In this document: positions 1-64,000 of the stretch, in pieces
How the letters are laid out: every line of letters starts with the position of its first letter
Numbering within the stretch: position 1 is the stretch's first letter
NCBI GenBank assembly: GCA_905160935.1
Contig: CAJHZI010000495.1
Coordinates: 329,001 to 393,000 of the forward strand
Length of the DNA stretch: 64,000 nucleotides
DNA from: Enchytraeus crypticus
Lineage: Eukaryota; Annelida; Clitellata; Enchytraeida; Enchytraeidae
Direction: 5' to 3'
Notes under the pieces: model-generated
Told to the model about the DNA's origin: nothing
What the model saw: only the letters and a program-made list of their open reading frames with translations
Database searches by the model: none
Program-made: the position numbers and the translations under genes

Positions 1-711
1 CTACGGATAGAGTATCGATACCTCTCTCCCATGAGATGATGCTACGGAGATTCGGAGAGACAACGGTCATGCGAGACAATAAAACTTAATGATAGTGAAA
101 GTCGTATAGCGAAACACAACAGCGTAATGCAGGGACTTCCGACTCTTTACATCTACCCTGTAACGATTTTATTTCAGTTTTACGGACATTTGATCACGCG
201 CCGCGTTGAGCAGAACGGAATGATGATGAACGCAGTGTATTAAAGACTGATTATACGAGAATTGCATTCAGCTTGAGATGTAGAGTGCTCGATGTTGTCA
301 TGGACAACAGTAGCATTGTTCTAATTTTATGCGTGCAGTGTGAGCAGTGTATTAGAGACAGATAATACACTAGTTGTGTCCAATAGTAATAATAACAACA
401 GTAATAACAATTAGACTGCTACGATCATCAATGGCAACATCGAGCACAGTTGAGACAAAATCAAGCCGGCGAGCATAAAGGAGGTTCAAAAACGGTGCAA
501 ATTCCAAAATTCAGAAAATCAGTCCAAAGTTGCAGCCGGATGTGTGTATTGCGTGCAGTTAAGTACAGCAACCTAACATTACTCATTCGTATCACACGGT
601 TCAGTATTTATTGCTGTTTCACACGAGAAAAAATATACGTAGTTCTATCGTAAATCTGACGATTGTTATGTTCTAAACAGAGCTTAACGTAACGTCAGTC
701 CATTCGAGACG
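1..711. other. Intergenic, one dispersed-repeat fragment
   Basis: The stretch 408-540 matches the repeat family seen best at 43925-44235 (attagagtgctac, gacaacatcgagcac, gatgagca). Nothing else is recognised. Confidence 0.5.
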
Positions 712-905
712 GCGGGATTAGCGCACTTGGTTTAGTTGCGCGTCAATTATCGAAGTTAAGCTGCATCGACCTCGGTTAGTACTTTGTGGGTGACCACCTT
801 GGAAGACCGAGTGTTGGTAAAAGCTTAGGAAGGAAAAAGTTCCAGGGTGATGGAAGGTTATTCTTAAATCCGCGCCGGCTGCAACTGATGCGCCATCAAT
901 AGGCA
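712..905 (+). repeat. 5S-rRNA-derived SINE, best copy
   Basis: Bases 750-825 resemble a 5S rRNA gene through its internal promoter: CGAAGTTAAGC, then TCGG.TTAGTACTT, GTGGGTGACCACC, TGG.A.ACCG.GTG. The 3' body (aagcttaggaaggaaaaag to gcgccggctgcaac) is shared with copies at 35195-35397 and 45362-45500. This is the SINE3-type plan, in which a 5S head supplies the RNA polymerase III promoter. Confidence 0.78.
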
Positions 906-921
906 ACGATTACTAATAACC

Positions 922-1047
922 ATGGAGAGGAAGGAGGAAATGGGTCTTAAACAAGCATCTGTGCTTCCTGACCCAGTGGCCGTTATGTTATGTTATGTTA
1001 TTGCTGTTATGTTATGTTACGTCATGTTATGTTATGTTATTGCTGTT
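922..1047 (+). repeat. TTATG / TGCTG short tandem tract
   Basis: Repeats of gttatgttatgttattgct lie between two 5S-derived SINE fragments. Confidence 0.7.
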
Positions 1048-1073
1048 AGTGACACTAGAGATAGTGACTTAAC

Positions 1074-1148
1074 GGCGGGATTTAGCGCACTTTGTTTAGT
1101 TGCGTGTCAATAATCGAAGTTAAGTTAAGTCGGCCTCGGTTAGTAGGT
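1074..1148 (+). repeat. 5S-derived SINE, 5' fragment
   Basis: It repeats the head of the copy at 712: ggcgggatttagcgcac, gttgcgtgtcaata, cgaagttaagt and cctcggttagta, then stops. Confidence 0.65.
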
Positions 1149-2189
1149 CTACGTGTCTCTGCCTTCCATTCTTTGGTGTCTTCGTCTTATATTCTAAATA
1201 TTTTGAAGGTAGCCTATATCATATTTTCCGTTAGTATATAGTTATTCGATAGACGAAATGTGAATCATATTCAATATGATTGATTAATTAAACAAGTGCC
1301 AAATGAGACAGAAAGACGGGTTTAAGTACTTAATAGAAACTTAAAAAAGCATGGATACCTTATGGATGATACATCTCATGAAAGAGAGTCCAAGATACAC
1401 CATAGACTGGAGGTTAAAGAAAGAGATGATTTCTTACCATATGAGGCGTAGAGAAGCTGTATGGACAAGAAGTAATCCAGTTCTAGTAGATACATAATAT
1501 TGACCTATATCAATATTAATATAATATGTATTGTCCAATACTATTGTATATCAGGAATCCTAAGCGATGTTATTCAAATCATATTTCGTTTATTTGCTCC
1601 TCACAGCATAGATTCAGAGCCATATTCGGTAATACCGTAATTAGTAACTATAGCAGAGTCTAATTGAGTCTGAAATACAAAAAATTTCTTACCAATTATT
1701 GAATTTCTATTTATATTATGTTGAATTACGCCTCCAGGTCTACATTAAAGTAAAAATATTTTTTTAATTCTGGCATTTTGTAAAGCTTAAATGTTATTTT
1801 AGTCTGTAACTTTCCATGAAACAACAAAAAGATAATCCTTGAATTCAATAAATTAAATATATAAGCTTATGTACGTATGAATGCTTTGCTTACAAGTAGC
1901 CTAATAAGTGAATAATCATTTTGTGCATGTCGCTCTTGTTCAATTATCGTTGATGTCAACATCAACGAAAATTGAAATGAAATGAGAAATGAGAAAATGT
2001 GAAATCTGGATTCTTTTTGCAATGGAATTCGACCGACTGGTAGGTTCTATTCTGCCGACAATATTCATGTTTGGGAAATGAATTATATCGGTTGAACGAG
2101 TCCTGCAGTTATGTACTTATAACATGAGCTCTTTGGACCTAAATACAAATACTATACCTCTGAATGGTATTTTTTCACTCGCAACTGTC
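1149..2189. other. Intergenic AT-rich DNA
   Basis: A small decayed LINE-like piece may lie at 1375-1465. No gene or clear repeat otherwise. Confidence 0.4.
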
Positions 2190-2315
2190 AACACCCCGCC
2201 TTCCAATGTGTATGAACGCTAAGGCATCATCCATCCATGTACTGATCGAGATCGACGTAGCTTAACTTAGTTTATTGAAGCGCAACTTAATCAACTGTGC
2301 AAAATCCGGTCCATG
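2190..2315 (-). repeat. 5S-derived SINE, decayed copy
   Basis: It contains ctgtcaacaccccgccttcc and, further on, gatcgacgtagcttaactt, the reverse complement of the 5S-derived head. Confidence 0.5.
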
Positions 2316-2344
2316 GATATATAGCCATTAATTATTAAGGAAAG

Positions 2345-2625
2345 CACAACGCTAAAGATTGCGAAAAGATGCGTGTGTAAGATTTCTGTGCGGGTGCGAA
2401 ACGTGGAAGTTAAGAAAAGAGGATATCAGGAAACAAGAAGCATTGCAAATGTGGTTAGTGAAGTAAGATGGAAAACTTGGACTAAAAAATAGAAATAGAC
2501 TAAAGAAGTTCTTGAGAGATTCGGTACAGTTACACGGTTAATAAATGTGATATAAATTACAGAGAAAATCTGGATAGGACATAGGCTTATAATTAAACGG
2601 GGATAATTTATACAATGCATACAAT
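2345..2625 (+). mobile_element. LINE 3'-coding fragment, decayed
   Basis: With frameshifts and stops the translation matches the fragment at 51480-51850 (ETWxLRKEDIRK, KVLERxGTxxxLIN, KRWIGH-like). It is a non-functional end of an RTE-like or related reverse transcriptase. Confidence 0.6.
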
Positions 2626-4767
2626 GTATAAGCCAAAATTAAAAGTAAGCCTTGACCCCTTTAAAACAAAGCGAAACTTCATATGGTTCTGTGATGGTTT
2701 CCCGTTGACTGCCACAGCAATTTGTATAGCCGGTTACTACGAAATACTTGCAGTTATGCTGAATAATAATAACAACAATTAGAGTGCTACAGTCATCAAT
2801 GACAGCATCTAGCATTATCGAATGTCTATTCTAATAACTTTCCGATGCAAAATACTGTCATCAATGTTGTGGCGGATATTCTACATGACGCATTTAAATT
2901 GACTTTCTATTAGCGAAGGAGACATTATCACACACACGTCTGGACTAGTACCTACGGTAGACAATAAAGCTGAAGAAGTAAATTGTAACACACAAGAAGT
3001 CCAACAGACTTCTGCCTAGTGATTCTGCTGCAGATTTCTCGAGAGAGACATCGTCATAAAGAACCAGGAACAATGCAGAGCTTCAGTTAGAGCAGGGCTT
3101 CCGTTAACTGAACGAAAATTTCTATTAATGTTTTTTTCTAATACTCTAATATTTATAATTTAGAGACTTTCAAGTACCGGTAGTTAATTTAAATTCCGTA
3201 AAACTGTTGAAAACTGACTGAAAAGAAGAGGAAAGTAAAAGACAGAGAAGAGGGGAGGCGTTATATACCATAGACCTGCAAGTAGGCAGTGCACTAATAG
3301 AGACTGATAGAAATAACACACTAAAGCTGCGACTCATCAATAAGCCAGCCTACCCAGAGCAACATATGCAAGTACTTGTATATGTTAAGCTCTAGATATG
3401 CCCTGAATATGATCTGCATGTAGATAAGTTTTATTTAAACTCTAGATAGGCTCTAGATAAGACTTTTTCGGAATATGAACGCTATAATATATTATTTGTG
3501 AATTAATATACACAATGGAAATAACAACCAGTTTTTAACCAGTTTTATTTAGACACGCATTCAAAATAATCAAGACAGTAAATAGTTTAAAACTTTCCAC
3601 CACATGGTCAGCAATCACAAATATTAAGTTTAAATTTAATGTCTACTTTTAATATTTTTCTATCAGACCTATGACGTCCCTGACATTGTATATATAGCAA
3701 GGAACCGGACGTTAAATTCTTATTGATTGATTTATTGATAACGCACTAAGCGCTCAAAGAGTCTACCCATTATTCTAACCGCCGTATGCACTTATTATGC
3801 AGGTGTAGTTCTTAATGGCTTCGTTTATTCAGCTACATATACGTAACGAACGGGTTTACGAACGTTTCGAATTCAAAACATCTATATACCATTTCATCAT
3901 TATCAACGATAAATGCTCTATTAACCTGTACGTGTATCTCGTTTTTCACAGTCGACAACGAACACAATAAGGATGGCACTTGAAAACTATCTCAGAATAC
4001 AAGACGCTACCACGAAGTCTACTTGTAGAGGAACCCTTCTACATAAAACACAAACTCAAGTCTCACTCCACCTGGCTGCTCCCATATGTAGCAGGTTCAA
4101 TGTACATATTCCTAACCAAACTTAATACTTAGAGCAACAAGTTCACTAAAGTGATGAGAGCCTAATGATCTTATCAGTACCCATGTGCAGCCTTTAACTC
4201 TCGGAATTTCGTAAACAAGACTTCTGAGGTGGTTTATCATTGCCTTATCCATGAATGTGTGATGAGTGGTCATGGATAGCAGTAGCACTCTAATCGAATT
4301 TTATTGCCCCTTCTCAAAGGTATGTCAGTGACTTGGCTAGCATTGGATTTGAATCCTACACCTATTACTCCGCAGTAGGGCAACTTACAAATTATGCTAC
4401 AATCACTGCCTATAAGTTGCAAACCCAGTATTTCCGCAAACCCCCCCCCCCCGTCCCGGAGGCTATGGGCCTAACCCCCCCGCCTCCCGGAGGCTATATT
4501 CCTACATTACTATCTTGACGACAAACTAAAGACTACAGCTAATTGTAACTTCCACATGAACACGAAATACCACAACATTAATAGAAATAAACGAAGATGA
4601 GCGTAGATTAGATAAAAATAGCAGAGAAACCACATTATACTGGATATATACAGCCCAAGCTATTCAACCCTTGCTACTTGCGTTGTTGTTGTTGTAAACC
4701 AATGGGTAGAGCCAACCAAAATAAAACTAAAATAACAAACTAAATATTTGCTAATAAATAAGTCATC
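2626..4767. other. Intergenic; short LINE end and poly-C tracts
   Basis: A LINE 3' tip (gaggcgttatataccatag ... gtaggcagtgcactaa) lies at about 3225-3300. A SINE tail with ccggacgttaaattcttattg is at 3665-3750. Poly-C rich duplication (gtcccggaggctat, cctcccggaggctat) is at 4441-4502. No gene. Confidence 0.45.
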
Positions 4768-4945
4768 ATCATCATCATCTTTCCATGAATCCCAGTTTAA
4801 CTAGGGTCGGGATTAGAAAATTGTGTAGCAATTTCTGGAGCCTAGACGCTTACCACCTGTATGCCTTTCTGATGTTGGTTAGGATCTTATGGCTTGGACG
4901 TCTTTTAAGACAAGTGCAGTCCACGGTTGGTCTATTCTAAATTTC
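4768..4945 (-). repeat. Dispersed repeat with (GAT)n tail
   Basis: The copy shares ttaactagggtcgggatta, gcaatttctggagcctag and tttctgatgttggtt with copies at 22575-22835, 26155-26425, 27890-28130 and 56655-56840. Its tail is a short CAT/GAT run. It is non-coding and of SINE size. Confidence 0.65.
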
Positions 4946-6828
4946 AATAAATAAATAAAATGTTACAATAACACTATTGGTATTATTAGCATTATTATTA
5001 CAAATTTAACCACCGTTTCCTCATCCAGGTATGATGCCTTAGATGTCATGATAAATGAAATAATAAGAAATGATTTTAACAGATCTCAGTGATCTCTATA
5101 AGTTAAGAAAATTGAAGAATGCAATACAATTCTGCCCATGAAATAAAAGTAACATGACGAAGTAAACTCTTCTATTTCTACAGTAGCTGCTTCAAGCATT
5201 GTATTAGACTAAAAGTGACTTTTAATAGTCCGCATTTATTCGACAAAATTCTAATTTATCGCACTGAACATACACACACACACACACACACACACAAGCA
5301 CGCACGCACACACACAAACACCCACTAAAATTTTGAAGTAGCGTTGTCTTGTTGTGTGTTGAAAAAGACTATAAATTCTACAGTTTTACCCTAACCCATG
5401 GGCTCTCAATGCTTCAATGGTTATCGAAGACTTTATAAAAAATAATTACTGCATTTAGCCAGCACCATACATTGCTATTCACACCATATATAAGCATTAA
5501 AAACATAGTTTGGCAAAAGCTTTCTTAAAACCTGACCAAATAAATTTTCTTTATCAATCGGTTTAAGACATCAAAGCTGACATGTTATTTCAACAGTCTG
5601 ATTTCAATTTTCAAGGCTGCGAAAATTTCCATAATTAATTTAACAGGAATCGAGACACAGGAGATTGGATACACATTCCAGTAATGTGTGGAACTTTTTT
5701 AAACACAGTATCATTACTAGTAATTCCTATGCAGTATCATTTCCTGTCATAAACAAGGGCAGGAAGAATCATTGAAATAGAATTACATAAACGATGATAA
5801 TAATATTTACACATCAATGTCAACGTAACCATTCAAAACAGAATTCTAATGAAATGATATAAATTTGAAGTATTCACTATTGGAATAAACCGTTGAAGCT
5901 TAACCCGATTGAATGATTTTAAGCATTTAGCACCTTAGTACACTACCAAAACATGGCACTCTCTCGTCTCTGAAACTGCTCTTGTAAAGTACTCATACAG
6001 TTTTCAATATTACTTCACATTTTAATTAACAATATAAAGTAATTTCAATTAAATTTGGCTCGTTACTATAATCAGTCAATCAATCGACAATTATTCGGAA
6101 TATGCCTAGTATCTACAAGGTCATTTACAAACTGTCAACTATATATACGCTTTAGTTCATGAAATTCTCTATCTTGTACGTACATTCAAATGTACATACA
6201 AGATAGAGAATATTTCATAGATACATTCTATGAAATGTACGCACATTCAAATTATTAAAGTTAACCAAAGATCAGACACCAATCGATACCAGGCTCTATT
6301 CAAATTCCAGAGGTATAAATCTATAGTTCTAACTCATTAAACGTCAGCCCCAAGGCATAAAATGAAAACCCTCATTAATTGCCAGTTAAAAAATAATATA
6401 ACTGAAACTAATCATCTTGCAACCGGATAATAAATTCTGAAAATATGGTTTAAAATCCAAATTCAACCTTGCTAGTGCAATTATTCAGGTAAGATTTGGT
6501 TATTTGGTTAGTCTGTTAATTGTATGAGAGGACCTGCTTGTAGGTGGCTAAAACTCTGTTGACACAACATACTGGCCCTAGTCTAAAACTCAAAGTTATC
6601 AATAACTACAGCTCCTTACTACATCCACTCTCTACAAAGAATCACCTCCCTATCTGCTGTTGCTTTGCTCATCAATGGGAGGATAAAACTACATTTGTAG
6701 CAATACGTAGATTAAAACTAAATACATGTATTAATATATAATCTGTATATGTATCTGTGTACATGTATCTATAGTGAACATGTATACACAGTATATATAC
6801 ATATGCATGTATACCTATATGTATGTAC

Positions 6829-6830
<2 letters not shown>
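4946..6830. other. Intergenic AT-rich DNA with a CA tract and one hairpin
   Basis: A CA microsatellite is at 5270-5325. A near-perfect palindrome is at 6163-6225 (see findings). No gene seen. Confidence 0.5.
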
Positions 6831-6886
<56 letters not shown>

Positions 6887-6940
6887 GCAGTATATATATA
6901 TATATAATTATATATGTATATATATATATATATAATTGTA

Positions 6941-7004
<64 letters not shown>

Positions 7005-7085
7005 CTATATATATATATATATATATACAGTAAATAGATATATACATAATCATATATATTGATATAAGTATATATAATAATATAT
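6831..7085. repeat. AT/TATA microsatellite at the ARL5 3' end
   Basis: Long imperfect TA repeat with a few TG and TAAT breaks. It begins 25 bases beyond the ARL5 stop and probably lies in its 3' UTR or termination region. Confidence 0.9.
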
Positions 7086-7109
7086 ATGCATATTGTTGAC
7101 AGTCTCAGA

Positions 7110-7155
7110 TCACCTACGAAGTCTACTACTGATCCACTGCAAGCCCTGGTATAAC
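7110..7155 (-). CDS. ARL5: ARL5 terminal coding exon 6
   Basis: The acceptor is GTTGTAG. One base completes Gly, then [14 protein letters not shown] and a TGA stop follow, matching the family C-terminus (CQGLEWMMSRLKIR type). A long AT microsatellite begins just past the stop, in the 3' UTR or beyond. Confidence 0.9.
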
Positions 7156-10100
7156 CTACAACAACAACACAACACAGTACATTACAAAGTTTAATACAGC
7201 CTATAGCTTAACAGTTTAATAGTTATCATTTTTTACTTATTTCAGTGAAGGCATAAGCACAGCATTTGAATACTGCACTCTACCGTAACCGGTATCATCA
7301 AGAAGTTTTCAATGACAGATCCTGAATTGAACTCTCGTGGATTGGATTCCCGGCCGCGCTGATCTGAGAGTAAAATCTCGGACATTCACAGGACTGGTTA
7401 CAAAGGACTAAAGTTGCCTGAGTGAAATTGGACTAGCTTACCTAACGGCTTAAACATGTGGTACTAAGAGTGCTAGATAGTTGTATAACTTAAAATTTTC
7501 AAAACAGACTACTTTGTAAGTTTGTAGTTTGATCGTATATTGATAGATTGATTGACTGCCTTTCACATAATAATTATCTGTCTCCTGAGTGAGTGCTTCG
7601 TGCTTTAATATCAGTCAAACTGATAGAATGATTGATTTATTGATTGATTGATACACACCCCTCTCCCGTTAGGGCGCAGCAGGCCTGTATATGCCAGCCC
7701 TGGTCTTTGATACTCGTCAGATTTAACTGTTTGGATATCTCGGCTGCAGACATAGCCTCCTTTAAGTCTTGCTTGTTGGCGTATATAACTACCGCTGCCT
7801 TCTTTAACTCCTACATCACAGGCAATCAAAGACAGTCCTAACTCCAACAGATTAGTAGTTCTGAATGATTAGGCTTCTTTATTCTCTGCAAGTTGTTGCT
7901 ATCAGAAACTCCAACATAGTCAAAATTTTATTAAATTGAAATCATCGAATAGTCGATGAAAGAGAGAAGTATTTCAGATACAATATACCAATATAAATAT
8001 AATACAATATATAATTTACAATATATCAATGCCTATGATAGTATCAGTAGTAATAACAGATTTCATGCTAGTTTCTTCTTTCAAGGATGATGTTTAAGAT
8101 GTCCCTGCACACTGAATCACCAAAAAGATTTGAAAAAGATGTACAGAAGGTAAAAAGATGTCATCTGGTAAATAAATGAAGTTTTAATGTGAAATGTACA
8201 TATGTTTTTCTGTCATACGTTTTGGCTGACCAGATAAAGAGAAAATGGAAGAATAAGAACAACGATCATATGGCCCAGATAATGTTGAAATACTTGTCCA
8301 ATTTACTGAGAATGCAAATCTGAGTATGTTTATTAATAATATGTCTGTCATGTGCTGGTTATATTTTGCAGTTTATACACACTCGTGTAATCCTTATAGA
8401 GCTTATCATTGAGTCTGTCATATGCTTACAATATTCTGCATCTCATGTTAAATGCCATTAGTTCCGTGTTTACTATTTCACACGCTAAATTTGATTCTTA
8501 TTTTTATTTATTCTAACGCTACTGAAATCTTTCAGTGAAGCAGTTTCGAAGACCAATTTCAACCTGACAATGCTAGATAACTCTTTGTTGTTAATAATAT
8601 TACTAGCAGTGCTTTCTTCTTTCTTCTTCTTCTCTAAGTGCTGTGCCTGTTCCAAGCCTGGGCGGTCATGGTCATATTCCTCAATATGTCTCAGTTCATT
8701 GTTGCTCTGATCATCTCTGTTTCAGTTAACTGCATCCATTTGATAAGACTCTTAATAAACGTCATTCGTTGTCGACCCTAGAATCTTTTTCCTTCTATTA
8801 TTCCTGTCACTACGGCATTTTCACTATTTTGTTCCGCATAATGTGTCACAAAAATTTCATCTGTTGCCGTCGTATTCAGTTCAAAAGGTCACGACAAGTT
8901 GACATTCTTTGTAGAACATCTTCATTTTTAACGTAGTCTTTATAAGATATACGTAGCATTCTTCTATAGAACCATATCTCTGTTGCCTCAAGTTTCGATT
9001 CCATTACAGAAGAGATTGTCCAAACTTCACTTCCATATAACAATATTGGTTGAATATAGCATTGAAGAAGTCTTTTTTTTGGTATCAATTGATAATTTAT
9101 GGCTTCTAAAAATCTTTGACATTCTGTTATATGCCTCCTTAGCCATGGCTATTCTTTTGTTTATTTCCTTGTCACATTTCCCAGCAGTGCTTTATGTAAA
9201 TAATAATAATAGTAAAGGTTAAATGTTCGTTTCCTCATCCAAGGATGATGTCAGGGACGTCACCACAACACACATCACTACAGATCAATTCACCCAGACC
9301 AATCTGCAATGAAATGTGCTGAGAAGTAAAGTCCTAAACGAAAGCCAGTTCGGAGATCAAAAATGGTCAGGGTAGTTTGATTATGTCAATGGTGGGAAAA
9401 GGTAAGTTTTAAGCTTGCTAGAGGATGTTGAAAGAGAAAAATAAGAGCGAAGATTAGCAGGCAGAGTTTCAGATTGTGGGTGCTGCGTAAGAAAACGAAC
9501 GTACGCCCAATGACGTGAGAATACTTGAAACAGAGAGAAGATTGGCATCGTTGGAAGGAATATAATATAAACTACTGTTTTTTAATATATTGCTTAAACC
9601 TAAATTTCACTTTAAAATATTTTCAAGACATTTCAACAAAAATGAGCCAAACTCTACAGAAAGACTCTTACAAACCTCACAAGCTAACATCTTGTGTAGC
9701 TCCTCCTTAGTTATACTCAATCTCTCTCTGTCCGTACTGTCTATTACCAGGATGACAAACTGCAAAAACCATTGAATATATATTACATAAATATATATAT
9801 ATATATGCCACTATTTAACATAGTATCGCATTTCATCAGCTGATTTAGTTACATGCCACTATTTAACATAGTATCGTATTTCATCAGTTGATTTTGAAAA
9901 TTATAGAAGAAGCCAACTGAAAACTGAGCTTTGTTAAGAGTAGAATAGTGAACGTACCAAAACTGACAAATAAGAAGAAGGGCACTTTGAATTCACCTCA
10001 GAAGCCATATTTTTCAAGGAAAAGGAAACAAGTGAAGTAGGCAAAACTTCTAATATAATTAATTAACATTATGACCAAAGCTCATCAAAGAACATGAAGC

Positions 10101-12254
10101 AGACTAGAAATGTGTGCCTTTGAACTGCTAACTAGCTGAACATTTGAGGAAGAGAGACTCCTTAATTGTCATACGTCTTGCATGTTTGCCACACCTTATC
10201 CCTTAGCAAGTTGATCCTGCTTTGTGAGAACGAAAACAGACTCTGAGCAAGCATGCGAGCCTTGGATAGAAATTTTTAACAATTCTAAAAGCTAATGATG
10301 TTTACGTCAGCATCCTCACTCGAAAGCAAAATCAGTGACGGGCGAGCTCAGGATTTGAACTAGCACATACTGATCTGCAGTCGAGTATATTACCAACATC
10401 GTCACTGACTCCAGCCTAAGAGAGAGAGTGAGAGAGTAATTCAAAGCTACATAACTTATTTCCAGAGAAGAGTTAGTAGAGCAACAGAGCGAGAGCGAGA
10501 GAGATAGAGAGAGCGAGAGATAGAGCAATAGAGAGAGAGAGAGAGAGACAGAGAGATAAAGAGAGAGATAGACAGAGAGCTCATTAGATAAGTCCTTACC
10601 TCAGTGTTGGCGTAGTATGTGCTCCAGGAAGCTCTCAGAGACTCCTGACCTCCGATGTCCCACATGATGAAGTGAAAGTTCTTGTAGACCACTTCCTCCA
10701 CGTTGCTGCCTATAGTAGGTGACGTGTGCACCACTTCGTTCATTAGGCTGTACACAACGCAACAGCGTATTTACAATATACAACATAATATAAAACAATC
10801 AAATTAATTGTGATATGAAATTAAAAATTAAAATGAAATTGGAAATGAACAAAATTATATGGAATGAAATGATATCAAAGTGAGTGACTCGTATATATAG
10901 TAATTTTCTTAGACTAATGACACACAATTTAAAAGTAATTTTAAAAATTTTATTTATACTGTTACAAGATAAACAGCTAACAGATTACTGCTATCATAAT
11001 TATTAATAAATATTGGCATTCGATGATACAGGCCAATGATAGAGTATTTATTATAATTTTAAATCAATTTTTATTTCATCCAGTGGCAGCAAATTAAGAC
11101 AACAGTAACAAACTAACATACATTAAAATACACAAGAAATATTAAGGAATAAAAAACTGATCGAAAATAAAAGGCAAATATGATAGAATAAGATACTTCT
11201 AATTGATTGAGAATGGTAAGTGTTACCATTCTCAATGTAAGCGTAGGACTTACAATTGATAGAGATTGGTAACACTTATAATTGATAGAGATTGGTAACA
11301 CTTACAATTGATAGAGAATGGTTGTTTTTCCTGCATTGTCTAGACCAACTATGATCACCTTGTGATCTGCAGAGAACAATTGTAAATGTAAATTATGTAA
11401 CTCACTTTCATTTGTAAACCTTCGTTTCCAGTGAGATGTATATGTTAATATTTTTACACACTTGTTAAAGTTTTTAAAGTTGATAAAGCTGGTAAAGCTA
11501 ATTTTAACCTAAGTTTCCTCACTCGTAAGCGATATCAGTGAGTGGCGAGCCCAGGATTTGAGCCGCACATACTGATCAGCAAATAAAAAATAAAACAACT
11601 TTTATAACAGCCCATCCATACATGATCATGTAGTTACCTAAATGATCTTACATATGTGTATACGTATGTGTACATACAGTTTAATATAAAAGATACTTTT
11701 AAGCATGTGGATGTGTTCTTTGTGCACTTTGTAAATATCTTTATATATATATCTCTCGGTTTATATTTAAAATTTCCTTTACAATTTTTGTACGATGGAC
11801 TATAAAATTACGACTAGACTTTTGTGAAGTCTTCAACCAACTTCTTGAACCAGTGTAATTAAGTAAATTTAATTAAATATTTAATGCTTATAAGCAAGAC
11901 AGTTTAGCTCCAAAATCGTTAAGATATACATGCAAATTAAACAATAACACAATTTGAGTGCTATGAACATCCACGACAACATTGTTCACTATTATACCAA
12001 TCCAAGCCGATGACCAGCAAAAGAAAGAGTCCATTAAATAATATGAAACCAAAAATATAGAAAGCTAGTCCAAGGAACAGACGGCAATGAACAAAACATC
12101 TCATAGTACTTAGCATTGACATACTGTCTCTTTAATTCAATACGGTACATAATATATGTCTCTTAATATTTTAATAAATCTTAAATTTGTTTATAATAGT
12201 TTACCAACCTTCTGGTGTAAATAAACTTATAAATCTGGAGAACAATAGACCCAT
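7110..12254 (-). CDS. ARL5: ARL5-type ADP-ribosylation-factor-like GTPase, complete gene of six coding exons
   Basis: Coding exons in gene order are 12254-12209, 11366-11306, 10747-10600, 9759-9676, 7810-7659 and 7155-7110. They join in phase to 178 codons plus stop, against 179 residues for vertebrate ARL5. Visible motifs are Gly2 for N-myristoylation (start MGLLFSRF), P-loop GLDNAGKTT at 23-31, switch I SPTIG with Thr47, switch II WDIGGQ at 65-70 with Gln70, guanine-specificity NKQD at 125-128, and CALTGEG near the C-terminus. WDIGGQ, rather than the ARF WDVGGQ, and [13 protein letters not shown] point to ARL5 rather than ARF or ARL1. ARL5 proteins are known as trans-Golgi GTPases that recruit the GARP tether. 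The gene lies head-to-head with the ankyrin gene. All introns have GT/AG ends. Confidence 0.95.
7300..7478 (+). repeat. tRNA-derived SINE, family B
   Basis: It contains aatgacagatcctga, gattcccggccgcgctgatc and acatgtggtactaagagtg. The same body with a cleaner B box (GGTTCGAATCC) occurs at 19183 and 32150. It lies inside the last ARL5 intron. Confidence 0.7.
7659..7810 (-). CDS. ARL5: ARL5 coding exon 5 (NKQD motif)
   Basis: The acceptor is GATGTAG and the donor GTGTGT. The exon contains [23 protein letters not shown] and [12 protein letters not shown], and ends with two bases of the second Gly of GEG. A short TGAT-repeat tract lies just beyond the donor. Confidence 0.94.
8640..9190 (-). mobile_element. 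LINE 3'-coding fragment in an ARL5 intron
   Basis: Reverse reading gives [20 protein letters not shown], then [20 protein letters not shown] and [20 protein letters not shown], typical of the C-terminal part of non-LTR reverse transcriptases. Frames are broken further on. It is a relic in sense orientation with ARL5. Confidence 0.82.
9219..9385 (+). repeat. Dispersed repeat 'aacgtccgtttcctcatcc' family
   Basis: It shares tttcctcatccaaggatg, gtcagggacgtc, gatcaattcacccagacc, atgtgctgagaag and aatggtcagggta with copies at 15760, 49103 and 49657. It is non-coding and about 170 bases. Confidence 0.75.
9676..9759 (-). CDS. ARL5: ARL5 coding exon 4
   Basis: The acceptor is TTTGCAG and the donor GTTTGT, with phase 0 at both ends. 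It encodes [20 protein letters not shown] and then LHKMLACE, the central helix and strand region that matches ARL5 closely. Confidence 0.94.
9805..9895. repeat. Tandem duplication, ~48 bp
   Basis: The segment catgccactatttaacatag and what follows (tatcg.atttcatcag.tgattt) occurs twice, just upstream of ARL5 exon 4 in gene direction. Confidence 0.8.
10288..10417 (-). repeat. tRNA-derived SINE, family A
   Basis: The reverse complement has a B-box-like gttcaaatcctgagc and the tail gaggatgctgacgtaaac. Family A copies are the most numerous SINE in the window. Confidence 0.7.
10425..10580. repeat. GA microsatellite
   Basis: Imperfect GA/GAGC repeat in ARL5 intron 3, close to the exon 3 donor. Confidence 0.85.
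10600..10747 (-). CDS. ARL5: ARL5 coding exon 3 (switch I and switch II)
   Basis: The exon runs from the TACAG acceptor to a GTAAGG donor and completes Phe36. It carries the SPTIGSN and [13 protein letters not shown] segments and ends with YYANTE. A GA-rich microsatellite follows in the intron. Confidence 0.95.
11185..11305 (-). repeat. Donor-echo array of ARL5 exon 2
   Basis: In gene direction, ctctatcaatt|gtaagtgttacc at the exon end recurs as ctctatcaattataagtg and ctctatcaattgtaagtc, with a further inverted piece. Units are about 32 bases. Confidence 0.85.
11306..11366 (-). CDS. ARL5: ARL5 coding exon 2 (P-loop)
   Basis: The acceptor CTGCAG precedes the exon, which encodes [20 protein letters not shown] plus two bases of Phe36. 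The donor is GTAAGT. The last bases of the exon and the donor are repeated downstream within 11185-11305 (see findings). Confidence 0.95.
11486..11582 (-). repeat. tRNA-derived SINE, family A
   Basis: It contains agtttcctcactcg and gagcccaggatttgagccg, the reverse of the B-box region. It lies in ARL5 intron 1. Confidence 0.68.
12209..12254 (-). CDS. ARL5: ARL5 coding exon 1 (start codon, N-terminal amphipathic segment)
   Basis: ATG is read from 12254 downward and encodes [15 protein letters not shown]. The exon ends with one leftover base before a GTTGGT donor. Gly2 is the expected myristoylation site. The leftover G joins AT of exon 2 to give Asp16. Confidence 0.88.
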
Positions 12255-13069
12255 CGCAGCTTGACTGTTGGCTGATTAACACCTAAACGTCTCAAATAGC
12301 TTCGATATTACTTTCCTAAAAGATTGTCGTGTGAATATTTTCAAATATCCTCACAAATTAGCCTTGAAGTTTTATCATTAACCAGAAATCCCATTAAAAT
12401 CAAGATCAAAAAATGAAACAATAGCTATTAATATCTTAAACAATATTGTCTTAAATTCAAATTTGAAATACACCCCCTGACTAGTATTATATGATAATAC
12501 TTAAGATAATTTTACAAAGAAGTCACTAAGTAAAGATGGCCTCATTAAATTAATTAATTAAATTATATATTTTTACGTTTTGTTTAACCCAGTTTTCCTC
12601 CACGTATTTAAATAACTTCCATTTTTCTTCAATTCTTCGCATAAATAAACAAAAATACAAGGAGCAAATCTTCTAAAACCGCTTTTTGATTTGACTGAGA
12701 CAAAGACAAACGTCAATTTGGTTTATGCCAGAACTAGTAAAATGTTATACAATAAAATCTATAATATTAAAGATGGATCATTGTGAAATGCCTATTCATT
12801 ATGTTTTAACCATTTAATTACATATAGTTTAGCGGATAAAATTCTCTATGTCTTTACAGGTCTTCAAAACTTGACTTCAATATCTATCAGCTCGATTTAC
12901 TCTTGGCAACGATCCAAAGGAAATTCGCTGTCAGTTATAAAAAGTAAGGCTGAATTATTCAAAAGTCAAATTCTCAAATATTGTACGTAATGCATGAGAT
13001 GCACATGGTTTTGTGATGGCGTTGCAGTTTGAGAAAAGAACAGTTTCAGTAGAGTGATATCCTAGCTTA

Positions 13070-13380
13070 TAGTTATAGCCAGTCCGGTAAATGTCCGAAA
13101 TGTTACTCTTAGATCAGCGCGACCGGGAATTCTAATGGACAAGAGTTCAATTCACCTCAGGACCTGTCGCTTAAAACTTCAAAGCGTTATCTGACAAATC
13201 TTACTAACACGTACCGGGACATTTAATAATTATATAAATATTCTGATCTGAGAGTAAAATCTCAGATATTCACTGGACTGGTTGTACGGAAAATGAACAA
13301 AATTGCCTAACGGATTTAGCACATAGTATTAAAAGGTGATAGATATCAACATAGCTGATCATTTCACTATAATGCGCGTT
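13070..13380. repeat. Inverted pair of family B SINEs
   Basis: Bases 13070-13185 are a minus copy (tagatcagcgcgaccggga) and 13240-13380 a plus copy (gatctgagagtaaaatctcag ... gatagatatcaacatag). Together they could form a hairpin. Confidence 0.65.
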
Positions 13381-13479
13381 TACTTTACATTTTGTTCGTT
13401 AACAATATCAATTCTGTTGCAGTTTTCCTGTTTATTAGTTTCATTTCAAATGTTGATAGCTACAACAATACGATGAAAG

Positions 13480-14030
13480 TGTAGCAGGAACCCATATATT
13501 CCAATATGGATCCCTCTTTCCGTCTGTGTTCTTGACTATATTAGAGAATATGTGAACTAATATAACGACTCCGCCTAGATCCTAATACAAGAAAGGACAG
13601 ATAATGTCTGAGGTCTGGGTCTACGTCTGCGACCATCAAGTCAGTTGAGTTTTGAAAGTCGCAGAGAGGAGTTGCTACAAGACGTCGAGTAGAGAGCTGT
13701 GCTTCAAAGACTGTAAGGAGAGAAGTTACCTCTTTGAATTAAGGTATTAAATTGAGTTAAATGGTATTTAAGAGATGTGAAATGTATTAGTAACAAGTTA
13801 AATGTAGATATCGATTCTATTGTAATTTCTATTATTTAAGTTATTATTATATTTTCTCTATACCGTCGTGTGCAAGTTTATGATTGTACTGGTGTTTGTT
13901 ATTTTCTGAGATGTTAGAATGTACTGTAATAAATGTCTTTAATAATTAACGAATAAGAGTTCCATGTGACATAATCTAATAATCACGTAGATGGACCGTA
14001 TTATCGAGGCGGTATTATAATTTAGAAATG
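13480..14030 (+). mobile_element. Possible solo LTR
   Basis: The segment starts TGTAGCAGGAACCC, contains AATAAATGTCTTT as a possible polyadenylation signal near the end, and has no matching neighbour. The 3' boundary and target duplication could not be fixed. Confidence 0.35.
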
Positions 14031-14034
14031 GAAT

Positions 14035-14155
14035 TCCCACAGAGTGCTACTGTTGTCTATGACAATATCGAGCACAATGTAACCAAATCAAAACCGATGA
14101 TCAGAGTGAGGTGTTAATAAACGGTGGGAGTCAAAATCCGGATAATAAGTCGAAG
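14035..14155 (+). repeat. Dispersed repeat family 'gagtgctactgttgtctatg'
   Basis: It carries acaatatcgagcac and aaccgatgatcagag. The longest copies are at 43925-44235 and 50800-51180. A degraded inverted copy follows at 14690-14865. Confidence 0.65.
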
Positions 14156-15623
14156 GGTACTAGCGTAAAGAAGTAATGCATATACAACACCATAAAGTTT
14201 TGCACAGATATAGAATGTAAATTATTTATTCTACAGTTTTGCACCTATAGACAAGGTCATTTGGACAAGACTTGGTTTGCATAGTGCTCGATGTTGTTAT
14301 AGATGTAAGTGCGCTTTCTCACATGGCAACTCTTTGTTTACATGTGGCTATGGCGGTGTGTTATTTGGATCTCTGATAATAATGTTGATGACAAAATGCT
14401 TTTGTATTGAAATCCTGATTTTTATTGGATTATCGATATAAAATATGTTATATAATATATTTGCTTTATTATTCGGTTATCACACGATATCACATGTGCA
14501 ATAGCTAATCGTGTGTTTTAAATATTAATTATATCCTTGAGGATCAGCTCTTGTTTATTTATATTATATTTAGTTAAAATCTACTAAAAGAAGCATTTTA
14601 AGTTGTAGGTGAATGAGAGGTGATGCAAACTACAATTAAATCTCAACTTCGTTAAATTCCTATAACTTTAAACTGGTTTTCTAGATTTTATATTTGCACA
14701 ATTTTTGGACCATAATTTTTTGGTGGTACTTCATCTGGAGCAGGGTGAGCTGGAACATGGTGGTACTTCATTTTGTATGATTGGCTCTTTGGCTTGGATT
14801 TGGTTCAGTTCAGTGCTGCTCAATGTTGTCAGTGACAATTGTATCACTCCAATTGTTGTTGTTGAGAGGTTTGGTTAAAGAGGAATGTGGAGCGGTTTCA
14901 TACAACTTAGGCTATTAATCAGAGATAATTTTCCTAAATAAATATTTACCCCTGTATATCATAGATTAAAATATTTATATTTAATCGATGAAACTTGTCT
15001 GGTTTGCAGATCTAAATAGAAAATTGATCTGGATATGATATGATTAAAGCTGTCGCAGAGTTGGAAATTTCTATCGAATATGGTGGTACTTCATCTGGAT
15101 GATGAGGTTTGTTCTTAAACTTAGCCAGACTAACGTTTAAATCCAATCTATTCTGCAGTTAATTATATTCCTAATTCACTAACTGATTTTTTTAAATTCT
15201 CGTCAAAAACGAAGAAGCAAAGAACAAGCAAATACAGAAAAAGAGAAATTATGTAATAGCAAAAAATATTAAAGGATATTGCTCTATTGTTAGCAAACAA
15301 GTAAAGTATACTTTTATCGTGTCATTAACTAGTAAAATATCGTGTCATTAACTAGAATGACGCGAGAATAATTTTCCTATATCTGTGATGGAAATCATAG
15401 CGCAGAGAGGCTTATAGGCTGAAATGTGATATGATTGGTTAGATTCAGGTTTAAAATCGTGTGCACGGTTGCCCATTATGCCATTTTTGTGTAACTTCTC
15501 ATGCCTCACTAGTTTCTGTGAGACTGTTGCATGCTAAAATCATTTGTAGTTTTCTGTACTGTGAGTCTACAAATTAGTTTACAGTTTTCAAGTATATTTT
15601 TAGGTGTTGTTATAATAAATTAA

Positions 15624-15748
15624 AAAAAGCTAAGGTTAACGTCAGTTTCCTCACTGGAAAGAGATGTCGGTGACGGGCGAGCCCAGGATTTGAACCCCGC
15701 ACATACTGATCCGCAGTTGAATATCCAACCGATATTGCCAGTGATGAT
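15624..15748 (-). repeat. tRNA-derived SINE, family A
   Basis: Reverse reading shows gggttcaaatcctgggctc, a good B box, and the tail gaggaaactgacgttaacc. A TAA-repeat tail follows. Confidence 0.78.
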
Positions 15749-15759
15749 AATAATAATAA

Positions 15760-15930
15760 TAAAGGTTTGATGTCCATTTCCTCATCCAGGGATGATGTCA
15801 GGGACGTCCCCACAACACTCATCACTATAGATCAATTCACCCAAACCTATCTGCATAAGAACTGTGCTGAGGAGAAATAAGGTTCTAAACGAAAGCCAGT
15901 CCGGTGATCAAAAATGGTCAGGGTAGATCA
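15760..15930 (+). repeat. Dispersed repeat 'gtccatttcctcatcc' family
   Basis: Same layout as 9219-9385, including gaaagccagtccggtgatc. It adjoins the family A SINE with only a TAA tract between. Confidence 0.75.
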
Positions 15931-16155
15931 AGTAAACGAGTAGATTTTATGTTACTATAACTAGTAAGAGCAATTTTGATCATTTAATGTGGCAACAACT
16001 CACTGTATTGATGAGCGTCAATACAGTGTATCTACAGTTGCAAAGAAAATGCAAAGAATATTAGACAGTTCAATAATGCTTATAGATGAATAATTTATGT
16101 TTTTACATTTACTTGCTTTATATATAACTGCTTAGGTATCTATTTTTTGTTTCAG

Positions 16156-16239
16156 CCACACTTGGTGCAGTCTTGCTTCAGTGGAGATGCAGATGAGATA
16201 AGATCTATGCTGTATAAGAAAGAAGATGTCAATTATCAG
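16156..16239 (+). CDS. ANKRD28: PP6 ankyrin subunit, first recognised exon (exon 1 of this listing)
   Basis: The acceptor is TTTCAG and the next intron starts GTGATT; phase 0 at both ends. It encodes [18 protein letters not shown] and then [10 protein letters not shown], matching the start of the family after its short first exon. Numbering of later exons starts here. Confidence 0.9.
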
Positions 16240-19200
16240 GTGATTTGAAATCTGCTTATAGACTTTTTCAACATGTATTGTAATCTGGGTTGTAAATAAA
16301 CTGAAACACCAGAGCTCTGGGATTTCTGTAACAATGGTAACTTAGCCGCCATATACCAAAGCCACCCAAGTCCTTCCCACAAGTGTTTATTTTCAATAAC
16401 CTTCGTGCTCATGCTTTTATCTTTGCTCTGCGCCCTGTAATATATGAATAAGTAATAAAGGTCTAACGTCCATATCCTTGTATAAGGATGATGTCAGGGA
16501 TGTCCGTAATAATAAGACATAAAAGTAAAATGTAATAAAATAGATGTGAATTCACCTAACTAGACTCTCAATCTTCTCTGTTGTCTCCTAATTTGCTGGT
16601 TCAAGATTCCATTTCTAATCTTTGTCTTCTTTAACAACTGGTAATAGTCCTTTGACCATCACCGAGACCTGTCTTGAAGAAACCAGCAAGATACTACTAG
16701 GCTGCCTATGGCTAGTGAAAATATCGCTTCTGCATAAGTTTAGTTCCAAATCTTTCTGTTCTCAGTTTCTGCGTAGATGTTTTAAATTATATTTACATTT
16801 CGCGCTTGGTCTAAATATTCTGTAGTTAAAAACTCAGACAAAATATAGCTGTCCAATACTAGTTTAGCTATGATTAGTAAATAATTTTTATTTAATTAAT
16901 TAATAATAATTAATAAACGATTCAAGGGAAGATGATAATCAAAATATAGCCGTCCAATACTAGTTTAGCTATGATTAGTAAATAATTTTTATTTAATTAA
17001 TTAATAATAATTAATAAACGATTCAAGGGAAGATGATGATCGCAATGAATAATTCTTATGTTATTGAACTTATTAAATTAGAATTGTTTAGTATAAAGTC
17101 TATTAATACAGAATTTACTGTGTGTGACAGGACAAGGAGAAGAGAAGTCCGCTACACGCGGCAGCTTTCTGTGGTGAGGCCGAGATTGCGGAGCTGTTGT
17201 TGCTGAACGGAGCTCGAGCTAATTCTAAGGATTGTCGTTGGTTGACTCCACTCCATAGAGCGTGTTGTTCAAAAAGCGATGTGAGTCGTAAAATAGCTAA
17301 ATTGTGTAATTGTAAAATAGCTAAATTGCGTAATTGTAAAGTAGCCAAATTGCGTAATTGTAAAGTAGCCAAATTGCGTAATTGTAAAGTAGCTAAATTG
17401 CGTAATTGTAAAGTAGCTAAATTGCGTAATTGTAAAGTAGCTAAATTGTGTAATTGTAAAGTAGCATAATTGTGTAATTGTAAAAAGAAATTGAGTATTG
17501 ATTTTTTTCTCTTGTAAGAATAGTTAGTTCAAACTATAAAGAAAAAATTGATTCTCTGTACTTTACTTTTGTGCCTTTAGCTAAATATCTGCAAATTTGT
17601 GAAGATTAGAAAATTTTACATTAAAATTATTTGTTTGACTTAACCATTTAATTTCTGGATCATCCATTAAATGTTTTTATTATATTTGTTTGTATAATAC
17701 TCGTAAAAATTAATGCAGTGTATTTGGAATTACAGAATTCTGGCATCTTTGCCATGTCCAGATGTATTTACTGAAGCTTTTACAATGTTGGTTCCCTTGA
17801 TTATTCCAGAATTAGTTCTTAGGTTTGTCCTTGTTCTTGCATATTCCAGAATGTCGCTGAAATGTCACTTTCTCCTAGTAATTTTTGCTAACATTGCCTC
17901 AGAAATATACTTTTTCATTTATTAATTTTAACGTTGATCCATTTTTTATTAATAATATTATAAAGTGGTGACATTTTATTTAAAATAATTACATTTTTTC
18001 TGACCCTAGTTAATCTGGGGAAGATGAAGATATGAAAGGGAGGATGATGATAATGAAATAAGATCACTGAAATTTAGCCTAAGCATATTAACATTAAATC
18101 TGACATATTTATATCGTAGGAGACTGTTGACATATTTATATCGTAGGAGACTGTTGACATATTTGTATCGTATGAGACCGTTGACATATTTGTATCGTAT
18201 GAGACCATTGACATTTTTGTATCATATGAGACCGTTGACATTTTTGTATCGTATGATACCATTGACATACTTGTATCATTTGTATCGTATGAGACCGTTG
18301 ACATATTTGTATCGTAGGAAACCGTTGAGGTGTTATTGAGCTACCAGGCCGACGTGAACGCCAGGGATAAGAACTGGCAGACTCCGCTGCACGTGGCAGC
18401 GGCTAATAACTCTGTGAAATGTGCCGAGCTCATCATTCCTCAGCTGACGAATGTCAACGTGTCTGACAGGTGTGGGAGGACTAGTCTTCATCACGCTGCG
18501 TTCAACGGTAATATCGAGGTATGAGCGGTAGTTCCTTAGTTCCAGGAAATTTCCGTTTGTGCGTCTTTAAAGCTTGTTTCTGCTACTATCTCGTTGAATG
18601 TTGTCATTTATGATACTGATTTGATTAGTTAATTTGAAGAACTACCTGTTTGGAGGTATCAGCATCGCTGACATTGTTTTCATTTGAGTAAATAAAAATT
18701 ACACGACATTGTTTGGGTATTAGATTTGACGAACGATGTTATGCCTTGAACTTTCAACCATCCCTGGATATATCCATCATATATATATTAGTTTCTCGTA
18801 TTCCATAGCTTCGCGTATATTTAAATCGTTAGGTCATTAATAGACAATTGTGCCTGTAAAAGTCCAATAATTTTACTCTCTGAACAGCAAAATTCTCTCT
18901 GACTGAGAATGATCGCAAGACATCATGAACAACCATTAAGGTATTACTTCAAGCTCTACGCATTGAGCTACTTGGATGTTACCAGGTTTCAAGATTGAAC
19001 GGCCTACTGGATAGCTTGCATGGTTGCCTGATAAGTAGGTGGACATCGGTTCAAACCCCAATCGTCTCGCCGCAGATCTTGTGATATTAAACAAACGTTA
19101 AACATCACTTCTTTACGTCTAAACGAGCATTGTGTGTTAAATGTTCATTTAGAATGTCTTAATAGCGTTGGGTTAACGTCGTCAAGTTTTAAATGACAGA

Positions 19201-20206
19201 TCCTGAGGTGAATTTAACCCTCGTGGGTTCGAATCCCAGCCGCGCTGATCTGAGAGTAAAGTCTTGGACATTCACTGGATTGGCTATACGGAGAATGGTC
19301 TAAATTGCCTAACGGTTTTAACATGTGGTATTAAAAGTGATAGATATAAACATAGTTGATTATTTCACTATTATGCTTGTTTTTTTAATTTATAATTACA
19401 AGATGGTGAAGCTGCTCTTGGAGAAGGGAGCGACGATCAACGCGTTTGACAAGAAGGATCGACGAGCAATCCACTGGGCGGCGTACATGGGACACGTCGA
19501 CGTGCTGCGACTGCTCATCAGCTTTGGTGCAGAGCTGAGGTGTGCTGATGCTCAGGTATGTCGAGTTCTTATCAATAAATAAACCTGTGCTCGAGTTCTT
19601 GTCAATAAATAAACCTGTGCTTGAGTTCTTGTCAATAAATAAACTTGTGCTTGAGTTCTTATCAATAAATAAACATGTGCTCGAGTTCTTATCAATAGAT
19701 AAATCTGTGCTTGAGTTCTTATCAATAGATAAACCTGTGCTTGAATTCTTGTCAATAAATAAACCTGTGCTTGAGTTCTTGTCAATAAATAAACCTGTGC
19801 TTGAGTTCTTATCAATAAATAAACCTGTGCTTGAGTTCTTGTCAATAAATAAACCTGTGCTTGAGTTCTTATCAATAAATAAACCTGTGCTTGAGTTCTT
19901 GTCAATAAATAAACCTGTGCTTGAGTTCTTATCAATAAATAAACCTGTGCTGGAGTTCTTATCAATAAATAGCAGTGAATGTTAGCTGTTCAGCTGTGAT
20001 TTAAATCAATGGCCTTATATCAGAAAGGTGTGCTAGCCTAGCTGCTATCTTCCGATTGGTCAATACATCTTCGGTGCCATTTCAAGTCGTAAAAGAAAGC
20101 GAAGATTTATTGGTTAGACTCTTTTTCATTAAATTGCCACGCTGCCACAAATTCTAGATATCTGCATATAATATATATATATATATATATATGGTGTCAA
20201 ATATAA

Positions 20207-20290
<84 letters not shown>

Positions 20291-20531
20291 TGAACAGATG
20301 TACACGCCGATGCATGCAGCATGTGCCAGTGGTCAGATAAGTGTGGTGAGACTTCTGCTGGACCACGGTGTAGAGGTTGACATTCCCACCCTGCATGGTA
20401 ACACTGCGCTACACATAGCCTGCATCAATGGGCAGGACATGGCTGCCAGTGAACTTATAGCTCACGGGGCTTCTGTTAACATTGTCAACAACAAGGGTCA
20501 GGTAGCTGCAGCCCTCACTGTGTACTAAGTC

Positions 20532-20582
<51 letters not shown>

Positions 20583-23500
20583 TATATATATATATATATA
20601 TATACACACACATACAAATACACAAATAAATATGTCTCATATACACATATATATATGTGTATATATGACCGGAGCCTATGGCGATGTCGGTAAGGTACTC
20701 AACCGCGGATCAGTATGTGAGGGGTTGAAATCCTGGGCTTGCCGGTCACTGACATCGTTTTCGAGTGAGGAAACTGACGTTAACACTAGCTTTGCCAGCT
20801 TTTATACCTGGCATAATCTTTCGTCTTCTCTGACTCGCTGGTCAGTGACCACTTTTGTTAATGATCTATTGGATCAGCATGTGAAAATGCTCCTACTTTT
20901 GACTGTTTGGCTTAAGCTAGTGTGCTAATTGACAAACTTTTTCAATTGATATTCAAGTACTTTCGTCATTGTTTGGAATTTTAACGAAAGTGACGTAAGT
21001 CTATTGAATAATTCAATAGACACAAGTCTATTGAATTACTTATTATTTTGGGCTACATAGTACTATACTTGAAATACTAATAGTATTTGAAGTATTTGAT
21101 ACTTTTAGCAACATAGTACTCTGAAGTACTTAATACTATATTTGGACTATATAGTACTATGAAGTATTTAAAACTGAGTTAAATATTTCTTTGACATATC
21201 TTCTAAAAATTTAATCGATGCAGTTTGAAATCAATTATCACTGTGCATTGCATTTGCTTACTTTGCTATTTACCTAGACCTCATGTATTGCATGTGGTAG
21301 TATATGTATAGGTGTCTGTATGAGCTTGTGCTAGTATATATATAGGTGTCTGTTTGTGCTTGTGCATGCTTATAGACACCCCTGCACTGTGCTGCAGCCT
21401 CTACGCATGGTGCTATGTGCTTAGATCTTTTGGTCAAAGAGAAACCTGACGTTAACGCCAAGGTTAGATTTGTTATCCTATTTGTTATAGTAATCTATAA
21501 TCATTATTATTAATTTGTTATCATATTTGATATAGTAATCTAAAGTAATCTATTTGTTATAGTAATCTATAGTTAGATTTGTTTTATGGTTAGATTTGTT
21601 ATCCTTTATGTTGTATAGCTAGACTTGCTATTCTGTTTGTGGTATGGTTAGATTTTTAATCCTATTTGTTGTATGGTCAAATAGCTTATGATGAATAGTT
21701 TTGATAAATATAAAGCTTTATTGCAAGAAGGTAGATGCAAAGACTACTTCTTGATTGATTACTTTAGAGATTAATTGATTGATTGATTGATCAGGCTAAC
21801 GATGGAAAGACACCACTTCATGTTAGCGCCATTCACGGGAGGTTTACGAGAGCTCAGACTCTAATTCAGCACGGTATGTATTCACTGTGCTTTCAGTTGC
21901 TGTATTCAGTACAGTATGTATTCATTGTGCCTCTAGTCAATGTATTCAGCACGGTATGTATTCATTTTGCTTTCAGTCACTGTATTCAGTACGGTATGTA
22001 TTCACTGTGCTCCACTCGATGTACTCGGCACGGTATGTATTCATTTTGCTTTCAGTCACTGTATTCAGCACGGTATGTATTCATTGTACTTTCAATCACT
22101 GTATTCTGCGTGGTATGTATTCATTGTACTTTCAGTCACTGTATTCAGCACAGTATGTATTCATTGTGCTTCCATTTAAGGGTTAATAACAGAGGTTTAC
22201 TTGATTAATTGATTGATCGATCGATTGTTTGATGATCAGTTGATCTATTGATAGCTCGTTTGTGTGTGTTTAAGGTACGACAGTGCAGTGCATTGACGCA
22301 CAAGGTAACAGAGGTTTAATAGACTGATTGATTAATTGAATAGTTGATTGATAGATCGATTGCTTGATGATCGGTTGATCTATTGATAGCTCGTTTGTGT
22401 GTATTTAAGGAGCGACAGTGCAGTGTGTGGACGCTCAAGGTAACACACCTCTGCACATAGCCGCTCGGTACGGACATGAGCTTCTCATCAACACGCTGCT
22501 ACAGCACGGTGCTGATGCCACCAAGTATGTGTTAACCTTGATAGAACAATTTAGTTAAAGATTCTTGGAGTTATAGTATGTAAGATTACGTAGTCTAGTC
22601 CACTGCATGCCTATTTGAAATTTAAATGATGATATTAACTCTAATAGGGTCCGGTTTGCTGAAGAATCGACCAACTGTTGACTGCACGTGTCATAAAAGA
22701 CCACAAAGCACTCTGATCCAAACCCAACTTCAGAAAGGGCATTTTGTTGGTGAATTCCTAGGCTCAAAATGCTGCAACAAAATTGTCTGTTCGTGACCCT
22801 AGTAAAACTGAGATTCAAGGGAAGATGCCGATGTTGATGCTGACAGTGATCTTAATCTGTTGTCCTAATAGTGCTTACAAAATTATTTAAGCACAAATTC
22901 TGGGTCCCTTTTCAGCTCACTTTTAGAAAGTTGTGTACCTGATTCATTTTGTTTACTAATATGGTTTGTAAAACTTTGAAGGATTTTCAAATTTCTGAAA
23001 TATTAACGATTGGTTCTTGTCATAAACTTAATATCCTCTCAGCACTCTGAACAAATCTGGTATAATTTCACTCTGAACGTTTGATGAAGCTGCTCAAATT
23101 TTCTTAGGTTTGCTTAGTTCATATATTATTTTAAACTAATCTTACTTGACATCTGTTTAATGTAATTTATTTTGTTACTGTAAATATTTTAACCAGATGT
23201 ATTTTTCACAGACATACCAGACATTTTCACAACATTTGTTAAGTGTATTTTTCACCAGATAATCTGTTTAGTTCATCTGTCTGGTATTTAGTTCACCAGA
23301 CCTTTCAACTATAGTATATTTCACAAGTTTATGGTATATTTCATAACCAAATCTTACTACAGTTATTTCCCCAGTAATCTCGCTGACGAGTATAACTCTA
23401 AACGCTCTAGTAAAGAATATCTTCAAGTGAGGAAACGGACGTTAACTTTAGCGTTGCCAGCTTTAAAGGAAATCTAAGAATATAATAATCTCTGCTGATT

Positions 23501-26500
23501 AATCCTACCTCTGCACTGTATAGACGAGGCTATGCAGGGATGCTGCCCATTCATATGGCCGCTATGAACGGGTATCTGGACTGCTTCAAGAAGCTGATGG
23601 CCGCCATGCCCACGTTTGAGGTTGATACTATCGATGATTTGGGCAGGACGTGTCTTCATTCAGCCTCCTCCTCTGGGTTAGATCATCAGTTTTCGTTACA
23701 AATTATTTTGATTTCATTTGTTAAACATTGAATTGTAAATTGAACTTTTCTTTAAAAGAGCCAGTGAGTGAGAGCAATATGTTTATTAGATCCAAACACA
23801 GCATTTGCCATGATAAATATAAACAAGCACACCGAAATATTCAAATTGAATAGAAAGCAAAATAATATAATTTAAAATTTGAAAAAGATAATCTCATTAT
23901 TAGTATATTTTCTTCTATCTTTCCTTCTCCTATATCTCGCTCTCTCTGGCTTTCTTTCTCGCAAACATTCTCTCATCGTATTTTTCACTGTTGCAGGACT
24001 CGTATGTGTTTTGTGTTGTGATATCCGTACAACAATCTATAATTCTTTGTAAAGTTTGGTGTTTACCTTTAAAAATGAAGAAATTTTGATAAATGTAAAG
24101 TCATGTGATCATCCTGGGACTGGTTCCAGTCAAAGATTTCTCTATGATGTTCCACCACTACTTTTGATGTCTGGTGTACTTGTGATACACTATCAGCCTG
24201 TTCGTTCAGCATTTCAAAACCTTTATTCATGTTCAATATAATGTTTTTTAATAAGTTAAATTATGTAATATATTATTAAATAAACTAATAATATCTGCTA
24301 ATCTCGATTATATCACGGTTTCAGATATTTACTTGTGGTAGTTTGTGACGTCCCTGACTTTGCCTGACGTCCTTGACGGTGCCTGACGTCCCTGACAACT
24401 GCCTTATGGCAAGGAACCGGACGTTAAATTCTTGTTGATTGATTAATTGATTTGTTATTTCAGAAACAGTGACTTGGTGGATTTGCTGATAGCATCTGCC
24501 TCAGATTTTAATCTTATAGACTCCGAAGGAAGGTTCGCTTTCACATTTAGTTTTTTGATCAGAATTTGATATTTAATGTGTATTTTAATTAGTTTTAATT
24601 AATTTTGAAACTTAATTTAGTAATTTATTTTGATGGACTGATTGATTGATGGGTTGATGGACTGATTGATTAATGGGTTGATGGACTGATTGATTAATGG
24701 GTTGATGGACTGATTGATTAATGGGTTGATGGACTGATTGATAGATGGGTTGATGGACTGATTAATTGACAGGTTGATGTACTGATTGATTGATGGGTTG
24801 ATGTACTGATTGATTGATGGGTTGATGTACTGATTGATTGATGGGTTGATGGACTGATTGATAGTTGGGTTGATGGACTGATTGATAGATGGGTTGATGG
24901 ACTGATTGATTGACGGGTTGATTGATGGGTTGATGGACTGATTGTTAGTTGGGTTGATGGACTGATTGATAGATGGGTTGATGGAGTGATTGATTGACGG
25001 GTTGATTGATGGGTTGATGGACTGATTGTTAGTTGGGTTGATGGACTGATTGATAGATGGGTTGATGGACAGATTGATTGACGGGTTGATTGATGGGTTG
25101 ATGGACTGATTGATAGATGGGTTGATGGATAGATTGATTGACGGGTTGATTGATGGGTTGATAGACTGAGTGATTGACGGGTTGATTGATGGGTTGATAG
25201 ACTGAGTGATTGACGGGTTGATTGATGGGTTGATAGACTGATTGACGAGTTGATTGATGGGTTGATGGACTGATTAATTGACAGGTTGATAGACTGATTG
25301 ATGGGTTGAGGTACTGATTGATTGACGGGTTAATAGACCGATTGATTGACGGGTTGATAGACTGTTTGATAGATCGATTGATTAACGGGTTGATTGATGG
25401 GTTGATGGACTGATTGATTGATGGATTGATGGACTGATTGATTGATGGATTAATGGACTGATTGATTGATGGATTGATGGACTGATTGATTGATGGGTTG
25501 ATGGACTGATTATCAACTTATTAATAGACTGATTGATTGATGGGTTGGTGGACTGATTACTGATTGGTTTGAGCAGAACTCCATTGCACTACGCTGCGAC
25601 TATGGCGCACTACCAGTGTGTGGTGTCACTGACAACAGCTGGTGCTAAGGTGAACGTAGTGGACACAAAAGGCTGCACGCCTCTTCATTACGCTGCTGCC
25701 TACGACCTAGACGCTAAGTTTGTATATTAAAACTGATTCAGTAAATTGGGATTAAAGGGAAGATGATGATGATGAAAACTGATTCATTATTACAGATTAA
25801 GATTTATTTCTGGATATCTGAAAGTATTAATTAATTATATTAATCTGCTAGTTTAGCATTGTTTTGTAAAGCTCTGAATTTTTGTTTTCCTTTTCTATTT
25901 TATTACCTGGACTTTTTCACTCTATTGGTTTTTCTTTCAAGTTGTAGTTCTTGCTGCTGCACAGCTTCTTTATGTATCTTTTGTTATCTGAACGTGTGTG
26001 GTTGGATTGGTGTAATTCATTAGTGTAGTTTGATTGGTATGATTGAATTTACTTGTGGGGTTTCTGCTCTAGAGCACACTTGTGACTTACTGCGCGTTTC
26101 AGATGTTTAGTACTTTTAGTTTGGATGATCACTCAAGCTTGTTTAAGATTATAAAGGTTAATTGTGATTGATTGCTTGTTGTTGTTACCCTTGTTGTGAC
26201 TGGGTTGCTGAAGAATAGACCAAATGTGGATTGCACCTGTCTTAAAAGGTGACAAAGCGCAAAGATCCAAACCAACGTCAGAAAGGGCATTCGGTTGGTG
26301 AGAACTTGTGATCCAAAAATTGCTATAAAATTCCTAATCCCGACCCTAGTTAAACAGAGATGCAAGGGAAGATGATGATGATGACCCTAGTTAAACTAAG
26401 ATTTAAGGGAAGATGATGACAATGATGATGATGATGACGATGTTGATTTGTTTGTTGTTACATAGAGTTGTGGAGTTGTTGCTGCGCAGTAACGCTAACC

Positions 26501-29259
26501 CGACTGTGAGAGATCACAACGGCTACACGCCCGCTCACTATGCCGCTCTCAACGGCCATCGCTTCTCCCTGGAAATGGTTTGTAGCTTCTCTCCATTCTC
26601 ACTATGTCTGACTTCTTTACGATAGACCTGTATATTAATAGATGTTTGTTTTTATTACTGCTATAAACCTGGTTTCAAATCCTGGGCTATTCAATCGCTG
26701 ATCTCGCCTTCGGGAGATGAAACTGACTTTAACAAGGATGCTAAAGCTGGTTTTTTCTAGAAAGATAGTACAATAAGTGCAAAATAAGTGTGTTGGTGAT
26801 TTACATGTATATAAATGGATTTTTTAAGTTGTAGATTTTTTGATTTTACTGTTGATTGTTTTACTACAAATGATTAATTCTTCATGGACAAGTTGATTAA
26901 TTCACAGGCGGGGGTTAATCAATCAATCGGTGCTGCTAATCGTCTTTTGATTCGGTTATTTATTGATCGAATGATTGATTTAACTGATGGAATGATTAAA
27001 TGATTGATAGGTTAAATGATTGGTTGATTGATTGAGCGATTGATGCATAGATTTATTATATTTTGATTTTTTTTGACCGATTCATTGAGCGATTGATTAA
27101 CTTAGAGGAGATTGATTGATTGACTGACTCATTTATTGATTGATTAATGTTTATCTAGTTACTAGAGCTGGCGTCCAATGAACTGCTAAGCAGAGGTAGC
27201 CTAGCTCCTCCTCAGTCACCACTCCACCTGGCGGTCAGTTCTATAATTACTTATATTCAATTATTTATTGAATGTAAATCTCTAAATTATTATTAATCTA
27301 TTGAGTTTCATAATTACTTCTATTCAATTATTTATAATCTATTGGATTTCAACAAAAAATGGCAGATCTCGGATGCAAAATATTGCATTCAACCTAATTT
27401 AACATTTGATGAAGTTTATACTGTTGATTATACTTTTTAATTTTTCCATTCAGAAAGAAAGGATGAATTTTATTTAAATATACTTTAATTTTTTTTATAT
27501 TTCACATAATGTATATTATGTGAAATATAACTAGAGGAACTAATATCACTAGACTAACTATTCAAAGATATTTGAGTCTTCACCCTGATCCCTATCAATA
27601 TCCTTGTGACTCAATCCCACTAAACATTTGTATACTGAGCGAAGCGAAAATGTAATTCAAAGCTAAAGCCAAGTTTAACATCAGTTTCCTACTAAATAGC
27701 GCTTCAGTGACGGGGAGAGCTGGATTGGAACCCTGCACCTACTGATCCACTGTCAAACAACTTGCAAAAGTTTTTTTCAATGTCTTTTTAAATTTGAATA
27801 ACAAATAGTTGAGGCATACTAATATCGTTTTGTTAATTATTATGAAATAATAGCAATTTATTAATTATTGCTAATTAATAGTGTTTTTATATCTCCGTGT
27901 TGTGTCCAGGTTGTTTGAAGAATAGACCAATTATGTAAATATGCAGTGTCGTAGAAGGCGACGTAAAAACTAGATCAAAACCAACGTCAGAAAGGGCATT
28001 CAGTTGGCGAGCGCCTAGGCTCCAGAAATTGCTACAAAAACTGAAATGAATGGATAAACTTAGAGAAAGTCTATTCGTATCTATTTTAAGTCTATTCTGG
28101 TTAAACTGGGATTTAAGAGATGATGATGATGATGAATAGTGTTCATATATTACCTGCAGGCTTACAATGGGCACCTGGACGCTCTGAACGTCATCATGAC
28201 GTACACAGTTAACATAGACTCTCAGGATAACAGAGGTCAGCTCTTCATTGTTTGTCCTACACGCCGTTGTTTGCTAGTTTCATTATTGAAAATAAATTAT
28301 AATTAATTACTGCAAGTTCCTTGTCTAAAATATAACAAAAATATTGTAGAACAGTGTCGCGATTACGACTGAACTTTGAAATGTAAAGTTGTAGCTCATA
28401 ACTCGTTAAGTAAACGTATTTTTATATGTAAGCACTTGGTATATATGCAAGTATATAATATCCGTGTATTTTTGGCATTTGTTTTTTGACGATACGTGTG
28501 CTAAAATTACTTCTATTCATTTAGACATGTTATGTATTGGCTGTTTCTCATATAGCTTATTTACTACTTAATAGATAAACCGCTGTTTAAATGTCAACAT
28601 TGATTTAAATAATGGTACTGTCAGAATTTGAAATTACGTAAGCTTATTCCACGGTGTAAAGTAAAGTGTAGCTGTACTCGTGTTGTGTAGCTCTGTATTC
28701 AGATGTTTAGTTTTATCGGGTTAGTTTATCGGGGTTTGTTTACAAAGTAAGCTGATTGGTCAATAAGCCTGAAGTACACCAGTGTTACTTTCTGAATGAT
28801 ACAATTTTGAGTCAGTTGAGCTTGAAGCCAATAACCGCACCACTTAGTTTTAATAATATTATCTAAATTCCTATACTGTGTTGAATTCTATTCCCTGGTT
28901 AGTAAGCTACAATTTAAATTGTTATTAGTAGCGCTACTGAGGCATTTAGCATAGAGCGGCGCTTTATAAATATACTTGCTATTGTTACTATTAGTCAGCA
29001 CTGGCGGTGTCGGCCAGTGGTAATGTCGGTAAGGTACTAGACTGCGTATCGGTATGTGCGGGGTTCAAATCCTGGGCTCTCCCGTCATTGAGATCGCATT
29101 TGAGTGACGAAACTGACGTTAACATTAGCTTTATCTGCTTTTTACTTTATTATTAGTAAATATGAGCAGTGGTATGAAGATGTCTGTTATGCTATAGTGA
29201 TGTATACTGTGGGGACGTCTCTGACATCATCCCTAGATGAAGAAACAGATGTTAAGCCT

Positions 29260-29294
<35 letters not shown>

Positions 29295-32113
29295 ATTATT
29301 ATAGGAAGGTCAGCCTTGCACCTGTCTGCCAGCAGAGGTCACGTGAGCTGCTGTGAGGCGTTGTTAAGTCAGGGAGCCACCACCACCGTACAGGACTGGA
29401 TATCAAAAGCCTTGCCGCTACATCTCGCTGGTGCGTCTTGTGTGATTTTGTAATTTTTTAAAGTTTCATTCAATGTACTTTTAAACTGTTTTTAAGTGTC
29501 ATTCATTATCCTTTTAAATTGTTGTCAAGTTTCATTTATTACAGCTATAGCACTGATACAGTCGTGGCACAGATAAAGATGTGGCACAGATAAAGTTTAT
29601 CTGTGCCATGAGTATATCAGTGCTATAGCTGTATCTGCATTAGTGCAGTAGCTTAATCTGTGTCATATTTTTATTTGTGCCATGACTATCATTGCTATAG
29701 CTATAATATAGTCACTAATATAGTCATGGCACAAATAAAGATATGGCACTGATGAAGCTATGGCACAAATATAGTCATGGCACAAATAAAGATATGGCAC
29801 TGATGAAGCTATGGCACCAATATAGTCATGGCACAAATAAAGATATGGCACAGATTAAAGCTAGAGCACCAATACAGATATAGTGCTCTAGCTTTAATCT
29901 TTGCCATATCTTTATTGTGCCATGACTATATTGGTGCCATAGCTTCATCAGTGCCATATCTTTATCAGTGCTATATCTTTACCTGTACTATAACCTGTGT
30001 GGTGCATGATACAGCTGTGAACGGTCACGTGGAGTGCGCAAGAGTTCTGCTGCAGACTGAGAGAGACGTCGTTGACTGCATGGATGAACTGGAGAGGTGC
30101 TTGCTATTCTATCAATCAATCAGTTGATCAATCAATCTGTCAATCAATCAGTCAGTCAATCATTCAGTCGATAAGTCAGTCCATCAGTCAATCTATCAGT
30201 CAATCAGTCAGTCCATCAGTCAATCAATCAGTCAATCATTCAGTCGATCAATCAGTCAATCAATCAATCAGTTAGTCAAGCATTACTTTCATGCTGCCAC
30301 CTGTGACTGCAGTGTACATTTCTATCAGTCAAAACTCTGCCAATCATCAAACCTTAACGTCCTCTTGTCATTGGAAGATAATATCAGCGGTGTTACTAGC
30401 TTAGATATCAATTAATGAGTCTCTTTTACGAAGATTTTGTCTTTACTCTGTATCTATCATGCCTGACGGCCAATATATCTTGCTTTAGATACGTTTTGTG
30501 TTGCACATACATTTAGCAGAAATAAGAGTATTGTCTGTCTATCTTTCTATCTAGAATCTAGTCACTGTATGGCTGTAAGCAAATATAAACTTTATTTGCT
30601 AATGTGTTTATGTTATTATGGGCATATAGCGATTGTGTTTGTAACACATGTATGTGTGGTATTTGTAATTTTTCATTGAATTGTTTTGCAGAACACCCCT
30701 GATGTTGGCGGTGTTTAAGGGCCACAGTGAGACGGCATTGTTCCTCATTACAGCCGGCGCCAATATACACGCTGTAGATATCTACCATCGCACCGCTCTG
30801 CACATGGCTGTGAGTATTCATCCATGATGATATCTATCACTTGATAAAACTGCGGCATACCTATAAGTGGCATTTTTCTGTTTCATACACTTGTACAGCT
30901 GTACAATGTACAGCTGTTTTTCCCGTACTAACGCCTTTACTGTGGCCATTTGATGATTGGAAATTAAGTTATGTTATGGAATTGATTGATTGATTGAAAT
31001 AATTGTAGGCTGCTATTGGGCACAAGGAGTGCGTAGATTTGATTGATTAATTATTGGCTGGTTGAATAGGTTTATTGATTGAAATGATTGTAGGCTGCTA
31101 ATGGGCACGAGGAGTGATTGATTATTGGCTGGTTGAATCGATTGATTGATTGAACATTTAATTTTTAAATTTAAAAAAAAACTGTAAACACATTTAATAT
31201 ATACATGCACTTGTGTATTCAAACATGATACAGGCCAACGAGAGAGAGAGAACTATGTTTATTTCGATACACTCAGAATATGCAGTGACATACACAAACA
31301 AGGCCGTCAAAGAGGTTACAAGTAACCTATCTAGTTGACCACCCCTCAATCATACAAATTGAAAAATAACTAGGCAATCGAAATAAACCTGAAATACAAG
31401 CAAAATAAATTTTAGTTAATAAAGTTTGCAATAATAACAACAGGAATTTAAAAAGAGAATATTAATTTGCTTCTGCCGATAAATCTGAACTTCAGAGAAT
31501 CGCTACAGAGAAACGCAGAGAACTAAACAGAAACACAGCGTAGCACTTAATTAGTTCAAAATTGAAACTTAAGAGAAATTCCATAAAATTAACAAGATAG
31601 CCCAGTATATGATTTCAACGAACGAACTAATCAACATAATCAATGTTGAAATGCACTCAACAAATCCAATCCCATAATACTGTATTATTACAGATTAATT
31701 TAATGCTTATGACAATGAAACTTATAATAACTATGAACTAAAGTAGCTCTTTAATTGGGCTACAAACAATTTAACGATTTGATTGATTATTGGCTAGTTG
31801 AATCGATCGATTGATGAAATGATTGATTGAAATGATTGTAGGCTGCTAATGGGCACGAGAAGTGTGTAGATTTTGATTGATTGTTGGCTGGTTGAATCGA
31901 TTGATTGATTGAAATGATTGTAGGCTGCTAATGGGCATGAAGAGTGCGTAGATTTGCTGATGCAGCACAAGGTCTCTGTAGTGGCTAGAGATGTGAGGGG
32001 TAGATCTCCTCTACACATGGCGGCCATGTGTGGTCATGTGGCCCTGCTAGGTGCCCTGCTCCAAGTATGTGTCTGTTTCTCTCTCACTATCTCTCTCTCT
32101 TGTCTCTATTCTA

Positions 32114-32148
<35 letters not shown>

Positions 32149-35100
32149 TACAGTTTTAAATGACAGATCCCGAGGTGAATTGAACCCTCGTGGATTCGAA
32201 TCCCAGCCGCGCTGATCTGAGAGTAAAATCTCGGCCATTCACTGGACTGGTAATATGGAAAATGGTCTATATTGCATAACGGTTTAAACATGTGGTATTA
32301 AAAGTGTAGATATCGACATAGTTTATCATTTTTTGTAATTCTCTCTCTATAACATCTTACTTTTCTTGTGTAATTTTTTGCGCTGATTTCAAATCTGCTT
32401 TTGGTTTTGCTCTATCGCCCTCTGTTGCTGAGATATTGAGACTCATTTCATTTTAAAGTTTTACAGAATTATAATTTTTGGACTAATATTTTAGTCTTGA
32501 TATGTATTCTATATATCATTGTATAATAATTATTTATTATTAATTATAATTATCTCTCTTTCTCTATCTATTTCTCTGTCTTTCGCACATCGTCTAGTTT
32601 TTTCCAGGGTCTAAGCTCGGCGAGGTAATACAAAGCTTTAACGTAAGTGTAACTCTGTGCTTTGTTTTCTTTGCAGTCAGACAACACTGGCATCAACTTG
32701 CTGGATAATAAAGACTATACTGCTCTGCACTGGGCTGCCTATAACGGTTTGTCTGCTTCTCTTTAACTTGTATTAAATCAAAATATGAAAAATGGTCTCC
32801 ATTAGATGATTGATATCAGTCCAAACAGTCAATAAGTCTTATGACAAAAAAGTAGAATAATTGTAAATTTAATGTTTCCTCAATTAGACTATTGTCATTT
32901 GGGCAGATGCCCCTAAGCGGAAACTCGTTTTCATATTTAATCTTAATTAAAACTTTAGCATTTATATACATATGTATATATATATATATATATATATATT
33001 TTTATTTTTTATTTATATAAATAGGCATTAATAGCTGAATCACGTCGTCAGATGACTAATGAATTATGACACATTTGACTCCTATTCTCATGTCTTTCCA
33101 CTTTCTAATTAATATTAAGTGATTGATTCATTCATTTTGAACTATTACTGTATACATGTGTATATTATATTGTAAAAATATAAATATTCTTATTTCCTAA
33201 ACTTGTTTTTAAGGATTGAATTTTTTGTATCAATGAGAGTTTTCATTTATGTCTGCAAGAGGAACAGTTTAGTTTACCACTGGTTTTATAGCCTATATAA
33301 ACTGTACTATCATTAATTAAATGCCTCCATTATTGTACCATTTAAAATAACTTAAGCTGGCTAAGCTAATGTTAACGTCAGTTTCATCACTCGAAAGCAA
33401 TGTCGGCGACAGACAAGCCTAGGATTTAGTTACCCTAGTTGCTTTTTACATACTTTCTTTTCAAATTAGGTGTTCTAGTAATTGCAACTCTAATAATAGT
33501 TTTTGTGTTTTCTGATATAATGTATGTATGTATGTAGGTCATGAGAGCTGTGTTGACCTACTTTTGGAGAGAGACAGTAGGAAGGAGTTTGTAGGAAATG
33601 CATTCTCTCCTCTGCATTGTGCTGTGTACGTATGACCTGATTTTAGTTGTCTATGATATTCGAATAGTCTGGCTTCTTTGGAAAATAGATGGATAGGAAA
33701 TTCATAGAATAGATTCATAAGAAAATACTTTATTAATTATGGATTTAAATAGAAATTTTAAAATTTGCTGCGGAATAGTGACTTTTTTGTTTGCAAGTTA
33801 TTCTAAAGCGTAAATTGTAGAAAATGTAAAGTGCCATTGAATTTAATTGAAATAGCATCATTTTCATGTAGCATAGTTATTTTCCTGTTATTGACTGATT
33901 TTGAAATGAAATCCTTAGCTTCTGAGTATAACGTCAAGCACATTCTAACATCAGACTATAATTTTATGGTTTTATTTACCACTGCTATGTAATTGCTGTT
34001 GTTTACTGATAATTTCAGTATCAATGGTAACAGCGAGTGTGCGGAGCTACTGCTAGAGAACAGGGGCTCTACCATTGTCAATGTTACAGATGGCAAGGGC
34101 AGGTTTGAAAATAACTGACTGAGACCATTTGTTATTTTTCTTAAATGTGGCTCTTAAATTTGTTAAAGTTCAATAAGCCTGTTCGTATACTCCTTGCTCC
34201 GAGAGGTTTTTATGATGAGAAAGATGATGTCAATTCACTGCGATATGAATGCTTTCTTGTAGTTACAATTTGGTAGTTTTGGGTTGTGCTGTGGTTACAC
34301 AAGTATGCCTTCCATTTTTATTTTTAATTTTTATTTGTTTTGTATAAAGTAAACAATTATAATTATAGCACCCTACAATATTTCATTGTAATTCTGCTGA
34401 TACGAGTGATTTTATTTTTGTGCCTGGTTTAAGCATTTATTTATACACAATATTTATTATGTGTATATATTTATGTGTAATGTATAGGAAAGTGCTACAT
34501 GCTTCATTGTTCACAGATCAATATGAATGCTGTAACTCGTGCTGTTCATCGGTGCTGATGCAGAATGTTTTATGTGCTGCTATTATGCATTTTTATGTGT
34601 CTATAGGACAGCGCTCCATGCTGCGTCGTTCACAGATCAGTGTGACACGCTGCAGCTGTTGCTGCGTAACGGAGCTGATATAGAGTGTCCCGACAACTCT
34701 GGGCGTACTCCTCTCATGTATGCAGCCATGTCTGGAAACTGCTCTGCCCTCGGTGAGTGATAAAAGCTAAAAAAAGCTAGTGTTAGCGTCAGTTTCTCAC
34801 TTGAAAGCGATGTCAGTGATGGGTGAGCCCAGGATTTGAACCCGCACATATTGATCCGCTGTCGAGTATCTTACCGACTTCGCCACTGTCTCCAGCTAGT
34901 GAGTGTAACACTTACTGCGAGTGCTAGCACTTACTGCGAGTGTAGTACTTCCTCTGAGTGCAAGCACTTCCTGTGAGTGTAACACTTCCTGTGAGTGCCA
35001 GCACCTCCTGTGAGTTCAAGCACTTCCTGTGACTTCCTCTGAGTGCTAGCACTTCCAATGCACTTTTTTTTTCTTTTTTTTTTGTTCCTTTAGTTACACA

Positions 35101-38100
35101 CATGACATACCGCACGTGCTACTTGGTTTCTTTTCTTGGTTTCTGTTTTTGTAGTTTTCAATATTTCCTCCATTTCTTTCCATGGTTATTAGTAATCGTT
35201 GCCTTTTGTTGGCGCATCAATTGCAGCCGGCGCGGATTTAAGAATACCTTCCAACACCCTCTGGATTTTTTTTTCTTTCAAAGCTGTCAACACTCGGTCT
35301 TCCAATGTGGTCGCTCACAAAGTACTAACCGGCGCGATGGAGCTTGACTTCATTCAACTGACGCGCAGCTTAACCGACTGCGCTAATCCCGCCCCCCACT
35401 TCATGTGAGTGCAAGCACTTACTGTGGGTGCAAGCACTTCAAGTGCAAGGAAGTGCTGGCACTCACAGGAAGTGCTGGCACTCACAGGAAGTGCTTGCAC
35501 TCACGGGAAGTGCTTGCACTCGCAGGAATTGCTACACTCGCAGGAAGTGCTTGCACTCACAGGAAGTGCTTGCACTCACTGGAAGTGCTTGCACTCACTG
35601 GAAGTGCTATTAGGTTATGAAAGATGGATGCTAAAGTCTAATTTCCTACTTTTCATATTCTTTTGATAAATAAATGCCTGATATGTTTGAATTTTATCTT
35701 CAAAACAACTTTAAGAGCTATTATTTATGACACTTAAAGAGTGTTTCTTCAAAACTGTCCCACTGATTATATGAATAGAGACGGCTAAAAATTATAATAT
35801 ATGTATGTGTATATTTAGAGTTACAATGACTGTGTGAATAGAGCTGGCTAATAATATATGTATGTGTATATTTAGAGTTACTGTTAGAGTCAGGGGCCAG
35901 GTACAACACATTGGACCTTGATAACAATTCAGCGTTACACTATGCTTGTCTCAATGTATGTGTCGTGTCTCTCTGTCTCTCTCTCTCCTTTTATCTCTCT
36001 CCCTCTCACTCGCTCTCTCTGTCTCTCTCAATGTATGTGTCTATATCTGTCTCTCTCTCTCTCTCTCTCTCTCCTACAAATTAGCTTTACACTATGCTTG
36101 TCTCGATGTATGTGTCCATCTCTCTGTCTCTCTTTCTCTGTCTCTGTCACTCATTTCTCTTTTTCTCAGTGCCTCTCTCTGTTTTTATGATCGTTTGTGT
36201 TTCTTTTGCCCTTTGCGCGGCAAGATGGTCATTTAAAATTCATAACTTAGAATCTGACTCTAGAGTTCTGATTTTAGATCTAACTCTACCGTTTTGCTCA
36301 TTTTACGAGCAAGGTTGCACTATTGACGTTTTACATTTTAATTGTAGGTCCTATAATGTGATAGCAGATTGATGTGAAAACTACAATGTATATCGAGACT
36401 TGTTCACAGTATAATTAAATGCTAAATAATGGGTATAAATGATTTGCACATTTATAAAGTCGCTGTATTATTCAGTTCTTATTTAATGTTTAACTCTTTG
36501 TGGTTGTTGTTGTAGCAACATGAAGACAGTGCATGTTGTCTATGGTTGTTGTTGTAGCAACATGAACACAGTGCATGTTGTGTGTGGTTGTTGTTGTAGC
36601 AACATGAACACAATGCATGTTGTGTGTGGTTGTTGTTGTTGTAGCAACATGAAGACTTGTCGTTGCTGCTGTTGGATAGGGTCAACTCTGCTGACATCGT
36701 CAACGTATCTAACAGTCAGAGAAAAACGTATTGATTCTTGATACTCTACTAAATGTACATTTCTTGTAGCTTGTAAGTTAATTGTCTCGCTGCATATAAG
36801 TAGGTGCAGGGTTCAATTCAATGCCTGCCCCGTCATTGACAAGGTTTTTAGACAGGAAACTGACGTTAAATTTGGCTCTAGCATCAACTGACCAGTCGCT
36901 CTGATTTCATTGGAAGATTATTTAGAAATTAACAAAAGTGATTTAAAGCTAGGCTTTATTTGTGTTGTTTCTAATTTAGTATGCTGTATTTGTTGTTTAT
37001 TATGACATGAAAAGAAATGAAAAGGTTGAATGAATGAATGAAAAAAGTGCACGTTTTAATTAGCTAACTTTTTCCTTTTTTATGGATTGTATATTTGTCT
37101 AATATTGGATTTACTGTGTAAAAAGTATTTATCACTTGCGAAATTGGAATACGTACTCGCTGGCAACTGCAGATGTGTGGAAAGGGTGACAGAAGCTGAT
37201 TTGGCTGTTGGAAATTTAGTAAATATTTCTTCATTGTAGATCAATCTTGGGTTCTATTTGAGATCTTTAAATATCTTGTCATTGAGTGACTGTCTGATTT
37301 TATTAACTGACGGTTTGATTGCTCTATCCATTGATTGATCGACTGTGCGATTGATCTATCGATTGATCGATTTACTGTTAGATTGATCTACCGATTGATT
37401 AATCAACTGCTTGATTGAACTATCAATTAATTGGTCTACTGTTTCTTTGATTGATCAATTGTGTGATTGATCTATCAATTGATTTATTGATTGATCTATC
37501 GATTGATCGATCCACTATTTGATTTATCAATTGATTGATCTACTGTTTGATTCATCAATTGATTGATTTTCTGTTTGATTTATTTCTATATTATATAGAC
37601 CTCTACACATAGCTGCCAGACATGGTCTGGTATCAGTTGTACAGCTGCTCATGGATAAGGGTGCTAACGTCTTTGCAACTGACAGCAAAGGTTGTATATC
37701 TGTACTGTTGTTTATTCCAATAATTAATTAATGCTTTTTGTACAAAGTTTTTCTTTATTATTGATTCAAATCAAGCTCATAAGTCATTTATGCAATTTAT
37801 TGTGATATTTTCTTATAAATTGTGTACCCATTTTGTAATAACATTTGACAGAGAACTACCAGAGATTTCAAATTTCTGCAGATTGTAGATTTTTTAAACA
37901 ACTACCTTAACTTTCAATGTTTATGTAGAAGATATCAAGGCATCATTGTAACCACTTTTTCGGGTGTGGTCGTGAATGGTATGAATGTAACATTTTCATT
38001 AATTGAGATATCAGATACAGACTTTTTCCTCCTCCAATAAAGACTAACTAACTGACCTAGTTACTAACTGACTTGCTGAATAACTGTTCTGACGCTAACT

Positions 38101-39093
38101 AACTGACCTACTGTCTGACTACTGACTTGATACTGTCTTACTACTGACTGACCAACTACTGTCTGACTGACTGTCTGTCTGACTGCATGGCTGACTGACT
38201 GTCTGACTACTGACTATCTGACTACTGACTGTCTGACTACTGACTGACTGATTCACTGACTACACTACTTGCTAACTACTGACTCGCTGACTGACTGACT
38301 GACTGATTGATAACACTCAGGTCACACGGCGGCGCTCTCGTGTGCTCCCACAGACGCTGTGGCAGAGTGCCTGGCCCTGCTGTTGAGACAGATGTTTCCT
38401 CAGCAGGCTCATCGGCTCATGAATCAATCGCTCTCCACGGAGAACGAATCCTGCTTGGGTTCGTATCTAGGGCAACGTGTCTCGGTCTCTCCTAATTGAT
38501 GCTCTTAAATAACCTGATAAGATTAATAAGTTTTAAGATTAATAAGTTTTAAGATTAATAAGTTTTAAGATTAATAAGTTTTAAGATTAATAAGTTTCAA
38601 GATTAATAAGTTTTAAGATTAATAAGTTTTAAGATTAATAAGTTTTAATAACCTGATAAGATTAGAATTTCTGAGTTTACCTGCCACAAACTTTCTGAAC
38701 AGTTGGAACTCTCCAGGGTCAATGTGTTTCCTTCCAATCTGTCGCAGGTCTTCGTCTATAGTGAAACCAGACCTTAAATGAGCCGGTGGCTTGTTGGTAA
38801 GTTGTTCGAGAGCGGATTAGTAGGCGCAGGGTTGAATTCCAGTGCTCTCTCCGTCACTGACATGCTTTTTTGAGTATGAAACTGACGTTAAACTTGGCCT
38901 AGATTGTTATGTTTTGGAACCCTGAAACATTTTAATTATAAGGTTGCTTTCCTTTGCCTCTGCAGTTATAACGCTACCTGGGAGTCCAGTTATTTCAAGT
39001 TTATTTGTCAAGTTTATATCAAGTTTTATTTGTTTATCTATTTAATTCTCGCAAACACAGCGACCTCAATAAGCAACCATAATGAACTTAACA

Positions 39094-39138
<45 letters not shown>

Positions 39139-39389
39139 ACAATAGAAACAAATATTAACAGGTACAGCAATAGAACTGCAATTAAGAAGATAGCTAACTA
39201 GAATAAATCGAGAATGTGACACTGTGAGAATTCCTGCTTTGTTGAGAACATCTGCTTATTTATAACATTTCAGATTCTACCGGTTGTGACTCTTTCCAGA
39301 CTGGCGGTGCTCGAGATCATCTTGAAGGTCAGGATGATGGTCGTCGTGAATCTGGGTCACTTCAAAGTTCAGATTCTGAATTCTACTGA
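16156..39389 (+). CDS. ANKRD28: Ankyrin-repeat regulatory subunit of protein phosphatase 6 (ANKRD28/44/52 type), 28 coding exons, 5' end not found
   Basis: The exons listed separately join without a frame break to 1,036 codons including stop, so about 1,035 residues; vertebrate relatives have roughly 990-1,080. The protein is almost entirely 33-residue ankyrin repeats (TPLHxAA, GADVN, GRT). Diagnostic stretches are [46 protein letters not shown] and the C-terminal SDSEFY (vertebrate SDSETY/F). These subunits are known to scaffold PP6 catalytic subunit and SAPS proteins. The similarity is to all three vertebrate paralogues, so this is probably their single invertebrate counterpart; the symbol is a label, not a one-to-one claim. 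A short N-terminal exon upstream of 16156 is expected and was not identified. Introns are loaded with minisatellites and SINEs. Confidence 0.95.
16839..17038. repeat. Tandem duplication, ~98-bp unit
   Basis: Two nearly identical units run from aaaatatagc.gtccaatac to cgattcaagggaagatgat, upstream of ankyrin exon 2. They differ by only a few bases, so the duplication is recent. Confidence 0.9.
17131..17280 (+). CDS. ANKRD28: PP6 ankyrin subunit exon 2
   Basis: The exon lies between TGACAG and GTGAGT, phase 0 at both ends. It contains [20 protein letters not shown] and [14 protein letters not shown]. The donor is followed at once by a 24-bp minisatellite, and the frame stays open into that intron (see findings). 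Confidence 0.94.
17287..17470 (+). repeat. 24-bp minisatellite at exon 2 donor
   Basis: About eight units of taaattgcgtaattgtaaag plus tagc start seven bases after the donor. In exon frame they encode LRNCKVAK repeats without a stop until 17467. Confidence 0.92.
18101..18328 (+). repeat. 27-bp acceptor-echo array, exon 3
   Basis: Eight units of ttgacatatttgtatcgta followed by tgagaccg precede and include the acceptor ATCGTAG|GAAACCGTTGA. The first two units keep TCGTAG|GAGACTGTTGA; the later ones have TCGTATG. Confidence 0.92.
18318..18518 (+). CDS. ANKRD28: PP6 ankyrin subunit exon 3
   Basis: The acceptor is ATCGTAG and the donor GTATGA; 67 codons, phase 0. It encodes [40 protein letters not shown] and more. 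The acceptor and first exon bases are the last unit of a 27-bp tandem array. Confidence 0.95.
18975..19095 (+). repeat. tRNA-derived SINE, family C
   Basis: It contains ctggatagcttgcatggttg, an A-box-like start, and cggttcaaaccccaatcg as B box, then ttaaacaaacgttaaacatc. Relatives are at 50310-50440 and 62790-62925. Confidence 0.68.
19183..19372 (+). repeat. tRNA-derived SINE, family B
   Basis: It contains cgtgggttcgaatcccagcc (B box) and ctgatctgagagtaaagtc; its end lies just before the exon 4 acceptor. Confidence 0.82.
19403..19555 (+). CDS. ANKRD28: PP6 ankyrin subunit exon 4
   Basis: The acceptor is TTACAAG and the donor GTATGT; 51 codons, phase 0. It contains [19 protein letters not shown], one of the most conserved stretches in the family. 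A tRNA-like SINE ends about 30 bases before the acceptor, and a 30-bp minisatellite starts at the donor. Confidence 0.95.
19556..19975 (+). repeat. 30-bp minisatellite at exon 4 donor
   Basis: About 14 units of ttgagttcttgtcaataaat followed by aaacctgtgc start directly at the donor. It is open in several frames on both strands, but the exon 4 frame meets a stop in the first unit. Confidence 0.95.
20168..20290. repeat. TA microsatellite before exon 5
   Basis: Long TA run ending eight bases before the exon 5 acceptor, where a pyrimidine tract would normally stand. Confidence 0.92.
20298..20501 (+). CDS. ANKRD28: PP6 ankyrin subunit exon 5
   Basis: The acceptor is TTGAACAG and the donor GTAGCT; 68 codons, phase 0. 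It contains [20 protein letters not shown] and [22 protein letters not shown] microsatellites press on both sides of this exon. Confidence 0.94.
20532..20662. repeat. TA and CA microsatellite after exon 5
   Basis: TA run followed by a short ACAC and TATA region in the intron after exon 5. Confidence 0.9.
20668..20806 (+). repeat. tRNA-derived SINE, family A, good copy
   Basis: A-box-like ggcgatgtcggtaagg, B-box-like ggggttgaaatcctgggct, and tail gaggaaactgacgttaacac can be read in order. Confidence 0.8.
21376..21462 (+). CDS. ANKRD28: PP6 ankyrin subunit exon 6
   Basis: The acceptor is CTTATAG and the donor GTTAGA; 29 codons, phase 0. It encodes [20 protein letters not shown] and ends DVNAK. 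STHGA is the family signature at this repeat. Donor-flanking sequence recurs in the next intron. Confidence 0.94.
21795..21873 (+). CDS. ANKRD28: PP6 ankyrin subunit exon 7
   Basis: The acceptor is GATCAG and the donor GTATGT; it ends with one base of Gly. It encodes [20 protein letters not shown] and QTLIQH. The last ten exon bases and the donor are echoed in a 40-bp array, and the frame stays open into the intron. Confidence 0.94.
21874..22185 (+). repeat. 40-bp donor-echo array, exon 7
   Basis: Units of attcagcacggtatgtattc, then attttgctttcagtcactgt, repeat the last exon bases and the donor about seven more times at 40-base spacing. Confidence 0.93.
22192..22409 (+). repeat. ~135-bp tandem duplication spanning exon 8 acceptor
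   Basis: The block gatgatcagttgatctattg, agctcgtttgtgtg, tttaag and then the first 35 exon bases appears first at 22275-22309 and again at the real exon (22410). Confidence 0.85.
22410..22524 (+). CDS. ANKRD28: PP6 ankyrin subunit exon 8
   Basis: The acceptor is TTTAAG and the donor GTATGT; it begins by completing Gly and ends with two bases of Lys. It contains [20 protein letters not shown]. An upstream partial copy starts at 22275. Confidence 0.93.
22575..22835 (+). repeat. Dispersed repeat with (GAT)n tail
   Basis: It contains gaagaatcgaccaactgttg, aacccaacttcagaaaggg and ccctagtaaaactgag, then gatgccgatg. It is a decayed full-length copy. Confidence 0.6.
22836..23404. other. Intron 8, AT-rich DNA
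   Basis: A family A SINE tail is visible at 23405-23466. A short tract of tattt.cac repeats lies at 23160-23350. Nothing else. Confidence 0.4.
23524..23676 (+). CDS. ANKRD28: PP6 ankyrin subunit exon 9
   Basis: The acceptor is TGTATAG and the donor GTTAGA. It contains [20 protein letters not shown] and [14 protein letters not shown], matching the family's RGIHGMFPLHLAALSG and DDFGRTCLHAAA. It ends with two bases of Gly. Confidence 0.93.
23735..24340. other. Intron 9, AT-rich DNA
   Basis: No recognisable repeat or exon apart from a CT-rich stretch near 23920-23975. Confidence 0.4.
24345..24455 (+). repeat. SINE tail with TTGA repeat
   Basis: The text gacgtccctgac occurs three times, followed by ggcaaggaaccggacgttaa and ttgttgattgattaattg. 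It shows that one dispersed family ends in a (TTGA)n tail, a likely source of the many GATT arrays. Confidence 0.65.
24464..24532 (+). CDS. ANKRD28: PP6 ankyrin subunit exon 10
   Basis: The acceptor is TATTTCAG and the donor GTTCGC. It completes Gly and encodes [16 protein letters not shown] and LIDSEG plus two bases of Arg. It is followed by a long TTGATGG-type tandem array. Confidence 0.9.
24630..25570 (+). repeat. GATT-based minisatellite, ~940 bp
   Basis: Units of gactgattgattgatgggttg and variants fill the intron between exons 10 and 11, stopping close to the exon 11 acceptor. Higher-order blocks (tgacgggttgattgatgg) occur. Confidence 0.95.
25577..25717 (+). CDS. ANKRD28: PP6 ankyrin subunit exon 11
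   Basis: The acceptor is GAGCAG and the donor GTTTGT. It encodes [19 protein letters not shown] and [15 protein letters not shown], and ends with two bases of Lys. The family shows GRSPLHYAAANCNYQC and GCTPLHYAA at this place. Confidence 0.94.
26155..26425 (+). repeat. Dispersed repeat with (GAT)n tail
   Basis: It contains gctgaagaatagacc, aaccaacgtcagaaagggc, cctaatcccgaccctagtt and gggaagatgatgatg. Its tail ends near the exon 12 acceptor. Confidence 0.75.
26466..26577 (+). CDS. ANKRD28: PP6 ankyrin subunit exon 12
   Basis: The acceptor is TACATAG and the donor GTTTGT. It completes Lys and then gives [16 protein letters not shown] and [19 protein letters not shown]; phase 0 at the end. Confidence 0.92.
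26668..26757 (+). repeat. tRNA-derived SINE, family A, 3' part
   Basis: It begins at the B box (ggtttcaaatcctgggct) and runs to ctaaagctggtt. Confidence 0.65.
26885..27150. repeat. Dispersed TTGA/GATT tracts in intron 12
   Basis: Irregular gattgattg and tgattgattga repeats lie upstream of exon 13. Confidence 0.8.
27159..27233 (+). CDS. ANKRD28: PP6 ankyrin subunit exon 13
   Basis: The acceptor is TATCTAG and the donor GTCAGT; 25 codons, phase 0. It encodes [20 protein letters not shown] and then PLHLA. This is the family's less regular linker between repeats, shortened here compared with vertebrates. Confidence 0.87.
27659..27768 (-). repeat. tRNA-derived SINE, family A
   Basis: Reverse copy with acatcagtttcctac and ggattggaaccctgcacc. 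It sits in intron 13; a palindrome (cacataatgtatattatgtg) lies at about 27504. Confidence 0.6.
27890..28135 (+). repeat. Dispersed repeat with (GAT)n tail
   Basis: Shared text is gaagaatagaccaa, aaccaacgtcagaaagggc, cctaggctccagaaattgc and gatgatgatgatg. It ends about 25 bases before exon 14. Confidence 0.7.
28160..28235 (+). CDS. ANKRD28: PP6 ankyrin subunit exon 14
   Basis: The acceptor is CTGCAG and the donor GTCAGC. It encodes [16 protein letters not shown] and VNIDSQDNR plus one base of Gly. Confidence 0.9.
28290..29000. other. Intron 14, unique AT-rich DNA
   Basis: No exon, repeat family or array is recognised here. Confidence 0.4.
29003..29143 (+). repeat. tRNA-derived SINE, family A, good copy
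   Basis: It has ggtaatgtcggtaaggtac, the B box cggggttcaaatcctgggct and tail acgaaactgacgttaac. A fragment of the 'aacgtcc' family follows in reverse at 29208-29264, ending in TTA repeats at exon 15. Confidence 0.8.
29305..29430 (+). CDS. ANKRD28: PP6 ankyrin subunit exon 15
   Basis: The acceptor is TTATAG, directly after a TTA-repeat tract that looks like a SINE tail, and the donor is GTGCGT. It contains [20 protein letters not shown] and ALPLHLA, and ends with one base of Ala. Confidence 0.92.
29541..29632. repeat. Inverted repeat (hairpin) 1
   Basis: The left arm acagctatagcactgata ... ggcacagataaa and right arm tttatctgtgcc ... tatcagtgctatagctgt pair over about 37 bases with a few mismatches. 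Confidence 0.88.
29787..29966. repeat. Inverted repeat (hairpin) 2, ~83-bp arms
   Basis: The left arm ends ttaaagctagagcac at 29869 and the right arm begins gtgctctagctttaa at 29883. The arms match almost perfectly through ggcaccaatatagtcatgg and gatatggcactgatgaag, leaving a 13-base loop. Confidence 0.93.
30015..30096 (+). CDS. ANKRD28: PP6 ankyrin subunit exon 16
   Basis: The acceptor is GATACAG and the donor GTGCTT. It encodes [20 protein letters not shown] and DCMDELE plus two bases of Arg. A large inverted repeat sits just upstream, and a TCAA/TCAG tract starts just after the donor. Confidence 0.9.
30097..30280 (+). repeat. TCAA/TCAG tract after exon 16 donor
   Basis: Irregular caatcaatcagtcagtc repeats begin about 12 bases after the donor. 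Confidence 0.9.
30692..30809 (+). CDS. ANKRD28: PP6 ankyrin subunit exon 17
   Basis: The acceptor is TTTTGCAG and the donor GTGAGT. It encodes [19 protein letters not shown] and RTALHMA, corresponding to QTPLMLSVLNGH and GRTALHRGA in the family. Phase 0 at the end. Confidence 0.94.
30975..31160 (+). repeat. Acceptor echoes 1 and 2 of exon 18
   Basis: Copies of TTGTAG|GCTGCTA.TGGGCAC at 31009 and 31094 are set in GATT-rich sequence. The first extends 33 bases into exon-like sequence with four differences. Confidence 0.92.
31205..31780. other. Unique insertion in intron 17
   Basis: About 570 bases of AT-rich sequence (starts near ggccaacgagagag) separate the second and third acceptor echoes. 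No protein homology is visible; it may be an unidentified non-autonomous element. Confidence 0.4.
31825..31923 (+). repeat. Acceptor echo 3 of exon 18
   Basis: TTGTAG|GCTGCTAATGGGCACG with agaagtgtgtagattt starts at 31842, 82 bases before the real exon. Confidence 0.93.
31924..32064 (+). CDS. ANKRD28: PP6 ankyrin subunit exon 18
   Basis: The acceptor is GATTGTAG and the donor GTATGT; 47 codons, phase 0. It contains [14 protein letters not shown] and [20 protein letters not shown]. Three decoy copies of the acceptor plus exon start lie upstream at 31009, 31094 and 31842. Confidence 0.95.
32065..32150. repeat. CT microsatellite after exon 18
   Basis: TCTC repeats begin just after the donor and run into a SINE. 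Confidence 0.85.
32150..32330 (+). repeat. tRNA-derived SINE, family B, good copy
   Basis: It contains gacagatcccgaggtgaatt, cgtggattcgaatcccagcc (B box), gagagtaaaatctcgg and catgtggtattaaaagtg. Confidence 0.82.
32677..32746 (+). CDS. ANKRD28: PP6 ankyrin subunit exon 19
   Basis: The acceptor is TTTGCAG and the donor GTTTGT. It encodes [20 protein letters not shown] and AYN plus one base of Gly; the family has DNHGYTALHWACYNGH. Confidence 0.93.
32780..33350. other. Intron 19, AT-rich DNA
   Basis: A short TA run is at 32970-33000. A reverse family A SINE fragment follows at 33353-33432. Nothing else. Confidence 0.45.
33538..33625 (+). CDS. ANKRD28: PP6 ankyrin subunit exon 20
   Basis: The acceptor TATGTAG lies in a TATG microsatellite; the donor is GTACGT. 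It completes Gly, then gives [19 protein letters not shown] and NAFSPLHCA plus two bases of Val. Confidence 0.93.
33640..34000. other. Intron 20, unique AT-rich DNA
   Basis: No repeat or exon recognised. Confidence 0.4.
34019..34102 (+). CDS. ANKRD28: PP6 ankyrin subunit exon 21
   Basis: The acceptor is ATTTCAG and the donor GTTTGA. It completes Val and encodes [20 protein letters not shown] and NVTDGKG plus two bases of Arg, aligned with the family's INDNEGAAEML and ASIVNATDSKGR. Confidence 0.92.
34488..34569 (+). pseudogene. Decayed partial copy of ankyrin exon 22 with acceptor
   Basis: After TGTATAG, gaaagtgctacatgcttcat and ttgttcacagatcaatatga match the real exon start at 34607 at roughly 70-75%, including gcttcattgttcacagatca against gctgcgtcgttcacagatca. 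Stops and one indel make it non-coding. Confidence 0.85.
34607..34752 (+). CDS. ANKRD28: PP6 ankyrin subunit exon 22
   Basis: The acceptor is TCTATAG and the donor GTGAGT. It completes Arg and contains [19 protein letters not shown] and [18 protein letters not shown] decayed copy of its first ~80 bases with its own acceptor lies at 34488-34569. Confidence 0.95.
34763..34898 (-). repeat. tRNA-derived SINE, family A
   Basis: Reverse reading shows cgggttcaaatcctgggctc and tgagaaactgacgctaac. It starts 10 bases after the exon 22 donor. Confidence 0.78.
34898..35065 (+). repeat. Minisatellite, left arm of inverted pair
   Basis: Units of tgtgagtgc.agcacttcc face right; the same unit in reverse fills 35440-35610. 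Confidence 0.88.
35195..35397 (-). repeat. 5S-derived SINE, full-size copy
   Basis: It runs from ttggcgcatcaattgcagcc through ctgtcaacactcggtcttcc and aagtactaaccggcg to gctaatcccgcc. Reverse reading gives the 5S-like block as in 712-905. Confidence 0.78.
35402..35612 (-). repeat. Minisatellite, right arm of inverted pair
   Basis: After two units in the left-arm orientation the array flips to aggaagtgcttgcactcac repeats, about nine units. Confidence 0.9.
35765..35875 (+). repeat. 57-bp acceptor echo of exon 23
   Basis: The block aatatatgtatgtgtatatt followed by tag|agttac occurs at 35797-35824 and again at the real boundary (35876); gaatagag.cggcta is shared too. Confidence 0.9.
35876..35955 (+). 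CDS. ANKRD28: PP6 ankyrin subunit exon 23
   Basis: The acceptor is TATTTAG and the donor GTATGT. It completes Glu and encodes [20 protein letters not shown] and HYACLN. Both ends are echoed: the acceptor at 35819 and the donor with exon end at 36081-36106. Confidence 0.91.
35956..36185 (+). repeat. CT array with donor echo of exon 23
   Basis: Bases 36085-36113 repeat ctttacactatgcttgtctc and gat|gtatgtgtc, the exon end and donor. A shorter echo, ctcaatgtatgtgtc, is at 36027-36041. Confidence 0.93.
36511..36644 (+). repeat. 42-bp acceptor-echo array of exon 24
   Basis: Three units of ttgttgtag|caacatgaa with cagtgcatgttgtgtgtgg precede the real acceptor at spacings of 42, 42 and 45 bases. 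Confidence 0.95.
36645..36727 (+). CDS. ANKRD28: PP6 ankyrin subunit exon 24
   Basis: The acceptor is TTGTAG and the donor GTATTG. It encodes [20 protein letters not shown] and VSNSQRK plus two bases of Thr. Three upstream copies of acceptor plus exon start lie at 36516, 36558 and 36600. Confidence 0.92.
36785..36886 (+). repeat. tRNA-derived SINE, family A, divergent
   Basis: It has taagtaggtgcagggttcaa, ccccgtcattgaca and aggaaactgacgttaaa. Confidence 0.65.
36890..37300. other. Intron 24, AT-rich DNA
   Basis: No exon or named repeat is visible before the GATT tracts begin. Confidence 0.4.
37305..37585. repeat. GATT/GATC tracts before exon 25
   Basis: Irregular ttgattgatctatc repeats lead up to the exon 25 acceptor. 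Confidence 0.85.
37599..37690 (+). CDS. ANKRD28: PP6 ankyrin subunit exon 25
   Basis: The acceptor is TATATAG and the donor GTTGTA. It completes Thr and encodes [20 protein letters not shown] and [10 protein letters not shown] plus one base of Gly, aligned with [32 protein letters not shown]-type sequence. Confidence 0.94.
38040..38312. repeat. CTGA tracts before exon 26
   Basis: Repeats of ctgactgactgtctgacta end about 10 bases before the acceptor. Confidence 0.9.
38321..38458 (+). CDS. ANKRD28: PP6 ankyrin subunit exon 26 (end of last repeat)
   Basis: The acceptor is ACTCAG. It encodes [20 protein letters not shown] and [11 protein letters not shown], equivalent to [22 protein letters not shown]. 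The chosen donor is GTTCGT after 38458; a second candidate in the same phase is GTGTCT after 38476. If neither is used the frame ends at TGA 38497-38499, giving a shorter C-terminus. The first donor is preferred because the next two exons then join in phase. Confidence 0.85.
38515..38660 (+). repeat. 16-bp minisatellite in intron 26
   Basis: About eight units of taagattaataagtttt flanked by two copies of aataacctgataagatta. Confidence 0.93.
38703..38747 (+). CDS. ANKRD28: PP6 ankyrin subunit exon 27 (short tail exon)
   Basis: The 45-base exon lies between GAACAG and GTCTTC. It reads [15 protein letters not shown] plus one base, and CVSFQSVA resembles TVSFEALP in the vertebrate tail. Its phase matches both neighbours, which supports it despite the small size. 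A 16-bp TAAGTTTTAAGATTAA array precedes it. Confidence 0.68.
38780..38902 (+). repeat. tRNA-derived SINE, family A, divergent
   Basis: It has gagccggtggcttgttgg, gcagggttgaattccag and tgaaactgacgttaaactt. Confidence 0.65.
39098..39136. repeat. TA microsatellite
   Basis: Short TA run in the last ankyrin intron. Confidence 0.9.
39274..39389 (+). CDS. ANKRD28: PP6 ankyrin subunit terminal exon 28
   Basis: The acceptor is CATTTCAG. It encodes [20 protein letters not shown] and ends [10 protein letters not shown] with a TGA stop. The ending matches the conserved DSDSETY/F of the family. Coding bases from this exon have seeded a 29-bp array in the following 300 bases. Confidence 0.82.
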
Positions 39390-39700
39390 TTTGTTTTCTG
39401 GTTGATTCAGCGCTGGAGCTGTTGCTAGTTCAGATTCTGAATTTTGCAGAGGTAACATTTGAGTTGAGCTGTGAATCATGGGTCAGTGTAGGGTCAGTAT
39501 GTGAATCTGGGTCAGTGTAGGGTAGAGATGTGAATCTGGGTCAGTGTAGAGTCAAGATGTAATCTGGGTCAGTATAGCGTTGAGATGTGAATCTGGGTCA
39601 GTGTAGTGTCAATATGTGAATCTGGGTCAGTGTAGCGTAGAGATGTGAATCTGGGTCAGTGTAGCGTTGAGATGTGAATCTGGGTCAGTGTAGAGTTGAA
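39390..39700 (+). repeat. 29-bp array in the 3' UTR seeded by exon 28
   Basis: Eight or so units of tgtgaatctgggtcagtgta plus gcgttgaga repeat the coding text cgtgaatctgggtca from the terminal exon. A copy of agttcagattctgaatt is also at 39426. Confidence 0.9.
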
Positions 39701-39704
39701 CTGT

Positions 39705-41645
39705 GCGAGTTTCATTGAAGCTTTCATTGTAACTTGTGATTTTGTTGGTATCTAATCGTGAATCCCGTAGGTCTATATTTATAGACATTACTGTCGTGAT
39801 CATGTCTAGATGGAACGCACATTTATTTACTCGCACAATAATCGCGTAGAATGTTTTTCTTACGGTCAAAGTGTAATTATTTAAAGCATTGAAATTTTAC
39901 TGCAAAACATTTAATTTGTAGCTTTTGTCTAATGTAAATGCAACATAATTAATTGAATAATCAAATGCTAGAATTGGAGAAAAATGCTCGTTGTCAGCTT
40001 GGATGTTTCTGACTCATTGTCTGAGCAATGTCAGAATAATGTAAACATAGATTTAAACGTTAACTTATCAGATTTAATAGTAATAGTAACATAAAATGTT
40101 TAGCGGCCGTTTTCTCTTACCATTATACTGTCAGGGACGTTTTTAGTGATGGTATCACTAAAACTACGATTTTTTAAAGAAATCTCCGAATACCTGTTAG
40201 ATTTTTTTGTGTAATCTAGTAAATTAATACTTGATATACAGATATACAGAACTTTGTGATATTGTAAGTGATGCTTTGTGTGTATTGTACTTTGATGCTA
40301 TATATTTGCTGTAACTTCTGTCGTATCGATGCATTCCAAACCTCAACTTACAGTTGAAACGCTTTATGTGGTCTATACTGGTAGTGTACTGATCTCTGCT
40401 ATAACTTGATTCTCTTGTGCGCTTTAATATTCATACGCGAAAACATTGAAAAATTCAGTAGTTAGAATTATAGTTAAAGTTCTTTTATTGATAGCGGTAA
40501 TTAAAATTTTATAGTTACAGTTATGTTATTGGTAGCAGTGATTTGAATTTTAGTTAAAGTTCAGTTACTGATGGCGGTAATTTGAATTTTAGTTACAGTT
40601 CAGTTATTGGTGGCAGTAATTTGAATTTTGCGTCCAGTTCTGTTATTGGTAGCAGTAATTTGAATTTTAGTTACAGTTGTGTTATCTGTTATTGGTAGCA
40701 GTAATTTGAATTTTAGTTGTAGCAGTAAAATTTGAATTTTAGTTACAGTTCTGTAATTGATAGCAGTAATTAGAATTTTAGTTAAAGTTTGTTGTTAGTA
40801 ATATTATTTAGAGTTATTGTTTATAGCCGTGTTTTAAACGAGATTCCCGAGTGGTGGGTAGGGTTTTCCACTATAAAGTATTAGTTTTGCAAATGATGTG
40901 TCATAGTTCATTTTTACTTTATAACCCCTACACACGTTAAGTAATAATTTGAAATTGGAAATTCGTATTTAATATAATATTCTACGGCCTAGATTTTAAC
41001 TCCCCCCCCCCCAAGGACTACTCCCCTAGTATAGTTCTACGGCCTAGATTTTAACTCCCCCCCAAGGACTACTCCCCTAGTATAGTATTGAATGTATTGT
41101 GTTAGTTAAGATAAGCAGAACTTTGTTATCTTTAATTGTTGACTCGTGATTTCATTTGAATATTGCGCGTTGTATTATTTATGCGAATCGTTATTCTAGA
41201 GCACGTAGGATCATCTAAAAGCTTGCACGCTATATTCCTAATCTTTTGTGACGAATACACGTACATGTATTTATGTATATTTATGTATATATGTTTGCAT
41301 TGACGGGCGTTGCAATTTATAGGGAATAGCGTGATGTGATTTGTATGTCACATGTTTATAGCGGTAGTTACTTATATACTTTTTCTATGCTGATTAGTTT
41401 AATTAGTAACACAGTTGCCTGAGAAAAAAGACGATAAGAGATTGAGTTTGTCAAAGTGAGACAAAAAACATTTTGTATAGGAACATGTCACTGTGGCACA
41501 AAGGTGGTGTAAAGAACTTATGAGAATTGTGATATAAAACAGTGCAGATCAATTGGTTATTGCAACGGTGTCTTTATCATCTTCTTTTGGTTATAAATAG
41601 TTTTATCGCTGCTATTTTAATTAACTACATAGCATATATACTATA
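39705..41645. other. Intergenic, two local duplications
   Basis: Irregular 40-60-bp repeats of tggtagcagtaatttgaatt lie at 40485-40800. A 56-bp duplication with poly-C (tctacggcctagattttaac) is at 40981-41085. No exon is supported. Confidence 0.6.
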
Positions 41646-41669
41646 CTGCACTTTATGTATAGAATGAAT

Positions 41670-42055
41670 GACCTATATTGGCATAATGACCTCTATTGGC
41701 ACGATGACCTTTAGAATTACCTTTTTTATCACAATGACCTATAGAATGTCCTCTATTGGCACGATGACCTATAGAATGACCTCTATTGGCATGATGACCT
41801 ATAGAATGACCTCTATTGGCACGATGACCTATAGAATGACCTCTATGGGCACGATGACCTATAGAATGACCTCTATTGGCACGATAACCTATAGAATGAC
41901 CTATTGGCACGATGACCTATAGAATGGCCTTTATTGGCACAATGACCACTAGAATGACCTCTATTGGCACGATGACCTTTACAATGACCTCTATTGGCAC
42001 GATGACCAATAGAATGACCTCTATTGGCACGATGACCAATAGAATGACCTCTGTT
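41670..42055 (+). repeat. 30-bp minisatellite
   Basis: About thirteen units of gacctatagaatgacctcta followed by ttggcacgat. It is open in frames on both strands, but I see no evidence of coding. Confidence 0.95.
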
Positions 42056-42059
42056 ATCA

Positions 42060-43165
42060 GATTGCTGAGATGACCTTCAAGGCTAACTAGCCAATTGAAA
42101 GTCGTCCGTTCTCAATGTCCTGGTCACGATTCACCATATCCTATAAATCTGTTTTCTTTTCTCATTTACTCTTCCACTTCGTTAAATTTGATGCTTGATA
42201 TTTCTCCATACAGTGACAGAAATCTGGGAAATTTTTTCTCGGTGAATTAAGGAATTCTCGAGTGAAATTAACTATCGGAGAGATTCGAATGGAGAGTAGG
42301 GAATCTTTAGGTATTTTTTTTAATTTCTAAGTGATATCAGAGCGAGGGTGTCTTCAGAAGTCTGCCCTCTAGTGATAAAGTACCTTTATTGTGTAGATAA
42401 ACTCAGAAATACTCTTCTACGGAAGAAATATTGATTCTCAAAGATTAATTGCTTGATTGATTAATTGATGATTAGTCCCCTGATTGATTGAATGTTTGAA
42501 TGGTTTTCTGAATGGATTGACTGTTGGAGTGACTAATGTGTGCTAGTGCTAACAGTATGCTCGATATTTCATTCCTTACGTGTTACCAGTAATTATTGAA
42601 TTTATGAATAAATGTCTGTAATGATAATAAATGTCTTTATAATAAATGTCTTTGTTTTACTACCAGTCTTTTAAATATTTAATTACTTTTTGTGACCAGC
42701 TCGACATAAATCCAAAAGGTCTGTTTCATAGGCCAACTAGTTAAACCTCTGACAATCGACTTTGCCTTGTCCATACCTAATGTATCTCATATAGCATGAG
42801 GAAAATACGGATTACGAGGTGGCACCTATCTTATTTTATAGGTGAATTTACTGTTTATTAGGCTTGTGTATTTGTTAATTGTATTTATAATTCAGAACGA
42901 TGAATTTAATTTTTCTGTTTTTTTTAATGCTTAAGTTTCTGTAACAACTTTAAATTAACATATGTTTTTTTGATTTTGTTTGTTTCTTTATACAAAAAGA
43001 CGTTTTTTAAATTTAAAAAACATTTGTTTTAAAACAAGCTCATATCTCTACTCTGGTGTACATGTATGCTATAGTGTACGCCTTCTTGTGTACGCTCTAT
43101 AGTGTATGCTGTAGTTAGTCTAGTCTATACTTTATCGTGTAAAAAGTAAACACGCACTACTTAGT
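42060..43165. other. Intergenic AT-rich DNA
   Basis: No gene, array or repeat family recognised. Confidence 0.4.
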
Positions 43166-43169
43166 GAAA

Positions 43170-43345
43170 CGATCAGCTATGTTGATATCTATCACTTTTT
43201 AATACCACCTGTTGAAACCATTAGACGATTTTAATCATTTTCCGTGTAACCAGTCCTGTGAATGATCGAGATTTTACTCTCGGATCAGCGCGGATAGGAT
43301 TAGAATCCACGAGAGTTAAAAATTCACCAGTCCTTTAAAACATGA
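43170..43345 (-). repeat. tRNA-derived SINE, family B
   Basis: Reverse copy with gatcagctatgttgatatct, gagattttactctcggatc and ggattagaatccacgag. Confidence 0.72.
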
Positions 43346-43734
43346 CACCATTACGACTACGCTATTGAGACATTCAAAGTAGTCGTAATTCATTCATTCG
43401 AATTGTTCAGAAAGTAAAACCTTCGAAATTCTCTGGATTGGTACCGTAGCAATTGCCAACGGTTTTGCAAATGAAATTCTAAGGAATAAATGTCGCAATG
43501 TAATTTCAGTTAATTTAATGCTTATAGTTTATCTAATTTTACGTTCTTTAAAGTATATTGTTACGACATTTGTCTATAAGAATAAGAAGAGGAGTGTAAA
43601 TATATGTTATTGAACAGCTTAAATTACGGCACTTCTATTCTAAGAACATACAGACTGATACAGTGTTTGGCAAGGCATTGTTTTAAATGATTTTAAACAG
43701 AAATCAAATTCATCAAACTGAAAATAATTTTAAA

Positions 43735-43798
43735 TTCAAAATCATTTCTCTTTAGAAAATAATTTTAAATTCAAAATCATTTCTCTTTAGGTTTGAAA
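43735..43798. repeat. 33-bp tandem duplication
   Basis: The text aattttaaattcaaaatcat with ttctctttag occurs twice in a row. Confidence 0.88.
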
Positions 43799-43924
43799 AA
43801 TGATATTTAAGGCCTGTGTAGAGTGTCGTTATTTAACTCAATTGTTTAGGATAAGTGTTTACATTGCGATATTAGAGGAAAATCAAATGTAATAACAAAT
43901 GTAATAATGAAATTTAATTATATA

Positions 43925-44235
43925 ACTACAACAACAAAGTGTTACTGTTTTCTATGACAGCATTGGGCACTATGGAACCAAATAAAAACCGATGAGCATA
44001 ATGAGGGGTCCATAAATGGTGCAAGCCAAAATCCGACCTACTAGCGGAATGGAGTTTAGGTGTTGGTCTTAGTTCGTAGAAGGTTGGTGGATAGGAAAAA
44101 TCAATGAGAAAAGCTTTCAATCGCCTATGAAACTGTTCGTGTAGTAGGAAAGGCTGATCAGGAGTAGATGAGGGGGTGCACAGAGCAAAAGGAAGGGAAT
44201 TCCAGATCTGCGGGGCAGCATGCTGGCTATTATTG
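43925..44235 (+). repeat. Dispersed repeat family, long copy
   Basis: It runs from gtgttactgttttctatgac through gatgagcataatgagggg to tccagatctgcgggg. A reverse partial copy is at 44450-44585 and a reverse long copy at 50800-51180. Together they define an element of about 300-380 bases, without coding capacity. Confidence 0.65.
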
Positions 44236-44589
44236 ATATATTATTTTATATATTATTTTTGTATTATTTACTATATATATATATTTAAACTTGTGTGAGC
44301 CAGATTTGAATGAAAGTTTTAATGATCTGAACTGATCAAACTGGAATATGTAAAATTTGAGAAACGAAATAATAATCATTTGATGCAACTAAAGTTTACA
44401 TTCTAAATATTTGTGTAAAGTTAGCCTGTAAACCTCCTTTTTGTTAATTTCCTTTTTCTTTGGATTTGAAATTTGCACCATTTTGGACCTACCTTTTGCT
44501 CACTGGTTTGGATTTGTCTCAGTAGTGCTTGTTGTTCACATGAACGTTTTTAGCACTCTAATTGTTGTTAACTTCTCATGCTATGCTGT

Positions 44590-45185
44590 GGGGAAAATAT
44601 AAATAATATATTGCAAATAATAACATGTAAATAATTGAACTTTTCATAAATTCAATTTTCTTTTTTTTAGAAATTAACCCAAAGCCAAGTTCAGATCTGA
44701 ATCTTCCATTAGCGTTCAGATTCCTTTTCTTTGGACTTTTCGGTCAACTTTCAGCTTGGGTTTTTAATATTTCTAAATCCTGACGCAACAAAGATACCGC
44801 AAGGCCTAGTGTTATCCATCAGAGCATTTCGGTGCGATTTCTAGCTGAATCGGCCTCTTCAAGTGCCTTTAATTTGTGCCTGCAAAATACAAAATTAACA
44901 AAATTATACACCCACCTAACATTGTTTAACTGATTATTTGCAGGTATGTTGCATGACAGTGTTGTAATTGCTATAGTATTTTAGAAATTCACGGTTTGAT
45001 CTGTTTGAGCTGTCTAGTTTCCACCCTACCATTTTCTGCCATTTGAATGAAGACTGATGGATCGTCGAATAATAGATCAACACAAAGAACCGTTAATTGG
45101 TAATAAAATAGTTCATTAATTCTTCATTATTTCTCAATTGCAGTCATCATACTGCACTTGTTTTGTTTTTTTGTATGGTATATGC
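44590..45185. other. Intergenic AT-rich DNA
   Basis: No exon supported; upstream exons of the zinc-finger gene could hide here. Confidence 0.4.
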
Positions 45186-45204
45186 TGTGTTTTGATCTAA
45201 TAAA

Positions 45205-45208
45205 CATA

Positions 45209-45253
<45 letters not shown>

Positions 45254-45283
45254 TTCTCTGTCTCTCTCTCTCTCTCTCTCTTA
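45205..45283. repeat. CT microsatellite
   Basis: TCTC run directly before a 5S-derived SINE copy. Confidence 0.9.
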
Positions 45284-45361
45284 CAGAGTGTCCTTGTTTA
45301 GTTTCTGTTTTTTAGTTTTCTTTAATTCCTCATACCTCTTCATGTTCATTAGTAACCTTTT

Positions 45362-45500
45362 GATGCAATCATTACAGCCGGGGTAGATTTATGAATAAAC
45401 TTCCCCAACACCCAGAGTTTTTGTTCGTTCTAAGCTGTCAACACTCGGTCTTCCATGATAGTTATCCTTTCAAGTACTAACTGTGCTTATCTTGCTTATC
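45362..45500 (-). repeat. 5S-derived SINE, partial
   Basis: It contains cattacagccggggtagatt, agctgtcaacactcggtctt and caagtactaactg. Confidence 0.68.
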
Positions 45501-45631
45501 TCCATTGCTTATCTTGGTTTATTAGTGTGCATGCTAAACCATGTGTGATGATTTTAAATTAAAGATTAATTCTAAATTAATTTTTTAAAACATGCATAGA
45601 ATTTAATTTAGTAATTATTTTTTAAATAGAA

Positions 45632-45640
45632 TATATATAT

Positions 45641-45717
<77 letters not shown>

Positions 45718-45729
45718 ATATATATATAT

Positions 45730-45775
<46 letters not shown>
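45632..45775. repeat. TA microsatellite
   Basis: Long TA run with a few CA interruptions. Confidence 0.92.
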
Positions 45776-45934
45776 CCTATATGTCATGCTTAATTAAAAT
45801 ATCATTTCTGAGAAAGTTTTAGAATCTATAAATTAATGGAATGATTTTATATATACCAGAGTACCGCTTCGTCAAAAGTAAAAAAATTGAAAGTCAAATA
45901 TCTTTAGGTTTTGTTACTTACTACATATTGCAGT

Positions 45935-46179
45935 CCTATATTGATAGGACTGAAGTAAGAGGTCAGAGCTAACGATGGACTGGAATATTTATTGTACTTT
46001 ATTGTACTATGTTGATAGGAATGTTGATATAACAGAGTACAGAGCTAATGATGGACTGGTGTATTTATTGTACTATGTTGATAGGACTGCTGTATATAAC
46101 AGAGTACAGAGCTAACAATGGACTGGTTTATTTATTGTACTCTATTGTACTATGTTGATAGGACTGCAGTATATAACAG
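45935..46179 (+). repeat. Acceptor-echo array of zinc-finger exon A
   Basis: Copies of cagagctaacgatggactgg at 45964, 46040 and 46107 precede the real one at 46184, each followed by tatttattgta and gttgatagga. Confidence 0.93.
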
Positions 46180-46295
46180 AGTACAGAGCTAACGATGGAC
46201 TGGTTTACTGGTGTAATCAGTGTGAAATGAGCTGCCCCTCAGTACATCTCATGATCGGACATGCGAGCAGTAAACTGCATCGACTAAAATACATG
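46180..46295 (+). CDS. Zinc-finger exon A (C2H2 U1-like finger)
   Basis: The acceptor is taken as ATAACAG at 46173-46179; NAGs a few bases later are possible. The donor is GTATCT, starting a CT microsatellite. It encodes EYRANDGLVYWCNQCEMSC and the rest of the finger. Three upstream copies contain the first coding bases. Confidence 0.85.
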
Positions 46296-46296
46296 G

Positions 46297-46355
<59 letters not shown>

Positions 46356-46374
46356 CTCTATTTCTCTATCTCTC

Positions 46375-46461
<87 letters not shown>

Positions 46462-49400
46462 CTGTATCTTTCTCTCTTTATGTATCTCTCTCTTTCTGTA
46501 TCTATCCATCTCTCTCGCTATCTCTCTCTCTTTCCCTCTCTCTCTCTCTCTCTGTGAATTTTCTGGTGCATACTCGTAATATACAACTCGATTCTATCTT
46601 CTATCATATTATTCTTTCATGGTAGGTTTAATATGTACATAAATGTTGTTTCCTTCTCAGATTATAACTCGTTGACTGATAAACATGATTGACTGATTGA
46701 TTAATTAATTGATTGATTGATTGAATGATTAATTGATTGATAAATTGATTGATCAGTAAATTGTATAATTGATTGATTGTTTTGCAGAAACGTCACTACC
46801 TTACACAACGTCATAATAATATAATAACAAAGTCATAACTTAGTGGATAACATGACTGATTGATTGCTTAATTAATTGATTGAGTAATTAATCAATCAAT
46901 TGATTAATAAATTAAGTGATTGATTGGCTGCGTGCAGCAATGACGTAGCATTCACTGCATTCTATCTCTCAGTCAGTTTTAGAGACGGACTTATTGCTTA
47001 GTAGATGAAAATGATTGATTGATTGATTAATCAATTGATTGAATGATTGATTAATTGATTTAATTAATTAATTAATTGATTAATAAATTAACTGATTGAT
47101 TGTTTGACTCACAGCAGCGACACTACCTAAGCTACGTGCAGGCAGTACAGTCTAGTCAGAACGAGGCCGCGGTGCTGCTGGAGTACGCTCGTATCATAGA
47201 ACAGGCTGAAGGTCGTCAGGCAATTGTCTCCAACAGTGACCTCGACCTTTCTGCACTTCTCATGTACACGGGCTTGACCCCGGATAAATCAGTTATCCCA
47301 ACGGCTGCCGGTCTCGAAGGTGACTCTTCATTCTCATTTTTTAAATGTTTCCTTGCCGAGTCTCGGAAGCTTATCTAGAAAAATAGATCATCAACATTTT
47401 CCCTTAAATCCCAGTCTAACCAAGGTCGATCTTGGAAATAAATATATCAAGTTTAATGTCCTTTCCTTATTCAAAGATGATGGTAAGGATGTCCAAATAG
47501 CACGTGTCATTCAAGAGGAATTTATCCAAACTGATTTGTGAAAATGCGTGCTGAAGGAGTTTTTGCGCAATTCAGAACTTTGTATTCTTAAAGGGTTGTA
47601 CATTTTGTTTTACAGTTCTACAGATACTTTAGTTTACTTATATTTACAGATACTTTACACAACCCAAATTGCTGGCAATTCCGGAAAGATTTTGTTAATA
47701 ATGCTGAATGCGAAATAATTCATTTGCCGAGAAGGAAATGAAAGCAATATTGGAAGCTGCATTTTCAGTGCAGATTGAACAATAAAGTTGATGGAGGCTT
47801 TCCTTTTATAACTGTATACATTTGTTGGCACTGACATTATCATAAATGAGTGAGGTGAGAGATTGTTAATCGCAATATGTACCATGAACTTCTCCTATTT
47901 ATATTTAGCAATAATATTATTAATCATGCAGCATCCAAAGGTCCTCAGAAGGAAAATGAGATGACATCAGGGTTTTCTGTTCCAGTGACTGACCAACGAA
48001 GTCCTTTTGAAAGTGCTTCGGTTTGCTTCATTTATATGTTTCATTTAACGGTTATTGAGCTTTCTCGCTCCCTCACTGACTATCTCTCGCTGTCTCTCTC
48101 TCCCTCTCTCTCTCTCGCTGTCAGTGAGCTTCCTAATGGCAGACCCATGCCGTGTAGACTATTCCAAACCTTTCTATCCTCAGCATTCATTAAATATATA
48201 TATCTCTATTCTAACAGAACTGATAAATATAACAGATAACCGAACTGATCGTTTTGATAAGTATGTTTTGTTATTTCTATGTTAGCAAAAAACATAACTT
48301 ATCATTTTGATAAGTATGTTTGTTATTTTGACGATAACAGATAACATAACTGATTATTTTGATAAATTTGTTTTTAAATTTTGATGTTAACAGATAACAG
48401 AACTTATCATTTTGATAAGTATATTTTGTTATTTTGATATTAACAGAAACCATAACTTATCATTTTGATAAGTATGTTTTGTTATGTCGATGTTAACATA
48501 TAACAGAATTTATCATTTTGATAAGTATGTTTTGTTATTTTGATGTTAACAGATAACAGAACTGATCATCTTGATAAGTAGGCCTATGTTTTGTTATTTT
48601 GATGTTAACAGATAACATAACTGACCATTGCGATTAGTATGTTTTGTTATTTTGATGTTAACAGATAACAGAACTGATCATCTAGATAAGTAGGCCTATG
48701 TTTTGTTATTTTGATGTTAACAGATAACATAACTGACCATTGTGATTAGTATGTTTTGTTATTTTGATGTTAACAGATTACAGAACTGGTGCACAAGCTG
48801 TCTATGAGAGCCGGCTGCAAGAGCGTCTCAGAATTTCTCAAACCTTACGTAAGCTGCTCCATTTGTCGTCTTTCAAAATAGAGATCTTCTCACATTAGTG
48901 TTCGGGATTTTGATTTTCATCTCTGTGTTTTAATATTCACTTGCTGAATTTAGTTGGAGCACCAAGGCATTGAAGTTACCTTCTTTATATGGGCATATAT
49001 TGGGTATAAATATAAAATAATAAAAATAATATAATATTGGACTGAAATATATGGTTACCATAGGTTCTATAGTATTACGTAGCATAATAATAATTATAAT
49101 AATAATAAAGGTTTAACGTCCGGTTCCTCATCCAAGGATGATGTCAAGGACGAACTCTCAGCACACATTACTGCAGGTCAATTCACCCAGACCAATCTGC
49201 AAAAGAAATTGCTAAGGAGAAGTAAGGTCCTAAACGAAAGCCAGAAAAAAAAAAAAAAATGGTGAGGGTATATCGATTAAAAATCTAGGATTAATGCACA
49301 GTAGACAATTAGTAAACAAATTTGTTATTCTTTACCTCGCAGGGTTTAACCGTTTAGTTTAACCGTTTAGGCTGTCTTGTTCAGCTTTCTTCTTCTTAAT

Positions 49401-49946
49401 TATGCTAGTTAAGAAGTATGTTTGTATTTACTATTATTTTGACAAGAAATCCAAATAAAAAAGTTAGCAGCTAAAAATATTAATAATGGACTATCTTGCG
49501 CTCTTTCGTTTAATATTTGAAATTTCACTTTATACAAAACGTGGTCCATGGTTCAGTTTCCTGCATATCTTAACGGCACTTCTTTGCACTCTAAACAAAT
49601 ATTATTGCATTCAATGGCTTTGATTTTTAACTAGTTAGGTACTAATATGAATAATAATACAGGTTTAACGTCCGTTTCCTCATACAACGATGATGTCAAG
49701 AACGTCCCCCATCACATGTCACCGCAAATCGATTCACCCCATACGATCTGAAAAACATGTGCTCAAGAAAAAGAAAAGATCCTAAACGATGCCGGTCCGA
49801 TGATAAAAAATTGACGAGAGCAATAATTGTTGCTGTTGTTGTTGTAGATGAAACATCTCGTTACGAATGAAGAGGAGGCGACGAAAGCCTTAGAAGCTGC
49901 CAACTTTCTCACTAAAGCTGTTCTCAACTACCGACTGAGCAGTTAA
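46180..49946 (+). CDS. U1/matrin-type zinc-finger protein, five 3' exons, 5' end not found
   Basis: Exons 46180-46295, 47115-47319, 47932-48020, 48777-48848 and 49848-49946 join in phase to about 192 residues ending in TAA. The first carries CNQCEMSCPSVHLMIGHASS followed by KLHR, a C-x2-C-x12-H-x5-H finger of the U1/matrin type used by RNA-binding and splicing proteins. After it come a helical stretch (AAVLLEYARIIEQAEG), a serine/threonine-rich part, and a C-terminal helical block (ITELVHKLSMRAGCKSV, EFLKPY, then NEEEATKALEAANFLTKAVL). I do not recognise a named family. Upstream exons should lie between 39,400 and 46,100 but none could be supported. Three of the five acceptors are embedded in echo arrays. 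Confidence 0.82.
46296..46553. repeat. CT and TA microsatellites after exon A
   Basis: TCTC run, TA run, then CT again; it starts at the donor. Confidence 0.93.
46675..47114 (+). repeat. ~150-bp echo array of zinc-finger exon B with GATT tracts
   Basis: Exon-like starts follow acceptors at 46788 (aaacgtcactacctta) and 46938 (caatgacgtagcattcact), each set in gattgatt and cttagt.gat text. Confidence 0.78.
47115..47319 (+). CDS. Zinc-finger protein exon B
   Basis: The acceptor CACAG is followed by a second CAG, so 47118 is an alternative start. It encodes QRHYLSYVQAVQSSQNEAAV, then LLEYARIIEQAEGRQAIV and DLSALLMYTGLTPDKS. It ends with one base before GTGACT. Confidence 0.85.
47932..48020 (+). 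CDS. Zinc-finger protein exon C
   Basis: The acceptor is ATGCAG and the donor GTTTGC. The joined codon is Ala, then SKGPQKENEMTSGFSVPVTD and QRSPFESAS. It is polar, low in hydrophobic residues and probably disordered. The phase fits both neighbours. Confidence 0.68.
48210..48790 (+). repeat. ~50-60-bp acceptor-echo array of zinc-finger exon D
   Basis: About nine units of gttttgttattttgatgtta then acagataacagaactgatca lead up to TTAACAG|ATTACAGAACTGG. Confidence 0.94.
48777..48848 (+). CDS. Zinc-finger protein exon D
   Basis: The acceptor is TTAACAG and the donor GTAAGC; 24 codons, phase 0. It encodes ITELVHKLSMRAGCKSVSEF and LKPY. The acceptor and first exon bases are the last unit of a long array. 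Confidence 0.82.
49103..49272 (+). repeat. Dispersed repeat 'aacgtccggttcctcatcc' family
   Basis: Full-size copy with ccaaggatgatgtcaagg, gtcaattcacccagacc and gaaagccag, interrupted by a poly-A run. Confidence 0.75.
49657..49812 (+). repeat. Dispersed repeat 'aacgtccgtttcctcat' family
   Basis: Second copy in the zinc-finger gene's last intron, ending 36 bases before the terminal exon. Confidence 0.72.
49848..49946 (+). CDS. Zinc-finger protein terminal exon E
   Basis: The acceptor is TTGTTGTAG. It encodes MKHLVTNEEEATKALEAANF and LTKAVLNYRLSS, then TAA. The strong codon character and amphipathic helix pattern support it. Confidence 0.85.
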   Translation: MKHLVTNEEEATKALEAANFLTKAVLNYRLSS

Positions 49947-50089
49947 TATAGAGTCATTACAGACTTGTTGAAACTGTTTCTCTCGACTTTTCTTCAGGGA
50001 CAGAATTAGTACGAGGGAGAAAACCAGATTGACCTATTTCTTGAAAAGTATTAGTTATAATGGGTGAAAGAATTTAAGGGTAAAGGGCT

Positions 50090-50235
50090 AGAACTTGGAG
50101 GAAGACCGAGACAAGGGAGTTTAGATGATTTGATTATTAATACTTTTTTATTTATAGGTCATTAAGAAAGAGAGTATTAATTGGAAAAGTTAAATGCATT
50201 GGACGTGCTATTAGGCAGGCAGGCAGTGAGAGAGT
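50090..50235 (+). mobile_element. LINE 3' tip, decayed
   Basis: The text ggaggaagaccgagacaagg and gagtttagatgatttga matches the G.GRPRLG.LDDL region of the fragment at 51480, out of frame. Confidence 0.5.
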
Positions 50236-50309
50236 AAGAGTAAGGATTCTACCTCTATTTATATCATCTCTAAACTCTTTCATAACAGACATGCTGGAAT
50301 ACTAAACCT

Positions 50310-50440
50310 GGATTCAAAGCCTGTTAATTGGTGGTCGAGTTAGTAGCGTGTTTGCCTGATATGCAAGCGATCTAAGATTCCAAATCCCGCAGGACTATCT
50401 CTCAACTTATTTAAGAATACTGACGTCTAACTGAGATTTT
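50310..50440 (+). repeat. tRNA-derived SINE, family C
   Basis: It has gtggtcgagttagtagcgtg, tgcctgatatgcaagcgatc and attccaaatcccgcagg. Confidence 0.62.
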
Positions 50441-50799
50441 CTAGGTAGATATTGTTAATATTCCATTGATTTATCACAGTTGTTAATATTCCATTGATTT
50501 ATCATGTGTCTTTAGCCAAACTTAATCGTTTCTAATGTGTTCATTATTTGAATCCATCAACGAGTCAATACGAATTAAATGTCCGGTTCTTCGCCGTAAG
50601 GCAATGTCAGGGACGTCTCTTGCAGACTCTACACAATCAGGCGCCAAAGCACCACACGATAACGACTGAGTACACAGAGACCACAAGAGAAAGCGAGATC
50701 AAAAACAGTGCTGGTCCATGATCCAAGGCAAACGGGACAAAATCTAGACCTATGGCGGAAAGAGATGGTTTAAAATAGAATGTACTCTTCTGTCATAGG

Positions 50800-51180
50800 T
50801 GCTTTCAATGTTTCGTCTGCTGATCGCACTGCCTAGCACATACTAGTAGCAGGTCTATAAGTGCAAGGACTAAGGTCTTGAAGCAGGAGCGGACTGTATG
50901 AGAGGATGGCCTGATTCTAGCTTCTCTATAGCTTCTGTGGGCAAAGAGTTGAAAATTTGGGGGGTGTTGAGCATCGAAACTAGAGGGGTTTTTCCCCTCC
51001 CCCAAATGAGACCAACACGTAAACCGCCATTCCGCTATAACCGTTCCTTGGACTGACCACCCCGATTTTGGCTTGCACAGCTTATGGACCCCTCGCTCTG
51101 CTCATCGGTTGTAATTTGGTTCCACAGTGTTCGATGTTGTCATGGACAACAGTAGCACTGTAATCGTATTGTTGTTGTTG
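50800..51180 (-). repeat. Dispersed repeat family, longest copy
   Basis: Reverse counterpart of 43925-44235; it contains gacccctcgctctgctcatc, ttggttccacagtgttcg and catggacaacagtagcac. Confidence 0.68.
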
Positions 51181-51479
51181 ACATGACAAATAGGAGATTA
51201 AGTGATGATATGGTGTGAGACAGAAAGGACTGAAGAAAGTCTATTCGTATCCCGACCCTGGTTAAACTGGGATTTAAAAGAAGATGATGATGACATTGAA
51301 TGGAACAACAGTAAATGAATCTGTCGATCATTGCATTGAATAGAGACGAATTTATTCTTAGTCTCTTAACGTTTTTAATCATAGCGGACTGCGATCGAAA
51401 TGGCTGTGGCTTAGTAGTTGTTTTAATCTAGTGTCATTGCATTTAGTGTCTAGCATTTACACTTTCCTAATAATTTGTA

Positions 51480-51868
51480 AGAAACATGGACCTTAAGAAA
51501 GGAAGATATTAGGAAACTGGAGGCATTTGAAATGTGGATTTGGAGAATAATGGAGAGGATTAGCTGGATTCAAAAGGTTACAAATGAGAAAGTCCTGGAG
51601 AGAGTTGGCACAGATAGACAGTTGATAAATGTATTAAGAAATAGGAAGAAGAGATGGATAGGACACATTCTAAGGGGGGAAGATCTATAAAAGAGGTCAT
51701 AAAAGGTAGAATGGAAGGACAAAGAGGCGGGGGCAGGCCGAGATTAGGTAAGTTAGATGATTTAAAGACCCACTCGTATGTGGAAATGAAGCGGAAGGCG
51801 GAAGACAGAGAAGAGTGGAGGCGTTATGTACCATGGACCTGCCAGTAGGCAGTGCACTAAGAGAGAGA
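51480..51868 (+). mobile_element. LINE 3'-coding fragment, nearly open
   Basis: It reads ETWTLRKEDIRKLEAFEMWI, KVLERVGTDRQLINVL, KKRWIGHILRGEDL, then RMEGQRGGGRPRLGKLDDLK and REEWRRYVPWTCQ, with one stop. This is the C-terminal end of a non-LTR reverse transcriptase polyprotein (RTE-like or related). Confidence 0.85.
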
Positions 51869-51884
51869 GAGAGAGAATAATTTG

Positions 51885-52480
51885 TCTACTGCTATTAGTG
51901 ATCCTTTTTATTCATAGCAAAACCTCGCACACCTACATAACCAGATTATCATTAACTGACCATCTATACTTACAATCTAACCGTGCATTCTTCTCTTCGA
52001 CGCTATTCAACAGCTACAAAATTTGGAATAGTCTACCAGACCATTTCAGATCCATCCAAAACCGTAATAGATTCTAAAAGCTTCTTAAAAATCATCTACA
52101 TGCTAGTTGGTTATCATAATTATTCATGTTTCTCGAGTGTCGATTTGTTATTTAATCTGCTTTATTCTTACTAACTTAATTTCTAGTCTGGATCGATATT
52201 ACAGCCTAATTATGCTACACTTCTAAAGTCTAATAACTTATGTAAATTGACGTGATTATATATTTTATCGGTGGCCAGCAAGATAGGGGTATGCCCTCAC
52301 TGGTGGCCGATATGCTAGTAGCTATTTGATTGCTATGTCTTGAGCACATCTGCACACCTGTGTTTATTTTAACTGCACTTTTTATAGTTTTGTGTTGCTA
52401 TGGTCTACACTATGTTGAATCTGTATTTGTAATCTGTAATTGTCGAGGAATTAAAACATTGAGTCTCTCTCTCTCTCATT
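51885..52480 (+). mobile_element. LINE 3' end of a second type
   Basis: Bases 51920-52100 give FFSSTLFNSYKIWNSLPDHF and IQNRNRFKSFLK with a frame slip. The WNSLP and FK.FLK pattern is typical of the end of CR1/Jockey-like reverse transcriptases. A 3' UTR and short CT tail follow. Confidence 0.75.
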
Positions 52481-52993
52481 GGTACAGCATGACATCTTTG
52501 ATTTATATCATTATATTGCAACGGCTTTTGTCATTGGTGTACATTATGGGACTTACTGTCCAGTGTCTACCTAAGATGCGGTCTACCAACAACAGGCGTT
52601 GTTAGCAATATTATGGGATTTTTGTTGTGGTAACCTTGGCTGTAGCCTTGATCCCATTAGCCAGTGACCTAGGCCTTAGGTTTACTTGCGCACTTGACGA
52701 GTACAGGAATTGTAAACAAACCCAAGTGACTTGACTGAGTGTTCTGCTTCTTGATTTGCCTAATTTTCTCTTATAGCCTAATTTTATGAGTTCCCACAGG
52801 TCATATGTTCGATTTACTTCTATGAATCTCATTTACTTACTGTATTCGTTAATTTAGTTCTTTTTTGGGACACAGTTGTGAGAATAAATAATAAAAACAA
52901 TAAGAATAGATTGTTATCAGTGGTAGGCGGATGTGTTGAATTAATTAGGGGGTAAAAGATAAGACACGCTGTTAGATAAGATACTAAAACAAC

Positions 52994-53051
52994 ATGTCGT
53001 CTTCAGGCAGTGAAGTCCGTAATCGCAAGAAAGAGAATACAGGAGAATCAG
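52994..53051 (+). CDS. Coiled-coil gene exon 1
   Basis: It starts ATG within AACATGTCG, encodes [19 protein letters not shown] and ends with one base of Gly before GTAGTG. Confidence 0.7.
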
Positions 53052-53380
53052 GTAGTGCAATTTGATGTTGTTAATTCCCTATTATTAGCCATTATCTAAA
53101 TAATAATTGCTGATCAGTGAAATATTAAAGTTAGTTGACGGTTTGGAAGCTGTTGGTTAAAATAAACAGTGATGCACAAAAACAAAATAGACTTGAAAGT
53201 CGTGATATTACCATTTTATTAACATCTGTAGAAAATACACAATATCTTTTATTTTTTAAACCATACATCAGTATTGTTCTAAATAATGTAACCAGTTTAC
53301 AAGATAAATATTCTGGTGTAATCAAGATTACTTGGATTAATCAGGATGTTTGTGTTTATTGTGCATGCCTGGCGTTGTTA

Positions 53381-53451
<71 letters not shown>

Positions 53452-53822
53452 TAGTGAATTCTAAATTATTTCAATGATTATTAGGAATAATATTAATATA
53501 TTATTTTTTCTCGAATTAAATTAGTGTTGAATATTGATTTGATATTTACTAGCATTTGTTAAACTAATTATAAATAACTTACATTTGATAAACTTATTGT
53601 ATACTTTTATTTTATTCATATATTGTTAAATTTGTAATTTTTTCATTGATATATACGTTTAAAATAATATGTTTACTAATATTGATTGAATAAAAACATA
53701 AATTAAATGTGATTGCTAATTTATGTGCATTTGTAGTACTTGTAGTAATATTAAATATATATATATATATCTATATATATATATATATATATAATACTAT
53801 ATATTATATATAGATGTGTATC

Positions 53823-53858
<36 letters not shown>

Positions 53859-53860
53859 TG

Positions 53861-53924
<64 letters not shown>

Positions 53925-56900
53925 TAATTTGATTTTAAATAATTTTGTTAGGCGATTCTGTCATGCCAGAGCAACATATGACAGAACAGAATAAGACGAG
54001 TCGTGTCAATCTGCAAAAGATACGAGACAAGGCAGAGGTAAAACTTTACGTAATTCATTTCAACTTAAAAGAGTTTTTCTAAAATTAAGTCCTATGTGAA
54101 GTTAAATATTTTTATGTAGTTTTTCATGTAGTCAACTATTCTTGCAGTAGTATGACTAATGATGACTAGTAAGGTATGACTAATAATGACTAGTAAAGTA
54201 TGACTAATAATGACTAGTAAAGTATGACTAATAATGACTAGTAAAGTATGACTAATAATGACTAGTAAAGTATGACTAATCAGAATAATTCTTGTTGAGT
54301 ATAGTAATAATTGGAGTTAGCATGCAGCAGAAATGATAACAAGGATTAATTCTAAAGGAATTAACATTATCGTGCTTGTGTGATACCTGATAGTTCAGGT
54401 TCATGTAGTCGCTGTTGTTGTTGTTGTGCATCTTGTGATCAGCTGATCAGTTTCTTCAATTCTTTATATCATGGATTGAAGCTACACTGAGCAACCTTTG
54501 TTGCTGCATTTCATTTTGCTCTTGTTGTTTTATTTTATTTCATTTGCTCTTGTTCACTTGTCATGCAATACTACCGTTATCTAAGCTATGTAGAAATGAT
54601 AATGATTCGTATTTCATTCTGTGTGCATACTTGTCATGTCATCACTAGTCATGCAATACTACCAAATGTTGTCTAAGCTATACACAAGTGATGATGATTC
54701 ATATTTCACTCTGTGTGTTTTGGTTGTCTTTATATTCTTGTCTTTATATTCTTGTCTTTAAACATAGCTTTCAAAGTTCTTCTGCTGTATTGTTGCATGT
54801 CAGAAGAGAATTTTAGCCAAAAAATTAGTTTTTTAAATTAAATTTTTAAATTAATTTCTTTTACAGAAGTTGAGATCGGATTTGGCAAATGGGTTTGAGA
54901 AGAACCTGCAGGAGCTGTTGGATGATTTCATTGAGGAGGTTGAGAGAATTCAGGCTCCGTCGTCTGGCAATGGTGCTTTCGGAAACAATAACAGCAAACT
55001 GTAAGTGCTCTCTATTCGTGTAGCATGTTAGTGGTTTGGAATGTTCCTTTGCGTAGATACTTTAAATAAATAAATTTAGCTTAAATTTAAGTTTTTAATA
55101 TATCATGTGCATGGTAATTTCTGCTACATTTGCTGTATAGCACGGTCAATGTTAGTGCTACAGGTCAATATTATTTTAATTAGTGTAATAGACAGCTTGG
55201 TTAATATGCGCTTGTTATAAAAATTAAATGCTTATAAAAATTAATTTAGAAACTTTTCTATAAATTTTAATGTTTTACATTTAAGACTTGCTATTAAGTT
55301 GCATTCTAGAGATATAACAGCTTCCTACTAAGGTTACATTTATTTAAATTTAGTGTTAGTGCCTATGCTAGCTTGTTTTGTATTTTAGACTTGTATATAT
55401 CGATTTGTTTGTTATACCATAAAGACGTCATAGTTTACTGTCATAGTTTACTGTCATAGTTTACTGTCATAGTTTACTGTCATAGTTTACTGTCATAGTT
55501 TACTGTCATAGTTTACTGTCATGGTTTACTGTCATGGTTTACTGTCATGGTTTACTGTCATGGTTTACTGTCATGGTTTACTGTCATAGTTTACTGTCAT
55601 AGTTTACTGTCATAGTTTACAGAGCGTACCCTAATTTAATTAGTCAGGACATTATGAGATTGAGACTATATGATCACAATCTCGTTAATTGAACTTATAT
55701 GAGAATGTGAAGCTATTGTAGAGAGATGGAGGCAAGTGTTGTAATAGTAGTGATTTCTTTTTTTGACAGTTATATGGAATTATATCTGGCCACAAAAATC
55801 ACTAAAATTATGCTAAGAGAATTGTCAGAGCTACGGAGAGAAATATTGTAGGAGCATTGTTTGGTGGACTTGTATGATTGTAATGACATTTTATTTTATT
55901 TTGTATGTTTAACTGTCTTTTACACATGAATTTAGTCTGCCCTGTTTGTGTGTATTTTTTCAACGGATTCAGTGTTTTATTTTGTTAATCAGTCTCTCAA
56001 TGTCTGTTCATAGGAAAGATTGCCTTCCAACTATTTACCATAAATACTTGGATGGGGTAACCTTCCATCAATAGTGGGCTAGAGACATGATCCCTTGATC
56101 CCTGAATAGTTATGAAGATGAATTAGTCTCGATAATGATGATAATAATAATAATAATAATAATATTAATAATAGTAATAGTAATAAATAATAATAATTAT
56201 TATTATAATTATAACAATTAACAATATTAATTTAATAGAGAACTACACTTTGTGTATAAAGTGTAACAAAGCCACTTTGTATTCTCGTCAGTAAGCTCTT
56301 GTAAATATTTGCAGTTGTTGATTATTCAGTTTCCCAAAAAATAATTGTAGAGATTTATAAAATTTATAGCATTGTTTTATTTCAAAGACTGTTCAAAGTT
56401 TGTCTATCAAGCATGGTAATATTCTTTTGACTATTGGAGTTGTTTTAATTTTGTTTTCAGTCGATATATAAGTTATTTTTCAGCTTTCATACTGGGCATG
56501 TTAGTTAATGCTAGCAGTCTATATATGCCTGTATTTAAGCTTCAACTCATATAGGTAATTCTCAATTAAATCAAATCTGTCCATACTTCATATATAATTG
56601 TCTCGGAATAAATGTGTATAACTTAGAAATTGTGTTTATGTTATTTGTACCCATGCTGTGTCCAAGTTTCTGAGTAATAGACCAACCGTAGACTGCACAT
56701 GCCATAAAAGGCGACAAGCACTAAGATCCAAACCAACGTGAGAAAGGGCTTTCTCTAAGCTCTAGAAATTGCTACAAAATTTTCTAATCCCAATCCTAGT
56801 TAAACTGAGATTCAGAGGTAGATGATGATGATGATCATGATGTTTGTGCTCTATGATATAGACTTGACAGTCAATATTCCAATTCCAATGGATCGACTGA

Positions 56901-57088
56901 TCATCGCGGGTATGATAGAAGCTTCTTTGAGCTTTGCTGAGTTTTAACATTTTAAAATTAATTCTGCCAACCCTGCTATATGTTGTATTCCTTTTAATTT
57001 CATTAGCAGTTGAAGTTTAACTATTCTATTCTTTAAGCGCATCTATTCTATCTCAACATCTCTTCTATCTTTCAGTGTGGGCTGCTAA
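52994..57088 (+). CDS. Small acidic, probably coiled-coil protein, unrecognised
   Basis: Exons 52994-53051, 53952-54037, 54867-55000 and 56862-56909 join in phase. The start ATG gives [19 protein letters not shown], then a polar stretch, then [20 protein letters not shown] and [18 protein letters not shown], a heptad-like helix, followed by a Gly/Asn/Ser-rich tail. The simplest ending is a 13-base exon 57076-57088 (GVGC then TAA), about 113 residues in all. A last exon at 63881-63989 also fits the phase. I do not know the family. First ATG chosen because no upstream in-frame exon is visible and the N-terminus looks like a genuine start. Confidence 0.72.
53382..53448. repeat. TA microsatellite
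   Basis: TA run in coiled-coil intron 1; a second cluster is at 53755-53922, ending before exon 2. Confidence 0.92.
53952..54037 (+). CDS. Coiled-coil gene exon 2
   Basis: The acceptor is TTGTTAG and the donor GTAAAA. It completes Gly and encodes [20 protein letters not shown] and QKIRDKAE. Confidence 0.78.
54155..54285 (+). repeat. 24-bp minisatellite after coiled-coil exon 2
   Basis: Five units of gactagtaaagtatgactaa followed by taat, in the intron about 120 bases past the donor. Confidence 0.93.
54867..55000 (+). CDS. Coiled-coil gene exon 3
   Basis: The acceptor is TTTACAG and the donor GTAAGT. It encodes [33 protein letters not shown] and a [11 protein letters not shown] tail, ending with two bases of Leu. 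It is the most convincing exon of this gene. Confidence 0.82.
55425..55622 (+). repeat. 13-bp minisatellite
   Basis: About fifteen units of catagtttactgt, with a block of five catggtttactgt variants in the middle. Confidence 0.95.
55625..56650. other. Intron 3 of the coiled-coil gene, AT-rich
   Basis: Apart from a TAA tract at 56139-56225, nothing is recognised. Confidence 0.45.
56655..56842 (+). repeat. Dispersed repeat with (GAT)n tail
   Basis: It has gagtaatagaccaaccgtag, aaccaacgtgagaaaggg and tcctagttaaactgag, and ends gatgatgatgatgat just before the exon 4 candidate. Confidence 0.75.
56862..56909 (+). CDS. Coiled-coil gene exon 4, tentative
   Basis: It lies between GATATAG and GTATGA, in phase with exon 3. 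It reads [16 protein letters not shown] plus two bases of Gly. It is short and low-complexity, and directly follows a dispersed repeat copy. Confidence 0.5.
57076..57088 (+). CDS. Possible terminal mini-exon of the coiled-coil gene
   Basis: After TTTCAG, one base completes Gly and VGC then TAA follow. It is the nearest in-phase ending, but its size makes it weak. Confidence 0.3.
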
Positions 57089-57089
57089 G

Positions 57090-60000
57090 CGGTGATTTAG
57101 GTAAATTTTATAAATTGAATCTATCGAATTTGCTCTGCTGTCAAAGCTAATATACTGCTTAAAATTAATTGGGGTGAAAGTGTCAAATTAAACATTTAGA
57201 TATAACTATGTTGGTTATTAAAATATCTTTTTGTTTTTGAGACTATTAGGTATGCTACCATATTGTCGCCATAAGAAAATAAATTCTATGTATCGCATAT
57301 TCAAGTGTCACAAGTTGACTATTAGATCTGGCGGGATTTTTAAAATCTATAGCTCTGTGTTTATAGATCAAGTGTATTACAATTTTTATATTCAATGAGT
57401 GCAAATTAAATAATAGTACGTGATAGTATAAAGAGTAAACAAAATAAATTTAATAACACTCGACTGTAATTAACTTTCTAACAGATATCAAATTTTATAC
57501 GCCATATCTTAATTTGTGGGGTTGCATTGATGTTGACATTTTAGAGGGCTCGCTTAAGTAAAGAATACTATGGTTAATTATTAGTTGCAGATTTTCCCAT
57601 CTAGTTTATTTTGACCTATTTTATCATCTTTGTGTTATATAGTCACCTTCTTGTAATTTAAACCTGGCAATCTGTGAGGCCTTTGGGTGAAGCTTTCCCT
57701 GTAGCTTTGTGTTCTTTTCTTGTACTGTCCTCTGTCGGCTTTAATTTTATTGGATAAACTTATATTTTTTGTAGCAGTTTACAAATTTAGTGACATAATA
57801 TTATTTGTACATGTGCAAACATTTTGTAATAAAAGTAATATTGAAAAACTTGTGAAGTTGGCAGATGTTGTTGAGAAGTTTGACTTTATTTTTAATTATG
57901 TTAGGCTTTACCGCTTTTTTTAATCCGTTTTTAATTTTTAAGAATAAATACCTAGGTTTCTCTACAATCTTTTTTATTTAACGAGTGAATCTATTTAATT
58001 GTTCATTAGTGTGTCGTGTCGCAGTTGTGTTTGTTTGTTCTTATTGAGATTGCTGTAACATTGGAATTTAAGAATATTACGATTGTGTAATTTTTAAAAT
58101 ATGCAAGGTTTAGTAAGTGTAAATATGAGCTAATTGACAAGGCAACTGATACTGACATAAAATAGAGTAATAATGTAAATAAAACTGTATAAACTATTAT
58201 GAGATAGTTCAATTTTACATATTTTAGGTTTAACTTGATTGAAGAAAGAGAATTTAAAATAGAACTGACTTTCAGAACTGAGAAATGGCGCTGATAAATT
58301 ATAATATATCAAACAACTGGAATGTAGTTTCTTTGGGCTCCTTTGAAACTGTAGCTGTGAACAAGGACATCTTTGAAATGACATTGAGCCCTGTTTAACT
58401 GAGTATATTAATACCTAGTAATGATCTGTCCAGGACTATAACTGTCACTGCCTGACTGTTAGCGCCTGTGTTGTAACGTCTTCTATTGTGCTGCTTTTTT
58501 GTTGTGACAATGAATTCTGGTTTGTAAAATGTTAGTGTACCACCAGAATAGGACCTGTCGTTATAGATTAAAACAGCTGATTTATTGCTCAGTTTACAAC
58601 GAGTGATGTTTGTATACACTGTGGAAAGTGCTAAGACTGTAGATCAATTCTGTGGAATTTAAACTAGTTTTGTCCTGGATCGAGATTTTTCAGCAGTTTT
58701 TCTAAAGTGCGGCTAATATAGAGTAGTTTGTAGAACGGTTTGAAGAATTAATTATGGAACAAATTTAGAATACGCAGGTAAATGAGAAATGAAAAAAATA
58801 TGTCAAGCAGATTACAATGTCTCAGCAAAAAATGACAAACTAAATGTAATTCAAAGATGACACAAAATTTATTTGACCGGAAAGAAAGAATTACAGAATC
58901 AGTTCTAGAGCTTTTCTAACTGGTAGCTAGGTATTGGCTGGTTGTTGCACACTTTAGTGTATTTGGTGCCCGGTCTATAATGTACTCAGATGTTGAGCAA
59001 TTCGTTTTAATGTGGGATGATATAGTGGTGTTTTAACATCGATTAGATTGGTTGTTAATGAGGTTTATTAAGGTATCTAACAGACTGTCTGTCTGTCTCT
59101 CTCTCTCTCTCCCTCCCTCTCTCTCTCTTTCTCTCTCTCTGTCTGTCTCTGTATCTGTCTGTCTGTCTGTGTGTCTGTTTGACTGTTTATCTAGAAAGCT
59201 GGCTGCGGGTACGTGTGCGTCGCTCTTATAAGATTTTTACCTGATAATTTCATCAGATGTTAAATGCTGATGCGGATGTGTTGTTTTGACTTATCCACTT
59301 GATTACATAATTACAATATAATTACAATGCAATTACAATACAATTCATTTAACAGAGAACATTTAGTAGTGACTATTGCATTACAATACAGACTCGTGTA
59401 ATAGAGGACATTCCTAAGGATTCTGTCTTACACAATAATTCATTCATAATAGAATTCAATCATGTCTTATAGAATTCATTGACGAGCAACCGTAAGGACA
59501 CATTAATTTAGCAACAGTGTAGGTAAAATGTTAAGCTGCTTTATTCATATTGGCCGCAGCTTTTCCTTTTTTGAATGCGAAATTTAATCATTATATTGTT
59601 CTCAAATTTCAGTTATAATTGAACGGCTGTTTTCATGCTTACAATGCTGGCCCTTTTTCAATTAGAAAATCAGGAAATATTAGAGAAGTGTGGAGATAAC
59701 AGTGATGGATAATTGTAGAACATGTTGTTGATATGTAGCAAGATCTGCTGTTATTTTCTTGAGAGTTGAGTGTTTATAGGTTATGTTTTGATGATACGCT
59801 CCAGCGAGAACCGGTAATGGCCGCCGTGTTTCTGTTTGAATGTAGAGGAATACTCTATAACTAATTCACTATTCGATGCAAACGAAACGATGAAACAGAT
59901 TTTTCAGGTGAGCCGGCGTCTTGTAAATTGTTGTTGTTGTCGTCTCGTGTGCGGATTCATCGGCTGTTGAGCGTCGATAAAATCAATATCCCAGACATTA

Positions 60001-60100
60001 GAACAAGCATTTTTTGCTAGCTGAAATGGTTGGATTTAGAACAATCGTTTTCTATTATCATGTTTTTTTCAGATCGTTTGGGGTGAATCGATTTGTAGTG
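57090..60100. other. AT-rich DNA, little structure
   Basis: A CT/GTCT microsatellite is at 59088-59180. No supported gene. It is either intergenic or a long intron, depending on which last exon the coiled-coil gene uses. Confidence 0.45.
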
Positions 60101-60121
60101 ACATGTGATGGGGGGGGGGGG

Positions 60122-60165
60122 GCATCCCAGACGTCATCCTTGTATGAGGAAACGGACGTTAAACC

Positions 60166-60199
<34 letters not shown>

Positions 60200-60200
60200 G
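60122..60200 (-). repeat. Dispersed 'aacgtcc' family fragment with TTA tail
   Basis: Reverse piece ccagacgtcatcc, gaggaaacggacgttaaacc, then TTA repeats; it follows a poly-G run. Confidence 0.65.
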
Positions 60201-60204
60201 TAAT

Positions 60205-61535
60205 AGTATAGGCTGAGTTTGTTGGATTTAGAACAATCATTTTCTACTAGCTGAAATGGGTGGGTTTAATATCAACCAGTTTGTTACTAAAAATGGTTGG
60301 GTTTAGAACAATCATTGGCTATTAATAGAAACGTTGAGATTTTTAGCATTGAGACATTTTTTATTACTGACAAGAAATGGTTGGATTTTTAGCACGACGA
60401 GGGCGATTGAGGGTCATGTTTTTCATTCTGTCACATACTTAAGTAAAGCTGCTTGTCCATTTGTTAGACATCCTCTTTGATGGTCTAGTGTTTTTGTTTG
60501 TCTGTATGTGCTGCTTTATAATTAATATCATTACGATGTGTGTTTGTTGCATTTTCATTGATGCTGTGATTGAAATTAAATATATATATTCTTCGTCTTT
60601 CTCAACGCTTAGCTGGTCCCTAACCACATTTACTCTGCTCACATGTGTCTTGGGCGTTTGCGTTTTGAATTTCGAGTCCCGTCTTTTTCTATTCAAATAG
60701 GGGTCACGTTATTCCGTCACGTTATTTGTTGTTTAACTTTGTTAAATTGGGCGTAACAAATATTCGTTATGCTTCTAATCTCCCCATATTTGCAGGAATG
60801 TGGTTGACGTACCTCGGGGGCATTAGAAAAAGTGTGTAATCATTGATTGATTATCTCTCTCTTTCTCTTGGTGCACTGCTCACTGGCAGGTCAATGGTAT
60901 ATAACGCCTCCACTCGTCTCTATCTTCTGTTTTCCTCTTCACGTTCACATGCGAGTGGAAATCATCTATAATATTCTTTTGATATACCATAATTGTTGGG
61001 AGATACTGCGTATGACGAGATTGATTATATAAAATTGATAGTAGCCATTTGAGGGGGCATTTGGAGTGGGCTTACCTTCTGTTTTCTATGAAAGTAAGAA
61101 TCTTGTCTTCGTGGCCCCCTCCTCCTGCGTGACTGTCAACTTCAGGAGTATACTATAATTACAGTTAAACAGCAGTGCCTATGTATTGTCATCTTGAATA
61201 ATTGCAGTAATGGTTTTTTGCAAATAACTTATTATTCGCCGATGTCCTAAATCTTATCCTATATAATAGAAGCAATTATTTCTATTCTCGCTCTCGGGCT
61301 GTTGGAGAGCTTAGTGTGTTCTTCAACTGATGATTTGCGCCTTTATCTTAGGCCGCTAATTTGATTTTTTTAAAAATAAAAATTATGCAATTTTGTCGGC
61401 TTCGGGAAAATGAGGACATTATTTAGGAAGAATCCGGGAATATGGAGTGTTTAGGATGAGGTTTAGCAACGTGTACTTGGAATGCTGGTTTTCTTCTAGG
61501 GCTTCCCTTTTAAATTATACTTAAACGTCGCTCAA
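60205..61535. other. AT-rich DNA without recognised features
   Basis: The phrase ggttgggtttagaacaatcat recurs three times in 60030-60320. No gene seen. Confidence 0.4.
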
Positions 61536-61537
61536 AT

Positions 61538-61690
61538 TCTTGACTTGGCTGGAGTTTGGTCGCCTTGGTTGACTAGGCTATTCTTGACTAGGCTGGAGTT
61601 TGGTCGCTTTGGTTGACTAGGCTATTCTTGACTAGGCTGGAGTGTGGTCGCTTTGGTTGACTAGGCCATTCTAGACTAGCACCATTAAGC
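61538..61690 (+). repeat. ~44-bp minisatellite
   Basis: Three units of gactaggctggagtttggtc then gctttggttgactaggctat. Confidence 0.93.
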
Positions 61691-61827
61691 GCAGTTGATT
61701 AATTAGTTAAGAGCTCAATATATAAACCGTCTGATTCTGTTGTACTGATTGATTGTCGTTCTTTGCTTGCGCTTGGATTGTTGTGATGCTATTTAGTATC
61801 AATGGCTTGTGAACAGGATGTTAAGTG

Positions 61828-61985
61828 CTCTTTGATTGATTGATTGATTGATGGTCGACTACTAGCACGACTGATCCGTTGATTGATCGATCGACTGATT
61901 GATTGATTGATTGATGGTCGACAGCTAGCCCGCCTGATCCATTGATTGATCGATCGACTGAGTGTTTGATTTATTGATTGATTGG
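61828..61985. repeat. GATT tract with a 75-bp duplication
   Basis: gattgattgattgatggtcg followed by acta.cacgactgatccgttg occurs twice with small changes. Confidence 0.85.
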
Positions 61986-61989
61986 TTTA

Positions 61990-62785
61990 TTGACTGCTAC
62001 TGCTGTGTTTAAATTACTACACTGAAACATTTACACGTTCATGAGTGGTTTTGAGTGATTGATAGATTTTTAGGCGATATTAAAGGAAATGGGTTTAATC
62101 TTGTAGAGTCATACTTATCTTTGGAATAAGAAAGGTTGAGAACACGTCTATAGGATACCTTGAATCTACTGCAAGTGTTTTTTCCTTTCTATTATTACAA
62201 TGTTGACGTCGTTATCTAGAAAACAGTCGAGATTTAATGCTTTCACTTGAGACGCCAATATTATTACAATGTTTGAAACCGTTATCTAGAAAACGGTCGT
62301 GATTTAATGCATGCACTTGAGACGCCTGTGTATCTGGGCCTGCAGCTATTTATGTGGGTGAAGACTGCCGAGTAACAAAATTATATTTATGCAACAACAT
62401 TTGGCATAAATCTACACAACCTATTTGCATTGATAATTATGGCAAAATGATTGGAAATGAACTCGCACATTATTTCTAAATACTATTGAAATCTTTGGGT
62501 TGTTTACATGTGGGCTGTGCGCTGTGGTGTATTAAATAACCGGGTAGCATTAAAACCGTCAAGATACGTATTCCTATTAGTTCGCTTTATTTCTGCACAT
62601 TGCAGGTAAACTTAGAGGGATACTAAAAGGCAAGCTAATTGGTCATTCTCAGGAAATACTTGAATTGTTCAGAAGAGATGCAATTAAGCTGCTTTGGAAA
62701 GAATTTACTAATGCCTTATTTCCTTCTATTTTGAATCTTCTGAAATTATTATGATGACCACTGAGTGATAACTTCAGTAGTGGTT
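61990..62785. other. AT-rich DNA
   Basis: A short open stretch after TTGCAG at 62605 was considered and not called. A local duplication (attacaatgtt.ga..ccgttatctagaaaac) is at 62195-62320. Confidence 0.4.
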
Positions 62786-62789
62786 AACA

Positions 62790-62925
62790 ACTATTCCGGA
62801 TGGATTGGCTAATGGATAGCATGCCAACCTGAAAAGCAGGAGGCAATCGTTTCGAATCCTAGCCCTACGTTTTCAAATAGTCCCTTGTGTTACAGAACAG
62901 ACGTTAAATTAAGCGTTTCAGTCTT
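62790..62925 (+). repeat. tRNA-derived SINE, family C
   Basis: It contains ggctaatggatagcatgcca, aacctgaaaagcaggaggc and cgtttcgaatcctagcc, a tRNA-like anticodon arm and B box in order, then agacgttaaatt. Confidence 0.75.
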
Positions 62926-63339
62926 ATATTAGAGACTTTCTAGCAGCCGCCAGTACTCTTGCTGTGCTTCTCTGTCCCTCCATATCTCGTGAAAAATAAA
63001 AAATCTGATAATGATACTTTTTCTAAAATTAAATTCTTATATAAGAGTTTGCTTAATAGCACCAATAAACTATTCATTTTAACAGTAGATAATGGATATC
63101 TTTGTGTTTAAAATCTCGAATTTTTAGCAACACGTTGAACGGAGAAATATGGCTTTTAGTTAGTAAAGATTATTATCCTTTATTGTTTAACTTTATGTAT
63201 CTCACTGTAGGCTGAAGTTATTGGTGTTTATCTGTAGGCTGGTGACGCGATTATCCGCTCACTATTTTCCATCGACCTGCGATTTTTTATAATGATTCTA
63301 GAAAGTGCATGTGTATCTGAATGATCATGAAACTATGCT

Positions 63340-63780
63340 GTTGAGTATGTTTGTGTATTAGAATATGTCTATGTAATTGTGTTTGTATATTCCTGAGTAT
63401 ATGTGTGTCTATGTAATTATGTTCTTGAGTATGTTAGTGTATTAGATATCCTATATGCCTATATTATCGTGTGCTTAAGTATGTCTATATAATTGTGTTT
63501 GTATATGCCTGAGTATTTTTGTTTGTATTTGTTTGTATCATTGAGTGTTTATTGTGTTTGTGCGGGTATATTTGTAATTGTGTGTTTGTATATGTCTGGG
63601 TAATTGTGTTTTTATGTATATCTGTGTAATTGTGTGTTTTTATGTATATCTGGGTAATGGTATGTTTATGTATATGTGTGTAATTGTGTGTTTATGTATG
63701 TCTGTGTAATTATTTATTTGTGTGTATATGTGTAATTGTATTTTAAGTATATCTGTGTAATTGTGTGTTTATTTTTGTAT
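63340..63780. repeat. Irregular TGTGTAATTG/TATGT repeat
   Basis: Loose 20-30-bp units of gtgtaattgtgtgtttatgt with tatctg, immediately upstream of the possible exon at 63881. Confidence 0.85.
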
Positions 63781-63880
63781 TTGTTTCGTCACGTGAGTAT
63801 CAGACGAAGAGTTTTATAGGCCTACTTTGTTTACTCTCCGGTGCATGTGTACTGACCGCTTTCTGTTCTGTACCTACCAG

Positions 63881-63989
63881 CGCACTAGTGCTGGAAGGTA
63901 TCGTCCTAATAAAAGCTTCTAGAGGTGATCATCCACTCGGTACGGCCAGCCCTGTTGATTTGATCTCAAGTAACAGCAACTTGGCCTAA
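63881..63989 (+). CDS. Possible alternative terminal exon near the window end
   Basis: After CTACCAG an open frame reads ALVLEGIVLIKASRGDHPLG, then TASPVDLISSNSNLA and TAA. The base composition looks coding, and the phase fits exon 4 of the coiled-coil gene. It could also belong to an unrelated gene. Confidence 0.35.
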
Positions 63990-64000
63990 CTAATTGAATT

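Follow-up and report, generated by a model that had tools for sequence, protein, structure and literature searches.

The window, meaning the whole stretch of 64,000 nucleotides of Enchytraeus crypticus DNA that was analyzed, contains four genes, whose models were built by reading splice sites and frame and which together comprise 76 splice boundaries (39 acceptors and 37 donors). The ANK gene runs on the + strand and consists of 27 exons with an open frame of 1020 aa. It is of the PP6 regulatory ankyrin subunit type (ANKRD28/44/52), since proteins annotated as PP6 regulatory ankyrin subunit or ANKRD28/52 match it over at least 90% of its length. An Arf-family gene on the − strand, with four modeled exons, gives Arf as the Pfam match of its fragment and is, by comparison with human ARL5, presumably ARL5. 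The ZNF gene is modeled with five exons, of which the first is zinc-finger-like; a Pfam search with this fragment gives no family, and the zinc-finger identity assigned to the gene by a sequence-only reading of the same DNA is not borne out. The fourth gene has four exons and a protein for which similarity search returned no match, and none of its junctions (0/6) is spanned by copies in the strict test described below.

Several of the splice boundaries lie in tandem arrays, whose units contain the splice site together with an edge of the exon. The additional copies are herein called echoes. The strict test for them is an ungapped local self-comparison with lags of 8 to 1500 and a score of at least 16, in which copies are sought on both sides of each junction, simple repeats with a period of up to 6 are removed, and at least 6 nt are needed on each side of the junction. 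By this test, 11 of the 76 window boundaries are spanned by tandem copies (eight acceptors and three donors), and at all 11, although both directions were searched, copies occur in the intron but not on the exon side. A gapped search, performed on the intron side only and controlled by 228 shuffled searches, gives ten clear junctions with scores of 60 to 97, compared with 17 spanning hits with a maximum score of 30 in the shuffled controls. It adds only the acceptor of ANK exon 22 to the strict set and misses two of the strict 11, namely the ARL5 donor and ZNF exon 2. The union is 12 window junctions (11 strict plus one gapped), which matches the "at least a dozen" counted in the sequence-only reading.

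The single array on the − strand, at 11248..11322, covers the donor of the ARL5 exon 11306–11366 with a 26-nt unit that includes 17 nt of exon and has two further intron-side copies (strict test). All others lie on the + strand and, unless stated otherwise, are found by both searches. In the ANK gene, the acceptor of exon 3 (start 18318) has an array at 18101..18328 with a 27-nt unit, 11 nt of exon, and seven spanning echoes, of which two keep the AG. The donor of exon 7 (end 21873) is followed by an array at 21864..22171, whose 40-nt unit contains 8 to 10 nt of exon and keeps the GT in 7/7 echoes. Exon 8 (start 22410) has an acceptor echo at 22197..22445 with a 135-nt unit and 36 nt of exon. 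The acceptor echoes of exon 18 (start 31924), at 30979..31956, lie at lags of 82, 830, and 915 with 23 to 33 nt of exon, and about 600 nt of other sequence split the array. At exon 22 (start 34607), the diverged acceptor echo at 34467..34664 carries 58 nt of exon; it appears by gapped alignment with the intron side searched and falls below the strict test. Exon 23 is echoed at both ends, with an acceptor echo (start 35876; 35794..35881) at lag 57 with 6 nt of exon and 31 identical nt, and donor echoes (end 35955; 35924..36116) at lags of 77 and 152 with 7 and 32 nt of exon. The acceptor array of exon 24 (start 36645; 36499..36656) has lags of 45, 87, and 129 and 12 nt of exon. In the ZNF gene, the first modeled exon (start 46187) has an acceptor array at 45993..46209 with a 77-nt unit and 21 nt of exon; this array is outside the 36 window introns used below, since its upstream exon has no model. 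The acceptor echo of exon 2 (start 47115; 46733..47128; lag 327; 14 nt of exon), detected by the strict test, is weak, with 74% identity and partly TTGA-like sequence. Lastly, the acceptor array of exon 4 (start 48777; 48230..48788) has a 53/112-nt unit, 9 to 12 nt of exon, and eight spanning echoes.

The nearest lags in the window are thus 26 to 327 nt, and the exon content of the echoes is 6 to 36 nt by the strict test, with a larger value of 58 nt at ANK exon 22. The range of 6 to about 80 bases proposed earlier is correct at its lower end, and its upper end exceeds the window maximum of 58 nt; in ARF genes elsewhere in the genome, the exon content reaches 97 nt. No spanning segment was found to copy an entire exon together with the real splice sites at its two ends. 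Each includes a single real splice site plus 6 to 97 nt of exon edge, and the arrays are therefore not duplicated or mutually exclusive exons.

A similar architecture is known from amphioxus. Herein, minisatellites spanning exon–intron boundaries, named "mirages," have been described in the Adh3, globin, and troponin C genes, with similar repeats in PGBD5; their units of about 10 to 160 bp occur at 5' and 3' boundaries, many but not all keep the AG or GT, and the copy number differs between haplotypes (PMC3087553, PMC3902484). The arrays described here share the tandem units with a splice site and part of an exon, which span 11/76 window junctions plus the gapped one, as well as the occurrence at both kinds of boundary, since donors and acceptors are affected in the window, in the Arf set, and in the pooled sample introduced below. 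Across the window and the Arf set, the AG is kept in 42/51 acceptor echoes and the GT in 14/16 donor echoes, so many units keep the splice dinucleotide as well. Mirages are reported gene by gene in cephalochordates, whereas here about one acceptor in five is concerned, in an animal apparently outside that group; in addition, acceptors are preferred and the background was measured. In similarity searches, two of the proteins are roughly equidistant from many phyla and have no close named relative, and among the best 120 matches listed for each, out of thousands and often without an organism name, no readable one names Branchiostoma. The echo arrays thus look like mirages of another lineage, with a higher frequency and a preference for acceptors.

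The background was determined as the share of positions that lie in arrays by the strict test in the window. This is 23% for intron-internal positions, 14% (11/76) for junctions, 8.8% for intergenic positions, and 1.4% for exon-interior positions. In the raw measure that the sequence-only reading had proposed, boundaries are hence poorer than the intron interior and not richer. This raw comparison was set aside for one-sided rates, which form the fair control because an exon can lie only in the outermost copy of an array. The intron-internal one-sided rates in the window are 4.4% for upstream-only and 5.1% for downstream-only copies. Compared with these, window acceptors are echoed in 8/39 cases against 4.4% (p 2.5e-4) and donors in 3/37 against 5.1% (p 0.29).

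Further loci were taken from regions of the host genome around Arf-family matches (20 regions) and then around other GTPase matches (8 regions), and were modeled with a spliced protein aligner with a splice matrix from the window; on the first 11 ankyrin exons, this aligner places 19 of 22 ends correctly. The Arf set uses 13 of its 20 regions and 46 introns, filtered for at least 3/8 similar residues on each side of the junction. From the first 20 regions, L017 and L018 were moved to the second set, L022, L025, and L028 were dropped for a low score or lack of an intron, and L023 and L024 were dropped as window flanks without a model. In the second set of nine loci, 27 of 36 introns passed a stricter filter of at least 5, which was fixed before the counts were known. 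Among the nine failing introns, one had an acceptor echo; L034 thus contributed none, and L035, with a single exon, was dropped. The sample outside the window consists of GTPase-type genes and is nonrandom, its paralogues are not independent, and at two of the loci (C102 and C323) echoes had already been noticed in the match table before the regions were retrieved.

In the Arf set, 12/46 acceptors are echoed with 1.88 expected, and 4/46 donors with 2.98 expected. The second set points in the same direction and is weak alone (acceptors 2/27, expected 0.49; donors 1/27, expected 0.83). Pooling the window with 21 further loci gives 109 introns, with 21 echoed acceptors against 4.13 expected (p 3e-9) and eight echoed donors against 5.83 (p 0.23). 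The 73 introns outside the window alone give 14 acceptors against 2.37 and five donors against 3.81. Weighting the pooled sample for paralogues leaves 14.67 acceptors against 3.15 and 5.50 donors against 4.27, and the thresholds make little difference. Acceptors are also echoed more often than donors (p 0.016, pooled). The frequency of echoed acceptors varies from 7% to 26% between sets and is about one in five (21/109) in the pool. Wrong-sided echoes occur at 0/76 window boundaries, 0/92 in the 46 Arf-family introns, and 1/54 in the 27 further introns, the single case being a GATT repeat. The earlier statement that acceptor copies always lie upstream and donor copies downstream accordingly stands for the window (11/11) and the Arf introns.

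Arrays favor the neighborhood of exons in general. Over 82 introns (window and Arf set), array coverage is 13% at a distance of 400 to 600 nt from the acceptor and increases to 34% at 60 to 100 nt; without the introns with spanned acceptors, it is 6% at 400 to 600 nt and still reaches about 17% at distances of up to 200 nt, and the high peak is gone. Because of this general density, the test was repeated with a nearby baseline, i.e., intron 60 to 200 nt from the same junction. Herein, the pooled acceptors remain at 21 against 4.65 (p 2.5e-8), the pooled donors are mildly raised at eight against 3.72 (p 0.036), and the window acceptors alone give seven against 2.90 (p 0.028).

These rates bear on the idea, put forward in the sequence-only reading, that duplications crossing an exon edge are neutral and persist. 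In its pure form, duplication is uniform and the junction arrays are what is left after removal of exonic events, with detection helped by the one conserved copy. The near absence of arrays inside exons (1.4% against 23% in introns), the one-sidedness, and, roughly, the donor rate fit this idea. The acceptors do not, since they exceed the expectation about fivefold, and the excess is also seen when paralogues are weighted, when the nearby baseline is used, and among echoes of at least 95% identity. Simulations with uniform tandem duplication, in which wholly exonic events are discarded, exons are conserved, and the outermost copy works by rule, test the rates only, because the intron-side placement is built in. 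The junction rates that they give, alike for donors and acceptors, lie between 0.8 and 1.6 times the one-sided rate of the intron interior. The observed donor rate is near this neutral rate, and the acceptors are far above it. Slower decay of the conserved copy fails as the whole cause of the acceptor excess, which persists in the pooled echoes at 95% identity or more (8 acceptors where 1.47 are expected, and 5 donors where 1.85 are expected, p 0.04); births or expansions are hence biased, and not survival alone. Acceptors need an extra bias beyond neutral duplication, and the purely neutral account is improbable. Part of the duplication bias may concern both edges, as donors are raised in the young echoes and with the nearby baseline.

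It is very unlikely that the arrays are an artifact of assembling reads over repeats. Such arrays are hard to assemble, one in the amphioxus draft was apparently misassembled (PMC3087553), and some echoes match the real edge exactly (L015 and L021). However, a divergence of 5 to 20% from the real edge is common among the units, the arrays occur at unrelated loci on a consistent side, and the assembly consists of 802 contigs for 524 Mb. ARF copies as haplotigs are ruled out for the compared pairs, whose introns mostly do not align.

The preferred explanation, to which we assign a probability of about 0.65, is that the arrays are mirage-type splice-junction minisatellites combined with a duplication bias at acceptors. 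The introns of this host frequently contain tandem duplications, most of them between tens of nucleotides and about 150 nt long. When one crosses an exon edge, the working splice site would be that of the outermost copy, which lies beside the rest of the exon; the exon-proximal copy is probably the one picked by splicing, judging from the reading frames. The spare copies would land in the intron and drift, and wholly exonic duplications would be removed, selection presumably being the reason for both the one-sidedness and the rarity in exons. The birth or expansion of duplications that span acceptors is about five times as frequent as the intron-internal ones predict. The cause of this measured excess would be mutational, namely a bias at the 3' ends of introns, possibly linked to their GT- or GATT-rich, repetitive tails. 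The sequence contrast between acceptors with and without echoes is small: the echoed ones contain more G (p 0.015) and have a higher site score (p 0.04, with a score matrix trained on the window's own sites), and no difference was found in intron length, T, C, TAG versus others, or donor score. This small contrast leaves the mutational cause a hypothesis.

The ARF paralogues give an indication of the origin of the arrays. At one shared ARF1 intron, two paralogues each have echoes that resemble their own exon, and a third paralogue has no acceptor echo, which points to separate or repeated births or to local homogenization. At the other shared ARF1 intron, the similarity of the exons is too high to discriminate the origins of the echoes. 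In an ARF6 pair, the array may be old and common to both paralogues.

The possibility that the extra sites are used, also raised in the sequence-only reading, would make the echoes alternative acceptors or poison exons under selection. The retention of AG and GT in 42/51 and 14/16 echoes could suggest this, as could the third-position bias described below, the tandem repeats at boundaries in recent human duplicates that have been reported to lead to alternative splicing and new introns (PMC2812944), and the open frame that the nearest echo would leave at 4/7 donor and 3/19 acceptor boundaries. However, the retention is about what roughly 90% identity alone predicts, and AGs are not specially kept. 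In addition, use of 47/51 acceptor echoes would bring a stop codon into frame, which argues against use as coding extensions, and frame-preserving unit lengths are not convincing, with 13/26 smallest lags being multiples of three. Functional use of the echoes as splice sites is therefore disfavored by the sequence data and quite unlikely.

Other known systems resemble the arrays in part. Human genes in segmental duplications contain tandem repeats at exon–intron boundaries, with 27 intron modifications reported (PMC2812944). The location is alike; those repeats vary between recent paralogues and are said to form novel introns or alternative splicing, whereas here existing introns are extended and nothing indicates that the copies are used. 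A duplication that touches splice signals is likewise involved in intron gain by tandem genomic duplication (the Rogers model, a potato gene, and human introns from tandem arrays). A new intron there arises inside coding sequence, whereas here the ARF intron positions are common to paralogues with and without echoes. Among the ARF-type paralogues compared, no new intron absent from relatives is seen; it is the presence of echoes that varies.

NAGNAG and similar tandem acceptors have more than one AG near the start of the exon. They share the presence of several AGs with the arrays, and the arrays differ by lags of 27 to 915 nt and by copies that carry exon sequence. Among the papers listed by searches of open-licence literature, no genome-wide report of such arrays and no further lineage with arrays called mirages was found. 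New here are, apparently, the lineage, and in addition the frequency (21/109 acceptors), the measured background, and the acceptor bias. If about one-fifth of acceptors carry near-identical upstream decoys, the genome provides a natural experiment on the choice of the spliceosome among equal sites and would also permit tests of intron lengthening and exon-edge change by local duplication. Mirages would then turn from a curiosity of amphioxus into a quantifiable mutational process biased to 3' splice sites.

The differences between the real edge and its nearest echo show a codon-position bias. In 19 arrays, they amount to 11/268, 5/272, and 37/262 at codon positions 1, 2, and 3, respectively, and to 43/966 in the intron part. 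Synonymous change in the real exon could raise third-position differences at most about twofold; the observed excess is closer to fivefold, with p 0.002 against this expectation if sites are independent, which those of paralogous arrays are not. Among the echoes alone, 21/151, 14/154, and 28/148 columns vary at positions 1, 2, and 3. For more distant echoes, the excess at third positions looks reduced (47/280 against 39/590, obtained by subtraction). The bias does not fit a plain drift of the echoes and would be explained if copies swapped roles. It is conceivable, and rather doubtful, that the arrays act as a reservoir that rewrites exon starts, in which unequal exchange swaps the echo and the working edge, so that only copies without amino-acid change survive. 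If so, acceptors would be hotspots of continual edge replacement.

Two further arrays in the window, at 17288–17484 and 19563–19971, were rejected as junction arrays, as they contain no copy of an exon or of a true donor and begin a few bases inside the intron. By a hand sum of their spans, the junction arrays amount to about 2.5 kb, compared with 29 kb of modeled intron in the window.

At the SAR1-like gene of L021, a region of the same genome outside the window, the junction at 7183 (+ strand) is accompanied by four acceptor echoes, that is, upstream tandem copies of the splice site plus exon edge, which are spaced at multiples of 69 nt. All four are identical to the real edge, and hence their sequences suggest a very recent expansion of the array. 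Several ARF-type genes are present as paralogues in the genome (G000, loci L009–L020), sharing intron positions and exons that are roughly 80 to 93% similar, with introns that are mostly unalignable.

Within the window, an array of 29-nt units lies 3′ of the stop codon of the ankyrin gene (39345–39700). Its units are similar to part of the last coding exon (GTGAATCTGGGTCA); thus, sequence beyond the end of a gene may likewise acquire echoes. The sequence-only reading, in which array units carry exon edges, had to be corrected for two arrays that start a few bases past ankyrin donors 2 (24 nt × 8, 17288–17484) and 4 (30 nt × 13.6, 19563–19971). Exon sequence is absent from both, and the first unit opens with the donor-like word GTAAAG.

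Dispersed repeats occur at many sites of the window (e.g., 15640–15700, 32150–32290, and 43200–43330) and carry phrases such as cccaggatttgaaccc and cgaatcccagccgcgctgatctgagagtaaa. On reading, they look like tRNA-derived short elements; ARAGORN found no tRNA gene.

The ankyrin introns also contain inverted structures. Immediately upstream of exon 16, 17-nt tandem units of alternating orientation (29540–29994) form large, imperfect inverted repeats. In the intron 3′ of exon 22, an array of 19-nt tandem units (34899–35032) and its inverted counterpart (35397–35609) enclose ~440 nt, with arms of 94 nt that are 87% complementary. This pair resembles a foldback-type element whose inverted ends are made of tandem repeats.
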